Positions 1 to 64,000 of a stretch of 64,000 nt of DNA are shown piece by piece (within the stretch, counting starts at the first letter, position 1; each line of letters opens with the position of its first letter). The DNA comes from Kiloniella sp. EL199 (GTDB lineage: Bacteria; Pseudomonadota; Alphaproteobacteria; Kiloniellales; Kiloniellaceae), in NCBI RefSeq assembly GCF_900313065.1, contig NZ_OMPU01000015.1, positions 49 to 64,048 of the forward strand, in the 5' to 3' direction. A model generated the notes under the pieces. That model saw only the letters and a list, made by a program, of their open reading frames with translations, was not told where the DNA came from and did no database searches. The translations under genes and the position numbers were made by a program.

Positions 1-321
1 CATGTTCACGATAGTAAATTAATGCCTGAATTTCTGGACTGGGAGGTACCGCCTCTGGCTATTGTTGCCGACAAAGCCTACAGCAGTGGTAAAATCAGAC
101 AGGATATCGCTGATGAAGGTGCTTTGGCGGTTATCCCCTCAAAACGAAATGCCAAAAATCCCGTTCCCCATGATAAAAATCTCTATGCTATGAGAAATAT
201 TGTTGAACGGTTCTTCTGTAAAATGAAAGATATGAGGCGGCTGGCAACACGATTTGAGAAAAAGGGAGCAAACTTTTTAAATATGCTATACCTCTTTTCA
301 ATGAAATTATGGATCAATTGA
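1..321 (+). CDS. IS5-family (IS427-like) transposase, C-terminal part, cut by window edge
   Basis: The reading frame is open from the first base (HVHDSKLM...), so this is the C-terminal half of a transposase whose start lies outside the window. The text resembles the second half of IS5/IS427-group DDE transposases: a VADKAY block carrying the second catalytic Asp, then NIVERFFCKMKDMRRLATRF, which contains the YREK-like Glu, and a short NFL... tail ending in a typical hydrophobic run. The N-terminal DDE aspartate is not visible. In this IS group the transposase is often split in two frames, so the visible part may be ORF B. Whether the whole element is intact cannot be judged here. Confidence 0.85.
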   Translation, partial: HVHDSKLMPEFLDWEVPPLAIVADKAYSSGKIRQDIADEGALAVIPSKRNAKNPVPHDKNLYAMRNIVERFFCKMKDMRRLATRFEKKGANFLNMLYLFSMKLWIN

Positions 322-331
322 GTCCACACCC
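1..331 (+). mobile_element. Right end of an IS5-family insertion sequence
   Basis: The transposase fragment stops at 321. Its stop codon is embedded in tgagtccacaccc (319-331), which looks like a terminal inverted repeat of an IS427-type element, followed by ctag/tag. The left end is outside the window, so neither the matching inverted repeat nor the target duplication can be checked. The exact boundary is an inference. Confidence 0.5.
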
Positions 332-342
332 TAGTTAATTAA

Positions 343-371
343 GGCGTCAGAGTTTCTGGCGCCTTTTCATT
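343..371 (+). terminator. Rho-independent terminator
   Basis: A 9-bp stem (343-351 with 355-363, one G-U pair) and a 3-nt loop are followed by tttt and a T-rich stretch. It lies just outside the IS end and probably belongs to the host gene that the IS adjoins. Confidence 0.7.
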
Positions 372-444
372 TTCTTGCCCTTACTATTATATAATTTTAC
401 CCTCGTCCTATAGTAGTAAAATATTTCAAAATATAGGTTGGAAA

Positions 445-798
445 ATGAACTCAATGAACATTATTTCCTTATTAGGGGGATTAGGTATAGGGACAATTCT
501 ACATTCAGTAGTTACCCACTTCTTAAAAGAAAGAGCTAATGCGATCTCGTTGACTCAAGAGAAAAAACGGGATGTGTATTTAGGACTTTTAGACGTTTAC
601 TATAAAAGAGTTCTTGCTGAAGAATCGTCCCAAGAATCTAGAGATGCATTTCGACATGCAGAGCTAATTGTCCAATTATATGGAAGCACTTCTGTCTGCG
701 AATTAACTCGCCAATTTTACACTATCCCAGACAATAAACATCATGTGTTGATAGATAAATTAGTCCAAGCAATGAGACGTGATTTAAACAAGGTTTGA
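445..798 (+). CDS. Hypothetical small membrane-anchored protein
   Basis: This 117-residue protein is not recognised. Residues about 4-25 are hydrophobic and Gly-rich (IISLLGGLGIGTILHSVV), suggesting one N-terminal membrane helix. The remainder is charged and helix-prone (EKKRDVYLGLLDVYYKR, LVQAMRRDL) and would be cytoplasmic. The upstream stretch has a plausible aggttgg ribosome site. It stands alone between the IS end and the FMN protein, and its codon usage is more AT-rich than its neighbours, so it may be accessory DNA carried in with the IS-flanking region. No function is proposed. Confidence 0.6.
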   Translation: MNSMNIISLLGGLGIGTILHSVVTHFLKERANAISLTQEKKRDVYLGLLDVYYKRVLAEESSQESRDAFRHAELIVQLYGSTSVCELTRQFYTIPDNKHHVLIDKLVQAMRRDLNKV

Positions 799-964
799 TA
801 ATCTTCAGGAACTGATTTTATTTTGGGGCGGGACAGTTACTGATGGAATAGGAGAGGTACAAAATCTATGTAGTCACAAATTGCTACTTTTCTTGTGACT
901 GGCTTTTAAGAGAGTTTTCCTATTATAGTTTATGAAATGAAAATGATAATGGGGAGAGATTTTA

Positions 965-2470
965 ATGGAACAGATACCTGATTTTGTCGTCACCTTTCTG
1001 GAACTTCTCTCTTTTCTTTTTATAACGGCTGTTGGCGCTGGTTTCCTGTGGTTGATATATGCCTATATCAGCGATGTAACGCAGACGGAAAGTACGTTAC
1101 GTCGAAACTATCCGGTTATTGCCCGCTTCAGGTATCTTTTTGAACATCTGGGGGAGTTTTTTCGCCAATATTTTTTTGCTCTGGATCGTGAAGAGATGCC
1201 CTTTAATCGCGCAGAGCGGTCATGGGTTTATCGTGCCGCAAAGAATGTTGATTCCACTGTTGCCTTTGGGTCTTCACGAGATTTGCGACCTGCGGGAACG
1301 GTGTTTTTTGTGAACTGTCCTTTTCCGACTCAGGCCGAAGATGCGGTTGAGCCCGGTAATGTGGTGATCGGCCCTTATTGTCGGCAACCTTATGAAACCG
1401 ATAGTATATTTAACATTTCTGGCATGAGCTATGGTGCCATCTCTATCCCCGCGGTTCGGGCCTTGTCGAAAGGGGCTAAAAAGGCAGGTATCTGGTTGAA
1501 CACAGGTGAGGGAGGTTTGTCGCCTTATCATTTGGAAGGTGGCGCAGATATTGTGTTCCAGATTGGCACAGCCAAGTTTGGTGTTCGCAAACCAGAAGGC
1601 GGTTTCGATGAGGAAAAGCTTCGGGAAGTTGCGGAACACGATCAGGTGAAAATGTTTGAGCTTAAGCTTTCTCAAGGGGCCAAGCCGGGGAAGGGGGGGA
1701 TTTTGCCGGGTGAAAAGGTCACTGAAGAAATTTCCCAAATTCGCGGTATTCCTGTCGGACAATCTGCCATCAGTCCAAATCGCCATCCAGAGGTGAAATG
1801 CGAGAGTGATCTTTTGGATATGATGGCCTATATCCGCGATACCACAGGCAAACCGGTTGGTTTTAAGATGGTGGTCGGGGCTTATGGTTTTTTTGATAAC
1901 CTATGTGAGGAAATCAAAAAACGCGGCATTGAAAGCGCCCCTGATTTTATCACGATTGATAGTGCTGATGGGGGAACAGGCGCAGCCCCGATGAGCTTGA
2001 TTGATAACATGGGTGTTCCACTACGGGAAAGTTTGCCTCATGTGGTGGATACCTTGATTAAACACGGGTTACGTGATCGTATTAAAGTCTGTGCCAGTGG
2101 TAAGATGATTAACCCGTCTGATGTGGCGTGGGCCTATTGTGCAGGGGCCGATTTTGTTAATTCTGCGCGTGGCTTTATGTTTGCCCTTGGATGTATTCAG
2201 GCGTTGCAGTGTAACAAGAATACCTGTCCAACCGGCGTGACCACCCACAACAAAAAACTACAGTTCGGCCTTGACCCGACTACTAAATCAGAACGTGTCG
2301 CCAGCTATGCGAAGAACATGCGTAAAGAAGTCGGAACTATCGCCCACAGTTGTGGTGCGGCAGATGCGCGTGCGTTAAAGCGCTATCATGCCCGCATTGT
2401 TCTTGATACGGGGCGCAGTGTTTCAATGGATGAACTTTATCCTGATCCTTTAAGGCAAGCTGCTGAATAA
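965..2470 (+). CDS. FMN-binding glutamate synthase-like protein, membrane-anchored
   Basis: This 501-residue protein belongs to the GltB-like FMN-binding family, the central domain of glutamate synthase without the amidotransferase part. Residues about 8-38 form a hydrophobic N-terminal anchor. The FMN domain follows, with FNISGMSYGAIS, GEGGLSPYH, KPGKGGILPG and the Gly-rich IDSADGGTGAAPMSL blocks. C416 and C421 (CNKNTCPTGV) match the cysteine cluster that holds the [3Fe-4S] centre in glutamate synthases. A strong ggggagag ribosome site precedes the ATG. No glutaminase domain or small subunit is nearby, so ammonia-dependent or other FMN chemistry is as likely as glutamate synthesis. A FadR-type regulator lies convergently 5 bp downstream. 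The family assignment is firm; the substrate is unknown. Confidence 0.88.
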   Translation: MEQIPDFVVTFLELLSFLFITAVGAGFLWLIYAYISDVTQTESTLRRNYPVIARFRYLFEHLGEFFRQYFFALDREEMPFNRAERSWVYRAAKNVDSTVAFGSSRDLRPAGTVFFVNCPFPTQAEDAVEPGNVVIGPYCRQPYETDSIFNISGMSYGAISIPAVRALSKGAKKAGIWLNTGEGGLSPYHLEGGADIVFQIGTAKFGVRKPEGGFDEEKLREVAEHDQVKMFELKLSQGAKPGKGGILPGEKVTEEISQIRGIPVGQSAISPNRHPEVKCESDLLDMMAYIRDTTGKPVGFKMVVGAYGFFDNLCEEIKKRGIESAPDFITIDSADGGTGAAPMSLIDNMGVPLRESLPHVVDTLIKHGLRDRIKVCASGKMINPSDVAWAYCAGADFVNSARGFMFALGCIQALQCNKNTCPTGVTTHNKKLQFGLDPTTKSERVASYAKNMRKEVGTIAHSCGAADARALKRYHARIVLDTGRSVSMDELYPDPLRQAAE

Positions 2471-2475
2471 TAGTT

Positions 2476-3213
2476 CTAGGGAGTATCCGGGGAAACAGCG
2501 TGTTTAATGTCGTTGATATGATCCCGCATTGCTTCTGCTGCAGCGACAGGGTCGTGTGCTTGCAAAGCCTTTAGGATGCGGCAATGGCCAGTGATGGAGG
2601 CAACCCGTCGCTCATCACTTTGATGACCTTCGGTACGGGATGGGTCCATTGATGCACTGATCTTGTCCATTAAATCAGATAAAAGCGCATTTCCCGTTGC
2701 CTTGGCAATAAGCGCATGAAAATTTCGATCAATTTTTTGCAGTTCACTTCGATCTTCAGTGGTCATTTGTGTTCTGACCAGTTGATCCATTTCTTTTAAC
2801 TGTTCCGGCAGGATCATTTCGGCAGCAAGGGCGGCAATTTGTGGTTCCATCAACTCACGAAGCTGAAAGACTTCGAATAAGCGACGGGCGTCACCTGATA
2901 CCAGCGAGGACAGGGCGCGGGTTAACTCTTCTCGCGAGGAAGATCTGATGTAGTTGCCGCTTCCGCGTTTTGGGGCCAGAACACCTTGTTCTTGTAAAAC
3001 ACGGATGGCTTCCCGGACTGAATGGCGTGAAACAGCAAACAAATCAGATAGACGTCGTTCGGAAGGAAGAGCATCACCAGGGCCCATATCCTCGTCGCTG
3101 ATCAGTTTTCTGATCTTGGCGATAACGTCTTCATAGGCACGCGCTGTTGAAACCGAATTTTCGTTACTTTCAATTTCTTGTTCTACCGGCGCGGATTGAC
3201 TTTGTTCTATCAT
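2476..3213 (-). CDS. GntR-family (FadR subfamily) transcriptional regulator
   Basis: This 245-residue regulator has an N-terminal winged helix (about residues 25-95; PSERRLSDLFAVSRHSVREA is the recognition region) and a C-terminal all-helical FCD ligand domain with the usual metal-binding His positions (FHALI, ITGHCRIL, MRDHI). This is the PdhR/LldR/FadR layout, which usually senses an organic acid. A gggagagc ribosome site precedes the ATG. It ends 5 bp from the convergent FMN protein and is followed upstream by the TauE-like exporter on the same strand (37-bp gap). It could therefore control that exporter or an unlinked pathway. The effector cannot be inferred. Confidence 0.9.
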   Translation of the reverse strand: MIEQSQSAPVEQEIESNENSVSTARAYEDVIAKIRKLISDEDMGPGDALPSERRLSDLFAVSRHSVREAIRVLQEQGVLAPKRGSGNYIRSSSREELTRALSSLVSGDARRLFEVFQLRELMEPQIAALAAEMILPEQLKEMDQLVRTQMTTEDRSELQKIDRNFHALIAKATGNALLSDLMDKISASMDPSRTEGHQSDERRVASITGHCRILKALQAHDPVAAAEAMRDHINDIKHAVSPDTP

Positions 3214-3250
3214 ACTTGCTCTCCCATCACTGCCTTCTAAGGCAGCCTTC

Positions 3251-4078
3251 TTATGTTAGCAAGTCGTGTATCATGCGCAAGCTTGTGATGAAGAGGAAAA
3301 AGGCAAAGGACAGGCGAAGTAACTTTGGCGGAATTGCATGGGCAATTTTTGCGCCGATCGGGGCAAAGAATCCGGATGTTGGAATGATTAGGGCGAAGCC
3401 AATCAGGTTGACATAGCCAAGGGAAAAATCTGGTCTGCCGGGTAGTCCCAAACCGTAGTAGATATAGCCAAGAAACCCTGGAACCGCGATGATAAGTCCT
3501 ATCGCTGATGCTGTCGCAACAGCTTTGCGAATGGGGTAATTGAAAAGGGTGAGAATAGGCACTGACAAGGTTCCGCCACCTATGCCCATCAGGACGGAAA
3601 TTCCACCGATGAAAACCCCGATAAGCTGTTTAAAGGGAGAGCCGGGCAGTTGATCGGAGATATGTGCGCCATCAGGACGGAAAGCCATATTCACTGCTAC
3701 GATTAAGGCAATGATCGCAAAGACGGCGATCAAGGCTTCGGACCCGATATTTCCGCCAACGACAACGCCTGTCAGAACTCCAATTGCAACGGCTGGTCCC
3801 CAGCTCTTTAGCAAGTCTGTATCAACAGCATCTTTGTTGTAGTGGGATCGGGCAGAGGCAAAACCCGTGATAAGAATAGTTGCTAACGACGTTCCGACAG
3901 CGGTGTGCATCCGGACAGACTCATCAACGCCAATAAGGCTGAAAAGGTGATATAGGACGGGGACAATAACAATACCGCCACCAACGCCTAACAGACCTGC
4001 AATTAACCCGGCAACAACACCTGTTGCCAGCAAGACAGCTGCAAGTATAAGCAAATCTGTTGAAAAGAGTGCGTCCAT
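3251..4078 (-). CDS. Sulfite exporter TauE/SafE family membrane protein
   Basis: This 275-residue polytopic protein has about eight hydrophobic segments in two repeated halves. Both halves carry the family's glycine-rich signature (GLLGVGGGIVIVPVL near the N-terminus, LMGIGGGTLSVPIL in the middle). Family members move small organosulfur or carboxylate anions across the inner membrane. The FadR-type regulator lies immediately downstream on the same strand, suggesting co-transcription. The substrate is unknown; sulfite or sulfoacetate-type anions are known for some relatives only. Confidence 0.9.
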   Translation of the reverse strand: MDALFSTDLLILAAVLLATGVVAGLIAGLLGVGGGIVIVPVLYHLFSLIGVDESVRMHTAVGTSLATILITGFASARSHYNKDAVDTDLLKSWGPAVAIGVLTGVVVGGNIGSEALIAVFAIIALIVAVNMAFRPDGAHISDQLPGSPFKQLIGVFIGGISVLMGIGGGTLSVPILTLFNYPIRKAVATASAIGLIIAVPGFLGYIYYGLGLPGRPDFSLGYVNLIGFALIIPTSGFFAPIGAKIAHAIPPKLLRLSFAFFLFITSLRMIHDLLT

Positions 4079-4284
4079 CTACATAAAGCCTGATCAAGAG
4101 GAAAAATTTTGAATGTCAAAATAAACTTATTGAAACTATCAGTAATATTGGTTGTACCAATTATCATCATCATCTATCTTTGCTGTCAAGTTATGTTGTT
4201 TTGACGCTTTATCCTTGGAATTAGCCAATTTTTTCGTGAGAACCCGGTTTCGAGGAAATTTTGTCAACTCGGGAGTAATAAAAT

Positions 4285-6096
4285 ATGAATGAATTTACCA
4301 CACGGCCAGAGATTGTGGGAACCTTTGGTGTTGTTACCTCTACCCATTGGCTGGCAACAGCAGCTGGCATGGGCATACTGGAACGGGGTGGAAATGCTTA
4401 TGATGCTGCGGTTGCAACAGGCTTTGCATTACAGGTAGTTGAACCGCACTTGAACGGCCCGGGTGGGGAAGTTCCGATTATTGTCGCGCCGGAAAAGGGA
4501 CCTGTGAAAGTGATAAACGGGCAGGGACCTGCACCACAAAAGGCTACTTTGGAAGCATATCAGGCTTTGGATTTGTCTATTGTGCCTGGCTCGGGGATGC
4601 TTTCGGCTGTAGTGCCCGGTGCTTTTGATGCCTGGATGTTAATGTTGCTGGATTACGGAACCATGTCCTTGCGGGATGTTCTGTCCTACGCAATTAACTA
4701 TGCACGTGATGGCTATTCCATCGTTCCCAATATTGCCCATACCATAAACCGGGTGAAGGTCCTTTTCGAGGATGAATGGACATCATCAGCTGATATCTAT
4801 CTCAAAGGCGGAAAAGTACCGGAAGCAGGTGAGCTTTTTAAAAATCCTGAAATGGCCGATATGTACGATCGCATTATTTCCGAGGCTGAAGCTGCTTCAG
4901 ATAGCCGAGAGGGACAAATCGAAGCTGCGCGAAAAATCTGGTCAGAAGGTTTTGTGGCCAAAGCGATCATGGATTTTTGTGAAACAGCAGAAGTTATGGA
5001 TACAACCGGACGTCGACACAAAGCTTTACTGAGCAAAGATGATCTGGCTGGTTGGTCTGCTTCTTATGAGGAGCCTCTTACATTTGATTATCACGGTTAT
5101 ACGGTCTGCAAGACTGCGGCGTGGGGACAGGGACCTGTTTTCTTGCAGCAACTGGCGTTGTTAAAAGGTTTTGATCTGGATGCTCTGAATGAAAAGTCGC
5201 CAGAATTTGTACATTTGGTGACAGAGAGTGCAAAGCTGGCTTTTGCAGATCGGGAAGCTTTTTATGGTGATCCGGATTTTGTTGATGTTCCGATGGATAT
5301 CCTGCTGTCGGATGCTTACAACGATGAACGCCGTAAACTTATTTTGGACACAGCCTCTTTTGAGATCAGGCCAGGATCTGTTCCGGGTAAGGGGGGAAAT
5401 GTTGTTGTCCGGATTAAAGGAACCACAGATGAAGGCAAAGACAATAAAGATATTGGCGAGCCTACTGTTGCACGTTTTGATGATGAACCAAGCCCTGATG
5501 ATAAAGGTGGTGCAAAGGGAGATACGTGTCATCTCGATATTATTGATCGCTGGGGGAATATGGTTTCAGCGACGCCAAGCGGTGGATGGTTACAGTCTTC
5601 CCCAATTATTCCGGGGTTGGGATTTTGTCTGACAAACCGGGCACAGATGTTTTGGCTGGATGAAACCTCTCCAGCCTGTATAGCCCCGGGAAAGCTTCCA
5701 AGAACGACATTAACGCCGTCACTTGCTTTGAAAGATGGTATCCCTTACATGGTCTTTGGAACACCGGGCGGAGATCAACAGGATCAATGGTCGTTGCATT
5801 TTTTCCTTCGCCATGTTCATTTTGGATTGAACCTTCAAGAAGCCATTGATGCACCAGCTTTTCAGACGGCACATTTCCCCAGCTCGTTCTATCCGCGTGA
5901 ATGTGATCCCGGGAATCTGGCTTTGGAGGGGCGCTTCCCGTCTGAAACAATCGAAGAATTGAAACGTCGCGGGCACAAGATTGTCATTGAGCCAGACTGG
6001 TCCCTGGGGCGCATGGCCGCGGCTTCAAAAGAAAAGGGTTTGTTAAAGGCTGCAGCTAACCCTCGGTTTATGCAAGGTTATGCTGCTGGGCGGTAG
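4285..6096 (+). CDS. Gamma-glutamyltransferase family protein
   Basis: This 603-residue Ntn-hydrolase has the N-terminal GGNAYDAAVATGFALQVVEPHLNGPGG signature of the family's large subunit. The autoprocessing site falls before T414 in GDTCHLDIIDRWGNMVS; T414 aligns with the nucleophile Thr of classical enzymes. The residue after it is Cys, where the E. coli enzyme has a second Thr. The small subunit continues with a TPSGGWLQSSP loop. No signal peptide is visible, unlike the periplasmic E. coli enzyme, so this copy is probably cytoplasmic. A gggag site precedes the ATG. It faces the dimethylglycine-dehydrogenase-like gene across a shared terminator. It could act on a gamma-glutamyl amine or amide, but that is inference. 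Confidence 0.9.
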   Translation: MNEFTTRPEIVGTFGVVTSTHWLATAAGMGILERGGNAYDAAVATGFALQVVEPHLNGPGGEVPIIVAPEKGPVKVINGQGPAPQKATLEAYQALDLSIVPGSGMLSAVVPGAFDAWMLMLLDYGTMSLRDVLSYAINYARDGYSIVPNIAHTINRVKVLFEDEWTSSADIYLKGGKVPEAGELFKNPEMADMYDRIISEAEAASDSREGQIEAARKIWSEGFVAKAIMDFCETAEVMDTTGRRHKALLSKDDLAGWSASYEEPLTFDYHGYTVCKTAAWGQGPVFLQQLALLKGFDLDALNEKSPEFVHLVTESAKLAFADREAFYGDPDFVDVPMDILLSDAYNDERRKLILDTASFEIRPGSVPGKGGNVVVRIKGTTDEGKDNKDIGEPTVARFDDEPSPDDKGGAKGDTCHLDIIDRWGNMVSATPSGGWLQSSPIIPGLGFCLTNRAQMFWLDETSPACIAPGKLPRTTLTPSLALKDGIPYMVFGTPGGDQQDQWSLHFFLRHVHFGLNLQEAIDAPAFQTAHFPSSFYPRECDPGNLALEGRFPSETIEELKRRGHKIVIEPDWSLGRMAAASKEKGLLKAAANPRFMQGYAAGR

Positions 6097-6142
6097 TCTG
6101 CCGATAATCTAATGATCGGATAATTTGATTATATAGAATAGA

Positions 6143-6175
6143 AAAAGCCGCAGAGTTGGGAACTCTGCGGCTTTT
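6143..6175. terminator. Bidirectional terminator between convergent genes
   Basis: A perfect 15-bp inverted repeat (6143-6157 with 6161-6175) and a GGG loop have A/T runs at both ends, so it can stop the gamma-glutamyltransferase transcript and the opposing flavoprotein transcript. Confidence 0.9.
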
Positions 6176-6197
6176 AAGTTTCTTACGTTTGTCGGTA

Positions 6198-8717
6198 TTA
6201 TTCGACGTTGCGCAAGATCTTGTTTTCAGGATCGTACGGTGATTCTTCAACAATAGTTGCTTTGAAGAGATTTCCGAGAATATAGACGTCCAGCTCTGTG
6301 CCAATTTCGGCCAGATCAGGACGAACCATTGCCAAGGCGATAGATTTCTGAGTACGGAAACCGTAACCACCGGATGTTACACGCCCAACCATTTCATCGT
6401 TGAGATAGATAGGTTCGGAACCGCGGGCATCACAGTCAGTTACACCATGAACTTCAAGGGTAACAAACTGATTGTCAAAACCGCGTTCTTTCCAATCTGC
6501 CAGTGCCTGTTTACCGATGAAATCATCCTCTTTGTCTAGACGAACAAAACGATCAAGACCTGTTTCAAGCGCAGAATATTCGATAGACATTTCTGTCGGG
6601 ATCAAGCGATAGGACTTTTCCAGTCGCATGGAATCCATTGCACGAATGCCAAATGGTTTCAGGCTGAATTCTGCACCAGCTTCCATAAGAAGATCAAAGA
6701 GGTAATTCTGCATTTCGATTGGGTGATGAAGCTCCCAACCATACTCACCAACAAAGTTAACACGTGCAGCAGTGACTGGCGCAATGCCAACAGAGATCTG
6801 TTGTGCGGTCAGCCATGGGAAAGCTTTGTTAGAGAAGTCAGTATCAGACAGCTTTTCCATCAAGAGGCGGGATTTTGGCCCGGCAATAATGAATACACCT
6901 TGTTGAGTTGTAATTTTCTCTAGCTCAACAGAACCATCAGTTGGCTTCAATTTTGTCAGGTAATCCCAGTCATGGCGTTCCTGAGCACCAGCAGATACAA
7001 GGTAATAGCTCTGCTTTCCTGTTTTCAGGATGGTGAATTCAGCACGAACACCGCCGTGCAGGGTCAACATGTGTGTCAAGGCCATACGACCGATCTTTTT
7101 TGGGATCTTATTGGCAACAAGACTGCTCAACCATGCTTCAGCGCCTCTACCTTTAACGATGAATTTGGAGAAAGCAGACATGTCGAGAAGGCCAACATTC
7201 TCCTGAACATTCTTACATTCGTTACCAACGTGCTCGAAGTAGTTAGAGCGTCGGAAAGACCATTTCTCTACAGGAAGTTTACCTTCTTCAGCAGGGGCGT
7301 GGTTTTCACGGGTGATTGTGTCATCTTGGTTCAAGTCTTCTTCGGTCAAGCCGTAGCCTTCTGGTGCGAACCAGTTTGGACGCTCCCAACCAAAGACGGT
7401 TCCCATAACGGCACCGTGTTCTTTCATGCGATCATAACAAGGTGAACGCTTTAGACCACGAGCTGCAGGACGAGATTCATCCGGATAGTGAACGGTGAAG
7501 ACATTCGCGTAGGCTTCTTCGTTTTTCTCTTTCAAGAAACCGCGGCCTGCATAAGGGCCGAAACGACGAGGGTCAACACCAGACATATCAATTGTTGGCT
7601 CACCATCAATAATCCATTCTGCCAACTGCCAACCAGCACCACCAGTTGCAGTAATACCAAATGAATGACCTTCGTTAAGCCAGAAGTTCTTTACCCCCCA
7701 TGCCGGACCAATAATTGGCGATCCATCAGGTGTGTAGGCAATCGCACCGTTGTAAACTTCTTTGATGCCGACTTCTGCAAAGGCAGGTACGCGCTCAAAA
7801 GCTGTCTCGATGTAAGGCATCAAGCGTTCAAGCTCACCGTTAAAGAGTTCGTATTTTGCGTCGGGGGCAGGACCGTCAACATAGCAGCAAGGCGCACCAA
7901 CTTCGTATGGGCCAAGCAACAGACCGCCAGCTTCTTCACGCATATACCATGAAGAATCTGATTCACGTAGAACGCCCATTTCTGGAAGCCCTTCTGCGTG
8001 ACGTGCTTTAATGTCAGGGTGTGGCTCTGTGACGATGAACTGGTGCTCAACAGGGATTACAGGAATATCAAGACCAACCATCTCACCGGTTTTGCGGGCA
8101 AAGTTACCGGTACAGGAGATGACGTGTTCGCAAGAGATATCCCCCTTGTCTGTCTGAACGATCCAGCTGTTATCGTCCTGCTGTTCCAAGCCAATAACAG
8201 TTGTATGCTGATGAATTTCAGCACCGTTGTTACGAGCACCTTTTGCAAGAGCCTGTGTCAGTTCTGCAGGCTGAACATATCCATCGTCAACGTGCTGGAT
8301 CGCCCCAAGAATACCGTCTGTGTTACAAAGAGGCCAGATTTCCTTGAGTTCTTCAACAGAAAGCCATTTAACATTGACGCCAAGTGTTTTGGCTACACCA
8401 ACATAGTATTTGTATTCGTCCATGCGGTCCTGTGTACGGGCCAGACGAATATTTGAAACCTGTTTAAGTCCTGAATTCAGGCCAGTTTCTTCTTCCAGAC
8501 GAGAGTAAAGATCTACAGAGTACTGGTGGATTTTACCAACAGAGTAACTCATGTTGAATAGAGGTAGCAAACCGGCAGCGTGCCAAGTGGAACCAGATGT
8601 CAGATCATGACGCTCTAGCAGCGCGACATCTGACCAACCTTTTTTTGCCAAGTGGTAAAGTGTACCAACACCAACAGCACCACCACCGATAACGACGGCT
8701 TTGTAGTGAGATTTCAT
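6198..8717 (-). CDS. Dimethylglycine dehydrogenase-like FAD/GcvT fusion protein
   Basis: This 839-residue protein combines an N-terminal FAD domain (VVIGGGAVGVGTLYHL at residues 8-23), a linker domain, and a C-terminal aminomethyltransferase (GcvT) domain from about residue 450. H46 in SGSTWHAAGL matches the histidine that carries covalent FAD in mammalian dimethylglycine and sarcosine dehydrogenases. The GcvT part contains the GVRAEFTI and FGIRAMDSMRLEKSYR blocks. The expected reaction is oxidative N-demethylation of dimethylglycine (or sarcosine), with the C1 unit captured as 5,10-methylene-THF. It is divergent from the MttB-family gene, whose expected product from glycine betaine is dimethylglycine, so the two would act in sequence. 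Whether dimethylglycine or sarcosine is preferred is not settled by the sequence. Confidence 0.88.
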   Translation of the reverse strand: MKSHYKAVVIGGGAVGVGTLYHLAKKGWSDVALLERHDLTSGSTWHAAGLLPLFNMSYSVGKIHQYSVDLYSRLEEETGLNSGLKQVSNIRLARTQDRMDEYKYYVGVAKTLGVNVKWLSVEELKEIWPLCNTDGILGAIQHVDDGYVQPAELTQALAKGARNNGAEIHQHTTVIGLEQQDDNSWIVQTDKGDISCEHVISCTGNFARKTGEMVGLDIPVIPVEHQFIVTEPHPDIKARHAEGLPEMGVLRESDSSWYMREEAGGLLLGPYEVGAPCCYVDGPAPDAKYELFNGELERLMPYIETAFERVPAFAEVGIKEVYNGAIAYTPDGSPIIGPAWGVKNFWLNEGHSFGITATGGAGWQLAEWIIDGEPTIDMSGVDPRRFGPYAGRGFLKEKNEEAYANVFTVHYPDESRPAARGLKRSPCYDRMKEHGAVMGTVFGWERPNWFAPEGYGLTEEDLNQDDTITRENHAPAEEGKLPVEKWSFRRSNYFEHVGNECKNVQENVGLLDMSAFSKFIVKGRGAEAWLSSLVANKIPKKIGRMALTHMLTLHGGVRAEFTILKTGKQSYYLVSAGAQERHDWDYLTKLKPTDGSVELEKITTQQGVFIIAGPKSRLLMEKLSDTDFSNKAFPWLTAQQISVGIAPVTAARVNFVGEYGWELHHPIEMQNYLFDLLMEAGAEFSLKPFGIRAMDSMRLEKSYRLIPTEMSIEYSALETGLDRFVRLDKEDDFIGKQALADWKERGFDNQFVTLEVHGVTDCDARGSEPIYLNDEMVGRVTSGGYGFRTQKSIALAMVRPDLAEIGTELDVYILGNLFKATIVEESPYDPENKILRNVE

Positions 8718-9233
8718 CGCCTGACTCCAAATTAATGCGACTAAACGTGCTTATGCACAGGGTCAAAGTTGTTTGTTATGTCTCGGCATTTCTTTGCGAT
8801 AGGGCAAGAGCTTTGTTAACTTTTGTAGCGTAAAAGCGACCGATTACATCTGAACATGATGATGAGGAACAGTTCGTTGAACGTCCTATCGGTTTGCGTC
8901 ACCACACTTGCAGTTAACGACATTAATGATCTTTTACGACGTTTTTAACTTTAACAGAACTTGACCCTTTTGGGACAAAGAAAGTCGCTTTATCTCAAGG
9001 TCAATCAAATCGACTCGTTCTTTCAGTATCTGAAATACAGTCACTCAGTTTAATTATTTTTGAAAAATATGATTTAATGGGGCGAAAACTTAATTCTGTT
9101 CTCAAGGTTTTTTTATTAGGGAAATAAGCTTGTTACCCCTCCTTGCCGCATTTGGTTTTTTGTCTGTCGCAATCTAGACAGAGCCAGATTAGTCAGAAGG
9201 GAATATTTCGAGATCTCTATGGGAGGGCAATTA
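8718..9233. promoter_or_regulatory. Long divergent control region between the flavoprotein and MttB-family genes
   Basis: About 515 bp without a gene separates the two divergent genes and must hold both promoters. It contains ATGCGAC at 8735-8741, a heptamer that recurs twice upstream of the corrinoid operon (38028-38034 and 38109-38115), and several related TGCG/ACGAC elements around 8890-8940. These are candidate half-sites for the GlxA-type regulator encoded at 11.1 kb. The region is AT-rich near 9050-9120. The assignment is inference. Confidence 0.4.
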
Positions 9234-10802
9234 ATGAGTGATACAGAAAAAAGATCAGGTCGCGCCGGTCGCGCCGGTCGAGGTCGTAGTGGCGGTGGTG
9301 CTGCTTCACGACGTGCCGCCAGATCAGGCGGTTCTTCAGAGCAACTGAAGTATATTACACGTAACATTCCTTATTTTGAGACGCTGAATGAAGAGGCGCT
9401 TGAAATTATCGAACACAATGCGGAAACAGTCCTGGAAGAAATCGGGATTGAATTCCGTGATGATCCCGAAGCCCTTCAAATTCTGAAAGATAATGGCTGT
9501 GATGTTCAGGGGGAACGTGTTCGTTTTCCTCGTGGTCTGGCGCGTCAATGGTGTGCACATGCGCCACGCGAGTTTACACAGCACGCCCGTAATGCAGAAA
9601 GATCTGTCATTATTGGCGGTAAGAATACTGTTTTTGCCCCTGTATATGGTCCTCCCTTTGTCCGCGATCTTGATGGTGGTCGTCGCTACGCAACGATTGA
9701 AGATTTCCGGAATTTCGTGAAACTGGTTTATTCAATGCCTGCGCTTCACCATTCTGGTGGTACAGTTTGTGAGCCTGTTGATATTCCAGTGAACAAACGT
9801 CACCTGGATATGCTGTATGCACACATGCGTTTTTCAGACAAGCCTTACATGGGCTCTGTGACAGCACCGGAACGTGCGGAAGATTCCATTGCTATGTCCA
9901 AACTGGTTTTTGGCGATGATTTCGTTGAAAACAATACAGTTATGATTAGCTTGATCAACGCGAACTCACCGATGACTTTTGATGATACAATGCTGGGTGC
10001 ATTGAAGGTTTATGCCAGCAACATGCAGGCTTGTATTATTACACCGTTCATTTTGGCCGGGGCGATGGCTCCTGTAACTGCTGTGGGTGTGATGGCGCAG
10101 TCCCTTGCCGAAGGTATGGCCGGGATTGCTTTTGCTCAGATGGTTCGCAAAGGTGCACCGGTTGTTATGGGGTCATTTGCAAGTTCGATCTCAATGCAAT
10201 CCGGAGCCCCGACATTTGGAACCCCGGAACCTGCACTGGTTCTTTATGGCATGGCACAGCTTGCACGCCGTCTTGGCGTTCCGTTCCGTTCCGGTGGATC
10301 GCTTTGTGGTTCTAAAGTTCCTGATGCGCAGGCTGCTTATGAGTCAGCGAATACAATTGTCCCAACATCTCTGGCTGGTGTAAACTTTACCCTTCACGCG
10401 GCTGGTTGGCTTGAGGGCGGTTTGATTTCATCCTATGAAAAACTCGTAATGGATGCGGATCAACTCGGTATGATGCAACGCCTGCTTGAAGGTTATGATT
10501 TAACCGAAAATGGTCAGGCGATGGATGCCCTTCGCGAAGTTGGTCCAGGTAATCACTTCCTCGGCTGTGCTCATACTCAGGCAAACTTTGAAACTGCTTT
10601 TTATCGCTCTAATATTGCTGATAACAATTCCTTCGAGCAGTGGGAATCAGAAGGTTCTCTTGATGCTTATCAGCGCGCAAATGCCGTTGTGAAAAAGACG
10701 TTGGAACAATATGTTGCGCCGGATCTTGATGCATCAATTGATGAAGCCCTGAATGAGTTTATCATCAAGAAAAAAGACTCTATGCCGGATGCCTTTACCT
10801 AA
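9234..10802 (+). CDS. Trimethylamine methyltransferase (MttB) family protein, non-pyrrolysine; probable glycine betaine methyltransferase
   Basis: This 522-residue protein is placed in the MttB superfamily (corrinoid-dependent amine methyltransferases). I chose the ATG at 9234 because a gggagg ribosome site lies 7 bp before it; an in-frame ATG at 9219 would precede that site. The frame has no internal TAG, so it lacks pyrrolysine. The experimentally studied non-pyrrolysine relatives (MtgB of Desulfitobacterium) demethylate glycine betaine. Residues about 7-34 are an Arg/Gly/Ala-rich basic tail absent from the catalytic core. The body carries SGGTVCEPVDIP, FILAGAMAPVT and FGTPEPALVLYG blocks typical of the family. 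The flavoprotein is divergent and a GlxA regulator follows. The methyl acceptor would be the corrinoid protein at 37.3 kb. Substrate is inferred; other betaines or carnitine are possible. Confidence 0.87.
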   Translation: MSDTEKRSGRAGRAGRGRSGGGAASRRAARSGGSSEQLKYITRNIPYFETLNEEALEIIEHNAETVLEEIGIEFRDDPEALQILKDNGCDVQGERVRFPRGLARQWCAHAPREFTQHARNAERSVIIGGKNTVFAPVYGPPFVRDLDGGRRYATIEDFRNFVKLVYSMPALHHSGGTVCEPVDIPVNKRHLDMLYAHMRFSDKPYMGSVTAPERAEDSIAMSKLVFGDDFVENNTVMISLINANSPMTFDDTMLGALKVYASNMQACIITPFILAGAMAPVTAVGVMAQSLAEGMAGIAFAQMVRKGAPVVMGSFASSISMQSGAPTFGTPEPALVLYGMAQLARRLGVPFRSGGSLCGSKVPDAQAAYESANTIVPTSLAGVNFTLHAAGWLEGGLISSYEKLVMDADQLGMMQRLLEGYDLTENGQAMDALREVGPGNHFLGCAHTQANFETAFYRSNIADNNSFEQWESEGSLDAYQRANAVVKKTLEQYVAPDLDASIDEALNEFIIKKKDSMPDAFT

Positions 10803-10833
10803 GCAATCTGGTTAGAGTGTATTCGTTATGGAG

Positions 10834-10855
10834 AGGCGGCTTTGGTCGCCTTTTC
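10834..10855 (+). terminator. Rho-independent terminator
   Basis: An aggcgg/tcgcct hairpin (10834-10839 with 10846-10851) is followed by tttt, 31 bp after the MttB-family stop codon. Confidence 0.75.
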
Positions 10856-11077
10856 TTTTGAGTACAAGCGAAAAGCCGTATTCGGTTCTTGTTTACTCCA
10901 AAACTTTCTGATAATTGGCATTTTAAAGAGTAAATAAACTCGGAATAGAATGAGTGTACATTTTAAGGGTCGTGCAAGAGAATAATGTTATTCTGCGGCC
11001 CGACCGTACTAATACGCACTTAACTGATAAATTGTTCCGCTACATTGCTAACACGCGCGTCAGGTGAAAGTTTAGAG

Positions 11078-12070
11078 ATGATTAGAAAAGCCCCGCAAGA
11101 ATTGCCACAGCGCATTGTTTTTTTCCTTGTCCCGAAATTTTCTCTTATTGCTTTTACTTCTGCGATAGAGCCGTTAAGGCTTGCTAATAGAGAAGCGGGG
11201 AAAAAGCTCTATAGTTGGAACTTGGTCAGCGTTGATGATCAATCCGTTATATCGTCCTGTGGTATCCCGATTACACCTGACATTAACCTTGATGAACTTG
11301 ATAGCTTTCATGCTGCTGTTATTTGCAGTGGGGAAGACGCGCACAGGATTGAGGACAGACGCATTCATTCTTGGTTACGACGTATCGAACGCAAAGGTGT
11401 TGATATCGGTGCGCTTTGTACGGGGGCACATATTCTGGCGAAAGCGGGTTTGCTGGATGATTACAGTTGCACGATCCACTGGGAAAACCTTGCTGGGTTT
11501 CTGGAAGATTTTCCAGAAATAGAAGTCACACCGGAATTGTTCGAGATTGATCGTAACCGATTTACCTGTGCAGGTGGTACAGCATCGCTGGACATGATGC
11601 TTAATGTTATTTCTGCCCAGCATGGACACGAGTTGGCCGGGGTTGTCGCAAACCAGTTTATGCATGATCGCATCCGGGATGAACATGATCAGCAACGTAT
11701 GTCGATGCCTGTTCGACTGGGGGTAAGACATCCAAAGTTGCTGGCTGTTATTAAATTGATGGAAGAAAATCTGGAAGAGCCTTTGACGCGTATTCAGCTT
11801 GCCAAAGATGCCGGACTGTCAACCCGGCAGCTCGAACGTTTATTTCGTAAATACCTAAGCCGTTCTCCTGCAAGGTATTATCTGGAGTTGAGGTTAAACA
11901 AGGCACGGCTTCTTTTGCTACAGACAAATATGTCTGTTATTGACGTCGCTTTGGCATGCGGGTTTGTTTCCGCGTCCCACTTCTCCAAATGTTACCGTGA
12001 TTTCTTTGGTCGGACACCAAGAAAAGAGCGTGGATTGCCGGGACTTCCCGGAGAAGAAGAGGACGTATAG
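11078..12070 (+). CDS. GlxA/GbdR-like AraC-family transcriptional regulator
   Basis: This protein of about 330 residues has an N-terminal DJ-1/PfpI-like (class I amidotransferase-fold) domain, including GALCTGAHILAKAGLL, and a C-terminal AraC helix-turn-helix pair (LAKDAGLSTRQLERLFRKY, VALACGFVSASHFSKCYRDFFG). This is the architecture of GbdR, CdhR and related regulators of betaine and carnitine catabolism. I chose the ATG at 11078 (aggtga 10 bp upstream) over an in-frame TTG at 11045. Its position after the MttB-family gene suggests it activates methyl-amine catabolism, perhaps through the divergent region at 8.7-9.2 kb and the corrinoid operon promoter. The effector would be a betaine or dimethylglycine, by analogy only. 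Confidence 0.9.
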   Translation: MIRKAPQELPQRIVFFLVPKFSLIAFTSAIEPLRLANREAGKKLYSWNLVSVDDQSVISSCGIPITPDINLDELDSFHAAVICSGEDAHRIEDRRIHSWLRRIERKGVDIGALCTGAHILAKAGLLDDYSCTIHWENLAGFLEDFPEIEVTPELFEIDRNRFTCAGGTASLDMMLNVISAQHGHELAGVVANQFMHDRIRDEHDQQRMSMPVRLGVRHPKLLAVIKLMEENLEEPLTRIQLAKDAGLSTRQLERLFRKYLSRSPARYYLELRLNKARLLLLQTNMSVIDVALACGFVSASHFSKCYRDFFGRTPRKERGLPGLPGEEEDV

Positions 12071-12097
12071 CTCTTCAAGGGCATAACTTCTTGAAAA

Positions 12098-12129
12098 AAT
12101 CCTGTGAATTATCTCACAGGATTTTTTTT
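12098..12129 (+). terminator. Rho-independent terminator
   Basis: A perfect 10-bp stem (12098-12107 with 12114-12123) and a 6-nt loop run into eight consecutive T residues, 27 bp after the GlxA-type regulator. Confidence 0.92.
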
Positions 12130-12168
12130 GTGCATAGCTTCGGCTATGAGGCATGAACAAAAGAAGGT

Positions 12169-12495
12169 TCAATTCTTATTATCAAAAGGTTCAAAACAGC
12201 TTTTAGGTAAAAGGGGTTCAAGAACATTGGCAATGTCGTGGGGGGCGTCAGTAAAATTGACCCCTACATTTGTACCGTGATCCCAGGCAACGGAAACATT
12301 GAGAGCAACTGATTGAGAAAAGCGGAGCGTTTCAATTATTTCGCCTGTTAAAGGGTCGTCAAATTCAAGTTTTGCACCAGTTAAAGAAATATCCATAACA
12401 GCACAGTCTTTTTTGCGTAAATTTCCATCAACCCGCCCAGCCAGAATCACTTCTGCTCTTGGAAATATCCTGCGGTCTTCAACTGATTCACTCAT
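12169..12495 (-). CDS. PilZ domain protein
   Basis: This 108-residue single-domain PilZ protein has the two cyclic-di-GMP binding motifs: RRIFPR (RxxxR) near residue 8 and DISLTGAKL (DxSxxG) in the middle. Such proteins act as c-di-GMP receptors in motility, adhesion or polysaccharide control. It stands alone, opposed to the GlxA regulator. A second small PilZ protein lies at 60.9 kb. The target process is unknown. Confidence 0.9.
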   Translation of the reverse strand: MSESVEDRRIFPRAEVILAGRVDGNLRKKDCAVMDISLTGAKLEFDDPLTGEIIETLRFSQSVALNVSVAWDHGTNVGVNFTDAPHDIANVLEPLLPKSCFEPFDNKN

Positions 12496-12683
12496 TGGCT
12501 GGATCTCCCTTATCGCAAATAGTTTGTAATCATGGGTAACTGATCGCGATTAAAAAAACTTTAACCCCATTGTATCTCAATAATAAAGAAGCTCTTTTGC
12601 AATTTATGGTTAATTTTTGTCAAGGAATATTTAACGTAAATTTTAGATTTAATTCTCTAAAATAATCCTGCTTGTAGGAGATT

Positions 12684-13139
12684 ATGATGGTTGCTATCGC
12701 ACAATTGGGGGAAAATTTCTCTGAAGTTGTCAGAGAAGAAAGTTTGGCAAAGGCCAATGATGGTCTGTTGAGTATACCGGCTGGTTCCGGGCAAGGAGTT
12801 CATGCTTTGCAGGAAATGCTCGTTAATTCTGTTTCTTTTGAGAATACAGTGCCGTCAAGTTCTGATGACTTAAACCAGTCTCTAAGATCTATTGAAACTG
12901 TTTCATCGAAAATGTCTGATCTTTCTCTGGATGAATCTAGTGATAGCCTTGCAGAAATTGAAATGGCACCTGTTGAAGATGATTCTTATCGTCCGACACC
13001 GTTTCTTAATCAGGGAATGTTATCTTTTTATATGCATGCTGATGAAGCAATGCAGGATGAGGAAATAATCCCGATGCCGGAATTGATAGAAGATGAAGAG
13101 TTTGATTTGATTCCGACTGTTAAACTTATGCTTCACTAG
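12684..13139 (+). CDS. Hypothetical acidic protein
   Basis: This 151-residue protein is not recognised. It is strongly acidic with Ser/Glu/Asp-rich stretches (SSDDLNQSLRSIE, SLDESSDSLAEIE, MPELIEDEEFDLIP), few aromatics and no membrane segment, so it is probably flexible. A taggag ribosome site lies 4 bp before the first ATG. Its stop codon overlaps that of the convergent MocR regulator by three bases. The long AT-rich leader upstream (12500-12680) suggests its own promoter. No function is proposed. Confidence 0.65.
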   Translation: MMVAIAQLGENFSEVVREESLAKANDGLLSIPAGSGQGVHALQEMLVNSVSFENTVPSSSDDLNQSLRSIETVSSKMSDLSLDESSDSLAEIEMAPVEDDSYRPTPFLNQGMLSFYMHADEAMQDEEIIPMPELIEDEEFDLIPTVKLMLH

Positions 13140-14623
13140 GTTTTATCAAGCTCGCTCAAAGTAGAGCGAAGCTGTTTCAAGCCGTCTTTAATCGAAGTAC
13201 GTTTGACTGCTGTAAAACCGAGGCGAAAATAGTGCTTTGGGGGAATGGCATCAAAGTAGTAAATGGTGCCTGGTTCCAGAACAACGCCTTTCTTAAGTGC
13301 CTTTTGTAAAAGTTCTTTACTATCCAGATTTTTGAAACCCTCTACCCAAAAACTTGATCCACCGGATGATTTCTGAAAGTTTAGGCCGATTGTTTCCAAC
13401 CCGGTTTTCATCTCAAACCATCTGTTTTTATAAATTCTCCTGAGTTTTTTCCGTAAAGCATCATGATGCCCAAGGGCAAGGAATAGTGCCATGGTTCGTT
13501 GATTGTTGGTTGGTGTATGCCGATGCATGAGGCGACCAAGGGCTCTGGCTTCATGGATGATTTTTTTTGAAGCAACAAGATAACCAAGACGTAATCCCGG
13601 AAAGAAAGATTTGGAAAGGCTTCCGACATAAACAACACGTCCAGTGTTATCCAAGGATTTAAGTGCCGGAGTTGGTGAATTTTCGAAATTCAATTCAGGT
13701 TCATAATCATCTTCAATGATCAGGGTGTTGTTGGTTTCTGCGCGTTCAAGTAATGCTTTTCTTCTTTGCAAAGGCATCGTGACGGTTGTGGGGAACTGGT
13801 GACTTGGTGTGACCGCCAGTACGTTACAGTTATCTATTTGCTGATCAGGAATTAAACCATGATTGTCCAGTTCAAGATATTGAATACGCGAGCCAATTAG
13901 CTGAATAATATTACGCAAATCCGGATAGCCAGGATTTTCCATACCAAACAGGGTGTTATTATTCAGGAAAAGGCGTGAAAGAATATAAAGGCTGTTTTGG
14001 GCGCCTGCCGTTACCAGAATTTCATCTTCACGAGCATGAATGCCTCGTGTGGGAAGTAATCTTGTTCTGATTTGTTCAATTAGGAAGGGATCGTCAATTC
14101 CAAGACGATCTTCGGTCCAATCTGCCATTGCATTCAAGCTCAAAGCCTGTCTGGAACATTCTCTCCAGGCAGCGATAGGGAAGAGTGATTTATCAACCTG
14201 AGCCGTTACAAAGGGATAGGGATAATCGCGCCAGTTTTCTGGTTTCTCAATATTCTGTTGGTGACTTGGGCGATGTTTCATTTGTTGAAAAACGGGATCA
14301 GATGAACTGTTTTCCTTTGCTTGGGATCGTTGTTCTGATGCCAAGGGTAAGGTCAGGCGATCACTGACATAGATACCGCTACGTTCTTGGGAGGTCAGAT
14401 AACCATCATCAATTAAGGAATTGTAAGCCTGTGTAACAGTAATACGGGATACGCCAAGCTGTTCAGCCAACTTTCTACTGGAAGGAACAGGGTTTCCGGC
14501 TGGTAAACTTCCCCCCAATATAGCAGAGACAAACTGTCTTCTGATTTGAAGTTGAAGAGATTCAGTACTTCCTTTGTCCAGAATAAAAAGGCTTTCTGAC
14601 ATTATATTGGAGTCCTTTTTCAT
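13136..14623 (-). CDS. MocR-family (GntR HTH plus aminotransferase) regulator, TauR/GabR-like
   Basis: This 495-residue protein joins an N-terminal GntR winged helix (SRKLAEQLGVSRITVTQAYN, about residues 47-66) to a fold-type I aminotransferase domain. The PLP lysine is in YVGSLSKSFFPGLRLGY. MocR regulators sense amines or PLP-reactive ligands. It is divergent from the methylmalonate-semialdehyde dehydrogenase gene, and the intergenic region carries two CTGGATATA direct repeats resembling TauR operators. The start is uncertain: an internal ATG (residue 8, position 14602) has a better aagga-type site than the first ATG. It probably controls the divergent dehydrogenase, with the ligand unknown. 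Confidence 0.88.
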   Translation of the reverse strand: MKKDSNIMSESLFILDKGSTESLQLQIRRQFVSAILGGSLPAGNPVPSSRKLAEQLGVSRITVTQAYNSLIDDGYLTSQERSGIYVSDRLTLPLASEQRSQAKENSSSDPVFQQMKHRPSHQQNIEKPENWRDYPYPFVTAQVDKSLFPIAAWRECSRQALSLNAMADWTEDRLGIDDPFLIEQIRTRLLPTRGIHAREDEILVTAGAQNSLYILSRLFLNNNTLFGMENPGYPDLRNIIQLIGSRIQYLELDNHGLIPDQQIDNCNVLAVTPSHQFPTTVTMPLQRRKALLERAETNNTLIIEDDYEPELNFENSPTPALKSLDNTGRVVYVGSLSKSFFPGLRLGYLVASKKIIHEARALGRLMHRHTPTNNQRTMALFLALGHHDALRKKLRRIYKNRWFEMKTGLETIGLNFQKSSGGSSFWVEGFKNLDSKELLQKALKKGVVLEPGTIYYFDAIPPKHYFRLGFTAVKRTSIKDGLKQLRSTLSELDKT

Positions 14624-14976
14624 CTCTGAGGTTCAATGATAAAGCTTGACATTGATTGGTTTTGAAATATTTATTCTAAGTAAATAAATTTTGGAATAAA
14701 TAATGTAATATTCATCTTTGTTACTGTCTCCAAATGTAATAGTTGTTCAGAGAAATATATAGCATTTAAGGAGTGAATATATATCTGGATATAAAGAATA
14801 GATAAAACTGGATATATGAACAAGAGAGCTCAAACTTTTAAATGTTCTCGAAGAACAAAAGTCATTTTTGCTGCAGAAATAAAGCGGAAATGCCAAAACT
14901 CAAAACAACAAATATGCAATTGAAAACCTTGTTACAGTGTGAAAACCGCTGCAACTAGTAATGTGGGAGCAGGCTA
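14624..14976. promoter_or_regulatory. Divergent promoter region of the MocR regulator and aldehyde dehydrogenase
   Basis: About 350 bp of AT-rich DNA has no gene. Two exact copies of CTGGATATA occur at 14785-14793 and 14808-14816, 23 bp apart start to start and in direct orientation, about 160-190 bp before the dehydrogenase start. Direct repeats with a CTGGA core were described for the MocR regulator TauR, so these are good operator candidates. Confidence 0.5.
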
Positions 14977-16476
14977 ATGAGCCAACAAATAGGACACTTT
15001 ATTAACGGACAAAAGGTCGCTGGAAAAGGCGGTCGATCAGCCAAAATTCACAATCCTGCTTTGGGGCAGGTTTCTGGTGAAGTGGCATTGGCGTCTGCTG
15101 ACGAAGTTCGTGAGGCTGTTGCTGTCGCAGAAGCCGCATTGCCAGCTTGGGCAGCTACACCACCCCTCAGACGTGCGCGGGTTATGTTCAAATTCAAAGA
15201 ATTGATTGAACAAAACATGGATGAGCTGGCTGCTATGGTCAGCGCTGAACATGGTAAAGTAATCAGTGATGCTGTCGGCTCAATTACCCGTGGCTTGGAA
15301 GTTGTCGAGTTTGCTTGTGGCATTCCGCATCTTTTGAAAGGCGAGCATAGTGAAAATGTTGGAACAGGTGTTGATAGTCACTCTGCACGTCAACCTGTTG
15401 GTGTCTGTGCGGGGATTACACCGTTCAACTTTCCGGCAATGGTTCCCATGTGGATGTTCCCAATCGCAATCGCTTGCGGTAATACCTTCGTGCTGAAACC
15501 TTCTGAAAAAGATCCATCTTGCCCGTTACGCCTTGCTGAACTTTTGAAAGAGGCCGGTTTGCCTGACGGTGTTCTTAACGTTGTTAATGGCGATAAGGAA
15601 GCGGTTGATACCCTGTTGGAAGACGAACGTGTCAAAGCGGTCAGCTTTGTTGGATCAACCCCGATTGCTGAATATGTATATAAAACAGGTACGGCAAATG
15701 GAAAACGTGTTCAGGCTCTGGGCGGGGCAAAAAACCACATGGTTGTCATGCCGGATGCTGACATGGATCAGGCTGTTGATGCACTTATGGGTGCGGCTTA
15801 TGGCTCTGCGGGTGAACGCTGCATGGCGATTTCAGTGGCTGTTGCCGTTGGTGATGAAGCTGCAGATACACTTGTTGAGAAACTGGCACCGAAAGTTGAT
15901 GCTCTTAAAATCGCGCACTATGAAGTTGCTGATGCTGAAATGGGTGCTTTGATTTCTGCTGAACATTTGGCAAAAGTCACTGGCTTTGTTGATGCTGGCG
16001 TGAGTGAAGGGGCAAAGCTGGTTGTTGATGGCCGCGGTAAAAAACCGGTAGGTCTTGAAAACGGTTATTTCATCGGTGGCTGCCTGTTTGATAACGTCAC
16101 GTCGGATATGACCATCTACAAAGAAGAAATCTTTGGTCCGGTACTGGCTGTCGTTCGTGTTAATACCTTTGATGAGGCTGTTAAGCTAATCAATGATCAT
16201 GAATATGGAAATGGTACTGCGATCTTTACTCGTGATGGAGATTCTGCCCGTGAATTCTCGCACAAGATCCAGATCGGCATGGTTGGTGTAAATGTGCCAA
16301 TCCCTGTGCCAATGGCATTCCATTCTTTTGGAGGCTGGAAAAGATCTCTGTTCGGTGATCATTCCATGCATGGTCCAGAAGGTATTCGTTTCTATACCCG
16401 CCTGAAAACAATAACGACCCGTTGGCCAACGGGTATCCGCAGCGGTGCTGAATTTATGATGCCCACGATGAAATAA
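14977..16476 (+). CDS. mmsA: CoA-acylating methylmalonate-semialdehyde dehydrogenase
   Basis: This 499-residue aldehyde dehydrogenase begins with the MmsA-type IGHFINGQ and has the catalytic Cys282 in GSAGERCMA. The [24 protein letters not shown] and [17 protein letters not shown] blocks are typical of the CoA-dependent MmsA subgroup, which converts (methyl)malonate semialdehyde to propionyl- or acetyl-CoA in valine, myo-inositol and beta-alanine breakdown. No other gene of those pathways is adjacent. The divergent MocR regulator and possible operators suggest induction by an amine whose transamination gives the semialdehyde, for example beta-alanine; that part is inference. Confidence 0.9.
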
Positions 16477-16495
16477 AACTGGTAGTTACCATTAA

Positions 16496-16534
16496 AAAAA
16501 AGCCTCGGAGTTAACAAAACTCCGAGGCTTTTTA
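16496..16534. terminator. Bidirectional terminator
   Basis: A perfect inverted repeat of about 16 bp (centre near 16515, aacaa loop) is flanked by A and T runs between the convergent dehydrogenase and chemoreceptor genes. Confidence 0.9.
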
Positions 16535-16554
16535 TTTATAGAAAGTTTTTGTTA

Positions 16555-18615
16555 TCAGGCGGAACGTACGCCGTCGAGAAATTGGTCGACGTCTTTTTCC
16601 AGATTATCGGCTTTGGACTGTAAAATGCTTGCAAGCTCCAAAACTTTCTCGGCAGCACTTCCGGTTTCTTCGGTGGAATTTTTAACACGCTTGATGTTGT
16701 CACTGACGACAGACGTGCCATCGGCGGCCAGTTGGGCATTTCGTGTGATTTCTGTGGTGGCGGCTGATTGTTGCTCTACCGCCGCGGCAATGGCTGTGGA
16801 TACTTCGGATATCTGATCTATTTGTTGGGAAACTGATTCATTGGTTTGGACAGCGGTTTCAGTGGTACTTTGAATCGCATTAATTTGTGCTGAGATATCT
16901 TCAGTTGCTTTTGCTGTCTGATTGGCGAGGTTTTTGACTTCGTTTGCCACAACTGCGAAACCTTTGCCTGCTTCGCCAGCTCGTGCGGCTTCAATAGTTG
17001 CATTCAGGGCCAGTAGATTGGTCTGTTCTGCAATTTCCTGAATCAACTGAATGACTTCGCCAATATTTTGGGCTGAGTCTGATAATCCTCTTAACGTACT
17101 TGTTGATTTTTCGGCGGCACCAACGGCATCAAGTGCAGATTGTTTGGCTTGTGAAACCTGATTCGAGATCTCGTTAATAGAGCTTACAAGTTCCTGAGCC
17201 GCTGATGACATGGTTTCTACATTGGTAGCAGCATTTTCTGTGGATACTTCAGCAGAAGTTGATTCATCACGGGCTGTATTGGCCGTTGATGACATGGTTT
17301 TAGCTGATCCTTCCAATTCACCAGATAGACTGGAAAGATCCTTTAGCGTTTCATTGATGGTATTATCGAAAACACCAACCAATGTTTCAATTTCTGCTGT
17401 TCTTTTCTCTCGTTTTTCGCGGCTGATGCGATCAGCCTGTTCGAGTTCCTGATTCCTGATCGCATTTTCTTTGAATACAAGCACAGCTCTGGACATATCA
17501 GAAATTTCACAACGTTGTTTTTCCAATCCTGTGACTTCCACGCTGTTATCACCTTCGGCTAGTTTTTGCATGACTTCGGTAAGGTGGGCAACAGGTCGGA
17601 CAATGCTACGTACAGTTGCAAATACAATAAAGGCAGTAAGTGATAAAAGGACAACAAGTGAGATGGATACGATTAAAAACCGTGTTTGTTGATCGTTTTT
17701 TGTCGAACTCGCCAAGTCTATAAGATTACCTGCAAAATAGTTTTCCATTAATTTGAAGAGTTCCAACCGGGCAGTGGCTTGTTCAATCCATCTGGTTTCT
17801 TCTATGCTGTCGGTATTACCTGATGAGAAACTTTTGAATGCGGCCTGTCGCATTTGGTTTACGTCTTTGATGACTGGCCCGCTGATTGTTTTGTTAAAGT
17901 ATGCGAATTCGTCCGGGCTTGCGAATTTTCCGGCATCATTGAGATAGGCGGACTGTGACGCAATCATTTGGGAAAAGCTTCGGTAGGCATTGGGCGAGAA
18001 GCTGCCACCTTGAAAACCTTGCGCTCCAATGTGCCGCTCTCTGCTTGCACGTTCTTTACCTTGTAAAAATGAGGTGTAAGCAGCAATTACACGGGTAATA
18101 TTGGCATCATCACTGATGACGGCCATGACTTCGATTGTGGACAAGATCCGGGCAATTGTACGTTGATAATAACGTATAGCACCGCCTCTTTTAAGGTTTT
18201 GACTCAAGACAGATTGTCGGTTGCTTTTGAGCTGGCTCAATGATTCTTGAACACTATCAACTTTTTTCATGAAAGAAGTTTCGTAAGCTTCCACATTGAA
18301 TGCTGCCAAGTCTTTTGTGTAAGCAGATAAGACAGTGTCAGTCTTTTTGATTTGATTTTTTAAATCAGAACTGAAAGCTTGACCTTTGTTACTCAAAAAG
18401 CTGGCAGCAAGATCGCGTTCTGTTTGTAATTCATGGACGAGGTTGCCTAAACTCGGTGCCAGTACTGCAAGGTTTTCGAGTTTTTGTGATGTGCCCAAGG
18501 CTTTCTGTTCTTTTATCAAATTATAACCAGAAAGAGCAAGCAGGGCCAAAATAGGAAGAAGGAGACAAAAAAGTATCCGGGTTCTGATTTTTTGATCACT
18601 TATGTAACGTAGCAT
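16555..18615 (-). CDS. Methyl-accepting chemotaxis protein with NIT sensory domain
   Basis: This 686-residue receptor has an N-terminal membrane helix (about 13-32), a periplasmic all-helical NIT domain (about 40-300; [13 protein letters not shown] is the typical start), a second helix (about 310-335), a HAMP domain and a cytoplasmic signalling domain. The hairpin tip is intact ([21 protein letters not shown]). NIT domains are associated with nitrate/nitrite sensing in some proteins, but the ligand here is not proven. No C-terminal CheR-tethering pentapeptide is present, and no che genes are nearby. Confidence 0.93.
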
Positions 18616-18754
18616 ACTTCATATCCAAGAAATTTTGGTAGTATTGCACTACCTTTATAGCGAGCTGTCTTGTGACATTTCTATAAGTTAGGATGAAGTG
18701 ATTAACGTTGTACCAACAAATCAGTTTTAATGATCAAATTTTTGTCATTGTAAA

Positions 18755-19222
18755 TTATTTACCCAGAGATTTGGACATTTTGTAGTTCATTAAACTCTGC
18801 CCTCTCAGAACAACCTCTTGCTTTTGCGTAACTTTAAATTCTTTTTTTTCAAAGAATGGCCGTGCTGTAATGCTTACCTCTGCATAAATTTCAGTGAGCT
18901 TGAGGTCTTTTGCTTTTTGCTCAAGCTCTGACATCAACTTGCCTCCAATCCCTAGTCCTTGTTTTTTATGATGGACATAAAAGCAATCAATGTGCCCATT
19001 TTCTTCAAGTTCAGCAAAGCCCGTAATGCCGCTATCATCCTCGGCAACGAAGATAAAATAGCTTTTTGTTCTTTCCTGCCATCGTTTTATGTCAAAGTTC
19101 TCTGGCGCCCAGGCATCCACCTGTTCTTGGGAATAATTCTGAATATTTACTTTGTGAACAGTATCATAGAACAGTTGAAACAGAATAACAGCGTCTTCTG
19201 GTTTATGGGGTCTGATAATCAT
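18755..19222 (-). CDS. GNAT family N-acetyltransferase (YafP-like)
   Basis: This 155-residue single GNAT domain has the acetyl-CoA loop in HHKKQGLGIGGKLM (motif A) and a C-terminal RPFFEKKEFKV block. The N-terminal IRPHKPEDA and the EQVDAWAPE segment are like YafP-type acetyltransferases. The acceptor is unknown. It is monocistronic between the chemoreceptor and the FAD oxidase. Confidence 0.85.
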   Translation of the reverse strand: MIIRPHKPEDAVILFQLFYDTVHKVNIQNYSQEQVDAWAPENFDIKRWQERTKSYFIFVAEDDSGITGFAELEENGHIDCFYVHHKKQGLGIGGKLMSELEQKAKDLKLTEIYAEVSITARPFFEKKEFKVTQKQEVVLRGQSLMNYKMSKSLGK

Positions 19223-19293
19223 AACTGGGTGCGCTTATTCTTGTGTGGGGATAAATAAGTAGAAGCTAGTTTACGTTTCTAATCTACGTTGCT

Positions 19294-20739
19294 TCATCTT
19301 CTGGGGATTAATTTTCCGGGATTCATAATATCCTCGGGGTCCAAGGCTGTTTTAAGGTTTTGCATCAGCTGTATTTCTACAGGTGATTTGTAATACTGGT
19401 TTTCATCGCGTTTGACACGGCCTATGCCATGTTCTGCTGAAATTGAGCCGTTAAAGGCATGTACGATGTCGTGGACAATTCTGTTTACCTCTTCCCAGCG
19501 ATCCAGATAATCCTGTTTATCCATATCAAGGGGTTGGGACAGATTGTAGTGAATGTTGCCATCACCAAGATGTCCAAAGGGATGAGGTCTTATACCCGGG
19601 ATCGTTTTCCGAACGGCTTCGTTGGCTGTCTTGATAAAGGCCGGGACTGATGAAACTGGCACGGAAATATCATGCTTTATGGAACCGCCTTCAGCTTTTT
19701 GGCACAAGGTTATGTTTTCCCGAAGTAGCCAGAAACTGTCTGATTGCGCTTTGCTTTGTGCCAGTACACCATCTTGTACCCAGTTCTTTGCAAAGGCTGA
19801 TTCCAGATAGTTTTCGAAAAGATCTTTTAAGTTCGATTGGGTAATTGCAACGGACGCCTCCATCAGGATGTACCAATCATATCGCCCCTCAATCGGGTCA
19901 ACCACACCTTGGCCATGCTTTAGTGAAAAATCTATACCGATCCGAGGTAGAAGTTCAAAGGACGTCAGAGCATCACCAAGCATTTCTTGAGCTTGATTAA
20001 GTAAGGGTAGGGAAGCATCAAGATCTGTGAGGGCCAGAATAGCGGTTTGCTGCTCTTTCGGTTTGGGGAAGAGTTGAAGAACAGCTGCAGTGATGATCCC
20101 AAGCGTTCCTTCTGAACCAATATACAGCTGTTTCAAATCGTAGCCTGTATTGTCTTTTTGCAAGGCTCTGAGGCCGTTCCATATTTCACCGATAGGTGTG
20201 ACGACCTCCAGCCCTAGGACCAACTGTCTTGTGTTTCCATAACGGATGACGTTAATGCCACCGGCATTCGTCGCGATATTACCGCCAATCTGGCAACTGC
20301 CTTCTGCCCCAAGTGACAAGGGGAACAGGCGATCATGTAGGGCAGCATGCTCTTGTATTGTTTGCAGAACACAGCCTGCTTCAACAATCATGGTATTATT
20401 GGTGGGATCAATCGCCCGTATTTTGTTCAAACGGCTTGTGTTAAGTACAATTGCATTATCACCAGCAAAGGGTATACCGCCGCTTACAAGCCCGGTATGG
20501 CCGCCTTGGGGAACTATACCGATGTTATATTCTGCACATAGCTTGACAACATCTGATACTTCTTGCGTTGTTTTTGGAATAACAACCAAAGATGTTTGCC
20601 CGATAAAGCGTCCTCTTTGTTCAACCATATAAGGCGCAATATCATGAGGGGCAGTAATCATTGCCTTTGTACCGATAGCTGTTTCCAGATCAGACAGGAA
20701 TTTAGGGGAGAGCTTCGGAGAAATATTTTTGTCGGTCAT
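19294..20739 (-). CDS. FAD-linked oxidase, D-2-hydroxyacid (D-2-hydroxyglutarate-type) dehydrogenase
   Basis: This 481-residue flavoprotein is of the PCMH/GlcD type. The FAD-binding half contains VVPQGGHTGLVSGG and LGAEGSCQIGGNIATNAGG. The C-terminal half carries HPFGHLGDGNIHYNL and ISAEHGIGRVKR, the metal and substrate region conserved in D-2-hydroxyglutarate and D-lactate dehydrogenases. It oxidises a D-2-hydroxyacid, passing electrons to a quinone or ETF. No GlcE/GlcF partners are adjacent, which favours the single-subunit D2HGDH-like branch. It is divergent from the HAD gene. Confidence 0.88.
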   Translation of the reverse strand: MTDKNISPKLSPKFLSDLETAIGTKAMITAPHDIAPYMVEQRGRFIGQTSLVVIPKTTQEVSDVVKLCAEYNIGIVPQGGHTGLVSGGIPFAGDNAIVLNTSRLNKIRAIDPTNNTMIVEAGCVLQTIQEHAALHDRLFPLSLGAEGSCQIGGNIATNAGGINVIRYGNTRQLVLGLEVVTPIGEIWNGLRALQKDNTGYDLKQLYIGSEGTLGIITAAVLQLFPKPKEQQTAILALTDLDASLPLLNQAQEMLGDALTSFELLPRIGIDFSLKHGQGVVDPIEGRYDWYILMEASVAITQSNLKDLFENYLESAFAKNWVQDGVLAQSKAQSDSFWLLRENITLCQKAEGGSIKHDISVPVSSVPAFIKTANEAVRKTIPGIRPHPFGHLGDGNIHYNLSQPLDMDKQDYLDRWEEVNRIVHDIVHAFNGSISAEHGIGRVKRDENQYYKSPVEIQLMQNLKTALDPEDIMNPGKLIPRR

Positions 20740-20865
20740 TATTTTGACAGGATTTCTTGCAAGGTTGATTGGTAAAGAGATGATCTTAGCCTAAATCTCT
20801 TTTCTCTGGGGGGCCAGAATTATTCTATTACCCATTTGTTCTAACAGATTTTTCTTGAGAGATTC

Positions 20866-21474
20866 ATGATAAAAAATGTCGTTTTCGATTTTGGTGGCGT
20901 GCTGATCGATTGGAATTTGCGTTACCTTTACCAATCAGAATTTTCCAGTACAGAAGAGATGGAGCGTTTCTTACGTGACGTCTTTACTTTTGAGGCAAAT
21001 CACAGGCTTGATGCCGGGGAAAGCTTTTCCCGTGTTATTGGTGAACTTCAGGGTAAGTTCCCTGAATATAAAGAAGTACTTGCTCTGTTATTGACAAGGT
21101 GGCCAGATACACTGGGGGATGAAATTACAGGGACAGTTGAAACCCTTGAAAGGCTTTATGCTCAACAGACGCCACTTTATGGTTTGACAAACTGGTCGGA
21201 AGAAACATTTCCTCACGCCGAAGCACGCTTTCCATTTTTACAATACTTCAAGGGCATAACCGTTTCCGGCACCGTGAAGCTGGCAAAGCCGGATCCGAGA
21301 ATTTATCATCGTTTGTTATCTGACTTTTCTTTGGAGGCAGAAGAGTGCGTTTTCATCGATGACCGTGAAGATAATATTATGGTTGCCAAGAATTTGGGGT
21401 TCAAAGCTATTCACTTTACAGACCCGGCATTGATGAACAAAGCGTTGCAAGAGTTTGGAATACTGAAAGATTAG
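20866..21474 (+). CDS. HAD-superfamily hydrolase (YihX/haloacid dehalogenase-like)
   Basis: This 202-residue protein has the HAD motifs: VVFDFGGVLIDW with nucleophile D8 and Gly where phosphatases often have the second Asp, LTNWSEE (motif II), KLAKPDPRIYHRLL (motif III Lys) and FIDDREDNI (motif IV). The DFGGVL form is shared with YihX-type sugar phosphatases. The substrate is unknown. It ends 15 bp before the convergent Sua5 gene. Confidence 0.87.
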   Translation: MIKNVVFDFGGVLIDWNLRYLYQSEFSSTEEMERFLRDVFTFEANHRLDAGESFSRVIGELQGKFPEYKEVLALLLTRWPDTLGDEITGTVETLERLYAQQTPLYGLTNWSEETFPHAEARFPFLQYFKGITVSGTVKLAKPDPRIYHRLLSDFSLEAEECVFIDDREDNIMVAKNLGFKAIHFTDPALMNKALQEFGILKD

Positions 21475-21489
21475 ATCTAAAGATTGTAT

Positions 21490-22536
21490 TTATTTGGGGG
21501 CAGCAGCGCGTTTTAGTCGATCATTAATTGCAAGACCCAAACCAGTGTCCGGGATCGGCATGGCGGCAATGCCCTGAATACCCTTTTTTTGATCCAGTTC
21601 GTGGAGAGCTGCAAAAAGCTTGGCTGCTGCCTCTAACAGATCGCCTTTTTCACTTAGATTAAGGCAATATCCTGCCCCTGAAAGTGGTTTATGACCAAAA
21701 GCGAGGAGGGCTTCATCTGCGGTAACTTCTGTGGCGTTTAAGCGTAATGGAAGTGTCGGTGCATAATGACTTTTCAAGAGCCCTGGGGATTTGAGTGGAT
21801 CAGAGATCTGTAAAGTATCTGCTGTTGTGTTATGCAGGGATGAAGCTTCAGCTTTGCTTTCCATCAAGGATTTTCCCATTTGGATGGAGCTAATAACGGC
21901 TTCTATTTCTTCCTTGGTGATGTTTCCCGGGCGAAGAAGCACAGGAAGCTCCCCTGTTAAATCAATGACGGTTGATTCTAGGCCAACTGTACAAGCGGTG
22001 TCTTTGCCATCAAGAATACAGGATACTTTTTCGCCTAGTGAATAGGCTACGTGTTCTGATTTGGTCGGGCTTATCTTTCCTGATGCATTGGCGCTGGGGG
22101 CTGCAAGTGGAAGGCCTGATTGTTCAAGCAAAAGGTGGGCGATTGGGTGGCCGGGGACGCGCACTGCAAGGCTCGGAAGGCCTGCAGAGCAAAGCTCAGC
22201 AATATCACAATCTTTAGTTCGGGGCAGAACCAATGTTAAAGGGCCGGGCCAAAAGGCTTTCGCAAGCTTTTGCGCTTTTGCATTGAAGATCACCCGCTTT
22301 TCGGCTTCTGCAAAATTCGGGAAGTGCACGATCAAAGGATTGAAGCTTGGCCTTCCTTTTGCTTCGTAGATCGATGCACAAGCTTTTGCATTTGTTGCAT
22401 TGGCTCCAAGTCCGTAAACGGTTTCCGTTGGAAAGGCGACCAGTCCACCCGAATGCAATAAATTACAAGCACGATCCAATCCTGCTTGATCTGCATTAAA
22501 GATATTTGAATATCTGTTTCGAGAGACGGGCACCAT
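21490..22536 (-). CDS. L-threonylcarbamoyladenylate synthase (Sua5 type)
   Basis: This 348-residue protein has the YrdC fold (AFPTETVYGLGANA, KGRPSFNPLIVHF, LESTVIDLTG) plus the C-terminal Sua5 extension (LKSHYAPTLPLRL onward). It makes threonylcarbamoyl-AMP from Thr, bicarbonate and ATP for the t6A modification of tRNAs that read ANN codons. It is the second gene after CysQ, with a 14-bp gap, so the two are probably co-transcribed. Confidence 0.93.
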   Translation of the reverse strand: MVPVSRNRYSNIFNADQAGLDRACNLLHSGGLVAFPTETVYGLGANATNAKACASIYEAKGRPSFNPLIVHFPNFAEAEKRVIFNAKAQKLAKAFWPGPLTLVLPRTKDCDIAELCSAGLPSLAVRVPGHPIAHLLLEQSGLPLAAPSANASGKISPTKSEHVAYSLGEKVSCILDGKDTACTVGLESTVIDLTGELPVLLRPGNITKEEIEAVISSIQMGKSLMESKAEASSLHNTTADTLQISDPLKSPGLLKSHYAPTLPLRLNATEVTADEALLAFGHKPLSGAGYCLNLSEKGDLLEAAAKLFAALHELDQKKGIQGIAAMPIPDTGLGLAINDRLKRAAAPK

Positions 22537-22550
22537 CGGATAATTCCGGT

Positions 22551-23408
22551 TTATTTTTCTTCCGTGGAAAGATCTTCATCTGACAAATCGAAACCTGCAT
22601 CCAGATGTTCACCTTCCGCAACAAAATGTGGATTTCGAAAATTGAACTTCCCGTAAGTCAAAGGATCTCCGTCTGCATCGCTAAGGTGTCCCCCGGCAGC
22701 AAGAAGAACCGCGTGGGCCGCCGCTGTATCCCATTCCATAGTTGGCCCGAAACGTGGATAGAGATCTGCTCTACCAGCCGCAATTAGGCAGATTTTAAGA
22801 GAGGAGCCGGCCCCAATCTGTTCGTTAATTTTTCGGGTTTTCAAGAATGCGTTTAGATCGTCATTATCGCCATGACGTCTGCTTGCGACAACCGTGGCAC
22901 CTTCGGCGGGAATAGAACGGACCTGCGCGACAATTGGTTCATAACCTTCTTCGAAGAAAACGCAGATATCTGCAGAGACCCAGGTTAATCCTTTGGCAGG
23001 AGCATGGACAACCCCAGCGACGGGAATGCCATTTTCGATTAAGCCGATGTTAACTGTGAATTCGCCGTTTTTGTTGATAAATTCTTTTGTACCGTCAACA
23101 GGGTCAACCAGCCAAAACAAACCACTATCTACCTCGGGAACTTCTCCTGCCGAAGCGGCTTCTTCTGAAACAACGGGGATGTCAGGGGTAACAGTATTCA
23201 ACGCGCCCAGTATAAATGCTTCTGCGGCTTTATCTGCTTCTGTTACAGGAGAAGCGTCATCCTTTTTTTCTACTACAATTCCCGAAGGTCTGTTGTAGAT
23301 CTCCATGATGATGTCGCCTGCCCGTTGGGCGATCATGAGCAGCGCATTCATCAAGTCACGATTGTCGTCGTGAACAGGGATTTCTGTTGGAATTTGCAGC
23401 TGGCTCAT
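22551..23408 (-). CDS. cysQ: 3'(2'),5'-bisphosphate nucleotidase
   Basis: This 285-residue member of the inositol-monophosphatase superfamily has the metal motifs WLVDPVDGTKEF and WDTAAAHAVLLAAGG. CysQ removes the 3'-phosphate from PAP, the by-product of PAPS reduction and of 4'-phosphopantetheine transfer. I chose the ATG at 23408 because aaggag lies 7 bp before it; an earlier in-frame ATG (23447) lacks such a site. It starts a two-gene unit with Sua5. Confidence 0.9.
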   Translation of the reverse strand: MSQLQIPTEIPVHDDNRDLMNALLMIAQRAGDIIMEIYNRPSGIVVEKKDDASPVTEADKAAEAFILGALNTVTPDIPVVSEEAASAGEVPEVDSGLFWLVDPVDGTKEFINKNGEFTVNIGLIENGIPVAGVVHAPAKGLTWVSADICVFFEEGYEPIVAQVRSIPAEGATVVASRRHGDNDDLNAFLKTRKINEQIGAGSSLKICLIAAGRADLYPRFGPTMEWDTAAAHAVLLAAGGHLSDADGDPLTYGKFNFRNPHFVAEGEHLDAGFDLSDEDLSTEEK

Positions 23409-23671
23409 TAGTATCTCCTTGAGTGAGCTGTCAGTTGTAGCTCTCATATGCCGTAATCAGTTTTCCAAGATGAAGCTGGTAACTTATCTGTCTTGTACTG
23501 TCTAGAATTTTACGTGTTTAACTGTTCTTCTTTGGCATAGCTGTTATTCTTTGATCGTATTTACACAAAGATTTTATCTCTTACAGTGTTTCTGGTGAGA
23601 TATCTTATTGCAATAGATATTGCCTGATGGCATTCCTGCTGTTGCTATTTTCTATTTTTATGGAGTTTGCA

Positions 23672-24304
23672 GTGTCCAAAAGCTTATTGATTTCTGGCGT
23701 GCTCTTGTTACTGGCAGTTTCTGGCTGCAATATTACAAAACCATCAGAGAAAGCTTTGTCTCATCTTTCGACATCTTATGCGGTTGACGACATAGGCTAT
23801 TGCTATGGTCATGGTTGCCAGCATAAAGGTCAGGTTTCCTTGAGCGAGGGGCAGTGGCTGGAGATACAGAAACTATTTAAGGCCAGAAAACTTTCTCCTG
23901 CAGAAGAGCGTCAGGCGATAACAGTTGCTATTGGACGTATAGAGCATATCGCGGGTCAGCAGAATGGTACCGATAAAGATAAGGCAGGTACTTTTCTCGG
24001 GGATGTGGGTGATCGGCAACTGGATTGTATTGACGAAGCAGTCAACGCCTCTAATTTTATCTCTCTCATGGAAAGAGACGGCTTGCTGAAATATCACGAA
24101 CTAAGAGAACCGCAATTGAGAAGCTGGGTGAGTGGCAATATTTTACACGCAACAGCCGTTCTGGAACAGGTTGCAGGCAAAGAGAATAACGCAGTTAAGA
24201 TGTGGTCTGTTGATAGTTCTTTTTTTAGAAATGGTGAAAATGCCACTGTATCTCCTCTTGATCAATGGCAAACGGGCTGGGTACCGGAAGGCGGCGTGAA
24301 TTAG
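23672..24304 (+). CDS. Hypothetical lipoprotein
   Basis: With the GTG start at 23672 (ggag 6 bp upstream) the protein is 210 residues. It has a short signal peptide and a lipobox ending at C19 (AVSGC). ATG codons at 23627 and 23660 are in frame but have poor ribosome sites. The mature part is not recognised. It includes a Cys-containing YCYGHGCQHKG segment and conserved-looking IERIEHIAG and CIDEAVNASNFI blocks. It is the first of three consecutive plus-strand lipoproteins. Confidence 0.72.
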   Translation: MSKSLLISGVLLLLAVSGCNITKPSEKALSHLSTSYAVDDIGYCYGHGCQHKGQVSLSEGQWLEIQKLFKARKLSPAEERQAITVAIGRIEHIAGQQNGTDKDKAGTFLGDVGDRQLDCIDEAVNASNFISLMERDGLLKYHELREPQLRSWVSGNILHATAVLEQVAGKENNAVKMWSVDSSFFRNGENATVSPLDQWQTGWVPEGGVN

Positions 24305-24473
24305 CACGCCTTGAGTGATAAAAGCGATCAGGATTTAGGGCGTGCTTCTTTGTTAAAATTAACAGTACAGCCAAAAATTAACGGTACAGAAAGAGTTTGT
24401 CGGTAAACAGGTAGCAGGCATAAGTGCTAATGCCAAAGATTGCCGTGTGTTGAATTTGTACTGGAGATGCTTC

Positions 24474-25262
24474 ATGTTGAAGCCAGCCGTGATACTTCTG
24501 GCCGTTGCCAGTTTTACTCTATCTGCTTGTGGAAAGCCTTGGGTGAAACGGGATCAACAACCTCAAACTACTCATAGCCAATATAAAGTTCTCACCTGGA
24601 GTGACTGGAATCTTCTTGGACAACGATCTTCAACCCGTATTGTTTCCGACTTGGCTGCAATGCCGGACTTTGGAATTTCGCCTGTTATAGATGCTTCTGC
24701 CTCTGATAAGAAAAAGAATGAAGTTGTTAGCTATTCGTCACCCAAACCTTTTTACGTGCAGCCAGGCCCCTTCGATATGCCTTTTAGCAGGGCCTTTAAG
24801 CGTATTCTAGAAAACGAACTCTTGGCACAGGGGGTTCCTGTTGTTTCCTCACCCAAGGGAGCAATTATCGTAAACTATCAAGTACAGAGTTTTTTCTATG
24901 ATGATAAGGGGTACCGCTTACCTGCATCACCTGAATCTGTTTTTGGTTTGGCAACTGCTATTGGTATTAAAGAGTACGGGAACTGGGGAACGTTAAGCAC
25001 GATTGGTGCTGGACTGGTTGTAACTGAACTTGTCCGGGGGCTTATTGATTTTGGTGCTGTAACAGATGCTGAAATGGTTTTGACAACGTCAATTGCTCAT
25101 GGTGCTGAACTTGTTCATCAAAAATCAGAAGTTCTTTATGTACGCCCGGAAGAGCTTTCCCTTTATATGACCAGTTTGCCTGCTGACCGCCCTATGCGTG
25201 CTACTGCGACAGGATCGGAAGAAAAATTGCCCGTTCAAACCATCGCCATTGTTACGCAGTAG
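24474..25262 (+). CDS. Hypothetical lipoprotein
   Basis: Using the ATG at 24474 (ggag 7 bp upstream) gives 262 residues with a type II signal peptide (lipobox TLSAC). The mature domain is not recognised. It has a beta-rich look (AIIVNYQVQSFFYDD, AEMVLTTSIAH, LVHQKSEVLYV) resembling secreted lipoproteins that form multimeric outer-membrane assemblies. It ends 12 bp before the FlgO-like lipoprotein, so the two are almost certainly one operon and may form one complex. Confidence 0.72.
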   Translation: MLKPAVILLAVASFTLSACGKPWVKRDQQPQTTHSQYKVLTWSDWNLLGQRSSTRIVSDLAAMPDFGISPVIDASASDKKKNEVVSYSSPKPFYVQPGPFDMPFSRAFKRILENELLAQGVPVVSSPKGAIIVNYQVQSFFYDDKGYRLPASPESVFGLATAIGIKEYGNWGTLSTIGAGLVVTELVRGLIDFGAVTDAEMVLTTSIAHGAELVHQKSEVLYVRPEELSLYMTSLPADRPMRATATGSEEKLPVQTIAIVTQ

Positions 25263-25274
25263 GGAGTTACGATA

Positions 25275-25850
25275 ATGAAACGTCTTTTTCTTTCAACTGC
25301 ACTGTTAATTGGATTAGTAGGTTGTTCGCCTGAATCTCTTAACATTTATAGTGAACCAGTTGAACAAGCAGAAGTATCTGTAGAGCTGTTACCTGAAGTT
25401 TATCGTGCCGCTGATACTCTGGTTATGACTTCTAATCAGGTATTGGATCAAAATGCGTCTGTGCTTGTTGCTTCAATTGTTGATATTGATGCGCTGGAGA
25501 CCAGTTCGACATTCGGACGTACGGTCAGTGAACAGCTTTCAGGGCGTATTGCTCAACTGGGATACAGTGTTTCAGAAGTCAAAATGCGTGATTCACTAGC
25601 CGTACGCCCAAGAGAAGGCGAATTGATGCTTTCCAGAGATCTTGCCTTTTTGGCTGGGCGTCAAAATGCTCAGGCTGTTTTAACTGGCACCTATTCTATC
25701 AGTGAGCATAGTGTTTTTGTTAATCTGCGTTTACTCCGTGCCGGAGATGGTCGTATATTATCTGCAACAGATTTTCGAATTGAAAAAGATGCTGATATAG
25801 CTTCAATGTTGCCTAAAAAAACGAATGGCGGATGGGTTCTTGTTCAGTAG
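25275..25850 (+). CDS. FlgO-like outer-membrane lipoprotein
   Basis: This 191-residue protein has a signal peptide and lipobox ending LVGC. The mature part matches the FlgO domain pattern: VLVASIVDIDALETSSTFGRTVSEQLSGRI, then AQAVLTGTY and VFVNLRLLRAGDG. In Vibrio, FlgO is an outer-membrane lipoprotein needed for flagellar stability. No flagellar genes are in this window, so the role here is open. A terminator follows 25 bp downstream. Confidence 0.82.
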   Translation: MKRLFLSTALLIGLVGCSPESLNIYSEPVEQAEVSVELLPEVYRAADTLVMTSNQVLDQNASVLVASIVDIDALETSSTFGRTVSEQLSGRIAQLGYSVSEVKMRDSLAVRPREGELMLSRDLAFLAGRQNAQAVLTGTYSISEHSVFVNLRLLRAGDGRILSATDFRIEKDADIASMLPKKTNGGWVLVQ

Positions 25851-25874
25851 TCAGGAACACTGGCCAGAAAAATA

Positions 25875-25903
25875 GAAGCCCTGTTTCATAACAGGGCTTC
25901 TTT
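25875..25903 (+). terminator. Rho-independent terminator
   Basis: A perfect 11-bp stem (25875-25885 with 25890-25900) and a tcat loop are followed by ttt, after the FlgO-like gene. Confidence 0.85.
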
Positions 25904-25945
25904 ATATGCCGTGATTATTAGCTTCTTCCAAAACTAAGCCAAGGA

Positions 25946-26431
25946 CTAGACACGTTCAATGCGGCAGGTAAAACAGTTATTTGTAGTAGATCTTGCGTGT
26001 ATATAAGCAATGTTATCCGCTTCGAACATCTTTAAGGCTTCTGCTTCAATCTCAGATGATTTGATGGTTTTTCCTGTACCATAAACAATCCTGTTATCAC
26101 TATTGTAGCCACGAATCAGGGTTACGCCTTGTGACTTTATATTATCAGGAACCTGTCCATTACTGTGGTGAGCTTCACAAGCTTTGCTGTGAAGGAAAAT
26201 CGGACCAGATTCAGCGTAAGGTTGTTTCTCGGGAAAAGGGCGATAGGAAATCACTAGTACTTCTTCACCCTTTTCAATTCCTTTCAGGCAATGGCGACAG
26301 GGAAAGCCTTCTCCATCAGAAATCACCTTCTCAGGGGCAAAGTTGTTTTCGTCGTTGCCACCGGATTGAATATGCCGTGCATGTTCTGTTGGAATTGCAA
26401 TAAATTTAATGTTTGGTTTCTGTGCTGACAT
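25946..26431 (-). CDS. DUF1203 family protein
   Basis: This 161-residue protein has the DUF1203 pattern: FPCRHCLKGIEKGEEVLVISYRPF, PYAESGPIFLH and LIRGYNSD, with a CxxC pair that may bind a metal. No function is known for the family. Upstream (26505-26535) lies a short tandem repeat. It is convergent with the lipoprotein operon. Confidence 0.8.
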   Translation of the reverse strand: MSAQKPNIKFIAIPTEHARHIQSGGNDENNFAPEKVISDGEGFPCRHCLKGIEKGEEVLVISYRPFPEKQPYAESGPIFLHSKACEAHHSNGQVPDNIKSQGVTLIRGYNSDNRIVYGTGKTIKSSEIEAEALKMFEADNIAYIHARSTTNNCFTCRIERV

Positions 26432-26504
26432 CGTTATCTCCCTACTTAATGTTGGTTACGAGATAACCAGAGAATGATTTTTGAAAATATCTGATTCTTG
26501 CCCT

Positions 26505-26535
26505 GTAATTCCAAAAAGGGGTAATTCCAAAAAGG
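26505..26535. repeat. Short tandem duplication
   Basis: The 15-mer gtaattccaaaaagg occurs twice in tandem (26505-26519 and 26521-26535). It is probably a replication-slippage duplication just downstream of ribB. Confidence 0.8.
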
Positions 26536-26555
26536 AGAGGAGTTGAAAAAGAAAA

Positions 26556-26581
26556 AGGCCCCTTGGGTTATCAAGAGGCCT
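26556..26581 (-). terminator. Probable terminator of ribB
   Basis: An imperfect 10-bp hairpin (26556-26565 with 26572-26581, one mismatch) is followed, on the minus strand, by a T-rich run (complement of gaaaaa). It lies 34 bp after the ribB stop. Confidence 0.65.
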
Positions 26582-26614
26582 CTTTGGGATAGATAGCAAG
26601 AAATTGCTGTTTAT

Positions 26615-27313
26615 CTATACAGCGATTGCTGCTGTTTCTGTTTTCTTGCGATACAATATAATATCATCAATGGATACCACAGGCAGGTCATGCTTTTGTC
26701 CGAATGCGATGATTTCGGGCAGACGGGCCATTGTACCATCCGGGTTTGTTACTTCACATAGAACGCCAGCAGGTTTCCATCCGGCCATAGCAGATAGATC
26801 ACAGGTTGCTTCTGTGTGTCCCTGGCGGGTTAGAACGCCGCCAGCCATCGCCCGTAAAGGGAACACATGACCGGGACGAGCCAAATCGTCAGGCTTACAG
26901 TCATCAGCAATTGCTGTCTTAACGGTTGTTACACGGTCTGCTGCGGAAACTCCGGTGGTGACACCAACCTTTGCTTCAATGGTAACTGTAAAACCTGTTC
27001 CCATTGATGAGTTGTTGTCCTGCACCATTTGCGGCAAATCAAGACTGCGGAGTTTTTCATCCGTCATGCAAAGACAGACAATACCGCTGCATTCACGAAT
27101 GAGCATTGCCATCTGTTCATTGGTGAGAGTCTCGGCTGCGAAAATAAGATCTCCTTCATTTTCTCGATCTTCGTCATCTACGACGAGGACACCTTTGCCA
27201 GCACGCATGGAGGAAAGAGCTTTTTCGACTCTTTCATATGGCGTACCAAACTGCGCCAGTAGAGACTGGTGCGTATTATTGTGATCGTTTGCGATCTGAT
27301 TCATGGTTGTCAC
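26615..27313 (-). CDS. ribB: 3,4-dihydroxy-2-butanone-4-phosphate synthase
   Basis: This 232-residue single-domain enzyme has the metal and active-site loop [13 protein letters not shown] and the [13 protein letters not shown] block. It converts ribulose-5-phosphate to the four-carbon unit of riboflavin plus formate. It lacks the GTP cyclohydrolase II domain found in RibBA fusions, so RibA must be elsewhere. It is preceded by a clear FMN riboswitch, so expression should fall when FMN is abundant. An aggag ribosome site lies before the ATG. Confidence 0.95.
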
Positions 27314-27437
27314 TCCTAATAAGCGGCGTAACCAGAATCAGGGCGTGTTCAGAAAGGGCGAATGATTATATCTACCAAAGACATAGCTCATCCGCACACG
27401 CAGAATAAACAGGTGTATTGCCATGTTTATTCTTGCC

Positions 27438-27613
27438 TATCCTCTCCCATCCGGACTGTTACCGTCGGCTCTGGAGTTTCACCAGATCTGCTGACCCCTT
27501 GATTTCTAAATTCCAAAGAAATTCAAAAAACAAGGGCGCTCGCGGGCTTCTTTTTTCTACATACTGTATCTAAAAGTTACCGCCGGTCGGGAATTTCACC
27601 CTGCCCTGAGAAC
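27438..27613 (-). promoter_or_regulatory. FMN riboswitch (RFN element)
   Basis: Read on the minus strand the region holds all conserved RFN blocks in order: agggtgaaattcccgaccgg (27581-27600), agcccgcgag, the gatctggtgaaactccagag block with agccgacggt, and the closing ccggatgggagagg (27440-27453). It lies 125 bp before the ribB ATG. A 9-bp hairpin (27403-27411 with 27424-27432) between aptamer and gene could be part of the switching platform. No T-run follows that hairpin, which favours control of translation over termination. Confidence 0.96.
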
Positions 27614-27628
27614 AAGCGCCTAATTGCA

Positions 27629-27658
27629 CATACTTAAAAGAAACTTCTTTCAAGTATG
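27629..27658. repeat. Inverted repeat next to the riboswitch
   Basis: Arms of 14 bp (27629-27642 and 27645-27658) match with one mismatch and a 2-bp centre. It sits just 5' of the RFN element on the minus strand, where the ribB promoter is expected, and could be an operator overlapping the promoter or a hairpin in the leader. Confidence 0.6.
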
Positions 27659-27778
27659 CTAACCCTAGACCAATATCTTTACGCTAGGCAAGTCGGAAAC
27701 CGCCAATTTTGACAAAATATGCGACTTGTTTGAGAAACGTTCGACGTTCAGTGACGATAGTGCGATAAAGAGGAAATT

Positions 27779-28195
27779 ATGGATCTCAGATCTTTTAGAC
27801 CGGAAGACAGGGCAGGGGTAATCTGTTTATGGGAGGAAGATGACCCTAACCCTGCGCCTTGGAACAAAGCGGCTGATATTCTGGATAACAAGCAGAACTA
27901 TCAACCGGGATTACTCTTTGTTGCTGAGGATTGCGGGGCTATCGTGGGAACGGTCATGGCGGGCTATGATGGTCGTCGTGGCTGGATATATAGTGTGGTT
28001 GTTACGCCGACCCATCGGAGAAAAGGAATTGCGAGCAAATTGCTCGCTCTCGCGGAACAGGAACTCGTTTCTCTTGGCTGCACAAAGTTGAATCTTCAGG
28101 TTCGCGATGGCAATGAGGGGGCTGTTAAGCTTTATGAAAGTCTTGGCTACAATGTTGAAGCTCGTGTCAGTATGGGAAAGAGGTTAAGGAGTTAA
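27779..28195 (+). CDS. GNAT family N-acetyltransferase (YpeA-like)
   Basis: This 138-residue GNAT domain has the full motif A/B text VVTPTHRRKGIASKLLALAEQEL, then LNLQVRDGNEGAVKLYESLGY. The short N-terminal half (IRPED-type start, LWEEDDPNPAPWN) resembles YpeA-like proteins. The acceptor is unknown. It is divergent from the riboswitch-controlled ribB. Confidence 0.88.
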   Translation: MDLRSFRPEDRAGVICLWEEDDPNPAPWNKAADILDNKQNYQPGLLFVAEDCGAIVGTVMAGYDGRRGWIYSVVVTPTHRRKGIASKLLALAEQELVSLGCTKLNLQVRDGNEGAVKLYESLGYNVEARVSMGKRLRS

Positions 28196-28240
28196 AGGGG
28201 GATTTTATGGCGTTGCCAACATTTACTATGTCGCCACCAT

Positions 28241-29035
28241 TTATGACGTTGTTCTCGGGATATACTCTTTCTCTTCGGCGCGATAGGTCAATATTTCGTA
28301 CCCTGTATCCGTAACCAGTATTGTGTGTTCACATTGGGCTGATAAGCGCCTGTCTTTTGTTGATACGGTCCAGCCGTCTGGATGTTGTCTTATGTCAGCT
28401 TTTCCCTGATTGATCATTGGTTCAATTGTAAAGGTCATACCTTCTTTGAGGACGAGGCCTTCATCAGGTTTTCCGTAATGTCTTACCTCTGGTGGCTCAT
28501 GCATCTTTGAGCCAATACCGTGACCACAAAATTCTCGAACAACGGAATAGCCGTTTTTTTCGGCGAGAGACTGAATGGTAAAACCAATGTCCCCAAGAGT
28601 ATTTCCGGGTTTTACGACTTTTATGGCCTGATATAAGCATTCTTGCGTGATATCGGTTAGTTTTTGTGCGTGGGGCTGGATCTTGCCAATCGAAAACATC
28701 TTGCTGCTATCACCGTAATAACCATCTTTTAAAACGGTTAAATCGATGTTGACAATATCACCTTTTTTGAGCTTCGTAGATTTTGATGGTACACCGTGGC
28801 ATATAACATGATTAACGGAAGTATTGACCGCAAAGGGATAGTCGTATTGCCCCTTGCTGCCCGGTATGGCGTTTAATTGATGTTGGATGAAATGGTCGCA
28901 AAAATTATTGATCTCCATCGTGGAGATACCCGGCGCGATGATATATTTAACTTCTTCAAGCACTTTAGCCGTAAGTGCGCCAGCAACACGCATCTTATCA
29001 ATTGCTGTTGTCGTCTTGATAACTGGTTGTTGCAT
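28241..29035 (-). CDS. map: Type I methionine aminopeptidase
   Basis: This 264-residue enzyme has the five dinuclear-metal ligands in order: Asp in VNIDLTVLKDG, Asp in YYGDSSKMF, His in FCGHGIGSKMHEPP, Glu in FTIEPMI and Glu in QCEHTILV. It removes the initiator Met from nascent proteins. The start codon overlaps the stop of the upstream ParD-like gene (TGATG), so translation should be coupled. Such an extra, ParD-linked Map may be an accessory copy; the housekeeping copy could be elsewhere. Confidence 0.95.
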   Translation of the reverse strand: MQQPVIKTTTAIDKMRVAGALTAKVLEEVKYIIAPGISTMEINNFCDHFIQHQLNAIPGSKGQYDYPFAVNTSVNHVICHGVPSKSTKLKKGDIVNIDLTVLKDGYYGDSSKMFSIGKIQPHAQKLTDITQECLYQAIKVVKPGNTLGDIGFTIQSLAEKNGYSVVREFCGHGIGSKMHEPPEVRHYGKPDEGLVLKEGMTFTIEPMINQGKADIRQHPDGWTVSTKDRRLSAQCEHTILVTDTGYEILTYRAEEKEYIPRTTS

Positions 29036-29292
29036 CAGCTGACAGTACCTGTACTGGCTTGGCTTCTTCGGGCTTTAACTTCAGGCGCATTCTGATTTTC
29101 AGGTTGGTTGGATTGTTCTGCTTCTTTGAGAAGTAAAGAAAGGATTTCACCGTAATTAAATCCGGGATTTCTTTCTGCAAGCATGCCAACTTTCATCCAA
29201 TGTTCTGCCTGAGCATTGATTGATCTGGTCATGGCTTTACTGGCGACACGAATGTTTTCGTGTATTTCGCTCGAGACCTTTACAATTCCCAT
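29035..29292 (-). CDS. ParD-like ribbon-helix-helix protein
   Basis: This 85-residue protein matches the ParD-like family: a short beta strand (GIVKVSSEIHENIRVASKAM), then SINAQAEHWMKVGMLAERNP and the NYGEILSLLL helix. The tail is Asn/Glu/Ala-rich. These proteins resemble antitoxins, but here the downstream, translationally coupled gene is a methionine aminopeptidase and no RelE/ParE-type toxin is present. It may autoregulate the pair. Confidence 0.85.
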   Translation of the reverse strand: MGIVKVSSEIHENIRVASKAMTRSINAQAEHWMKVGMLAERNPGFNYGEILSLLLKEAEQSNQPENQNAPEVKARRSQASTGTVS

Positions 29293-29370
29293 TTAACGAA
29301 TCCATATATGTTTTGTATATGAATTGTATGTATTTTGTGTGGTAAAATTTCAAGTTATTTTTAAATCGAA

Positions 29371-30603
29371 TTAAGGAGTTGGGTTTCTTATAGTTAACTT
29401 GTCCTGTACAACAATCTTGTTCTCCAGTGTTTTATGAACAGGGCATTTCCCGGCAATTTGCAACAAGCGCTGACGCTGGTCGTCTGTAAGCTTTTCCCCT
29501 ACGAGGGTGATGTTACGGGAAATGACGTCGATTTGCTGTCCTGATTGTTCGCAATCCGCGCTATCCTGACAATGTTCCCTTGTGTGAGATAGTTCAACAT
29601 CCAGATCTTCAAGCGGCCATTGTTTGTGATTGGCGTACATACGGATTGTCATGGATGTGCAGGCACCAAGTGCAGCTAATAACATTTCGTACGGGTCTGG
29701 TCCTTGATTACCACCGCCCATCGTCAAGGGTTCATCCGCAAGCCAATCGTGATGATCTGTTTTTATATGCCTCAAAAAAGCTTTGTTTTCTTCTTTGACG
29801 ATCACATGTCCTTTTTCTGGTGTCGGTAAATTTTTCTGGGGGGAGGAGGATACATAGCGATCTACCCAGGCGGCAATTGTGTGGCCAACATAGGTGGCAT
29901 CGGCAGCATCGGTTAATAGGTGGTCGGCTTGATCTAGAGAGATAAAACTTCTGGGGTGTTTGGCAGCTGTAAAAATCTTGCTGGCTTCATCAATGCTTAC
30001 TGTTGTGTCCCGTGGTGAATGGAAAACCAGTAATGCTTTTCCCAGATTACCGATGTGTTCTTTCATGTTGTGGTTTGATATGTCGGTCAGGAACTGCTTG
30101 GTTATGTTAAAAGTTCTAGTCCCCAGTTGGACAGGGGCGATCCCTTCTTTCTCAATTTTTTCGACCTGATCAGAAAAAAGGTGGCTTACATGTTCCGGAT
30201 CACTTGGTGCGCCGATAGTGATTACGGCTTCGGCTTCGGGAATATCTCTTGCCGCGGCGAGAACTGCGGCACCGCCAAGGCTATGGCCAATCAACAGGCT
30301 GGGTGCTTGATACTGCTCTTTCAGTAATTTGGATGCAGCGATTAAATCGGTAACATTGGATGAGAAGTTTGTGTTGCCAAAATCGCCGTTGCTTCCACCA
30401 AGTCCTGTAAAGTCAAAGCGTAATACAGCAAATCCCTTTTCTACCAGACTGCGGCTGATCCGTGTTGCTGCAGGGATGTCTTTTCCGCAGGAAAAACAGT
30501 GTGCAAAGAGAGCATATCCTAACGGTTTTTGATTGGGTAACTCCAAGGCACCTGATAATTCGCTTCCTTGAGGATTTTCAAATGTAAGCTTGATGCGCTG
30601 CAT
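29371..30603 (-). CDS. Bifunctional alpha/beta hydrolase / OsmC family protein
   Basis: This 410-residue fusion has an N-terminal alpha/beta hydrolase (about 1-250; nucleophile elbow LLIGHSLGGAAV, HFSCG-type oxyanion region, DQADHLLTD carrying the His) and a C-terminal OsmC-like domain (about 270-410) with the two peroxidatic-type cysteines in GACTSMTIRMYA and GKCPVHKTL. OsmC proteins reduce organic hydroperoxides. The hydrolase partner may release the lipid or ester substrate. It is monocistronic. Confidence 0.92.
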   Translation of the reverse strand: MQRIKLTFENPQGSELSGALELPNQKPLGYALFAHCFSCGKDIPAATRISRSLVEKGFAVLRFDFTGLGGSNGDFGNTNFSSNVTDLIAASKLLKEQYQAPSLLIGHSLGGAAVLAAARDIPEAEAVITIGAPSDPEHVSHLFSDQVEKIEKEGIAPVQLGTRTFNITKQFLTDISNHNMKEHIGNLGKALLVFHSPRDTTVSIDEASKIFTAAKHPRSFISLDQADHLLTDAADATYVGHTIAAWVDRYVSSSPQKNLPTPEKGHVIVKEENKAFLRHIKTDHHDWLADEPLTMGGGNQGPDPYEMLLAALGACTSMTIRMYANHKQWPLEDLDVELSHTREHCQDSADCEQSGQQIDVISRNITLVGEKLTDDQRQRLLQIAGKCPVHKTLENKIVVQDKLTIRNPTP

Positions 30604-30823
30604 AAATTTATCCGCTGGGTTGTTGGGGGCTGGAATGCAATACTAACACGCCTATAGAAAATTAAGGTGTAAGGTTTTAGTGGACAGCTGTGATGAATGA
30701 TGTGATCGATATCTTGATTGAAAAAAATAATCGGAAAGCGATTATGGTTCTTGTTTGACGGGGCTTTAGTTCTTACCTTAGGGAAGAAATCTGAATTCTT
30801 TAAATGTAAATGCTGAGGTCCTT

Positions 30824-31603
30824 ATGTTAGCTGTCGTTTCTCCTGCAAAAAAATTAGATGAGAGTGCTGCTAAAATTGATTTTCTGACATCTCAGCCTGT
30901 ATTCGAAAACCAAATCAAAGATCTCCTTTCGGTGACGAAAGACTTAACCCGTGCAGATCTTAGAAACCTGATGGGTATAAGTGAAAATCTGGCAGATCTA
31001 AATTATCAACGTTATCGGAGTTTTTCTTTTCCCTTTACCCGGGATAACGCCAAAGTTGCTGTTGATACCTTTAAGGGGGATACTTATGTCGGTCTTGATG
31101 CCGAAACTCTGAACGAAGATGAATTAAGGTATGCCCAAGATCATCTTCGTATTCTTTCTGGTCTTTATGGATTGCTACGTCCGCTTGATTTAATGCAGCC
31201 GTACCGTTTGGAGATGGGCACAAAGCTGGGTAATCCTCATGGTGAAGATCTCTATGACTTCTGGGGAGATCAAATCAGCAAAGAATTGAATACTCAGCTT
31301 GCCGAACACAGCGATAGAATATTGGTAAATGTTGCCTCTAATGAATATTTCAGAGCTGTTCAGACAGATAAATTGGAAGGTACGGTGATTACCCCTGTCT
31401 TTAAAGAAATTAAGGATGGTGTTACAAAGATCATCAGTTTTTCAGCAAAGCGTGCTCGAGGCATGATGGCACGATTTATTATGCAAGAACGGATTGATAA
31501 AGCTGAGGGGTTAAAAGATTTTACTGCAGGAGGGTATTCTTACCGATCTGATCTTTCGGTTGAGTCAGAGTTTGTGTTTACCCGTGAGCATGGCAAAGCC
31601 TAG
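30824..31603 (+). CDS. yaaA: Peroxide stress protein YaaA
   Basis: This 259-residue protein has the family's start (MLAVVSPAKKLDE) and conserved blocks (LSGLYGLLRPLDLMQPYRLEMG, LVNVASNEYF, FTAGGYSYR). In E. coli YaaA limits free iron and damage during peroxide stress and binds DNA. It is monocistronic and convergent with a small ORF. Its nearness to the OsmC fusion is consistent with an oxidative-stress theme. Confidence 0.95.
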   Translation: MLAVVSPAKKLDESAAKIDFLTSQPVFENQIKDLLSVTKDLTRADLRNLMGISENLADLNYQRYRSFSFPFTRDNAKVAVDTFKGDTYVGLDAETLNEDELRYAQDHLRILSGLYGLLRPLDLMQPYRLEMGTKLGNPHGEDLYDFWGDQISKELNTQLAEHSDRILVNVASNEYFRAVQTDKLEGTVITPVFKEIKDGVTKIISFSAKRARGMMARFIMQERIDKAEGLKDFTAGGYSYRSDLSVESEFVFTREHGKA

Positions 31604-31611
31604 AGGGCGTA

Positions 31612-31791
31612 TTAGTGCGCCGTGTGTAGTGCTTCAACTTGCTGTTTAATTACCTTCAAAGCACCATTAAAACCGTGTTTTTCAAGCTGGTAGGCAATAA
31701 CACCACCATAGGCTCTTTTGCTTATACCAAAAGTTTGATGGGTGATATTATCCTCAGCAAGACGGGTTTCCAGTTGTTCAGTTGTAGGCAT
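31612..31791 (-). CDS. Small hypothetical protein (59 residues)
   Basis: An open frame of 59 codons starts at an ATG (31791) preceded by aggaggcaaaaggaa, a strong ribosome site. It encodes a soluble, helix-prone peptide starting MPTTEQLETRLAEDN and ending in EALHTAH, with a central GISKRAYGGVIAYQLEKHGF segment. The strong ribosome site, the balanced composition and the 8-bp spacing to the convergent yaaA support a real gene. I do not recognise a family. Confidence 0.62.
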   Translation of the reverse strand: MPTTEQLETRLAEDNITHQTFGISKRAYGGVIAYQLEKHGFNGALKVIKQQVEALHTAH

Positions 31792-32080
31792 TTCCTTTTG
31801 CCTCCTCTATCTCGTCTCGAACAATGATAGTTCGAAGCGAAAATATTGATGTCTTGCCTGTGACATTTTTCTGTTCATACGTGGATTATACAGTACTAAA
31901 TAGTTAATGAAAAGTTAATTTCTTAACTTTTGTTAATGTTTATGTTTGAAATGTGTCTGAAAAATCAACCTGAAGGAACAATTTTAAGGTTAAATTGATT
32001 TTTGGTTATGATTTTTTGAAACATGATGAGGTGAACGGGCGAATGAAATTCGCTCCTTGGTCTATTTATATATTAGAAGG

Positions 32081-34096
32081 TTATCGCCTTCGCCTTCTTC
32101 TACGTCCACCTTCGGCAGAACCTTCTGCGGCAAGGGCCCCGACTTTGCGCTCAGGAAGGTTGACGACTTTTGCTAGGTTAACAAATTCGTCAATGGTATT
32201 GGGTATCCCCATGGCATTGACAAAGTGTTCCTGGAATTTTGGTTCGACTGCCGTTTCAATTTTTTCAACGCGACCAACTACATCTTCAATCTCTTTGCGG
32301 GCAGCCTTGTTGAGCAGGGCGATACGCGCCCCTGTTCCAGCAGCATTCCCGGCTGACTTTACACGCTCTAAATCACAGTCAGGTATCAAGCCAATTACCA
32401 TGGCGTACTTAACATCAATATGGCTGCCAAAAGCACCGGCAAGCTGAATGCGGTCGATGGTTTTCACACCCAGTTTCTCCATGAGCAATTTGACCCCGGC
32501 ATAGAGGGCAGCCTTAGCTAATTGAATTGCCCTGACATCTGTCTGGGTGACAGTAATCAGTGGTTCGTTCTCACTGACTACATAGTCGTAAGTCTTGCCA
32601 TTAAACTTTACGCGGGGAGACTTTTCGGACAGTGATCCATCAATAATACCATCTGTTTGAATAATACCCGCCAGAAACATCTCGCCAATAGCTTCGATAA
32701 TGCCAGAGCCACAGATGCCTGTCACACCGGTTGATTTAGTTTGTTCGGCAAAACCTTCTGCATCAGACCAGAGATCACAGCCTATCACTCTATACCTTGG
32801 CTCTAGCGTTTCCGGATCAATCCGAATACGTTCGATGGCACCCGGTGCAGCCCTTTGTCCACTTGTAATTTGTGCTCCTTCAAAAGCCGGTCCCGTCGGA
32901 GAGGAACAGGCAAGCAACCTGTCCTCATTGCCAAGAACAATCTCGGCATTGGTACCAACATCACAGATCAGCGTCACTTCGTCCTGAAGATGAGGGCCTT
33001 CGGAGAGAATAACACCGGCTGTATCTGCACCGACATGGCCTGCAATACAGGGAAGAACATAAACACGACCATCCGGGCTTATGTTAAGTCCAAGTTCGCT
33101 GGCATAGAGATCAATGGATGAATTCAATGTAAGGGCAAAAGGTGCCCCGCCTAGTTCTGTTGGATCGATGCCGAGCAAGAGGTGATGCATCACTGGGTTG
33201 CCCACAAAAGTCATGCTGAGAATATCTGAACGCTCAATTTTACCTTCGTCTGCGACAACGCCTATAATAGTGTCCAGAGCTTCACGAACTGCAACTGTCA
33301 TTTCTTTGTCGCCACCGGGGTTCATCATAACGTAGGAAACACGGCTCATAAGGTCTTCCCCGAAACGAATTTGAGGGTTCATAATACCGGATGAGGCTGT
33401 TACTTCACCTGTTTGGAGGTCACACAAGTGTGCAGCAACTGTAGTGGATCCCAAATCTACGGCAATGCCAAAAGCATTTTCCTTATAACCGGACCAAACC
33501 GCGATAATGGTTTTCTTGTTTTCAACCGCAACCGTTACCTGCCACTTTCCTTTTCTTAAAATAGGCTGCAACGTCTGTAGGGTTCGTAAGTCACAGTGCA
33601 ACCCCTTGAGACCCCATTGTGCTTCAAGCGCATCTTGCAAGCGTTCCAGGTCACCAGATGGATGATGCATGTCTGGCTCTGCAACTTCGATATAATGCAG
33701 ACGAATAGGCGGATCTATTTCGATTTCACGAACATCAGCACGCTTGCGTACGACCTGTTTATGGACTTGGCTTTCAGCAGGAACATCAATCAGAAGATCG
33801 CCTTCGATCATGGCCTGACAAGATAAACGACGTCCTTCTTTCATGCCTTTTTTACTGGCATATCGCTCTTCAACGCTGGAAAAGCCTGTCATGTTGGAGC
33901 AGGAGCTGACGATTTTGTGTTTCGCGAATTCACCTTCTCCGGCTTCGACTTGACAGCGTCCGCAGATACCTCGACCGCCACAAACTGAATCAATATCTAC
34001 ACCAAGGCTCCGTGCAGCTGTCAAAACAGGTGTCCCGATCGGAAAATCCCCGCGCCGACCAGAAGGGGTAAATACGATATGTGCATTCTTAGCCAC
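32081..34096 (-). CDS. ASKHA-domain [2Fe-2S] protein, RACo-like activator of corrinoid methyltransferase
   Basis: Using the GTG at 34096 (gaggagag 5 bp upstream; an earlier in-frame ATG at 34156 lacks this) gives 671 residues. The N-terminal plant-type ferredoxin domain has C39, C45, C48 and C93 as [2Fe-2S] ligands. The large C-terminal half is the DUF4445/ASKHA fold with AVDLGSTTVAAHLCDL, DVGTNAEIVLG and GICGSGIIEAIGE. Relatives such as RACo and RamA reduce Co(II) corrinoid back to Co(I) with ATP. The last seven codons encode consecutive arginines. It is the last gene of the corrinoid cluster, separated from the others by a terminator, so it may have its own promoter. Confidence 0.9.
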   Translation of the reverse strand: MAKNAHIVFTPSGRRGDFPIGTPVLTAARSLGVDIDSVCGGRGICGRCQVEAGEGEFAKHKIVSSCSNMTGFSSVEERYASKKGMKEGRRLSCQAMIEGDLLIDVPAESQVHKQVVRKRADVREIEIDPPIRLHYIEVAEPDMHHPSGDLERLQDALEAQWGLKGLHCDLRTLQTLQPILRKGKWQVTVAVENKKTIIAVWSGYKENAFGIAVDLGSTTVAAHLCDLQTGEVTASSGIMNPQIRFGEDLMSRVSYVMMNPGGDKEMTVAVREALDTIIGVVADEGKIERSDILSMTFVGNPVMHHLLLGIDPTELGGAPFALTLNSSIDLYASELGLNISPDGRVYVLPCIAGHVGADTAGVILSEGPHLQDEVTLICDVGTNAEIVLGNEDRLLACSSPTGPAFEGAQITSGQRAAPGAIERIRIDPETLEPRYRVIGCDLWSDAEGFAEQTKSTGVTGICGSGIIEAIGEMFLAGIIQTDGIIDGSLSEKSPRVKFNGKTYDYVVSENEPLITVTQTDVRAIQLAKAALYAGVKLLMEKLGVKTIDRIQLAGAFGSHIDVKYAMVIGLIPDCDLERVKSAGNAAGTGARIALLNKAARKEIEDVVGRVEKIETAVEPKFQEHFVNAMGIPNTIDEFVNLAKVVNLPERKVGALAAEGSAEGGRRRRRRR

Positions 34097-34241
34097 GGAT
34101 CTCTCCTCGTACCTTTGCCCCTTGTTAGTATTATTGTACGTGTTGGCATATGACACGTGGGGCTATACTTCTACTGTAGTGTTTTTGTTGGAAATCGGGA
34201 AAATTATATCCGATACCAAAGAAAATTGTCTTATTAAGATA

Positions 34242-34280
34242 AAAAGGCCCTCTTCGAAAATGGCATGAAGAGAGCCTTTT
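34242..34280 (-). terminator. Terminator inside the corrinoid cluster
   Basis: An imperfect long hairpin (34242-34255 with 34267-34280) ends in a T-run on the minus strand, 28 bp after the methyl-THF methyltransferase stop. It should reduce read-through into the activator gene. Confidence 0.75.
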
Positions 34281-34307
34281 ATAACTACCAATTTTTGTAT
34301 GGAGTTA

Positions 34308-35210
34308 TCAGGCCCGTCTGCGTCTGCTACGACGTTCGCCACGTGCGCCGGCCTGACCTTCCGGGGCTGGCTCACGGTACTTGCCGATCCACTTCAGGCA
34401 GTCCTGATCTTTTGCAAGCAAAACGTCAGAAGCACGGATCCCGGCCAGCTCTTCTTCGTGCAGCGGGTTCATGATCGCAGATGTCATACCTGCGGCGGCT
34501 GCCATAGCAAGGAAGTGTGCGTTCATGGCATGACGGTTTGGCAAGCCGAAAGAAATGTTGGATGCGCCACAGGTTGTGTTAACACCAAGTTCTGTTTTCA
34601 GACGGTGAAGCAGGGCAAAGACCTGTTTTCCGGCTGTACCCATGGCACCAATGGGCATAACCAGTGGATCAACGACAACACGGTCACGGGAAATGCCGTG
34701 ATCAGCAGCACGCTCAACAATCTTCTTGGCAACTTCGTAACGAACGTTCGGATCTTCAGAGATACCGGTTTCATCGTTCGAAATAGCAACAACAGCCGCG
34801 TCATACTGCTTTACCAGTGGAAGAACACGCTCAAGAGATTCATCTTCACCGGTCACAGAGTTAACAAGTGCACGACCTTTATAAACCTTCAGACCTGCTT
34901 CCAGTGCATCGATAATAGAAGAGTCAATGCACAGGGGAAGATCTGTCAGGCCTTGAACCAGCTGAATGGTTTCTGCAAGGATCTTCGGCTCATCCGCCAG
35001 AGGAATACCTGCGTTGACGTCGAGCATGTGTGCGCCAGCGGCAACCTGTGCCAGACAGTCGGATTCCACACGGCAGTAATCACCATTGGCCATTTCTTCC
35101 GCAAGTTTTTTACGGCCTGTCGGGTTGATCCGCTCACCAATAATACAGAAAGGATCATCAAAACCAATCGCGATCTCTTTGGTCGCGGAACTAACGATCG
35201 TACGGGTCAT
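34308..35210 (-). CDS. Methyltetrahydrofolate:corrinoid methyltransferase (MtgA/AcsE-like)
   Basis: This 300-residue pterin-binding TIM barrel of the DHPS/MeTr family has IGERINPTGRKKLAEE, HMLDVNAGIPLADEP, LCIDSSIIDALEAGL and NSVTGEDE, the blocks that bind the pterin and the methyl group. It would move the methyl group from the corrinoid protein to THF, or in reverse. The C-terminal tail is Arg-rich (ERRSRRRRA), beyond the normal end of the barrel. It lies 150 bp downstream of the MetF-like gene on the same strand. Confidence 0.9.
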   Translation of the reverse strand: MTRTIVSSATKEIAIGFDDPFCIIGERINPTGRKKLAEEMANGDYCRVESDCLAQVAAGAHMLDVNAGIPLADEPKILAETIQLVQGLTDLPLCIDSSIIDALEAGLKVYKGRALVNSVTGEDESLERVLPLVKQYDAAVVAISNDETGISEDPNVRYEVAKKIVERAADHGISRDRVVVDPLVMPIGAMGTAGKQVFALLHRLKTELGVNTTCGASNISFGLPNRHAMNAHFLAMAAAAGMTSAIMNPLHEEELAGIRASDVLLAKDQDCLKWIGKYREPAPEGQAGARGERRSRRRRA

Positions 35211-35360
35211 ATCGGTGTGTCTCCGGTAATGTAGCGTTTTATAGACTGGGCCATATGTTCTAAATTTGTATAGGACTTATATCAGAATTGCTTCTGCCGA
35301 ATAGTCCTTTCAGGTAGCTATTCGGCTATAGAAGCGACAAAATTGCGAATTTTGTCGATA

Positions 35361-36287
35361 TTATCCGATATCACGGTTTACTTTGAAGCCTTTGCCTTTG
35401 GGATCAACGATGAAATCGCCGTCCGTAACAGCATAGCTCCAGGCGGCGGATTTTTTCATCCCGCCCAATGGGTACATATGAACTTTTTTAATGCCGCAGT
35501 TTGGATCTTCAGCGTAATAGCGGGCCAGATCCATAACCAGTTTGTCCGGTGCGTTGACAGTCATCAGTTTTGCGATGTTCTTGGCCTGTCGGGTCAGAAC
35601 ACGCATGGAAGAGCCAATACCGCAGGCTTTTGCATGGTTCATAAGTGTTTTGATTGTTGCAAGTCCGGGCACACCAAGGTGGATTGGAAGCTTGTTGCCT
35701 TCGGCCTGAATCTTTTTGTCCCAAGCTATGATCGGTTCGGCCTCAAAGCAAAACTGCGTTGCGATGTACATATAGGCATCGGTTTGCTCTTTGAAAGTAT
35801 TTTTCCAGGCAATAGCTTCGCGCAGGCCAGCTTCGCTGATATCCGGGCTTCCTTCCGGATGACCTGCCACACCAATTGATTTGATACCGTATTTGTCAAA
35901 AAGGCCAGTTTCCATCAATTGCATGGAGCTTTCGAATTCGCCCAGTGGCTTGTCAACGGCACCACCCAGTGCAACAGCATGTTTAATGCCAACTTCGCCC
36001 TGCAGGGTTTTGAGGTATTCTTCAAAATCACTATGCGAGCGAATAGAGCGTGCAGCAAAGTGTGGAAGAGGGACAAAACCTTCATCTTTGAGACGTTTTG
36101 ATGTTGAAACTGTATCCGCAAAATCAGAGCCAGGCAGAAAGGTCACAGCTATTTCTGTGCCAGGGCGAAGATGCACACGATAATCGGGTGTCTTAGCCGC
36201 GGATCCCGGTGTTGTTTCAATTGTAAAACCAGTCATGAAGTCGATGATCTGTTGTTTGACGACTTCTGGATTGAACTCTGTACTCAT
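35361..36287 (-). CDS. Methylenetetrahydrofolate reductase-like protein
   Basis: This 308-residue MetF-fold protein has HFAARSIRSHSDFEEYL, IGVAGHPEGSPDI and ATQFCFEAEPIIAWDKKI, conserved folate and FAD contact regions. The sequence is divergent from the housekeeping MetF: it starts with a non-canonical N-terminus and has PLGGMKKSAAWSYAV near the end. Sandwiched in the corrinoid operon, it most likely oxidises methyl-THF to methylene-THF, the reverse of the biosynthetic direction. The direction is inference. The 45-bp gap to the PF13769-type gene upstream supports one transcript. Confidence 0.88.
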   Translation of the reverse strand: MSTEFNPEVVKQQIIDFMTGFTIETTPGSAAKTPDYRVHLRPGTEIAVTFLPGSDFADTVSTSKRLKDEGFVPLPHFAARSIRSHSDFEEYLKTLQGEVGIKHAVALGGAVDKPLGEFESSMQLMETGLFDKYGIKSIGVAGHPEGSPDISEAGLREAIAWKNTFKEQTDAYMYIATQFCFEAEPIIAWDKKIQAEGNKLPIHLGVPGLATIKTLMNHAKACGIGSSMRVLTRQAKNIAKLMTVNAPDKLVMDLARYYAEDPNCGIKKVHMYPLGGMKKSAAWSYAVTDGDFIVDPKGKGFKVNRDIG

Positions 36288-36332
36288 CTCATTAAACCTA
36301 AATGGGCGTTAGTCTTTAGCTTAACTGGTGAC

Positions 36333-36638
36333 TTAACTATCGTTGGAAAGGCCACCGTTTTGAACGAGGGCGTCTAATTTTTCGTCGGTGTATTCATTTT
36401 CGATCTGTGTTGCCATGGCTTGAGCTTCGGCATCCAGATCATCCCCGCAGTCTGTGGGAACACTTCTGCGCCAGTGTTCCAAATATGAATCACTGTCTTT
36501 TAGTTTGGCTTTCATTGCGGCGCGGTCGATTGCCTTTTCAAAGCGTTCGTGTAACTGAACCTTTGCGTTTTTACGACCTGCTTTAACGATAATTTGCGCA
36601 GGGATATCCCGCCAATAAACAAGTGTTAACTTGGCCAA
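36333..36638 (-). CDS. PF13769-type 'virulence factor' small protein
   Basis: This 101-residue protein begins AKLTLVYWRDIPAQIIVK, the signature of a small conserved family annotated only as 'virulence factor'. No membrane segment or catalytic motif is visible; the C-terminal half is acidic. It lies 10 bp after the DUF1638 gene, so the two are probably co-translated. Its fixed place with methyl-THF and corrinoid genes argues for a metabolic accessory role, not virulence. Confidence 0.8.
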   Translation of the reverse strand: MAKLTLVYWRDIPAQIIVKAGRKNAKVQLHERFEKAIDRAAMKAKLKDSDSYLEHWRRSVPTDCGDDLDAEAQAMATQIENEYTDEKLDALVQNGGLSNDS

Positions 36639-36648
36639 TGTAAATCTC

Positions 36649-37266
36649 CTAGTTGATGGCAGACATAAAGCTGCTCAACTCGCCGTATCCCGTAAATTTG
36701 TAATGATATTCCAAGCCAATTTTTTCGGCAGCTTGCTGTGCTAGCTCTTGAAGTTCCTGATCTTCAGTCTGGGCCAGATACACGAGCTTTGTGTAATTAC
36801 CGAAATACATTGGTAAAAGTTCAGGGTGTTTTGCAATGCCCATCCCTTCCATGATCAAGGTATCAAAATGTCTAACGAGATAATCTGTTAGGTAAAAGCA
36901 TGTGATGTCATTTTCATGCATCTGATCAAAGGCACCAAGGCCTGTGAAAAAGGCATAACAGTGAACACCATCTATGCGTTTGACGCCTTCTTCTTCCAGA
37001 ACTCTGTCCAGTTCGCCACCTGTGCCGCAATCGCCATAAACGACAACAATGTTCCCGTAAACATCTTTGTTTTCCTGGATTTTGTTGCGCACACCCTGTG
37101 GAATTTTATCTGGCGTATTGTGCCAGATTGCCGGAAGACACGTAATATCGAGATGATTCCAGCTGTTTAATTTATTAAGGGCGATGATTTCTCTGGCAAC
37201 CGCACCACATGCGATAAGAAGAGTTTTACTCTCCTTATCGTCGATGTGGGTGTTTGTATCGGACAT
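36649..37266 (-). CDS. DUF1638 family protein
   Basis: This 205-residue protein has three Cys-containing conserved blocks: LIACGAVARE (C20), VVYGDCGTGGEL (C80) and GVHCYAFF (H102-C103), which could bind a metal or a cofactor. No characterised homologue is known to me. DUF1638 genes often sit next to corrinoid methyltransferase genes in bacteria and archaea. Here it lies 21 bp after the corrinoid protein gene and 10 bp before the PF13769-type gene. Confidence 0.85.
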   Translation of the reverse strand: MSDTNTHIDDKESKTLLIACGAVAREIIALNKLNSWNHLDITCLPAIWHNTPDKIPQGVRNKIQENKDVYGNIVVVYGDCGTGGELDRVLEEEGVKRIDGVHCYAFFTGLGAFDQMHENDITCFYLTDYLVRHFDTLIMEGMGIAKHPELLPMYFGNYTKLVYLAQTEDQELQELAQQAAEKIGLEYHYKFTGYGELSSFMSAIN

Positions 37267-37287
37267 TGTCCTGAACTATTCAGCTTT

Positions 37288-37980
37288 TTAAGCTTGATTG
37301 TGGCGGCGTTGCATGGCTTCTTTTGCCATTTCAACGGCGACAGCAGCATCTCGGCAATAGTGATCTGCACCAATAGCCTCACCAAAAGCTTCGTTAAGCG
37401 GCGCGCCACCAACCATTACAACATAGTCGTCGCGAATGCCTTTTTCTTTCATGGTGTCGATGACGACTTTCATGTAAGGCATTGTTGTTGTCAAAAGTGC
37501 GGACATGCCCAGAATATCTGGCTTGTGCTCTTCGAGTGCTTCAAGATAGTTTTCAACCGGGTTGTTAATACCTAAATCGATAACTTCAAAGCCAGCACCT
37601 TCCATCATCATGGAAACAAGGTTTTTCCCGATGTCATGGATGTCGCCTTTAACTGTGCCGATAACCATTTTACCAAGTTTTGGTGCACCTGTTTCAGCCA
37701 GAAGAGGACGCAGGATGCCCATGCCGCCTTTCATAGCGCCAGCAGCAAGTAGAACTTCTGGTACGAAAAGGATACCATCACGGAAGTCAACACCAACGAT
37801 ACGCATGCCCTCAACCAAAGCTTTGGTCAGAACATCATATGGAGCCCAGCCGCGCTCAAGAAGGATTTCAACGCCTTCAAGGATTTCGTCTTTCAGACCA
37901 TCATAGAGGTCATCGTGCATTTGCAAGACAAGTTCGTCATCATCAAGCGTGCGCAGATCTAGATCATCTTCTTCAGACAT
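37288..37980 (-). CDS. Corrinoid-binding protein (MtbC/MtgC-like)
   Basis: This 230-residue protein has an N-terminal helical cap domain (about 15-95) and a C-terminal B12-binding Rossmann domain (about 103-225). The signature DxHxxG is GDIHDIGKN, with H115 as the lower cobalt ligand, then GMSALLTTT and MVGGAPLNEAFGEAIGAD. It accepts a methyl group from an MttB/MtgB-type enzyme and gives it to a methyl-THF methyltransferase. It is the first gene of the minus-strand cluster, so it marks the promoter. Confidence 0.93.
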   Translation of the reverse strand: MSEEDDLDLRTLDDDELVLQMHDDLYDGLKDEILEGVEILLERGWAPYDVLTKALVEGMRIVGVDFRDGILFVPEVLLAAGAMKGGMGILRPLLAETGAPKLGKMVIGTVKGDIHDIGKNLVSMMMEGAGFEVIDLGINNPVENYLEALEEHKPDILGMSALLTTTMPYMKVVIDTMKEKGIRDDYVVMVGGAPLNEAFGEAIGADHYCRDAAVAVEMAKEAMQRRHNQA

Positions 37981-38363
37981 GTCTGTATACTCTCATACCA
38001 AGGTTATATTTGTTTAGGGGAGCGATTATGCGACGCCACATGTTTTATTCGCAGGACCCCATGTATAACATTTATATAACGGTAAAAATTCCGCTTTGCA
38101 TGTTCGATATGCGACGCTCATTTTTCCTTTGACGAAATAATGACAAACAATTGTTTGAAACGTCATGATATTGTAACGCAAATCATTACATTTTTAACTA
38201 TTTAATAAGTCTTGATCTGTACATGTGGTCCAGCCGAAAAGAGACCGCGTATTTAAAGGTGCTAAAATGCGCGCGTATATCGCAGTACAATTATCGATGT
38301 CGCGTATGCCATTTCTGAAATGGCCGTCATGGGGTGGTTGCAGATTAGAGTGAGGGATATATT
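37981..38363. promoter_or_regulatory. Promoter region of the corrinoid operon
   Basis: About 380 bp without a gene separates the corrinoid operon from the divergent histidine kinase. It contains ATGCGAC at 38028-38034 and 38109-38115, 81 bp apart, matching 8735-8741 upstream of the flavoprotein gene. It also has a perfect 14-bp palindrome, caaacaattgtttg (38144-38157). These are candidate operators. No cobalamin riboswitch was seen. Confidence 0.4.
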
Positions 38364-41177
38364 GTGATAAAGGGCGACAGGGGGCAATCTGGGGTCAGCG
38401 ATGATCCGGGTGGAGCGAAGCATCAGGGGCTTTCCAGAACTCTTTCTGTTCGGCGGTTACGTATTCGCGCGATTCAGCTAAACGTTGCCGCATGTATTTT
38501 TTCAGCTCTTTTAATTGGTTTATGGGTTAATAGCACTTATCAAGATGTTTCGAACGAAATTGATGAGCAGGTTCACACAGCTCTGAACCGGATCGCCTCC
38601 CCTTTAACTCTTTTTCTTAAGAATATTGATGATGAAATCCCTCTGCACAGTCGGCGCTCGGGATTTAATAATGTGCAGCTTCTGTCTGTGCTGGATTCAA
38701 ATGGGGATGTTATTCTGGGGGATCAGGCTATTCCATTGCCCCCAGAATATAATCTTAAGAAACTGATTGAGAGTGTTGAAACGCGAAATGCATCATCAAT
38801 CAGCTTACCTTTTCTTGCCCAAAATGAATGGTATGCAACGGTTTTACGTACGATTAAAAGTTCTGGCGGTAATGGGAAGTCGTATGTTGCATCGACGTTT
38901 CGTGTGCATGATTTTATGACCCGATGGGCGGTATTAGGGTTACCCAAAAGGTCAATGGTTTCTATTCAGACAGATGGCGGACGGCTGTGGTTGGATGATA
39001 ATTTTTCTGAAGACTTGATCGGTCGGGAAACGCCTTATTTGCTTTCTAACCTTGCGGAACGAGGAAATGTTTCTGTTTGGGATCTGGATGGCGTGAAGCG
39101 AATTGTGATGGGGCAGGGGATTGATCATTTCGGGTTGTCTGTCGTGATTGGCATTCCTGCTGATTATATTGAGGTTGTCTGGCGCGATCGTTATTCCGCG
39201 TCCGTAGGTTTTGCCCTCGGGGCCAGTCTGGTATTAATAATCGCGTTGTATTTGGGGGGGCGAATTTTTGTAACTACCGCGCAGCGACGGGATGGTGCCG
39301 TCTTGGCGTTGAAAGATAGTGAACGCAGATTCAGAGACATTGCAGGTGCCGCAACTGACTGGTTTTGGGAAATGGGGCCTGATTTACGCTTTACCTTTGT
39401 CTCTCAGCTTCAGGAATGGAACTTGTTGGGGAAATCGTTTAGCGATGTGAAGGGGGATGGTCTGACAGATGAAAGCTTCTTGAAGGTTCTCAAATCCCGT
39501 TCTTCTTTCCGGGATCTTGAGCTTGTGGTGCCTGATCTGGCTGGTGTATCCCGGATACTGCGCCTAAGTGGTGTACCTGTCTTTGATAAAAAAGGGGAAT
39601 TCAGGGGGTATAGAGGAGCGGGGAGTGATATCACTGAACGTAGAAAAGAGCAGCAGAAGATGGCAACAGCTCATGCACGGTTGTTTCGTGCGTTTGAAAG
39701 TTTTTCCGGTGCTGTAACTCTCTATGATGAAAATGATAAGCTGGTTGCATTTAATCGCCGTTTTCAGGAAATTTTCTTTCCCGGACGTCCCATGGTAATT
39801 CGTGTTGGAATGACTTATGAAGACGTATCAATTTCCTATGTGAATACCGGGCAGGATCCTCTGAGTGTTGAAAAACGCGAGAGCTATATCAAAGCCATGA
39901 TGTCTCGTCGCGGGAAACGAAACAGGGAGTTTCAGTTTGCAGAAGATTCCTGGCTTAAAATTACAGACCATAAAACACCTGAAAATGACCTTTTCACCGT
40001 TTATACCGATATTAGCGACTATAAAGCACGCGAAGCAGAGTTAATGGATCTTAGCCGTGAGAATCACCGCTTGGCTGCGGCGGTGAGTTCTACTGATGCC
40101 GGGGTTATTATTGCGGATGCGCAAAAAGAAAATCGCCCCATAGTCTATACAAACCCTGCTTTCACAAAATTGACAGGCTATACAAATAAAGAAATTCCTA
40201 ATCTGCATTCAGGGTTCTTGCAGGGTGATGGGACTGATCCGCATGTCCGCGACATTCTTGAGAAGAGCTTGAATGAAAATCATCATGCTCGTGTAGATAT
40301 GCTGAATTATCATCGGGATGGGCATACACTTTGGAACCAAATTGACCTTAGTCCTATTTTTGATGATGAGGGAAGCATTCAGTATTTCGTTTGTGTGATG
40401 CAAGACATTACCAAGCAAAAGGAAGTCGAAAAAGAGCTGACAATTCTCAAGGAAAGTGCCGAATTAGCCAACAGGGCAAAATCAGAGTTTATGGCCTTGA
40501 TGAGCCATGAGTTGCGAACGCCGTTAAATGCTATTTTGGGTTTTTCCGAAATTCTGGCAGATGAAATGTTTGGGCCGCTAGGGAGCCCGCGGTATAAAGA
40601 TTATGCGCGTGATGTTAATGAATCAGGTACGCATTTGCTTGAGCTTATCAATGATATTCTGGATCTGTCGAAGGCAGAAGCGGGTAAGATTGAGCTTCAC
40701 GAAGAGCATTTTGATATTAATAACGTTGTTCAGCGCTGTAATAAGATGCTCTCTGGACGCGCAGAACAGGCAGGTTTGAGTGTTATGTTACAGCTTGAAT
40801 CTGGCCTTCCCAGTCTTTGTGGGGACGAGCGCCGTATTAAGCAGGTGTTGATCAACCTGATATCAAATGCGGTCAAATTTACCCTCTCAGGTGGGAGTAT
40901 TACGATTACAACTCATATATCTGATCGTGGGCTGGAGTTATCGGTTATGGATACAGGCATTGGTATGTCATCAAGTGAAATTCCAAAGGCTTTGGCGCCT
41001 TTTGTGCAGGTTGATTCCAGCCTAAGTCGCAAGCATGAGGGAACTGGTTTGGGGTTGCCTTTGTCCAAGCGATTAACAGAGTTGCACGGAGCCCAATTCC
41101 TGATTGAAAGTGCGCCTAACGTAGGTACGACTGTGACGCTGGTCTTTCCCATTGAAGCTCAGAGATTAACTGCGTAA
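38364..41177 (+). CDS. Membrane-bound PAS sensor histidine kinase
   Basis: This 937-residue kinase starts at GTG with gaggg 7 bp upstream. A helix (about 40-60), an extracytoplasmic domain (60-270) and a second helix (about 275-300) are followed by three PAS-like domains (about 320-430, 435-555 and 570-695), then HisKA with H715 in MALMSHELRTPLNAILGF. The ATPase domain has NLISNAVKF, DTGIGM and GTGLGLPLSKRL. There is no receiver domain and no adjacent regulator gene, so its partner is unknown. The divergent corrinoid operon invites, but does not prove, a link. Confidence 0.92.
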   Translation: MIKGDRGQSGVSDDPGGAKHQGLSRTLSVRRLRIRAIQLNVAACIFSALLIGLWVNSTYQDVSNEIDEQVHTALNRIASPLTLFLKNIDDEIPLHSRRSGFNNVQLLSVLDSNGDVILGDQAIPLPPEYNLKKLIESVETRNASSISLPFLAQNEWYATVLRTIKSSGGNGKSYVASTFRVHDFMTRWAVLGLPKRSMVSIQTDGGRLWLDDNFSEDLIGRETPYLLSNLAERGNVSVWDLDGVKRIVMGQGIDHFGLSVVIGIPADYIEVVWRDRYSASVGFALGASLVLIIALYLGGRIFVTTAQRRDGAVLALKDSERRFRDIAGAATDWFWEMGPDLRFTFVSQLQEWNLLGKSFSDVKGDGLTDESFLKVLKSRSSFRDLELVVPDLAGVSRILRLSGVPVFDKKGEFRGYRGAGSDITERRKEQQKMATAHARLFRAFESFSGAVTLYDENDKLVAFNRRFQEIFFPGRPMVIRVGMTYEDVSISYVNTGQDPLSVEKRESYIKAMMSRRGKRNREFQFAEDSWLKITDHKTPENDLFTVYTDISDYKAREAELMDLSRENHRLAAAVSSTDAGVIIADAQKENRPIVYTNPAFTKLTGYTNKEIPNLHSGFLQGDGTDPHVRDILEKSLNENHHARVDMLNYHRDGHTLWNQIDLSPIFDDEGSIQYFVCVMQDITKQKEVEKELTILKESAELANRAKSEFMALMSHELRTPLNAILGFSEILADEMFGPLGSPRYKDYARDVNESGTHLLELINDILDLSKAEAGKIELHEEHFDINNVVQRCNKMLSGRAEQAGLSVMLQLESGLPSLCGDERRIKQVLINLISNAVKFTLSGGSITITTHISDRGLELSVMDTGIGMSSSEIPKALAPFVQVDSSLSRKHEGTGLGLPLSKRLTELHGAQFLIESAPNVGTTVTLVFPIEAQRLTA

Positions 41178-41189
41178 GCCTTACATTTG

Positions 41190-42158
41190 TTATTCTAGTA
41201 TCAGTGTGATAATGCCCACAGTTATAAGGGCGATACCCATAAGTTCTTTACGTTTGAGGCGTTCTTTGAAAAAGAAATAGCCAATTAAAAGAGTAAAGAT
41301 AAGCTCCACCTGTCCCAAGGTTCTGACATGGGCTGCATTCTCCAGTGTCATTGCTGCAAACCATCCTGCCGAGCCAAGCATACCTGTTAAGCCGATCCAA
41401 ATAGCAGCTTTCCAGCTGTGGAGGACTTTGATGAAGACTTTGGGGGATGTGCCTAATATATAGGCCCCCATTATCAGTGTTTGAAAGCCTGTGACCCAAA
41501 CCAAAGTGTAGGCAGATTGGATGGCAAATCCACTTTCTTCAAGAGACAGAGAGGCGGCGCGATAAGAAACGGCGGATAAAGCGAAAAGCCCACCGGCAAT
41601 CAACCCGGGTAAGATGCTTCTATCCGTTAAAATTGTTTGAATTAATCTGTTGATCGCGGATGATTCGTTTGATCCTTGAGTTTCTGAACCTTGCTGCTCT
41701 TTTCTCTTGTAGAGTGCAAGTACGCCAACCAAACTTATTATGATACCGACAATAGCTTGAACAGATAAGTTGTCTCCTAAGAGGACGAAGCCAAACAAAG
41801 CAGTCTGGATAGCTTCTGTTTTGGTCAGGCTTGTGCCGACAGCAAAGTTTCTTTGTCCAAACAGCCAGACAAGAACAAAGGTTGCCAGTATTTGCGCGAT
41901 GCCCCCTACGGCACCATAGCTCAGAAAGCTGGTGTTGATTGTGGGAAGGATACTCGCATTGGTTATGTCTGTCGCTGTGTCTGCGCTTTGTACAAGAAGT
42001 AAAATGGCCAGATATATCCAGCTAAAAGGAACTGCGTAGAGGAAGCGTGCATAGGTTGCCCCTGTTGTATCCAGCCGACCCTTGAGGTGTTTTTGCAAGG
42101 CTGTACGGATGTTTTGAAAAAGAGCAGCGGCGACAGTGATTGGGATCCAGAGTTCCAT
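41190..42158 (-). CDS. EamA/DMT family transporter
   Basis: This is a ten-helix drug/metabolite transporter of about 322 residues with two EamA repeats. I chose the ATG at 42158 (MELWIPITVAAALFQN) because a longer frame to 42329 adds a non-family N-terminus. Landmarks are ALQKHLKGRL, ATFVLVWLFGQRNFAVGTSLTKTEAIQTALFGF and ILGTSPKVF. The substrate is not predictable. It faces the kinase convergently with a 12-bp gap. Confidence 0.87.
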   Translation of the reverse strand: MELWIPITVAAALFQNIRTALQKHLKGRLDTTGATYARFLYAVPFSWIYLAILLLVQSADTATDITNASILPTINTSFLSYGAVGGIAQILATFVLVWLFGQRNFAVGTSLTKTEAIQTALFGFVLLGDNLSVQAIVGIIISLVGVLALYKRKEQQGSETQGSNESSAINRLIQTILTDRSILPGLIAGGLFALSAVSYRAASLSLEESGFAIQSAYTLVWVTGFQTLIMGAYILGTSPKVFIKVLHSWKAAIWIGLTGMLGSAGWFAAMTLENAAHVRTLGQVELIFTLLIGYFFFKERLKRKELMGIALITVGIITLILE

Positions 42159-42353
42159 AGTATAATCTGAGTTTATTTTGGTGTCTATTATGCGAATTGC
42201 ATTGATGAAGTGGATTGAAAACAGTTTTTTACACCGCATCAAAATTTGTGCGGTGAGAATTTCATTAAGCACAATACACAATAATAACCCAGTGACAATG
42301 AAGATAAGAAATAACGAGAAATCTCCCAATGAATTGATTTTTATAACAAAGTT

Positions 42354-42367
42354 TTGATGTAAATCAT
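42354..42367 (+). promoter_or_regulatory. FNR/Anr-type operator
   Basis: TTGATgtaaATCAT matches the FNR consensus (TTGAT-N4-ATCAA) except for the last base. It lies 84 bp before the molybdoenzyme ATG, a distance suitable for activation near -41.5 of a promoter. This predicts induction at low oxygen. Confidence 0.7.
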
Positions 42368-42450
42368 GGCATCCTCATTTGGGGCTTAATTACAATATTA
42401 CGAAATTTAAGCGATGTTTGGTAATTTTGTAACAAATCATGAGGTTGGTA

Positions 42451-45126
42451 ATGACTTACTATAATCCTACTCGACGTACTTTTCTCTGCGGTTGCGTAGC
42501 GACAATTGGTACTTCTGCATTGATGAATTCAACCGCACTTGCTGCGCTTGACCCGAACTCGTTTTCAGGGCGAGTTTTTCACGCGACTCATTATGGGCCA
42601 TTTGAGGGTGTGGTTCGCGATGATAAACTTGTGAGTATCAATACAGTTGTTGAACTTGATGCTCGGCCGACCGAGATGCTGACATATGGAGTAATGGACC
42701 GTACTTACGATAAAACTCGTATTAACTATCCGATGGTGCGGAAATCATACCTTGAAGGATGGCAAACAGGAGATACGAAGCCTGAGTTGAGGGGGAAAGA
42801 AGAGTATGTGAAAGTCGATTGGGATACCGCATACAGTTTAACAGCCAAAGCACTTTTGGATACTGCTACGAAGTATGGTAACGAAGCGATTTTCAGCTCG
42901 TCATATGGTGGTTGGTCGAACGCTGGTGTTATGCGTCCTCAGGTGTTGCAGGGGCGTTTAATGAACTTGATGGGGGGCTGCACTATCACACAGGGTGACT
43001 GGTCTGCCGGCGCTTCGCAGATTAGTCTGCCGCATGTTATTGGTGATATGGAAGTGTATTCACAGCAGACTGCGTGGGAAGTTATTCGTGATAACACCGA
43101 AGTTTTTGTTTTAGTCGGGTGTGATCCTATTAAAAATAACCGCATTGAGTTCCGTGTCGCTGATCATGGTATGTATGCACACTGGGAAGAAATTCGAGAT
43201 GCTGGCGTTAAGTTTATTTCAATTAATCCGCAAAAAACCGCTACAGATGAATATTTGAATGCTGATTGGGTTGATATTGCCCCAAACACTGATGTCGCAC
43301 TGTTTTCTGCCATGTCTTATCATGTCCTTGAAAAAGGGTTGGATGATCGGGAGTATTTAAAAAAATATACCGTAGGATCGGATAAGTGGATTGCATATAT
43401 CAAGGGTGAAACTGATAACACGCCTAAAACCCCCTCTTGGGCAGCGGCAATTACAGGGATTAATGAGCAAAAAATCAAAGAATTGGCAGAGCTTGTCGCT
43501 CAATCGAAAACCGAAATCGCAGGGGCATGGTCTTTGCAGCGAGCTCAGCATGGTGAATTGACACACTGGGCAATTATTAACTTTGCTGCTTTGACAGGAA
43601 AGATTGGTAAGCCGGGGCAAGGCGTTGGTTTCAGTTGGCATTATGGTAATGGGGGGATGCCTGCATCAGGTAAATCGACTCCATCAGGACTCAGTCAGGG
43701 ACGTAATTGGGTCAAGAAAGTTTGCCCTGCAAGCCGCATTACTGACATGTTGGAAAATCCAGGTATGGAGTTTTCCTATAATGGGAATGTTGATACCTAT
43801 CCTGATGTCAGGATGATATATAATGCTGGTAATAACTTTATGTCGCATCAGCAAGACACCAATCGATTGATCAAGGCACTGGAGAAGGTTGATACAGTTG
43901 TTTCTCAAGATGTTTGGTGGTGTGCTGTTACTCGATGGGTCGATATCGTTCTTCCGGCCTCATCTACTTTGGAGCGCGATGACATTACTTCTGGTGGTAC
44001 TTATTCAAATGATCGCGTTTATGCAATGAAAAAGGTTATAGAACCATTGGGCGAGAGTAGGTCTGATTATGAAATATTTGAAGGTCTTGCAGAAAAGTTG
44101 GGATTATGGACACAGTTTACCAACGGTGAAGAATATATGACACACATTGAGGCAGCCTATAATCGTTCGTCAGCTTCCAGACATACTTCTTTTGAGGATT
44201 TCTGGGCGAAAGGATATGCTTTAATGGATGTTCCTGCTGAAGCACGGAAATGGGTTCGGCATGGTGATTTCTATGAGGATCCTGATGCTAATCCATTGCA
44301 TACAGTATCTGGTAAAATTGAAATGCATTGTGACACTATTGCGGCCATGGATATTGAGGATTGCCCTGGAATGCCGGTGTGGTTGGAGAAGCATGAGTAC
44401 CTTGGTAATGCAAAAGAAGACCAACTTCATGTGGTGAGTCCGCACCCTTGGTTCCGTTTACATAGTCAAATGGCCAATTCTGAAAAATTGCGGGCCTTAT
44501 ACACTGTGCAGGGGCGTGAACCTGTACGAATTAACAAATTAGATGCTATTGAGCGTGGGATTAAAGATGGTGATCTTGTAGAGCTCTATAACGAGCGCGG
44601 GACTGTGATTGCTGGTGCTGTGGTTTCTGACGAGATTAGGCCTGGTGTGGTTTCGATCTACGAGGGTGCTTGGCCCCAACTGGATAGCAAAGGGCGGTGT
44701 AATTCGGGTTTGGTTAACTTCTTGACATCAACTCAACGATCTTCCGGTTTGAGCCAAGCAACAACGGCCAATACCTGTTTGATATCTATGAGAAAGTGTG
44801 AAGATCCAGAAAGTCCGAACATGGCTTATGAAAAGCCTCCTATTATTGAAGACATTGAGTTCGCTGAGATTGATGAGGATTTACTCGGTCTTGACAGACT
44901 GAGTGATTTGACTGAATCACTATACGCAAATATGGGGCAAGGGGAAAAAATCTTTTACGAAAGATGCACTGTTTGTCATGGTCCTCGTGAACCTTCTCAC
45001 TTTACAAAATTGCAATGGAAAGGGATCACACCATCAATGTTCCCGCGTGCAGGGCTGGACGATATTGAAAAAGCGTTGGTTATGGAATATTTGATGGAAA
45101 ATGCCGCTGATGCTCATGTGGAATAG
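42451..45126 (+). CDS. TMAO/DMSO reductase-type molybdoenzyme fused to cytochrome c
   Basis: With the ATG at 42451 (gagg 6 bp upstream) the protein has 891 residues. A Tat signal (TRRTFLCGC) is followed by the DMSO-reductase fold. S156 in YGGWSNAG aligns with the Mo-ligating serine of TorA/DorA/BisC enzymes. There is no N-terminal FeS-cysteine cluster. The C-terminus adds a small cytochrome c domain, with the haem site C839-C842-H843 (CTVCHG) and a possible Met ligand in ITPSMFP. A periplasmic S- or N-oxide reductase that takes electrons through its own haem is the best reading. No TorC/TorD genes adjoin. It is controlled by an FNR-like box. Confidence 0.9.
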   Translation: MTYYNPTRRTFLCGCVATIGTSALMNSTALAALDPNSFSGRVFHATHYGPFEGVVRDDKLVSINTVVELDARPTEMLTYGVMDRTYDKTRINYPMVRKSYLEGWQTGDTKPELRGKEEYVKVDWDTAYSLTAKALLDTATKYGNEAIFSSSYGGWSNAGVMRPQVLQGRLMNLMGGCTITQGDWSAGASQISLPHVIGDMEVYSQQTAWEVIRDNTEVFVLVGCDPIKNNRIEFRVADHGMYAHWEEIRDAGVKFISINPQKTATDEYLNADWVDIAPNTDVALFSAMSYHVLEKGLDDREYLKKYTVGSDKWIAYIKGETDNTPKTPSWAAAITGINEQKIKELAELVAQSKTEIAGAWSLQRAQHGELTHWAIINFAALTGKIGKPGQGVGFSWHYGNGGMPASGKSTPSGLSQGRNWVKKVCPASRITDMLENPGMEFSYNGNVDTYPDVRMIYNAGNNFMSHQQDTNRLIKALEKVDTVVSQDVWWCAVTRWVDIVLPASSTLERDDITSGGTYSNDRVYAMKKVIEPLGESRSDYEIFEGLAEKLGLWTQFTNGEEYMTHIEAAYNRSSASRHTSFEDFWAKGYALMDVPAEARKWVRHGDFYEDPDANPLHTVSGKIEMHCDTIAAMDIEDCPGMPVWLEKHEYLGNAKEDQLHVVSPHPWFRLHSQMANSEKLRALYTVQGREPVRINKLDAIERGIKDGDLVELYNERGTVIAGAVVSDEIRPGVVSIYEGAWPQLDSKGRCNSGLVNFLTSTQRSSGLSQATTANTCLISMRKCEDPESPNMAYEKPPIIEDIEFAEIDEDLLGLDRLSDLTESLYANMGQGEKIFYERCTVCHGPREPSHFTKLQWKGITPSMFPRAGLDDIEKALVMEYLMENAADAHVE

Positions 45127-45163
45127 CTTCTGGCCTCATTAAACAGGTCAATTATTACCTTTT

Positions 45164-45207
45164 AAATATCAACCCTCTATTCGTATAAGAACAGAGGGTT
45201 GATATTT
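45164..45207. terminator. Terminator after the molybdoenzyme
   Basis: A perfect 15-bp inverted repeat (45164-45178 with 45193-45207) with a 14-nt loop lies 38 bp after the stop codon, with A/T-rich ends that would work in either direction. Confidence 0.8.
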
Positions 45208-45398
45208 CTACCATTTTCATTTTAAGGCGCCGAATGTGAACTGATTGAAGGGCTGTCAGATGAGCCGTAAAATACTTTCAGCACAGCGAACTGGAACCTC
45301 GGAAAGTCTCGAGTTTTTGAACAGCGACTCTTCGTGACTGGAGTGCATTGTCTTTCTTAGTCATGCTCTGCTAGGCCAGATACTGGAATCACCAGTGA

Positions 45399-46241
45399 CT
45401 ATCCTACGAAGGCTTTCTCCACAACGTATTCCCCCGGTTTGCTGTTGGCACCTTCGCTAAGACCTGCTTCTTCACAAAGCTCGGCACAGGATTTCAGCAT
45501 TTCCATGGAGCCACAAATCATAACGCGATCTGTTTCGGGGTTTAGCGCGGGCGTTTCCAAATCCGTTGTGATCTTGCCAGAGCGGAAGAGTTCCGGGATC
45601 CTGCCGCGACGAATGAAATCTTCGCGGGTTACAGAGTTGTAGTATCTCAGTTTTTCAGAAACCATTTCACCAAGAAATTCGTGTTGATACAGGCTGGAGA
45701 CAAGCTCTTCACCGTACTTCAATTCTTCTTTGTGACGGCAGCTGTGGATCAGGATGACTTCTTCAAATTTTTCATAAGTTTCCGGGTCGCGGATAACGCT
45801 GGCAAAAGGAGCAATTCCGGTTCCTGTTGACATCATGTAGAGGCGTTTGCCGGGAACCAATGCATCAAGGACAAGTGTGCCTGTTGGTTTTTTGCCCAAA
45901 AGGACCATATCGCCAGGTTTGATATTTTGCAGGCGTGATGTGAGGGGGCCGTTTGGAACTTTAATGGAATAAAGTTCGATCGTTTCATCCCAAGCCGGGC
46001 TGGCAATGGAATAGGCGCGTAAAAGCGGCTTGCCATCGACCATAAGGCCAATCATCACAAATTCACCTGTCCGAAAACGAAATGCAGCTGGGCGTGTAAT
46101 CTTGAAAGAAAACAGCGAGTCTGTGTGATGGGTAACGGACAGTACAGTTTCACCTGTTACCGATTTTGGTAACGGCTTTTCAGTGGTCGCCATGATATCG
46201 CCCGGTGTTGTATCCGCGATTGCCAATTGCTCAACAGTCAT
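45399..46241 (-). CDS. fpr: Ferredoxin--NADP reductase
   Basis: Starting at the ATG at 46241 (aggag 7 bp upstream; a longer frame to 46373 adds an odd N-terminus), this is a 280-residue bacterial FPR. The FAD-binding RAYSIASP and the NADP half MMSTGTGIAPFASVIRDP, then VMICGSMEMLKSC and a GEYVVEKAFV terminus are typical. It exchanges electrons between NADPH and ferredoxin or flavodoxin, and could supply reductant to the ferredoxin-type corrinoid activator; that link is speculative. Confidence 0.92.
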   Translation of the reverse strand: MTVEQLAIADTTPGDIMATTEKPLPKSVTGETVLSVTHHTDSLFSFKITRPAAFRFRTGEFVMIGLMVDGKPLLRAYSIASPAWDETIELYSIKVPNGPLTSRLQNIKPGDMVLLGKKPTGTLVLDALVPGKRLYMMSTGTGIAPFASVIRDPETYEKFEEVILIHSCRHKEELKYGEELVSSLYQHEFLGEMVSEKLRYYNSVTREDFIRRGRIPELFRSGKITTDLETPALNPETDRVMICGSMEMLKSCAELCEEAGLSEGANSKPGEYVVEKAFVG

Positions 46242-46689
46242 TAACTGCTCCTGCTTCCTTACTATGACAGCGTGGCTTGTGAAAGCCTTTGCTACAAATT
46301 CATTCATCAGTGGTTGGACAGTTTGTGCCCATCCGTGAATAAACACTTCATATTTGCCGTAAGATTGAGGCATTTATTTGGTGCTTATTGGTGTGCCGAC
46401 AATGTGTTATCGGTCACATCCTATAATCTCGCCTGAGGTGTCATGTAATTTTGGACGAGTATGTACCATACATATAGCGTTTTGCATATTACATTTAAGT
46501 TTGATTTAACATAGCTAGCAGTAATATCAAGTATAATATCCTAAAAAATTGTGTTATATTTATTTATATCCATTTAACATATTGATATTGATTATTAATA
46601 TAATAACACTATATTTGATGTGATTTTGTAGTGATTTGGTGCGTTAAATTGTAGCACTTGTGTTGTCACGTGATTTGATCCGTGATTCG
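46242..46689. other. AT-rich intergenic region without a recognised gene
   Basis: About 450 bp, very AT-rich from 46440 to 46640, separates the FPR start from the glutathione transferase stop. I see no convincing ORF, RNA gene or terminator. The FPR promoter must lie in the first part. Confidence 0.6.
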
Positions 46690-47655
46690 TTAGTAATGAT
46701 TTGAGGCCAAAGTATCTCTGTTATGAGGAGATTCCCAATCAAGGTCAGGCATCACTGGAATGATGTTATGCGGATTATTTGCTGTATCATTCTGGAAACT
46801 TGCAGCAACGATTGTTGAGATATCAATTGTACCCGCGATAGATGGCGTTTGGTATAAATCTCTCGTATAAGCCCATAAGTTGGGATAGTCGGCTAATCTT
46901 CTTTTGGTGCATCTGTGTAGTGTATAATAAACCAGATCAAACCTGAGCAGTGTTGTAAATAACTTCCAGTCAGATGCTGTTTGCCTGTTGCCAAAAAGAA
47001 ACCGTCTTTCCGATAATATCTGCTCTAGCCTGTCCAAAGTATTAAATACAAGTGCGACAGCTTGGTTGTACGCCTTTTGGTTTTGGGCAAACCCTGCTTT
47101 GTAAACGCCATTACTCAGTCCGTTATATATCCAGCTATCCATGTCGGGCATTTCTTCATTAAGAGACGGAGGATAGTAAGTTAGCGGTAACTGACCCCTT
47201 GTTTGAGCTTTATCCAGCGCGAGCATGATTTGGGATGATTCGTTGGAAATGATTTGTTGAGTGTGACTATCCCATAAAACAGGGACTGTTGATCGACCAG
47301 TATAGTTGCTATTACTTAACGTATAGAGTTGATGCAGATGACGTATTGTATGATTTGATCCTGGGATATTCCATGTCTTTCCACCGTTTATCGCATAGCC
47401 TTCCAGGCGAGGGCCATGGGCGATGTGAAGAGGTATATGATTGTCCAGTTTTTTCAGATGCCGCATAAGCATAGGCCTTTGTGACCACTGACAACTGTTG
47501 GACCCGATAAGCCAGTAACGACCTAGGGAGTTGGCCATATTCTCAATGATGTCTGTTGGAATTTTGTTATTATATTTACTGTCGGGGCGAATATACGCTC
47601 CGTCATGAATGATATCGTCTTTGTCAGTCCATTCGCCTTTGTATAGCATACCCAT
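46690..47655 (-). CDS. Glutathionyl-hydroquinone reductase-like glutathione transferase
   Basis: This 321-residue protein is of the YqjG/ECM4 (Xi-class) type. The N-terminal thioredoxin-fold part carries the active-site C55 in SNSCQWSQR, where relatives usually have Cys-Pro-Trp; here Pro is Gln. STVPVLWD and SNESSQIM hold the glutathione. The helical C-terminal domain follows (LEQILSERRFLFGNRQTASDWKLFTTLLRFD, the GHR signature). Family members reduce glutathionyl-hydroquinones. The substitution next to C55 may change specificity. It is divergent from a LysR regulator. Confidence 0.86.
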   Translation of the reverse strand: MGMLYKGEWTDKDDIIHDGAYIRPDSKYNNKIPTDIIENMANSLGRYWLIGSNSCQWSQRPMLMRHLKKLDNHIPLHIAHGPRLEGYAINGGKTWNIPGSNHTIRHLHQLYTLSNSNYTGRSTVPVLWDSHTQQIISNESSQIMLALDKAQTRGQLPLTYYPPSLNEEMPDMDSWIYNGLSNGVYKAGFAQNQKAYNQAVALVFNTLDRLEQILSERRFLFGNRQTASDWKLFTTLLRFDLVYYTLHRCTKRRLADYPNLWAYTRDLYQTPSIAGTIDISTIVAASFQNDTANNPHNIIPVMPDLDWESPHNRDTLASNHY

Positions 47656-47816
47656 GTGATTCGTCTTTTTTCTAAGGAGTGCGGTTTATCTATCTGATAT
47701 TTATAAATATATCTTTGATCGTGTCGTTGTGTGTCGATAACAATATTGTTCTTTTATCGGACTTTTGAATTTTTATCTGTTCACAAAATATGTTGTTTTG
47801 GTCTATAAAATAATCC

Positions 47817-48722
47817 ATGAAGAATTTACCTTTAAATGCTTTACGGGCCTTTGCTGCTGTGTATGAGACAGGTGGCATAAGGCCAGCCGCGAGATTGCTT
47901 GAAATTACACATTCGTCGATCAGTAAACATGTTCAGGAATTAGAGGCCTGGATTGGTGTTCCTTTGATTGATCGCGAACAAGGGGTGAGAACTATTAAAT
48001 TTAATCCCCAAGGCGAAGATATTGGGCGTGTTGCTTTGGAGAACTTGAATGATATGGCAAGTGCAGTTGAGGCTGTTCGGGAAAGCAGGCAGGGGAATGC
48101 GGTCACAATCTCAACGACACCGTCGTTTGCGGCGCGGTGGTTACTCCCCAGACTGCAGGATTTTAATACGACTTTCCCTTGGATCGAACTGTCTATTGTC
48201 GTTGATCAGAAGTTAAATTTTGCTGCTGATCATGGGGCCGATCTTGCCATTCGAATGGGGCAAGGGCCTTGGGAAGGGTTGGAATGCACGCCGCTGATGG
48301 GGGAGCAGCTTTTCCCGGTGATGAGTACATCCTTGTGGTTAAAGGTTGGTCGCCCTACCGAGTTGTCTGCTCTGGAAGGGTTGCCTCTGTTGCATGATCG
48401 TGATCCTCAGGCAAATTGGCAGCGCTGGATTTCCGAGCAAGATAATTTGGATTTTGATACGCGGTCTGGTCCACGTTTTGCCTCTTCCGATCTCGTACTT
48501 CGGGCGGCTGTGCAAGGTTTGGGCGTAGCGCTTGCACGAGGGCGTCTGGTTGAGGATGATTTGGCAACGGGCTTGTTGATTAAACCGTTTGAGGGAAATG
48601 AAGCGGTGCTTACCCAGGCTTATTGGCTGCTCCATCCCAAGGGCAAGAAGAAATCAATTGCGATAACAAAAGTTGTTGAATGGTTGAACATGATGTCTGA
48701 GCAAGAATTACACGGATCCTGA
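47817..48722 (+). CDS. LysR-family transcriptional regulator (GcvA-like)
   Basis: This 301-residue regulator has an N-terminal winged helix (LNALRAFAAVYETGGIRPAARLL, ITHSSISKHVQELE) and a type 2 periplasmic-binding effector domain with STTPSFAARWLLPRL and GADLAIRMGQGPW, like the GcvA group. It is divergent from the glutathione transferase gene (161 bp), which is its most likely target. Confidence 0.92.
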   Translation: MKNLPLNALRAFAAVYETGGIRPAARLLEITHSSISKHVQELEAWIGVPLIDREQGVRTIKFNPQGEDIGRVALENLNDMASAVEAVRESRQGNAVTISTTPSFAARWLLPRLQDFNTTFPWIELSIVVDQKLNFAADHGADLAIRMGQGPWEGLECTPLMGEQLFPVMSTSLWLKVGRPTELSALEGLPLLHDRDPQANWQRWISEQDNLDFDTRSGPRFASSDLVLRAAVQGLGVALARGRLVEDDLATGLLIKPFEGNEAVLTQAYWLLHPKGKKKSIAITKVVEWLNMMSEQELHGS

Positions 48723-48749
48723 GGTGACTCTGAACCGTGCCTGAGATTT

Positions 48750-49457
48750 CTATTGTTCATAGCGGTCATGGTGTCTGACCCAGGACATGGTGCCACCTTC
48801 TGATGTTTCATGTCGCCCATAAGGTGTCAGATCAATGTAGTGGTATGTTCCATTGAGCATGTCCAGACCACGGCTGTAAGTCGAATAGCTGTGGTATATT
48901 TTCCCATTATCTCCTTTGACAAATACACTAATTCCGGGGGCATCGTTTATAGGGAAGATTGTTTGTCTGTAGTTATAGGTAATTTCGTCCTCAGGCTTAT
49001 GGTTGTCTCCAAAGCTGACACCAAAATCTTCATTGAAAGAATTTTCATAGGAAGATACGAAATTGAAAGACCAGTTAAGACGGGATTTGAATTTAGAGAG
49101 CTTCTCTATTGGTGCCCTTGCAATGGATACGAAGGCGATGTCCCTGGCTTTCAGATGGCAATCAATGCCTTCAAAATTATCGGCCCAGAGGGAACAGCTT
49201 ACACAACCATTTTCCCATTCCGGGTCAAACATAAAATGATAGACGATTAACTGTGTAGAACCACCAAAAAGTTCAGCAAGACTCGCCGATCCGCTTTCTG
49301 TGGTAAAAGTGTATTTTTTCGTAACTTCTACCCAAGGGAGTTCTCTGCGTTTTTGGTTTAATTTGTCTCTGGCCTGTATAAGAGCTTTTTCTTCCTTCAG
49401 AAGTTTCTTCCGCTCAACCAGCCAATTTTCACGGGTCACGGCTTTGTTGTGTGACAT
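48750..49457 (-). CDS. DUF899 family thioredoxin-like protein
   Basis: This 235-residue protein matches DUF899: RRELPWVEVTKKYTF, YHFMFDPEWENGCVSCSLWADNF, FKSRLNWSFNFVSSYENSFNEDFGV and FVKGDNGKIYHSYSTYSRGLDML. A CxxC (CVSC) occupies the thioredoxin active-site position. The role is unknown. An aggag site lies 7 bp before the ATG. Confidence 0.88.
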   Translation of the reverse strand: MSHNKAVTRENWLVERKKLLKEEKALIQARDKLNQKRRELPWVEVTKKYTFTTESGSASLAELFGGSTQLIVYHFMFDPEWENGCVSCSLWADNFEGIDCHLKARDIAFVSIARAPIEKLSKFKSRLNWSFNFVSSYENSFNEDFGVSFGDNHKPEDEITYNYRQTIFPINDAPGISVFVKGDNGKIYHSYSTYSRGLDMLNGTYHYIDLTPYGRHETSEGGTMSWVRHHDRYEQ

Positions 49458-49712
49458 TAATCGGCTCCTAAAACATTATTTAACTCAATGGTTAATTATT
49501 TAATATTAATGATACATCGTCAAGATACATTTAACCGTTAGGTTAATTCTATGAAACGAAGCCAGTGTAATGAATGGCAAATCCATAATTTTTTAGTTGA
49601 TATAAAGTTTGTCACTTTAAATTGAATTATCTAAATATGTACGAAAGAATATGCCTTGGTCAGGGCATGAGAGTGTTACGCTCTATAACTATAAAAAAGC
49701 ACGTTACGTCGT

Positions 49713-50237
49713 ATGATAAGAGAAAAAGAAGAACATCCTTTTTGGAAAATCAAAAAGTTGACTGAAATGACATCTGCAGAGTGGGAGAGTCTTTGTGATG
49801 GCTGTGGCAAGTGCTGTCTTGTAAAGTTGGAAAATGCAGATACAGAAGAGATTGTTGACACGGATGTGGTATGTAAACTGCTGGACCTTGGTACTTGCCA
49901 GTGCAGTTTGTACGAGACACGTCATCAGTATGTGCCGGATTGTATAAAGGTTACCGCAGATAACATTGAAACATTGAGCTTTATGCCGCCGACCTGTGCC
50001 TACCGTTTATTACACGAAGGGGGGACTCTTCCCTGGTGGCATCCTTTGATTACAGGAAATCCGAACTCGGTTCATGATGCCGGTGTATCTGCCTTGGATA
50101 AGGTCGTATCTGAAACAGACGTCGACGATGCAGATCTGGAAGATCATATTGTGGAGTGGCCTCAGGATCCAAGCCCTCCTGAACCTTGGGTTCATTACCC
50201 AGAGAGCGAAAACCCAGAGAACCAAGGTAAGGAATAG
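49713..50237 (+). CDS. YcgN/UPF0260 cysteine-cluster protein
   Basis: This 174-residue protein has the typical [13 protein letters not shown] cluster, then [17 protein letters not shown] and [18 protein letters not shown]. The eight-plus Cys pattern suggests a bound Zn or FeS centre. Its biochemical role is unknown. The next gene begins almost at its stop codon, so they are translationally linked. Confidence 0.92.
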
Positions 50238-50241
50238 CACA

Positions 50242-50961
50242 CTGACTCTTGATGATTTTACGGATGATCTTTCGAATAATGGTTTCACGCTCAGGGGAGG
50301 TTTTCATCCTGAGCCGGAAGATCAGGTGCCTGATTTGTCATCAGGGCAACCCGTTTTATCTGTCATTATGATTGGCAATGTTGGTTCCGGCGATTTTTGG
50401 GACTCTTTTAAGCATTCGGGTGAATATCTGGACGCTGTTTCTGACCCGATGGACAGGTGGGCCAAACGAGTGGTTACACCAATAGCTGCGAAAGCTGGAG
50501 GAGAGGCGCTTTTCCCCTCTGATGGTCCGCCATATCACCCTTTTCAGAAGTGGGCTTCCCGATCAGAAACCTTGTTTCCAAGTCCGATCGGCCTTTTTAT
50601 CAGTCCAGATTGGGGTACATGGCATGCACTCCGTGCTGCTATTTTGCTCCCGTTCAAAATAGAGATATCTACAGCCGAGCAGGAAATGTCCAACTCTAGC
50701 CTGACCAGCCCTTGTCTAAGCTGTGAAGGTCAACCTTGTTTGAAAATTTGCCCTGTCGATGCCTTTGGTGTTGATCGGGATTATGATTATCTGGCTTGTG
50801 CTTATCATGTGGCATCCGACGCAGGAACATCTTGTGCTTCTAAGGGGTGTCTTGCGCGCAGGGCTTGCCCCGTTGGGCAGCAATATGTGTTGAGTTCAGA
50901 GCATGCCGCATTTCATATGTTTGCTTTTATTAATGAGCGAAAGCTTATGGGAGAAATTTAA
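50242..50961 (+). CDS. Ferredoxin-like cysteine-rich protein, probable CTG start
   Basis: The frame is open far upstream into the YcgN gene, but homology-like text starts at TLDDFTDDLSNNGFTLRGGFHPEPED, so translation probably starts near 50242. The only nearby candidate codon is CTG, with taagga 8 bp before it and the YcgN stop 4 bp before it. An ATG at 50128 would overlap the upstream gene by about 110 bp. The product of about 240 residues has C-terminal Cys clusters (SPCLSCEGQPCLKICPVDAF, ASKGCLARRACPVG) like a [4Fe-4S] ferredoxin, and a DRWAKRV...YHPFQKWA middle. Its partner is unknown. Confidence 0.75.
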   Translation: MTLDDFTDDLSNNGFTLRGGFHPEPEDQVPDLSSGQPVLSVIMIGNVGSGDFWDSFKHSGEYLDAVSDPMDRWAKRVVTPIAAKAGGEALFPSDGPPYHPFQKWASRSETLFPSPIGLFISPDWGTWHALRAAILLPFKIEISTAEQEMSNSSLTSPCLSCEGQPCLKICPVDAFGVDRDYDYLACAYHVASDAGTSCASKGCLARRACPVGQQYVLSSEHAAFHMFAFINERKLMGEI

Positions 50962-51229
50962 ACATCTTTTCAAAGAATTTGTCCGACATCTAAGTAGAAT
51001 AATTGTTTGATTTCATTTGGTTATGTGTATTGTGGCTATTGTATGTGTGTCTGTAATAGCAAGTGTGATTTGAAATCCATATGCACTGATAGTATATTAC
51101 GAATGCTAAAACGGCCTAATTTCGGTGTTTCTTGGTGACGGAGTGACGCTCTTACGATATCTCCAAAAGAAAACCCCAGTTAATGTCTCTTGAAATTTTG
51201 TTACCGATACGTAGGGAGGGCTGAGCCCC

Positions 51230-52900
51230 ATGGCCAAGAGTGATATTGAGATTGCCCGCGAGGCAAAAATGCAACCAATTACTCAGGTTGCCGAGAAAAT
51301 TGGAATTCCTGCTGATCAATTGCTTCAGTATGGTCCAAATAAAGCAAAACTGTCTTTTGATTTCATTAACTCCATTCAAGGAAATAAAGATGGTAAATTG
51401 ATCCTGGTGACAGCGATCAATCCAACACCAGCCGGTGAAGGTAAAACAACAACGACTGTTGGTCTTGGTGACGGACTGAACCGTATCGGTAAAAAAGCTA
51501 TTATGGCACTTCGTGAACCATCACTGGGACCATGTTTTGGTGTTAAAGGTGGTGCTGCGGGTGGTGGTTACGCCCAGGTTGTTCCAATGGAAGATATTAA
51601 TCTGCATTTCACGGGCGATTTCCATGCAATTGGTGTTGCGCACAACCTTTTGTCTGCGCTTTTGGACAATCATATCTATTGGGGTAACGAACTGGGCATT
51701 GATGCCCGCCGTGTTCAGTGGAAACGTGTGGTTGATATGAATGACCGCGCATTGCGTGCGATCACTAATTCCATGGGTGGTGTTGCTAATGGCTATCCAC
51801 GTCAGGATGGTTATGACATCGTGGTTGCGTCCGAGATTATGGCTATCTTCTGTCTTTCCAAAGACCTGAATGATCTTTCTAACCGTCTTGGTGATATCAT
51901 TGTTGCTTACACACGCGAGAAAAAGCCGATTTTTGCTCGTGACCTGAAAGGTCCTGGCGCTATGGCTGTTCTGCTCAAAGATGCGATTTCACCAAATTTG
52001 GTTCAGACGCTGGAAAACAATGCTGCCTTTATTCACGGTGGCCCTTTCGCGAATATTGCGCATGGCTGTAACTCTGTGATTGCAACAAAAACAGCGCTTA
52101 AACTTGCTGACTATGTTGTGACCGAAGCTGGCTTTGGTGCTGATCTTGGTGCCGAGAAGTTCTTTGATATCAAATGTCGTAAGGCTGGTTTGAAGCCTGA
52201 TGCGGTTGTTATCGTTGCTACTGTTCGTGCATTGAAAATGCATGGTGGTGTTGCAAAAACTGACCTGGGTGATGAAAATGTTGATGCTGTAACCAAAGGT
52301 TCAGAGAACCTTGCTCGTCACATTGCCAACATCAAAAAGTTCAATGTGCCAGCTGTTGTTGCAATCAACCAGTTCATCACAGACACAGATGCCGAGATTG
52401 CTGCTGTTTCTGCAGCCTGTGAAGCTCTGGGTGCAAAAGCAATTGTTGCCAGCCACTGGTCAAATGGTGGTGCTGGTACTGAAGAGCTGGCTCACCACGT
52501 TGTTGAACTTGCAGATTCTGGCGTTGCTGACTTCACACCGCTTTACCCCGATGAAATGCCGCTATGGGAGAAAATCGAAACCATCGCGACTGAGATCTAT
52601 GGTGCTAGCGAAGTCATCGCAGATGCTTCTGTACGCAAGCAAATTGCAGAACTACAGGAAAACTACGGCCACTACCCAGTTTGTATGGCAAAAACGCAGT
52701 ACAGCTTCTCAACTGATCCTGCCCTTCTTGGGGCACCATCAGGTCATGCTGTTCCTGTCCGTGAAGTTCGCCTTTCAGCAGGTGCTGGCTTCATTGTGGT
52801 CGTTACCGGTGCGATTATGACAATGCCAGGCCTGCCGCGTAAGCCTGCTGCGAACAATATCTATCTGAATGACGAAGGCCAGATCGAAGGTCTGTTCTAA
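51230..52900 (+). CDS. fhs: Formate--tetrahydrofolate ligase
   Basis: This 556-residue enzyme has the P-loop [18 protein letters not shown] (about residues 65-82), [22 protein letters not shown] and [13 protein letters not shown], all invariant in Fhs. It interconverts formate, ATP and THF with 10-formyl-THF. In methyl-group oxidation it can run in reverse to make ATP. It is unlinked from, but within 14 kb of, the corrinoid operon. A gggaggg site lies before the ATG. Confidence 0.97.
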
Positions 52901-52925
52901 ATCTTTAACAATTAGTTTTATAAAG

Positions 52926-52950
52926 AGGCGGCCTTTATAGTCGCCTTTTT
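52926..52950 (+). terminator. Rho-independent terminator of fhs
   Basis: An aggcg/cgcct hairpin (52926-52930 with 52942-52946, extended by a G-U pair) is followed by five Ts, 25 bp after the fhs stop. Confidence 0.78.
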
Positions 52951-53029
52951 TATTGTTGTCTCTTTGTCTTTTTGCAGTGTGCTCATATGTAGCTGGGCAA
53001 CGGTTATTATTCGTTCTATAACTCTCCGT

Positions 53030-53614
53030 ATGTCTCAAACATATCCTTCTTATAGTGTCGATAATGCACTGGAACTTACAATGTTGTGGGTTGATGCAAT
53101 GGTGATCGGCCAAAATCTCTGCCCCTTTGCAGCACCTGAACGAAATCGCGGGTCTATTCGCTATGTGACCGTTGAAGAGGAAAGCCTCACGGGGGCAATG
53201 GAAGGATTTCTAAATGAGCTTCTGTTCCTACAGCAAAGTTCTGAGAGCGAGGCTTCTACATCGCTTGTCATTTTTCCCAAAGGTTTTGAAGATTTTGAAA
53301 CCTTTCTAGATTTACTGACCATTGCCGAAGATACTTTGGTTCAAGCGGGTGTTGAGGGTTTATTTCAACTAGCCAGTTTTCACCCTGATTATCAGTTTTC
53401 TGATCTTCCCAGAGAAGATGTCACCAATTGGACAAACAGGTCTCCTTTCCCAATTCTTCATATTATTCGCGAAGGGCAAATGGGACGTGTGCTTGATAGC
53501 TACAAAACACCCGATGAGATTCCAGAACGCAATATGGTTTTGATGGAAAAGTTAGGTGCTAAAGGATTGATACAACTCTTTCTCCCATTTCAGGATTATA
53601 TCAAGCTGGATTGA
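53030..53614 (+). CDS. DUF1415 family protein
   Basis: Starting at the ATG at 53030 (MSQTYPSYSVDNALELTMLWVDAMVIGQNLCPFA), the protein has 194 residues, the usual length for DUF1415. A longer frame to 52964 overlaps the fhs terminator and is less likely. The LFQLASFHPDYQFSD and NRSPFPILHIIREGQ blocks are conserved. No function is known. It is convergent with the SLC13 permease. Confidence 0.87.
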   Translation: MSQTYPSYSVDNALELTMLWVDAMVIGQNLCPFAAPERNRGSIRYVTVEEESLTGAMEGFLNELLFLQQSSESEASTSLVIFPKGFEDFETFLDLLTIAEDTLVQAGVEGLFQLASFHPDYQFSDLPREDVTNWTNRSPFPILHIIREGQMGRVLDSYKTPDEIPERNMVLMEKLGAKGLIQLFLPFQDYIKLD

Positions 53615-53627
53615 GAGCTTAAGTACT

Positions 53628-55403
53628 CTAAAGTGGCCAGAAGAACAGAATTGCCGGGACGGAGATAGCAACGACAAGTATTTCCAAAGGTAGTCCCATT
53701 CGCCAATAGTCACCAAAGCGATACCCGCCTGGCCCCATAATGATTGTATTGTTTTTGTGTCCGATCGGCGTCAGGAAGGCGCAAGAGGCCGCGACGGCAA
53801 CACCCATAAGAAAAGGGTCAGGCGAGGCACCAATAGCATTGGCAACATCCAACCCTATGGGGGCTGCAATCAGAGCTGTTGCGACATTATTGAGAAAGTC
53901 GGACAAGGTCATGGTGACGACAATTAAAACTGTTAGAATAGCCCAATGAGGCCAGCCTGCGGTTTGGGCCACGATCAATTCGGCAATAAGTTTAGTGCCC
54001 CCAGAATTCTCCAGGGCAATACCAAGGGGAATAAGCGAGGCAAGAAGAACAATAACCTTCCACTCAACACTTTCATATACTTCCCGTCCGGATACGATGC
54101 CAAGGGCAGCAAAGGCTATTACACAGCCAGCCAAGGCTACGGGTAGATAGACCAAACCTGCGACCGATAAAGCAATGGCACCTAGAAACAGGCCTATCGC
54201 CAGCGTCGCTTTTTTCCGTTGAATGACAGAGTGCTGTTTTTCCGCTAGGGGAAGAACGCCAAGCCAGTTGGTGATTTCTGTTAAATGATCTTCTGGACCA
54301 AGTAAAAGCAGCATATCGCCGCTTTGGACGGTTAACTTCCTTACACGTTCTCTAAATCGTTTTCCTTGCCTTGAAACTCCTAACAGGGTCACACCGTGGC
54401 GGGAAAGAAGCTTTAAACTATTGCTGGATCGTCCTTCAATTCTGGCTCCTTCAGGGACAATGACTTCCATCAGTTTGAGCGAAGGGCTGATTAAACCTGT
54501 TTCGTGTTTGTCTTTTCCTGCAAAATCGAGCTGTGCAACACCAAGAAAAGCTTCAATAGATTTTGGATCACCTTCCAGGACGAGATGATCACCTGTACGG
54601 ATTTCTTCGTAGCGAGAAAATCCAGGTAATCGTCTTCCTCGTCGCACCAAACCAAGTACGGTTATGTCATGCTCTCCTGCAAGAGGATAAAGGTCTCTAA
54701 CAGAAGACCCGATTGACTTTGATTCTTCCGGTACCTGAGCTTCTGCAACAAATAGATCTGTATCCTCTGCACCATGAATGCTGCCGGGACGATCACGATT
54801 GGGGATAAGGCGCCAACCGATCAAAGCAACAAATACTATACCTGCAAAGGCAACACATAGGCCAACAGGAGCAAAATCAAACATACCAAAGCTTTCGCCA
54901 AGGACTCTTTCTCGGTATTGTGCAATGACGATGTTTGGTGGTGTTCCGATTAAGGTTATCATTCCCCCCAAAATGGTTGCAAAAGACAAAGGCATCAGGC
55001 TAAGCGCTGCTGCTCGTTTTGCTTTTTCAGCAGCTTCCAGATCCAAAGACATTAAAAGAGCCAGAGCGGCAACGTTGTTGATAATAGCGGATAAGGCAGC
55101 CCCAATGACGGACATGATCCCAATGTGAAGGGGGAGAGGGCGGTTAGAAGATAAGACGACATCTGAGATTAATTCTACAGCCCCGGAGTTTATTAATCCG
55201 CGAGAGACAATCAAAACAAGCGCGATGATAACTACGGCAGGATGACCAAAACCCGAGAACGCTTCATCTGCGGTTACAAAACCTGCCACAACAGCAATAA
55301 CAAGTGCCCCAAATGCCACAAGGTCATACCTGATTTTCCCCCAAATCAAGAGAATGAATACGGATCCAAATAAGGCGAAGAGAAAGGTTTGTTCTGTGGT
55401 CAT
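53628..55403 (-). CDS. SLC13-type anion permease with two RCK_C domains
   Basis: This 591-residue transporter has about eleven membrane helices in two halves (GFGHPAVVIIALVLIVSRGL, TLIGTPPNIVIAQYR and the C-terminal SDFLNNVATALIAAPIG, TPIGHKNNTIIMGPGGYR). Between them, about residues 205-375, are two TrkA_C-type regulatory domains. Members carry sulfate, thiosulfate or dicarboxylates with Na+ or H+. The substrate is unresolved. It is monocistronic. Confidence 0.9.
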   Translation of the reverse strand: MTTEQTFLFALFGSVFILLIWGKIRYDLVAFGALVIAVVAGFVTADEAFSGFGHPAVVIIALVLIVSRGLINSGAVELISDVVLSSNRPLPLHIGIMSVIGAALSAIINNVAALALLMSLDLEAAEKAKRAAALSLMPLSFATILGGMITLIGTPPNIVIAQYRERVLGESFGMFDFAPVGLCVAFAGIVFVALIGWRLIPNRDRPGSIHGAEDTDLFVAEAQVPEESKSIGSSVRDLYPLAGEHDITVLGLVRRGRRLPGFSRYEEIRTGDHLVLEGDPKSIEAFLGVAQLDFAGKDKHETGLISPSLKLMEVIVPEGARIEGRSSNSLKLLSRHGVTLLGVSRQGKRFRERVRKLTVQSGDMLLLLGPEDHLTEITNWLGVLPLAEKQHSVIQRKKATLAIGLFLGAIALSVAGLVYLPVALAGCVIAFAALGIVSGREVYESVEWKVIVLLASLIPLGIALENSGGTKLIAELIVAQTAGWPHWAILTVLIVVTMTLSDFLNNVATALIAAPIGLDVANAIGASPDPFLMGVAVAASCAFLTPIGHKNNTIIMGPGGYRFGDYWRMGLPLEILVVAISVPAILFFWPL

Positions 55404-55692
55404 ATTGTTATGGCTTATCCATTGTTTTTATATTGATCATAACAGGAGAAAGTATTGGGGTGACGAGTGTATAATTACGTATACTTCATTTTGATACGAA
55501 AGTGGATCGACTAGCGATACAAAAACTTGACAATCTGAATGGTAAAAATATTAGCAGTTATTTAAATGGTATCCAGACATCAACAGTTCATAATATTACC
55601 TCGCTTAACTAAATGCTTGGGCGTGTTGGATTTTCAATATATCTATTTAAAATAAAATAATGACTTAATTCATCAGTGGGCAGGCGAGCAGT

Positions 55693-56151
55693 ATGTCGGA
55701 AAAGTGGGATACGCGTTATTTAAAGTTAGCTCGGGAAGTGGCAACCTGGTCAAAAGACCGTTCCACACAGGTAGGGGCGGTTATCATTCTCGAAGATAAT
55801 ACGCCTGGACCTTATGGTTTTAACGGGTTTCCTCGCGCTGTTGATGATGATGCAGATGAACGCCATGCTCGCCCGCTGAAATATGATTGGACAGAGCATG
55901 CGGAACGCAATGCAATCTTTCATGCCGCGCGTGTTGGCGTCCGATTGAGTGGAGCCTCTATTTATGTGACCCACTTCCCCTGTTCAGACTGTTCAAGAGC
56001 AATAATCCAAAGTGGCATTAAAGAGATTATTGTTGATGCGAAAAGCAAGGATGATCCTGACTTTGCTGAACGCTGGGGGGAGATCCAAACTCAGGAAGTC
56101 ATGTTAAAGGAGGCATCAGTAACGTGGCGTTTCGCAGTTGTGAATGATTGA
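55693..56151 (+). CDS. Deoxycytidylate deaminase-like protein
   Basis: This 152-residue protein of the cytidine/deoxycytidylate deaminase fold has zinc-site HAERNAIFHAA and PCSDCSRAIIQSGIK. The DRSTQVGAVI segment is typical of dCMP deaminases (ComEB type). It deaminates dCMP to dUMP. The FosA-like gene follows 6 bp downstream, so the two are co-transcribed. Confidence 0.9.
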   Translation: MSEKWDTRYLKLAREVATWSKDRSTQVGAVIILEDNTPGPYGFNGFPRAVDDDADERHARPLKYDWTEHAERNAIFHAARVGVRLSGASIYVTHFPCSDCSRAIIQSGIKEIIVDAKSKDDPDFAERWGEIQTQEVMLKEASVTWRFAVVND

Positions 56152-56157
56152 GTAGGT

Positions 56158-56574
56158 ATGATGAAAAAGGTAACGGGGGTAAACCATATAACTCTGGCTG
56201 TGAAAGATTTAGACAGATCTATCCTGTTTTATCGGGATGTTCTCGGGCTTGATTTAAGGAAAGTTTGGCCCGGAGGGGCTTACCTTGAAGCTGGATCTTT
56301 CTGGATTTGTCTCTCACCTGACCCTGCTGCAAGGGATATACCGCATCCTGATTATACGCACATAGCCTTTAGTGTTGAGGAAGATGATTTCTTACCCTTT
56401 TGTCAGCAACTTAAAGAGTTTGGCGTTGAAATCTGGAAAGAGAACAGAAGCGAAGGTGCTTCATTCTATTTCCTCGATCCGGACCATCACAAAATGGAAC
56501 TACACGTGGGAGATCTTCAAAGTCGTCTTAGGGGGTGGAAGGTTAATTTAAATGTTGATCAAAGAAGCTTTTGA
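56158..56574 (+). CDS. fosA: FosA-like fosfomycin glutathione transferase (VOC family)
   Basis: This 138-residue vicinal-oxygen-chelate protein has the three FosA metal ligands: His in VNHITLAV, His in DYTHIAFS and Glu in HKMELHVGD. The K+-loop and phosphonate region NRSEGASFYFLDPD is well kept. FosA adds glutathione to fosfomycin. A start at the second ATG (56161) is as likely as the first. The last 32 bases overlap the convergent hydrolase gene. Chromosomal fosA homologues are common, so natural function and resistance are not proven. Confidence 0.88.
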   Translation: MMKKVTGVNHITLAVKDLDRSILFYRDVLGLDLRKVWPGGAYLEAGSFWICLSPDPAARDIPHPDYTHIAFSVEEDDFLPFCQQLKEFGVEIWKENRSEGASFYFLDPDHHKMELHVGDLQSRLRGWKVNLNVDQRSF

Positions 56575-57406
56575 TTTGTCTTAAGCTATCTTGATGGGCT
56601 TTGGCATCATAGTGATTTTTCTCAAATTGATAGGGCAGAGGCTGTGTTTTATCTCTATTACCTTCGACCTTGCTATAATTTTTATTGTCATAAAAATGTG
56701 TTACGCTAGGATAGAGAACATACTTAATGCTGTTTTTCCATTCTTTGGCTTGTGTGACAATTGTCTTGCAAGAACGATATGGGGCGAGAGGATCCTCGTC
56801 TCCAATCAAAATGAATAAAGGTGCATTCAGCTTTATAGAACTGTCACAGTTTGGATAAAGTGCTACTCCGGCTTGAAATGAAACATCATTTGGACGAACA
56901 ATATTAGTTTCGTTTAGTATTGAGAAAATTCTACTGGCACCAAGAGAAAATCCCATGACGCCTATTTTCTTGGGATTAACATATTGCTGTTTTGTAAGGT
57001 ATTGATAGGCGTTGTAGGCGTCTGTCTGGATATTTGCGTTTGGAGTATCTTGCCAATTAGTACCGCCACGTGATCCAAAACTGTCTACTAGAAGATTTAT
57101 ATATCCCCAACTGGCTAATTCTTGTCCCCATTCAAAATGAGACTTTTGCAAACCGTCACCGCTAAGTAAAGTGATGATGGCTGGGCTTTTATCACTTGTC
57201 TTGGGGCGAAACAGATATCCTTGAAGGTCCGGAGCTGGTATCGGAGTTAATGTAATTCCTTTTGCTTTTGCTTGTTTTTGCTTGAATGGAGAGGGCATTA
57301 TCGGAGCAGAAGGGAATGTTATCTTTTCTTGAGCCTTTGCTGAATTGGTAGCTGTAACTATGAAAAGCAATACTGTTGCTCTGACTATTATATGTTCGAA
57401 CTTCAT
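56543..57406 (-). CDS. Secreted dienelactone hydrolase-family protein
   Basis: Starting at the ATG at 57406 (ggggg 4 bp upstream) gives 287 residues with a signal peptide ending near TNSAKA. It is an alpha/beta hydrolase with nucleophile Ser in GVMGFSLGAS, Asp in LIGDEDPLAPY and His in SVTHFYDN. The Cys nucleophile of true dienelactone hydrolase is replaced by Ser, so a periplasmic esterase or lactonase is a better guess. Its 3' end overlaps the FosA gene. Confidence 0.85.
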   Translation of the reverse strand: MKFEHIIVRATVLLFIVTATNSAKAQEKITFPSAPIMPSPFKQKQAKAKGITLTPIPAPDLQGYLFRPKTSDKSPAIITLLSGDGLQKSHFEWGQELASWGYINLLVDSFGSRGGTNWQDTPNANIQTDAYNAYQYLTKQQYVNPKKIGVMGFSLGASRIFSILNETNIVRPNDVSFQAGVALYPNCDSSIKLNAPLFILIGDEDPLAPYRSCKTIVTQAKEWKNSIKYVLYPSVTHFYDNKNYSKVEGNRDKTQPLPYQFEKNHYDAKAHQDSLRQIKSFFDQHLN

Positions 57407-57469
57407 TATGCCCCCTTCGAACATTTGGTTCATAGGACGAGTAGCAAATTTGGCGATATTTCATTATAA

Positions 57470-58699
57470 CTATTTTTGAATAACTTGCTTTCCGTTTTTG
57501 ATCAGTTCTTGTAGGGGATTGAACCCCATGTGATAGGAAAGTTCTGCGGGATGGGTGATATCCCATATTGCGAGATCAGCGACCTTGCCTACTTCCAGAC
57601 TACCATGTGTTTTTTCCAGGCCCAATGCTTGTGCTGCGTGTAAGGTGACGCCACGCATTGTTTCTGTCGGTGTCATCTTGAAGAAAGTACAGGCCATATT
57701 CATGGCGAGTAAGAGAGAGCAACAGGGGGATGATCCGGGGTTCATGTCTGTTGCGACGGCCATTGGGACTGCATTCTCTCTGAAAAGATCAATCGACGGT
57801 TTCTTTGTTTCATTGAGGAAGTAAAAAGCACAGGGCAAGATAACCGCAACGGAGTTGGCGTCGGCCATTACTTTTACTGATTCTTCTGACACATATTCTA
57901 AATGGTCTGCTGATTTTGCTCCGTACTTTGCAGCAAGAGCTGCGCCACCCAGATCGCTAAGTTGTTCAGCGTGAAGCTTCAGGCTAAAACCTAGGTCTTT
58001 TGCTGCTTTAAAAAGCTTCTCTATTTGTGTTGGTGAGAAGGCAATTCCTTCGCAAAAACCATCAACGGCATCGGCGAGTCCAGATTTTTTAAGGTCGGGC
58101 AGTTTTTCAATTATGCTCTTGATATAAGCATCACCATCATTGTGATATTCTTCGGGAATAGTGTGGGCCCCAAGATAAGTCGTTACGACGTCAAGGGGTA
58201 AACTTTCACCAATTTTCCGGGCTACACGTAGTTGTTTCGTTTCGTTTTCCCAGTTCAGGCCATATCCGGATTTTATTTCGACAACTGTGACGCCTTCTGA
58301 CTGTAGTGATTGGGCTCGTTTTATCGCCTTGTCAAAAAGTTCTTGCTCGCTGGCGGCGCGGGTTGCTTTTACTGTGGATCTGATGCCGCCGCCTGCGCGT
58401 GCGATTTCTTCATAACTCGCACCCTCGAGGCGCATGTTAAATTCATTTATGCGTTCACCACCGTGTACGATGTGAGTGTGACAGTCTATCAGGCCCGGTG
58501 TGATCCATGACCCGTTAAGATCATTGATTTCTTTTGCTAATTTTTCTGGCGAATCCGGAAGCGTAGAGGTTTCGCCTATCCAGACGATGTTTCCGGCGGT
58601 GCTTGCTATCGCGCCATTATGAATTATGCCCAATCCAGAGCCATTCCCGGCATCGTTCATTGTGCAAAGATGACAATTTATCCAAAGGCTATCCCACAT
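57470..58699 (-). CDS. hutI: Imidazolonepropionase
   Basis: This 409-residue amidohydrolase has the metal site LIDCHTHIVHGGERINEF, KSGYGLNWENE, TYLGAHTIPEEY and FSLKLHAEQLSDLGGA, and AVATDMNPGSSPC. It opens imidazolone propionate to formiminoglutamate in histidine degradation. No hutH, hutU or hutG is present in the window, so it is separated from its pathway partners. It is monocistronic. Confidence 0.95.
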   Translation of the reverse strand: MWDSLWINCHLCTMNDAGNGSGLGIIHNGAIASTAGNIVWIGETSTLPDSPEKLAKEINDLNGSWITPGLIDCHTHIVHGGERINEFNMRLEGASYEEIARAGGGIRSTVKATRAASEQELFDKAIKRAQSLQSEGVTVVEIKSGYGLNWENETKQLRVARKIGESLPLDVVTTYLGAHTIPEEYHNDGDAYIKSIIEKLPDLKKSGLADAVDGFCEGIAFSPTQIEKLFKAAKDLGFSLKLHAEQLSDLGGAALAAKYGAKSADHLEYVSEESVKVMADANSVAVILPCAFYFLNETKKPSIDLFRENAVPMAVATDMNPGSSPCCSLLLAMNMACTFFKMTPTETMRGVTLHAAQALGLEKTHGSLEVGKVADLAIWDITHPAELSYHMGFNPLQELIKNGKQVIQK

Positions 58700-58934
58700 G
58701 ACGAACTCCGAAATTTTTAATTCAATTCATATTGTATATACAACTTTGTTTACGATGGTAAAGCTGAATTAAAATTAAATCTATCACAAGAGAGTGTAAT
58801 AACAGGCAGCAATGTATGGACATGGTCAAGCATGCTTGTTTGCTGCTTCATTTTAAGAAGCAGGGATTAACAATAATTCCTCAGATACAGTTTCTTGATT
58901 ACCAATCAGACGGGCTAATTGTTTTTAAGTCAGC

Positions 58935-59363
58935 TTATTCCGCACCAGATGGAAAGCGTTTTTCATCTTCAAACATACGCAACGCCCACAAAACCCCGAG
59001 GACGCCGCCTTTGACAAAGGGCAGGATTGCCATTGTCAAGGCAAGTGTCAGTGCGGGCCAGATTGCAACGTGCATTAATAGAGACGGTGAATAAAGCTGT
59101 TCAGTCCACATGACACCGGGCACAACAATATGTCCCACGATTGTGATGGTGAAGTAGGGGGGGATATCATCAGCCCGAATATGACTGAGTTCTTCATGAC
59201 AGTGCGAACACTCATCAATAACAGTCACATATTTCCGAAAGACTTTTCCGGTACCGCAGTGCGGACACTTTTTCCGTAGCCCACGCTTCAAGGCTTGGAA
59301 CACAGATCTTTCTTCCGGTTTTTGTGCGGCGAATTCCCCAAGGTCTTTATTGCTTTTGCTCAT
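58935..59363 (-). CDS. DUF983 family membrane protein
   Basis: This 142-residue protein has an N-terminal zinc-ribbon (KKCPHCGTGKVF ... DECSHCHEEL), then two hydrophobic helices (about 65-85 and 90-115). This is the DUF983 layout, a family often linked to haem-copper oxidase genes elsewhere; none is present here. It is convergent with none and ends 49 bp from the upstream pentapeptide gene on the same strand. Confidence 0.9.
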   Translation of the reverse strand: MSKSNKDLGEFAAQKPEERSVFQALKRGLRKKCPHCGTGKVFRKYVTVIDECSHCHEELSHIRADDIPPYFTITIVGHIVVPGVMWTEQLYSPSLLMHVAIWPALTLALTMAILPFVKGGVLGVLWALRMFEDEKRFPSGAE

Positions 59364-59411
59364 TACAACCGTTGTAAACTAAGAACCCCCGTACCTATTA
59401 ACGGGCGTAAG

Positions 59412-60005
59412 CTATTTAGATTTACAAGAAAGTGCCTTGTGAAGGGCAGAGGGCGAAATGACGCACCCCATGAGATTTGCTCTCCAGAAGTCAACGCCGT
59501 CGAGCGTCGCACCTGTTAGTATAGCTCCACGTAAATCTGCATCACTTAAATCAGCCCCGGAAAGATCTGCATCCTTGAGGTTTGCTCCGTGCAGGCTGGC
59601 CCGGACGAGATTCGCATTTGTCAGGTCTGATCCGCTAAGATCCGCCCCGGAAAAATCGGCACCAGCCATATCTGCATTCTGTAACTTTGAGCCAGGCATG
59701 ACCATATCTGAAAGGTTCAAATTATTCAGGTTTGCTCGGGCGCCCTGATTTGAATCTTGAATCCAGGCGTGATGATCAGCAAGGACTCTCAAGAGGTCTC
59801 TGGCTTTTGCTGATTTCTCTCGTGCCATATTTTCATCAACTTCAGACTGATCAATGATACTTGTATCATCTGGCAGTTGAGCCATCATGAACTGGACTCT
59901 TAATTGGCGCTTGGCATCTTCAAGATCTTTGGCCTCAATTTCACCAGTTTCAACACGTGACATAGGGTTTACTTGAATCTGGTAAGTATATCTTCTTAGG
60001 CTCAT
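59412..60005 (-). CDS. Pentapeptide-repeat protein
   Basis: This 197-residue protein has a helical N-terminal half (about 1-95) and a block of about fourteen A(D/N)LXX repeats (about residues 105-180; QNADMAGADFSGADL, ANLKDADLSGADL). These repeats form a right-handed beta helix that can mimic DNA or scaffold proteins. The N-terminal text (SLRRYTYQIQVNP) is not recognised. No quinolone-target neighbour is present. Confidence 0.87.
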   Translation of the reverse strand: MSLRRYTYQIQVNPMSRVETGEIEAKDLEDAKRQLRVQFMMAQLPDDTSIIDQSEVDENMAREKSAKARDLLRVLADHHAWIQDSNQGARANLNNLNLSDMVMPGSKLQNADMAGADFSGADLSGSDLTNANLVRASLHGANLKDADLSGADLSDADLRGAILTGATLDGVDFWRANLMGCVISPSALHKALSCKSK

Positions 60006-60402
60006 TTACCACTCCCTGCGAATTTTATTTTCAAGATCCTATCGGAAACAGAATGAACTTACGACAATTTCCTAAACAAATTATGGACAGAATGGAAAAG
60101 TCTTAAATTAAATAGGCAGATTCTGACTTTGATAATAAATTTTATAAAATGATTTTTCTTTGTGAATACTATTTTTATACGATGTTATCTTTTTATTGTT
60201 TCTTTTTAACTAATTGAAAAATATTGATGTAATGGGATTTTGTTTTCTGTTGTGTTTTTCATTTCTTATACAATTTATCTGGAATGTGAGCTATTCGGTA
60301 GGACAATTTTAATATTCTCGGGTCATAAGTTTAAGGCACGATGGGAACATTTGGATTCTTTCACTTTTCAGTTCCCCTGTTCAGCATATTGGAGGTCAGG
60401 TT
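60006..60402. other. AT-rich intergenic region
   Basis: About 400 bp, mostly AT-rich, lies between the divergent pentapeptide and response-regulator genes. It must hold both promoters. I see no gene, RNA or clear operator; a 72-codon frame across 60240-60458 looks random. Confidence 0.6.
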
Positions 60403-60828
60403 TTGTCTTGGACAGAGGACGATTGGATGAAATTAAGTGTGGCCGTCGTCGACGATAGTAAAGCTGTGCGCTCGATGATGAGGTTGATGCTTTTATCGTT
60501 GGGTGTTGGTGAAGTTTTGCTTTATGAAAACGTTAGTGAAGCGATGGATGGCATTGAAAAGAAAAAGCCTGATCTTGTAATTTCCGATTACTATATGGTG
60601 CCGGAGACAGGACTCGATTTGCTGAGACGCTTGCGTCAATCGACGGAAGAACTTACACGTGCTCTTCCCTTTTTGATGATGAGTGGTTACGAAAAAGCTG
60701 ACGCGTCGTTATCTAGTGAAATTTCTGGCTATATGCCAAAACCAGTTACAGCAGATTTAGTTAAGCATCATATTATGACAGCCTGTATTGACAGGTTCGG
60801 TGAAGAAAGTAAGTTTGGTCGCGCTTAA
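60403..60828 (+). CDS. Single-domain response regulator
   Basis: This receiver domain has acidic pocket VVDDS, phosphoacceptor D62 in VISDYYMVPETG, Ser in MMSGY and Lys in YMPKPV. I kept a TTG start with ggagg 7 bp upstream (141 residues); the ATG at 60427 also has a plausible site. No output domain is attached, so it resembles CheY-type or stand-alone regulators. A PilZ protein follows 28 bp later on the same strand, hinting at a motility or surface switch. Confidence 0.9.
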   Translation: MSWTEDDWMKLSVAVVDDSKAVRSMMRLMLLSLGVGEVLLYENVSEAMDGIEKKKPDLVISDYYMVPETGLDLLRRLRQSTEELTRALPFLMMSGYEKADASLSSEISGYMPKPVTADLVKHHIMTACIDRFGEESKFGRA

Positions 60829-60856
60829 ATAGCGTTTTATTTTAGGGTTTGGTAAA

Positions 60857-61195
60857 TTGTATCAAGAAGTTCCGTCTGTCTCTCTACAGCGATTAACCAA
60901 TAGGCGCCACGCACCTCGCCATATGGTTTCTCCGGGGACAAAAGTACGCTTGACGGCTTTCGATAACAGCTATGATTGTGAAGTTCTGGATCTTTCTTTT
61001 TGCGGGGCGCGTCTTCTTTTAGAAACCAAATTACCAATTGGTAGTCAGATTGCTTTGTCCCATGATTACTGTGGTCAAGTATTGGGTACTGTTAAATGGA
61101 ACTCGCCTGAGGAAATTGGTCTTGAACTTGGGCCAGGTGTAGGGCGTTTGTTAACACGCTGCGACACCGCCTATGTTCGCAAAAAGGATCTTTAA
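60857..61195 (+). CDS. PilZ domain protein
   Basis: This 112-residue PilZ domain has RRHAPR (RxxxR) and DLSFCGARL (DxSxxG), both c-di-GMP contacts. The TTG at 60857 is the only start that keeps the RxxxR motif; the next ATG (near 60920) would remove it. It lies 28 bp after the receiver gene, so the two are probably co-transcribed. Confidence 0.85.
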   Translation: MYQEVPSVSLQRLTNRRHAPRHMVSPGTKVRLTAFDNSYDCEVLDLSFCGARLLLETKLPIGSQIALSHDYCGQVLGTVKWNSPEEIGLELGPGVGRLLTRCDTAYVRKKDL

Positions 61196-61275
61196 TTTTT
61201 TGCAGTGTAATTATCCGGTTTTTATTCTCCGTATTCAGCGCGTTATACACTTTGAAAAACTGAATTTGAACGCGT

Positions 61276-62064
61276 TCAGCTTTTAGCTGATTTTGGATTT
61301 TGGATGCGTTCGTTCCTTTTCAGGTAGTTTTCCAGCTTTCTGACGAAGTAAGTAACGACCAATATCAGAACGAGGTACTCCAAGATCAGAAATGAATATA
61401 TTTCCAACTGTCTGTATTCATTTACGACCAGTTCCGTCGCACGTCTAGTGAGTTCACTATAGCCGATTACAGAAGCAAGGGAAGACATTTTCAGCATGTA
61501 AACAAACTGGTTTGCTAGTGGCGGGATAATTTTTCTGATTGCTTGGGGAAGAATGATCAGTCGCATTTTTTGGAAGTAAGTTAAACCCATACTTTCTGCG
61601 GCTTCGTGTTGACCAATATCAATAGATTGAATACCTGCTCTGAATATTTCAGCCTGAAAAGGGCTGTCACAAATTGCCAGTGCTATGACGCCAGCTGCAA
61701 ACAACCCGAGATCTATCCCTAAAGCAACAGGCAGGCCATAATAGGTCCATAAAATCATAACCAGCACAGGTATTGATCTGAAGACAGCAACATAAGCCAT
61801 ATTTATTGCGCGTAGGTATTTGTTACTGGAAATTCCAGGGAGACACACAAGTAACCCTGTTGTCATTGATATAAAAATAGCAACGACTGACATCTGTATT
61901 GTATCCGAGAGACCTCCGATGAGGAACTGGATGTTGTTTTGCCCAGCGAGTTTTGTCGGGTCAACTACATACCAACCCCAAGTGTAATCACCACTGCAAC
62001 CGGAAAGTAGTAATATTAGAGGTAGAGGAATAATCTGTTTGCTGAAGATTTTTGAGGTATTCAT
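61276..62064 (-). CDS. Amino-acid ABC transporter permease
   Basis: Starting at the ATG at 62064 gives 262 residues with the HisM/GlnP fold. The EAA loop is intact (HEAAESMGLTYFQKMRLIILPQAIRKIIPP). The N-terminus carries a lipobox-like LLLSGCSG followed by YTWGWYVVDP, unusual for a permease but seen in some relatives. Upstream in-frame ATGs at 62157 (with aaagg) and 62208 could extend it. No ATPase or binding-protein gene adjoins, so this is an orphan component in this window. Confidence 0.85.
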   Translation of the reverse strand: MNTSKIFSKQIIPLPLILLLSGCSGDYTWGWYVVDPTKLAGQNNIQFLIGGLSDTIQMSVVAIFISMTTGLLVCLPGISSNKYLRAINMAYVAVFRSIPVLVMILWTYYGLPVALGIDLGLFAAGVIALAICDSPFQAEIFRAGIQSIDIGQHEAAESMGLTYFQKMRLIILPQAIRKIIPPLANQFVYMLKMSSLASVIGYSELTRRATELVVNEYRQLEIYSFLILEYLVLILVVTYFVRKLENYLKRNERIQNPKSAKS

Positions 62065-62213
62065 CTGAATGGAAAAGGCCTTTGCGGCGTTAAGACTGGT
62101 TTCTGAGAGACAGGATACCACGTCGGGATGAGTATCGGTAAGCAGAGAATTTGCCATAATCTGCCTTTGTGGCATAATATTTATCGGTACATTCAAATAC
62201 AGACACATTATTG

Positions 62214-62243
62214 TGATCCAAAAGAGTGGACACGGCGTAATAA
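62214..62243 (+). promoter_or_regulatory. Candidate ECF sigma (RpoE-ChrR type) promoter
   Basis: TGATC at 62214-62218 is followed 19 bp later by TAATAA (from 62238). This resembles the TGATC -35 element of promoters used by ChrR-partnered sigma factors. It lies about 65 bp before the ChrR-like gene and would give autoregulation. Confidence 0.45.
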
Positions 62244-62305
62244 TAACTCAAGCCATAAACAAGATATAACTGGCTTGGTTAATTTTAAGCATAGAGACAA
62301 AAACA

Positions 62306-62986
62306 ATGACAGGCATCAATTCCGGGTCACTATTCAGGGATGATATCGCGGCAGTACATAAACCGCAGCATCACCCTTCTGAAGCACATCTGGTGGATTA
62401 TGTTACGGGCAGTTGTGATCACAGCTGGGAACTCTTCATTGATACTCATCTTTCTCTCTGTGCGGAATGCCGGGATCAGGTCGCCAAACTACGTGCACTT
62501 GGGGGGGCTTTGTTAGAGAAAATTTCTTATGATGACCTTCCTGATGGAATGGAAGAGAGGATCTTGGATCTTTTGGACTCTGCAGAAATTACGAATTTTC
62601 CCAAGCCTAAAAACTTGGCATTCCCTGACCTGCCAGAACCTGTGACGGCACTTTTGCCCAGTGACCCAACCGGGCTTTCCTGGGATAGTGATGTTTTGGC
62701 CGGGAGCGATGCTTTATGTCTGGGATCTGTTAAAGAAAAAGAAGATGATTCAGGCGCGAACTATTTGTTTTTACTCAGAATACCAGCCGGAGAGCGCATC
62801 TTTATAAACGGTGAGATTACCGAGCTTGGTTATCTGCTTGTGCTGAATGGTGGCCTCTTGTCTGACGAAGGAGAACTGTCAGTTGGTGATATCGCCGGAT
62901 TAGATCAGATGTGTGAAAAGCATTATGCCGTTGATGATTTGGCGTTAACCTATTGTCTTTTATTGCTGACGAAAGAAACCAAGTAA
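62306..62986 (+). CDS. chrR: ChrR-family anti-sigma factor
   Basis: This 226-residue protein has the zinc anti-sigma motif HLSLCAEC within the N-terminal domain and a C-terminal cupin domain (about 110-220; FLLRIPAGERIFINGEITELGYLLVLNGGL). In Rhodobacter, ChrR holds sigma-E until singlet oxygen releases it. The partner sigma gene is here convergent, with an 82-bp gap, instead of being upstream in one operon. Confidence 0.92.
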   Translation: MTGINSGSLFRDDIAAVHKPQHHPSEAHLVDYVTGSCDHSWELFIDTHLSLCAECRDQVAKLRALGGALLEKISYDDLPDGMEERILDLLDSAEITNFPKPKNLAFPDLPEPVTALLPSDPTGLSWDSDVLAGSDALCLGSVKEKEDDSGANYLFLLRIPAGERIFINGEITELGYLLVLNGGLLSDEGELSVGDIAGLDQMCEKHYAVDDLALTYCLLLLTKETK

Positions 62987-63041
62987 GTCGTTTAGGCCTG
63001 ACTTTCTGTTGCATCTTTTTACCAGAACAAACTTTGTCCCT

Positions 63042-63079
63042 GTAAGTTGTTAGATACTGGGTAAATTGTTAGATACTAG
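63042..63079. repeat. Short tandem duplication at the sigma-gene 3' end
   Basis: A 19-bp unit (gtaagttgttagatactgg) is repeated with two differences at 63061-63079. The second copy contains the stop codon and last codons of the ECF sigma gene. Confidence 0.75.
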
Positions 63080-63659
63080 ATCCCAGTATGCGTCTTAATT
63101 TATTGATCGCGAGTCTCAATCGGGATTTAACGGTTCCCAGAGGCAGATTTTCATGCTCGGCAATTTCTTTGTGCGTCATATCTTCATAGAAGGCGAGTTC
63201 AAGTAAATTTGCTTGATCAGCGGGAAGGCTTTCTATCGCTTCTTTAAGAAGAGCTTCGACTTCTTGATGCTCTATATCTTGATCTTGACTCGGGGTTTCA
63301 TCTATTTGATTTTGTAGATTCAATTGGCTTAGCAAATAGTCTTGATCAACAGGAACCAATTTTTGTCTGCGATAGCGATCAATACGCCGATTACGTGCAA
63401 TGGCAAAAACCCAGCTTGAAACATAGCTTTTTTCTGGGTCGTAGGATTCTGCTTGGCGCCACAGGGTAAGCATGACGTCCTGAACTAAGCCTTCTGTGAT
63501 GTTATTGTCGGTGCCAAGTTTCCGCATGTATGACATGAGTCGAGGGGCAAAATGTCTGAAAAGTTTGACAAAAGCCTCACGGTCTCTGGAATGGGCTACC
63601 AGAGCCATTAAATCTGCCTGTTGCTGAGCGCTAAGGCTATCTATAACACCATCATCCAA
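63069..63659 (-). CDS. rpoE: ECF-family RNA polymerase sigma factor
   Basis: This 196-residue sigma factor has region 2 (FRHFAPRLMSYMRKLG, LVQDVMLTLWRQAESYDPEKSYVSSWVFAIARNRRIDRYRR) and region 4 (LELAFYEDMTHKEIAEHENLPLGTVKSRLRLAINKLRRIL). The sequence is like the group partnered with ChrR anti-sigma factors. The ChrR-like gene lies convergently. It probably drives a photo-oxidative or general stress regulon, by analogy. Confidence 0.93.
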   Translation of the reverse strand: MDDGVIDSLSAQQQADLMALVAHSRDREAFVKLFRHFAPRLMSYMRKLGTDNNITEGLVQDVMLTLWRQAESYDPEKSYVSSWVFAIARNRRIDRYRRQKLVPVDQDYLLSQLNLQNQIDETPSQDQDIEHQEVEALLKEAIESLPADQANLLELAFYEDMTHKEIAEHENLPLGTVKSRLRLAINKLRRILGSSI

Positions 63660-64000
63660 CGCTGAAAACTCCCCTAGCGTGGCCGATCTCTCGGACTGAG
63701 CCAGAAATATTGGGCCAGAAACCTTTGGACCAGAAGCCTTTAGGATATCTGCTCATCCTGTGGCGTATGTTTTCTTTACATTACCCAACAAGTTGAAACA
63801 GTCCCCCATTGAATTCTGTAATTAAGGTTGGAACATTTTGTTCCTTTAACTTTTCTCCTATCGATTTATCGACATTTTTTGTAGCTCTGTATTTTTTTAG
63901 TTTTGTACTGTGGCGGAATTGAGGTCAGAAATAGATATTCCTGAATTATAACAAAGATTATAAAAGATTTCGGATCAGAAATCTCTGGGTAAATTTACGA
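63660..64000. other. Intergenic region at the right window edge
   Basis: About 340 bp with no recognisable gene. The upstream region of the ECF sigma gene lies here. A TGATCC (complement, near 63975) is present but the -10 spacing does not fit well, so no promoter is called. Confidence 0.5.

Follow-up and report, generated by a model that had tools for sequence, protein, structure and literature searches.

A probable MtgBCD(E) methyl-transfer locus and a doubled mtgD gene in Kiloniella sp. EL199

The window, a stretch of 64,000 nucleotides from Kiloniella sp. EL199, contains two groups of methyl-transfer genes located about 20 kb apart. In the first group, a gene for a dimethylglycine dehydrogenase-like protein with FAD and GcvT domains (6198..8717, minus strand, 839 aa; PF01266, PF16350, PF01571, and PF08669) lies back to back with a gene of the MttB family, the MtgB candidate (9219..10802, plus strand, 527 aa; PF06253, 777 bits). 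The former identity, already proposed in a preliminary description of this DNA, was confirmed by 605 bits to solved dimethylglycine dehydrogenase, compared with 354 bits to dimethylglycine oxidase. The MttB-family enzyme was also correctly described as non-pyrrolysine: no pyrrolysine-type in-frame TAG was found in 9219–10802, where the terminal TAA is the sole stop, although the Rfam family PYLIS_3 matched at 10304–10401 (44.7 versus a threshold of 38). The third gene encodes an AraC/DJ-1 regulator of 341 aa (11045..12070, plus strand; PF12833 and PF01965). This regulator had been named GlxA-type; the gene is real, but its nearest family was GbdR (NF052371, 409 bits, under the model cut-off of 480), and it is referred to here as GbdR-like.

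The second group is a row of five genes on the minus strand, mtgC-DUF1638-metF2-mtgD-ramA. MtgC is a corrinoid protein of 230 aa (37288..37980; PF02607 and PF02310) that carries the DxHxxG motif as DIHDIG and scored 201 bits against NF047996, under the cut-off of 370. It is followed by a DUF1638 protein, a second factor linked to corrinoid reactivation (36649..37266; PF07796, 93 bits), and by a MetF2-like protein of the methylene-THF reductase family (35361..36287), assigned from a weak PF02219 score (31.7 bits, cut-off 24) and from its position adjoining mtgD. The operon copy of mtgD encodes a methyl-THF:corrinoid methyltransferase of 300 aa (34308..35210; NF005719, 366 bits, cut-off 259), and the last gene a RamA/AcsV-like reductive corrinoid activator with 2Fe-2S and ASKHA parts and a cysteine motif (32081..34156; PF14574, PF17650, PF17651, PF00111, and Fer2), which was the single PF14574 match, and so the one RACo, in the whole genome. 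A formate-THF ligase gene (51230..52900, plus strand; NF010030, 929 bits) is associated through C1 oxidation and stands outside the transfer chain. These family profile matches established that the MttB, corrinoid protein, methyl-THF methyltransferase, ASKHA activator, MetF-like and formate-THF ligase genes named previously are real and correctly placed.

The order of the five genes was found again in related genomes, so this arrangement is not due to chance. When the flanks of 80 named MtgC loci were inspected (up to 10 kb), DUF1638 was a neighbor in 76 of them, MtgD in 44, RACE in 42, MttB in 31 and MetF2 in 24. The pathway had been called split, which holds for the distance between the two groups in the window, but in the congener G007 the mtgC operon, the MttB group and mtgE, the gene for a detached homocysteine domain, are on a single contig within about 51 kb. 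The mtgE gene of the Kiloniella sp. EL199 genome is on another contig, C13, and synteny with G007, in which 20.6 kb and six other tested C13 genes separate mtgE from the MttB gene, puts it just left of the window. A plain overlap of contigs C13 and C4 was discarded: a 213-bp match (97.2%) ends 131 bp short of the C13 end, and the join therefore rests on the G007 gene order.

A comparable system, MtgABC of the anaerobe Desulfitobacterium hafniense, was reportedly described by Ticak et al. in 2014. The present locus resembles it in having a non-pyrrolysine MttB-type enzyme, a corrinoid protein and a predicted methyl transfer to THF (via the accessible parts of PMC12478193 and PMC9842639, and PDB 2QNE/9YCE), whereas the MtgC of roseobacters is phylogenetically distinct from that of D. 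hafniense (PMC12478193). The closest likeness is to Ruegeria pomeroyi, whose MtgBCD system, as far as the accessible text goes, consists of the MttB-family MtgB, the corrinoid MtgC, the pterin protein MtgD, MetF2, a RamA-like activator and DUF1638, with glycine betaine (GBT) demethylation demonstrated and an additional function as split methionine synthase, one MtgC/MtgD pair operating in opposite directions for catabolism and methionine synthesis; the pathway is presented there as one of the main ways in which N-osmolytes are demethylated in the sea (Mausz, 2025; PMC12478193). Strain DSS-3 shares with Kiloniella sp. EL199 a PF06253 MtgB, MtgC, MtgD, metF2 beside mtgD, RamA, DUF1638 and MtgE, as well as the lack of MetH and more than one MttB paralogue, but its parts are scattered, while those of Kiloniella sp. 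EL199 lie in one neighborhood, as is frequent in other bacteria (PMC12478193). Kiloniella sp. EL199 also differs in having a near-identical second mtgD, which stands alone and has its own leader. In Phaeobacter inhibens, genetics likewise revealed a methionine synthase split over three proteins, with a RamA-like DUF4445 protein and DUF1638 in addition (Price et al., 2018; PMC5764234, in its accessible part). Judging by their locus numbers, the genes for pterin protein and activator are not next to the corrinoid gene in P. inhibens; in Kiloniella sp. EL199 they stand in a row with it and with the metF2-like gene, and the dimethylglycine dehydrogenase/MttB/GbdR group is nearby. The mechanism is thus already known, and such a chain in an aerobic-type alphaproteobacterium, highlighted in the preliminary description, is no surprise. 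The idea that it is new in aerobes was rejected in view of these two papers (PMC12478193 and PMC5764234) and of the at least 589 stretches related to MtgC that one scan of genome contigs listed among its matches.

Taken together, the locus very likely belongs to the MtgBCD(E) system, with GBT as the most likely substrate and the same MtgC and MtgD, reversed and with MtgE, forming a methionine synthase. From the genes present we infer every catalytic step, what the substrate is, which way the methyl groups flow and how the system is regulated. MtgB would demethylate a quaternary amine, with glycine betaine as the likeliest candidate, and load the methyl group onto the cob(I)alamin of MtgC; MtgD would pass it on to THF, and MetF2 would oxidize methyl-THF to methylene-THF, after which the C1 units would follow the rest of the THF pathway, including formate-THF ligase. 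Inactive cobalamin would be re-reduced by the RamA-like protein together with DUF1638, the next methyl group would be taken off by the dimethylglycine dehydrogenase-like protein, and sensing would fall to the GbdR-like protein. In reverse, MtgC and MtgD with the detached homocysteine domain MtgE would serve as the methionine synthase of the cell. The chain from MtgB through MtgC and MtgD to THF had been proposed before and is still the best reading, but DUF1638 and the role in methionine synthesis had been missed.

The substrate was approached through the MttB paralogues, of which this genome has five. The nearest solved chains of the window protein were 4YYC (“putative trimethylamine methyltransferase”, 828 bits) and MtgB 2QNE (421 bits) and 9YCE (“Glycine betaine methyltransferase”, 419 bits), versus 137 bits for the trimethylamine methyltransferase 7XCL. 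The five paralogues differ in their neighbors, three of them, including that of the window, adjoin FAD-GcvT demethylase-like genes, and all five are candidates for GBT. This diversity would suit a window enzyme dedicated to a different quaternary amine, for example carnitine, choline or a proline betaine, with another paralogue acting on GBT; we consider this unlikely, though it deserves some weight, because the window protein is the nearest of the five to the MtgB structures 2QNE and 9YCE (421 bits against 2QNE, compared with 345, 304, 220, and 192 for the others) and the protein encoded back to back with it comes closest to dimethylglycine dehydrogenase. In R. pomeroyi, two MttB proteins rise on N-osmolytes, and no mtgB mutant was found in the accessible text (PMC12478193). 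Another paralogue, on contig C6, adjoins an enolase-superfamily gene and an old-yellow-enzyme-like gene, the family labels of both being under their cut-offs. Its assignment as a proline-betaine enzyme replacing a Rieske oxygenase gained no support: no proline-betaine epimerase label appeared among the 13 solved chains matching the adjacent enolase-like protein. GBT, the leading substrate in the preliminary description, is retained as the best reading, in agreement with the Ruegeria genetics (PMC12478193, accessible part), but the chain is probably not only catabolic.

The genome-wide searches bear on this second role. No match was obtained in this genome for MetE or for the MetH activation domain PF02965, nor for the GbcA-type oxygenase subunit PF00848, the same PF00848 search being positive in 4 of 14 control genomes. 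PF02310 gave three matches, of which MtgC is the single methyl-type corrinoid protein and the other two are methylmalonyl-CoA-mutase-type. As neither MetE nor the MetH activation domain was found, MtgC/MtgD is most likely the core of methionine synthesis as well, although two further PF02574 proteins (contigs C19 and C3) might be alternative methionine makers. Some members of the MtgBCD(E) group keep MetH according to the accessible text of PMC12478193, and its absence is therefore usual rather than required. The lack of matches for MetE and the MetH activation domain would also fit an operon that is mainly a split methionine synthase, the distant MttB serving another amine or being little used, and a BHMT-like MtgE/Bmt demethylating GBT directly. 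MtgE (366 aa) indeed scored as a betaine-homocysteine methyltransferase (496 bits, cut-off 338), and Bmt of P. inhibens, the homocysteine part of its split enzyme, also forms methionine directly from betaine in vitro without cobalamin (PMC12366255, accessible part), so that GBT demethylation may partly bypass MtgBCD. Nevertheless, a mainly biosynthetic operon is improbable, given the MttB gene back to back with the dimethylglycine dehydrogenase-like gene and beside the GbdR-like gene, the operon MetF2, which points to methyl-THF oxidation, and the mtgC and mtgD mutants of R. pomeroyi, which fail to grow on GBT even with methionine (PMC12478193, accessible part). A purely catabolic reading, drawn from nothing but the window, overlooks a function in biosynthesis that is probably essential.

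The single bidirectional MtgD of R. pomeroyi, a non-defining trait, contrasts with two copies here (97% identity in DNA, 99% in protein). One stands in the metF2-mtgD-ramA row and the other alone (G000:C17:120219-121121). The near-identical block, detected by blastn at 34302..35240 (minus strand; 939 bp, 96.9%, no gaps), comprises the coding sequence plus 30 bp upstream and 6 bp downstream. Both places are present in five of the nine genomes of the genus, the other genomes being undecided. Where the two copies are both complete, which is so in two genomes, none of the sites separating the copies did so by place and 72 did so by genome. Across the copies compared, including partial ones, differences amounted to 0–4.6% within a genome and 4.3–28.6% between genomes, the extremes coming from stretches of 117–153 bases. 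Since the copies resemble each other within a genome and not by place, they evolve in concert, a pattern typical of gene conversion. We considered whether the pair could instead reflect misassembly or a recent, meaningless chance duplication, as short reads blur repeats, the lone copy in G000 has 5 ambiguous bases and the contigs of several congeners break inside mtgD. However, G000 and G007 each contain two complete copies whose flanks differ, the start of each copy lies behind its own upstream gene in G001 and G004, and in G006 the operon copy is whole and the lone copy is represented by its first 39 residues. Neither artefact nor independent duplication would easily put mtgD at these two places in five genomes, which makes this explanation very improbable.

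Concerted copies recall the twin mtrA of methanogens, also held alike by gene conversion, but those belong to the archaeal Mtr complex and lie in one operon, whereas here a bacterial THF enzyme occupies two separate places (PMC4632066, accessible part). No earlier description of a doubled mtgD with both places kept across a genus was found in the literature searched. Doubling as a rule following MetH loss was unsupported: of the nine genomes from outside the genus in which PF02965 had no match, five (G024, G026, G027, G031 and G034) contain a single whole mtgD, G049 has one partial match, G029 and G052 none, and G010 two partial matches on separate contigs (one gene or two); G055, with a PF02965 match only under the cut-off, has one mtgD. 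The doubling was thus observed in this genus only, G010 being undecided.

A conserved, foldable leader precedes the lone mtgD only and corresponds to no Rfam family. A known riboswitch was discarded, as L104 gave no match at gathering score; a permissive search of L104 8300–10400 returned 45 matches, all under that score (best, 32.6 bits). A covariance model of the leader, R1 (5 sequences, 164 columns), recovered its own five sequences over 33 sources plus six other matches at 12.0–19.5 bits; the best three of these (19.5, 18.9, and 15.5 bits) precede the operon mtgD, which has its final 30 upstream bases in common with the lone copy. No match was obtained in 15 further loci, including mtgD, mtgE or MetH surroundings of other genera, and the 80 MtgC loci yielded two weak ones, on both strands of one L081 place (21.6 and 18.6 bits; E 0.06 and 0.3). 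A widespread element was consequently rejected. Covariation is thin, with 2 of 37 pairs changing on both sides, both in G001, where many pairs are broken, and its term is unfavorable (+2.48).

As a tentative possibility, MtgD could be doubled for separate control, the operon copy carrying betaine methyl groups to THF and the lone copy methyl-THF to methionine, the leader being perhaps an operator or an RNA switch of an undescribed type related to methionine or SAM. As gene conversion would keep both MtgD proteins the same, the proposed split would lie in expression and not in catalysis. The twin mtgD may separate the catabolic from the biosynthetic use of one reversible enzyme, and two near-identical MtgD proteins in different settings make the control of its direction testable in this genus.

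The preliminary description had read the window as holding a methyl-transfer chain for a quaternary amine, and domain and family profile searches confirmed that the parts it named were genuine genes of the kinds claimed. This reading was correct in kind, but it was already published and incomplete, and a DUF1638 gene had been overlooked; the system is MtgBCD(E). A corrinoid row on the reverse strand begins with mtgC, encoding the corrinoid protein (37980-37288), followed by the DUF1638 gene (37266-36649), a metF2-like gene (36287-35361), mtgD, encoding the methyl-THF:corrinoid methyltransferase (35210-34308), and a ramA-like activator gene (34156-32081). Approximately 20 kb to the left of this row, the MttB-family gene (9219-10802, forward strand) was followed by a GbdR-like regulator gene (11045-12070, forward) and was divergent from a dimethylglycine-dehydrogenase-like gene (8717-6198, reverse). 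Ruegeria pomeroyi strains mutated in mtgC or mtgD are described as methionine auxotrophs unable to use glycine betaine (GBT) even with methionine, and RamA, DUF1638 and MetF2 increase on N-osmolytes (PMC12478193). In Phaeobacter inhibens, a RamA-like protein and DUF1638 are reported alongside a split methionine synthase (PMC5764234), and direct methyl uptake from betaine by its Bmt is also described as possible in vitro (PMC12366255).

The MtgC family is common: at least 592 related stretches were matched, at least 589 of them encoding relatives. Among the best 80 of these at least 589 loci (80-89% identity; the top value, 89%, belonged among the named loci to a Pelagibius MAG and a Rhodospirillales MAG), flanks of up to 10 kb contained DUF1638 in 76, MtgD in 44, the activator RACE in 42, MttB in 31, MetF2 in 24, a GbdR-like regulator in 13 and a DMGDH-like protein in 5, counting matches over more than half of the query and down to 24% identity for MttB. 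Near the corrinoid operon of the window, a BisC/TorA-type molybdopterin S/N-oxide reductase (42439-45126, forward; score below the cut-off) may be a link to methylated amine oxides. An ordinary FMN riboswitch (27435-27617, reverse) also preceded a DHBP synthase gene (26615-27313, reverse).

The window MttB scored 777 bits against PF06253 and no in-frame stop was found within its gene, so it is a non-pyrrolysine member. The closest solved chain, 4YYC (828 bits), is labelled merely as a putative trimethylamine methyltransferase, and it was followed by 2QNE (421 bits), described as the glycine betaine methyltransferase MtgB (PMC9842639), and 9YCE (419 bits); the trimethylamine enzyme 7XCL was distant (137 bits). 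These scores support, but do not prove, GBT as the predicted substrate. A match to the Rfam family PYLIS_3, the mttB pyrrolysine insertion element, lay within the gene (10304-10401, forward; 44.7 bits, cut-off 38) and was taken as plain family resemblance because the gene has no UAG, which calls for caution in using PYLIS_3 as a pyrrolysine marker.

Five MttB paralogues are present in G000, the genome of the window, the other four scoring 345, 304, 220 and 192 bits against 2QNE. MttB matches occurred in 23 of 25 genomes, G000 included, at 0 to 20 per genome, the two top counts being those of the most fragmented assemblies; up to seven genes per genome are reported in PMC12478193. One paralogue (L099, G000:C6:217000-236000, at 8679-10328) neighbours a member of the enolase superfamily, an old-yellow-enzyme-like flavoprotein of 679 aa and a LysR regulator resembling that of choline sulphate use, all labels below the cut-off, and may act on a betaine distinct from GBT. 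Another (L100, G000:C14:278000-297000, at 8732-10303) adjoins an FAD-GcvT protein of 806 aa, along with a phosphonate-type binding protein and proteins resembling sarcosine oxidase and fatty-acid desaturase. A third (L102, G000:C16:461000-480000, at 8847-10409) stands immediately before a demethylase-like FAD-GcvT gene (810 aa), forming another MttB and demethylase pair.

The gene complement of this alphaproteobacterium was then considered across the whole genome (19 contigs totalling 4.18 Mb, with 99.88% completeness). Two of the three PF02310 proteins were of the methylmalonyl-CoA-mutase type; hence, G000 has a single methyl-type corrinoid protein. A single RACo-type activator was found, and G000 has a canonical metF as well as the MetF2-like protein. 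No match to MetE, the MetH activation domain or a GbcA-kind ring-hydroxylating oxygenase was obtained in G000. Of three PF02574 proteins, that of contig C13 was BHMT-like/MtgE-type (496 bits, cut-off 338). In the congener G007, 20.6 kb separate mtgE from MttB, an interval that contains, in order, the six other tested C13 genes and five genes of the window's left end. Because the contig overlap is imperfect, the placement in G000 comes from synteny: mtgE probably lies just beyond the left edge of the window. Elsewhere (L098 9277-11927, on G000:C3), one row held a SahR-like regulator gene (L098:10989-11927), the adjoining metF, and a short homocysteine-methyltransferase-domain protein that is an additional candidate for methionine synthesis; the regulator combines an ArsR helix-turn-helix with a methyltransferase domain, the domain architecture of SahR.

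Two of the three pterin-binding matches in G000 were mtgD copies. The second copy stands alone at G000:C17:120219-121121, and the two share a block (window 34302-35240; L104 9189-10127) with 96.9% identity over 939 bases, comprising the gene, 30 bases before it and 6 after it, where the alignment stops. The genes differ at 25 positions, five of which are ambiguous bases in the lone copy; 19 of the 20 real differences fall at third codon positions, leaving one amino acid difference, with two codons unreadable. The lone mtgD has a 5'-nucleotidase gene as one neighbour and, in the other direction, a divergent small globin-like gene (reverse strand, L104 8524-8919, 131 aa, PF01152 21.7 bits, cut-off 21; also L121 8236-8637) with a chemotaxis receptor gene beyond. 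Nitrogen oxides can harm B12 enzymes, so this pairing may be meaningful.

The MtgD search covered 58 genomes. Two whole copies were found in G000 and G007; G001 and G004 each had, at contig ends, two starts, one following metF2 and the other the receptor gene, together with two ends, and G006 had a whole operon copy, residues 1-39 of the lone copy and a 27-residue end at 74%. No nucleotidase match lay within 10 kb of the second G001 end, assigned to the lone copy by elimination. Both places were thus seen in five of the nine genomes of the genus, the remaining four not being negatives: G002 had two ends of 29 residues each, both at contig termini and one adjoining ramA; G003, without a match, has a contig that begins shortly ahead of ramA (the match starting at base 194); and no match was found in G005 (77% complete) or G008. 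Outside the genus (L111-L118: seven genomes of the same family, drawn from two genera, and one further genome of the order), mtgD adjoined metF2 in 8/8 and ramA in 7/8, the L117 contig ending there; therefore, the operon place is the older one.

The copies differed by 0-4.6% within a genome and by 4.3-28.6% between genomes, the extremes coming from short stretches. A tree, from which the G006 lone fragment was left out, paired the operon and lone copies in G000 (97/99) and G007 (100/100); the G004 pair had weaker support (87/86), based on 31% of columns, and the G001 copies fell outside these pairs with a weakly defined placement. A clade of lone copies, defined by genomic place and tested after the tree was seen, was rejected (AU p 2e-76). 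Between G000 and G007, 72 sites split by genome and 0 by place. The differences between copies were patchy: the longest difference-free run spanned 48 of 152 variable sites in G000 (reached in 106 of 20,000 random placements) and 104 of 152 in G007 (reached in none). The flanking genes showed the usual divergence between genomes, with identities of 77.6-89.7% for metF2 across five genomes and 84.6-88.3% for the nucleotidase across three. The within-genome likeness of the copies and their patchy differences are the signature of gene conversion. In the literature searched, gene conversion in connection with methyltetrahydrofolate and corrinoid turned up a methanogen mtrA case and one further paper, and the words "duplicat" and "copies" are absent from the main text of PMC12478193.

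The lone mtgD is also preceded by a conserved, foldable leader (L104 9071-9221, forward; L121 8816-8966; L123 9930-10081; L130 9165-9316; L124 860-1006, reverse), recognisable even in the distant G001. The last full 100-column block of the gap was identical at 88 positions in four species, and the other full blocks, which partly correspond to the globin-like gene, at 23-76. Four leaders folded with z-scores of -1.8 to -4.4, no Rfam family fitted, and, weak scores aside, the leader model matched solely upstream of lone mtgD copies. Pair covariation was thin, which makes an operator and an RNA switch equally likely. The G001 leader contains AGACGTCT, given as the MetJ box of E. coli in PMC4239095, from which no conclusion was drawn for this leader.

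The doubling of mtgD coincides in the genus with the loss of MetH: PF02965 was absent from 9/9 genomes of the genus, among them G005 with its 77% completeness, and occurred in 13/14 of the family's other genomes. Within the order, at least five genomes that lack MetH have one mtgD; therefore, neither the loss nor the doubling requires the other. The twin mtgD is the part of this system worth following.
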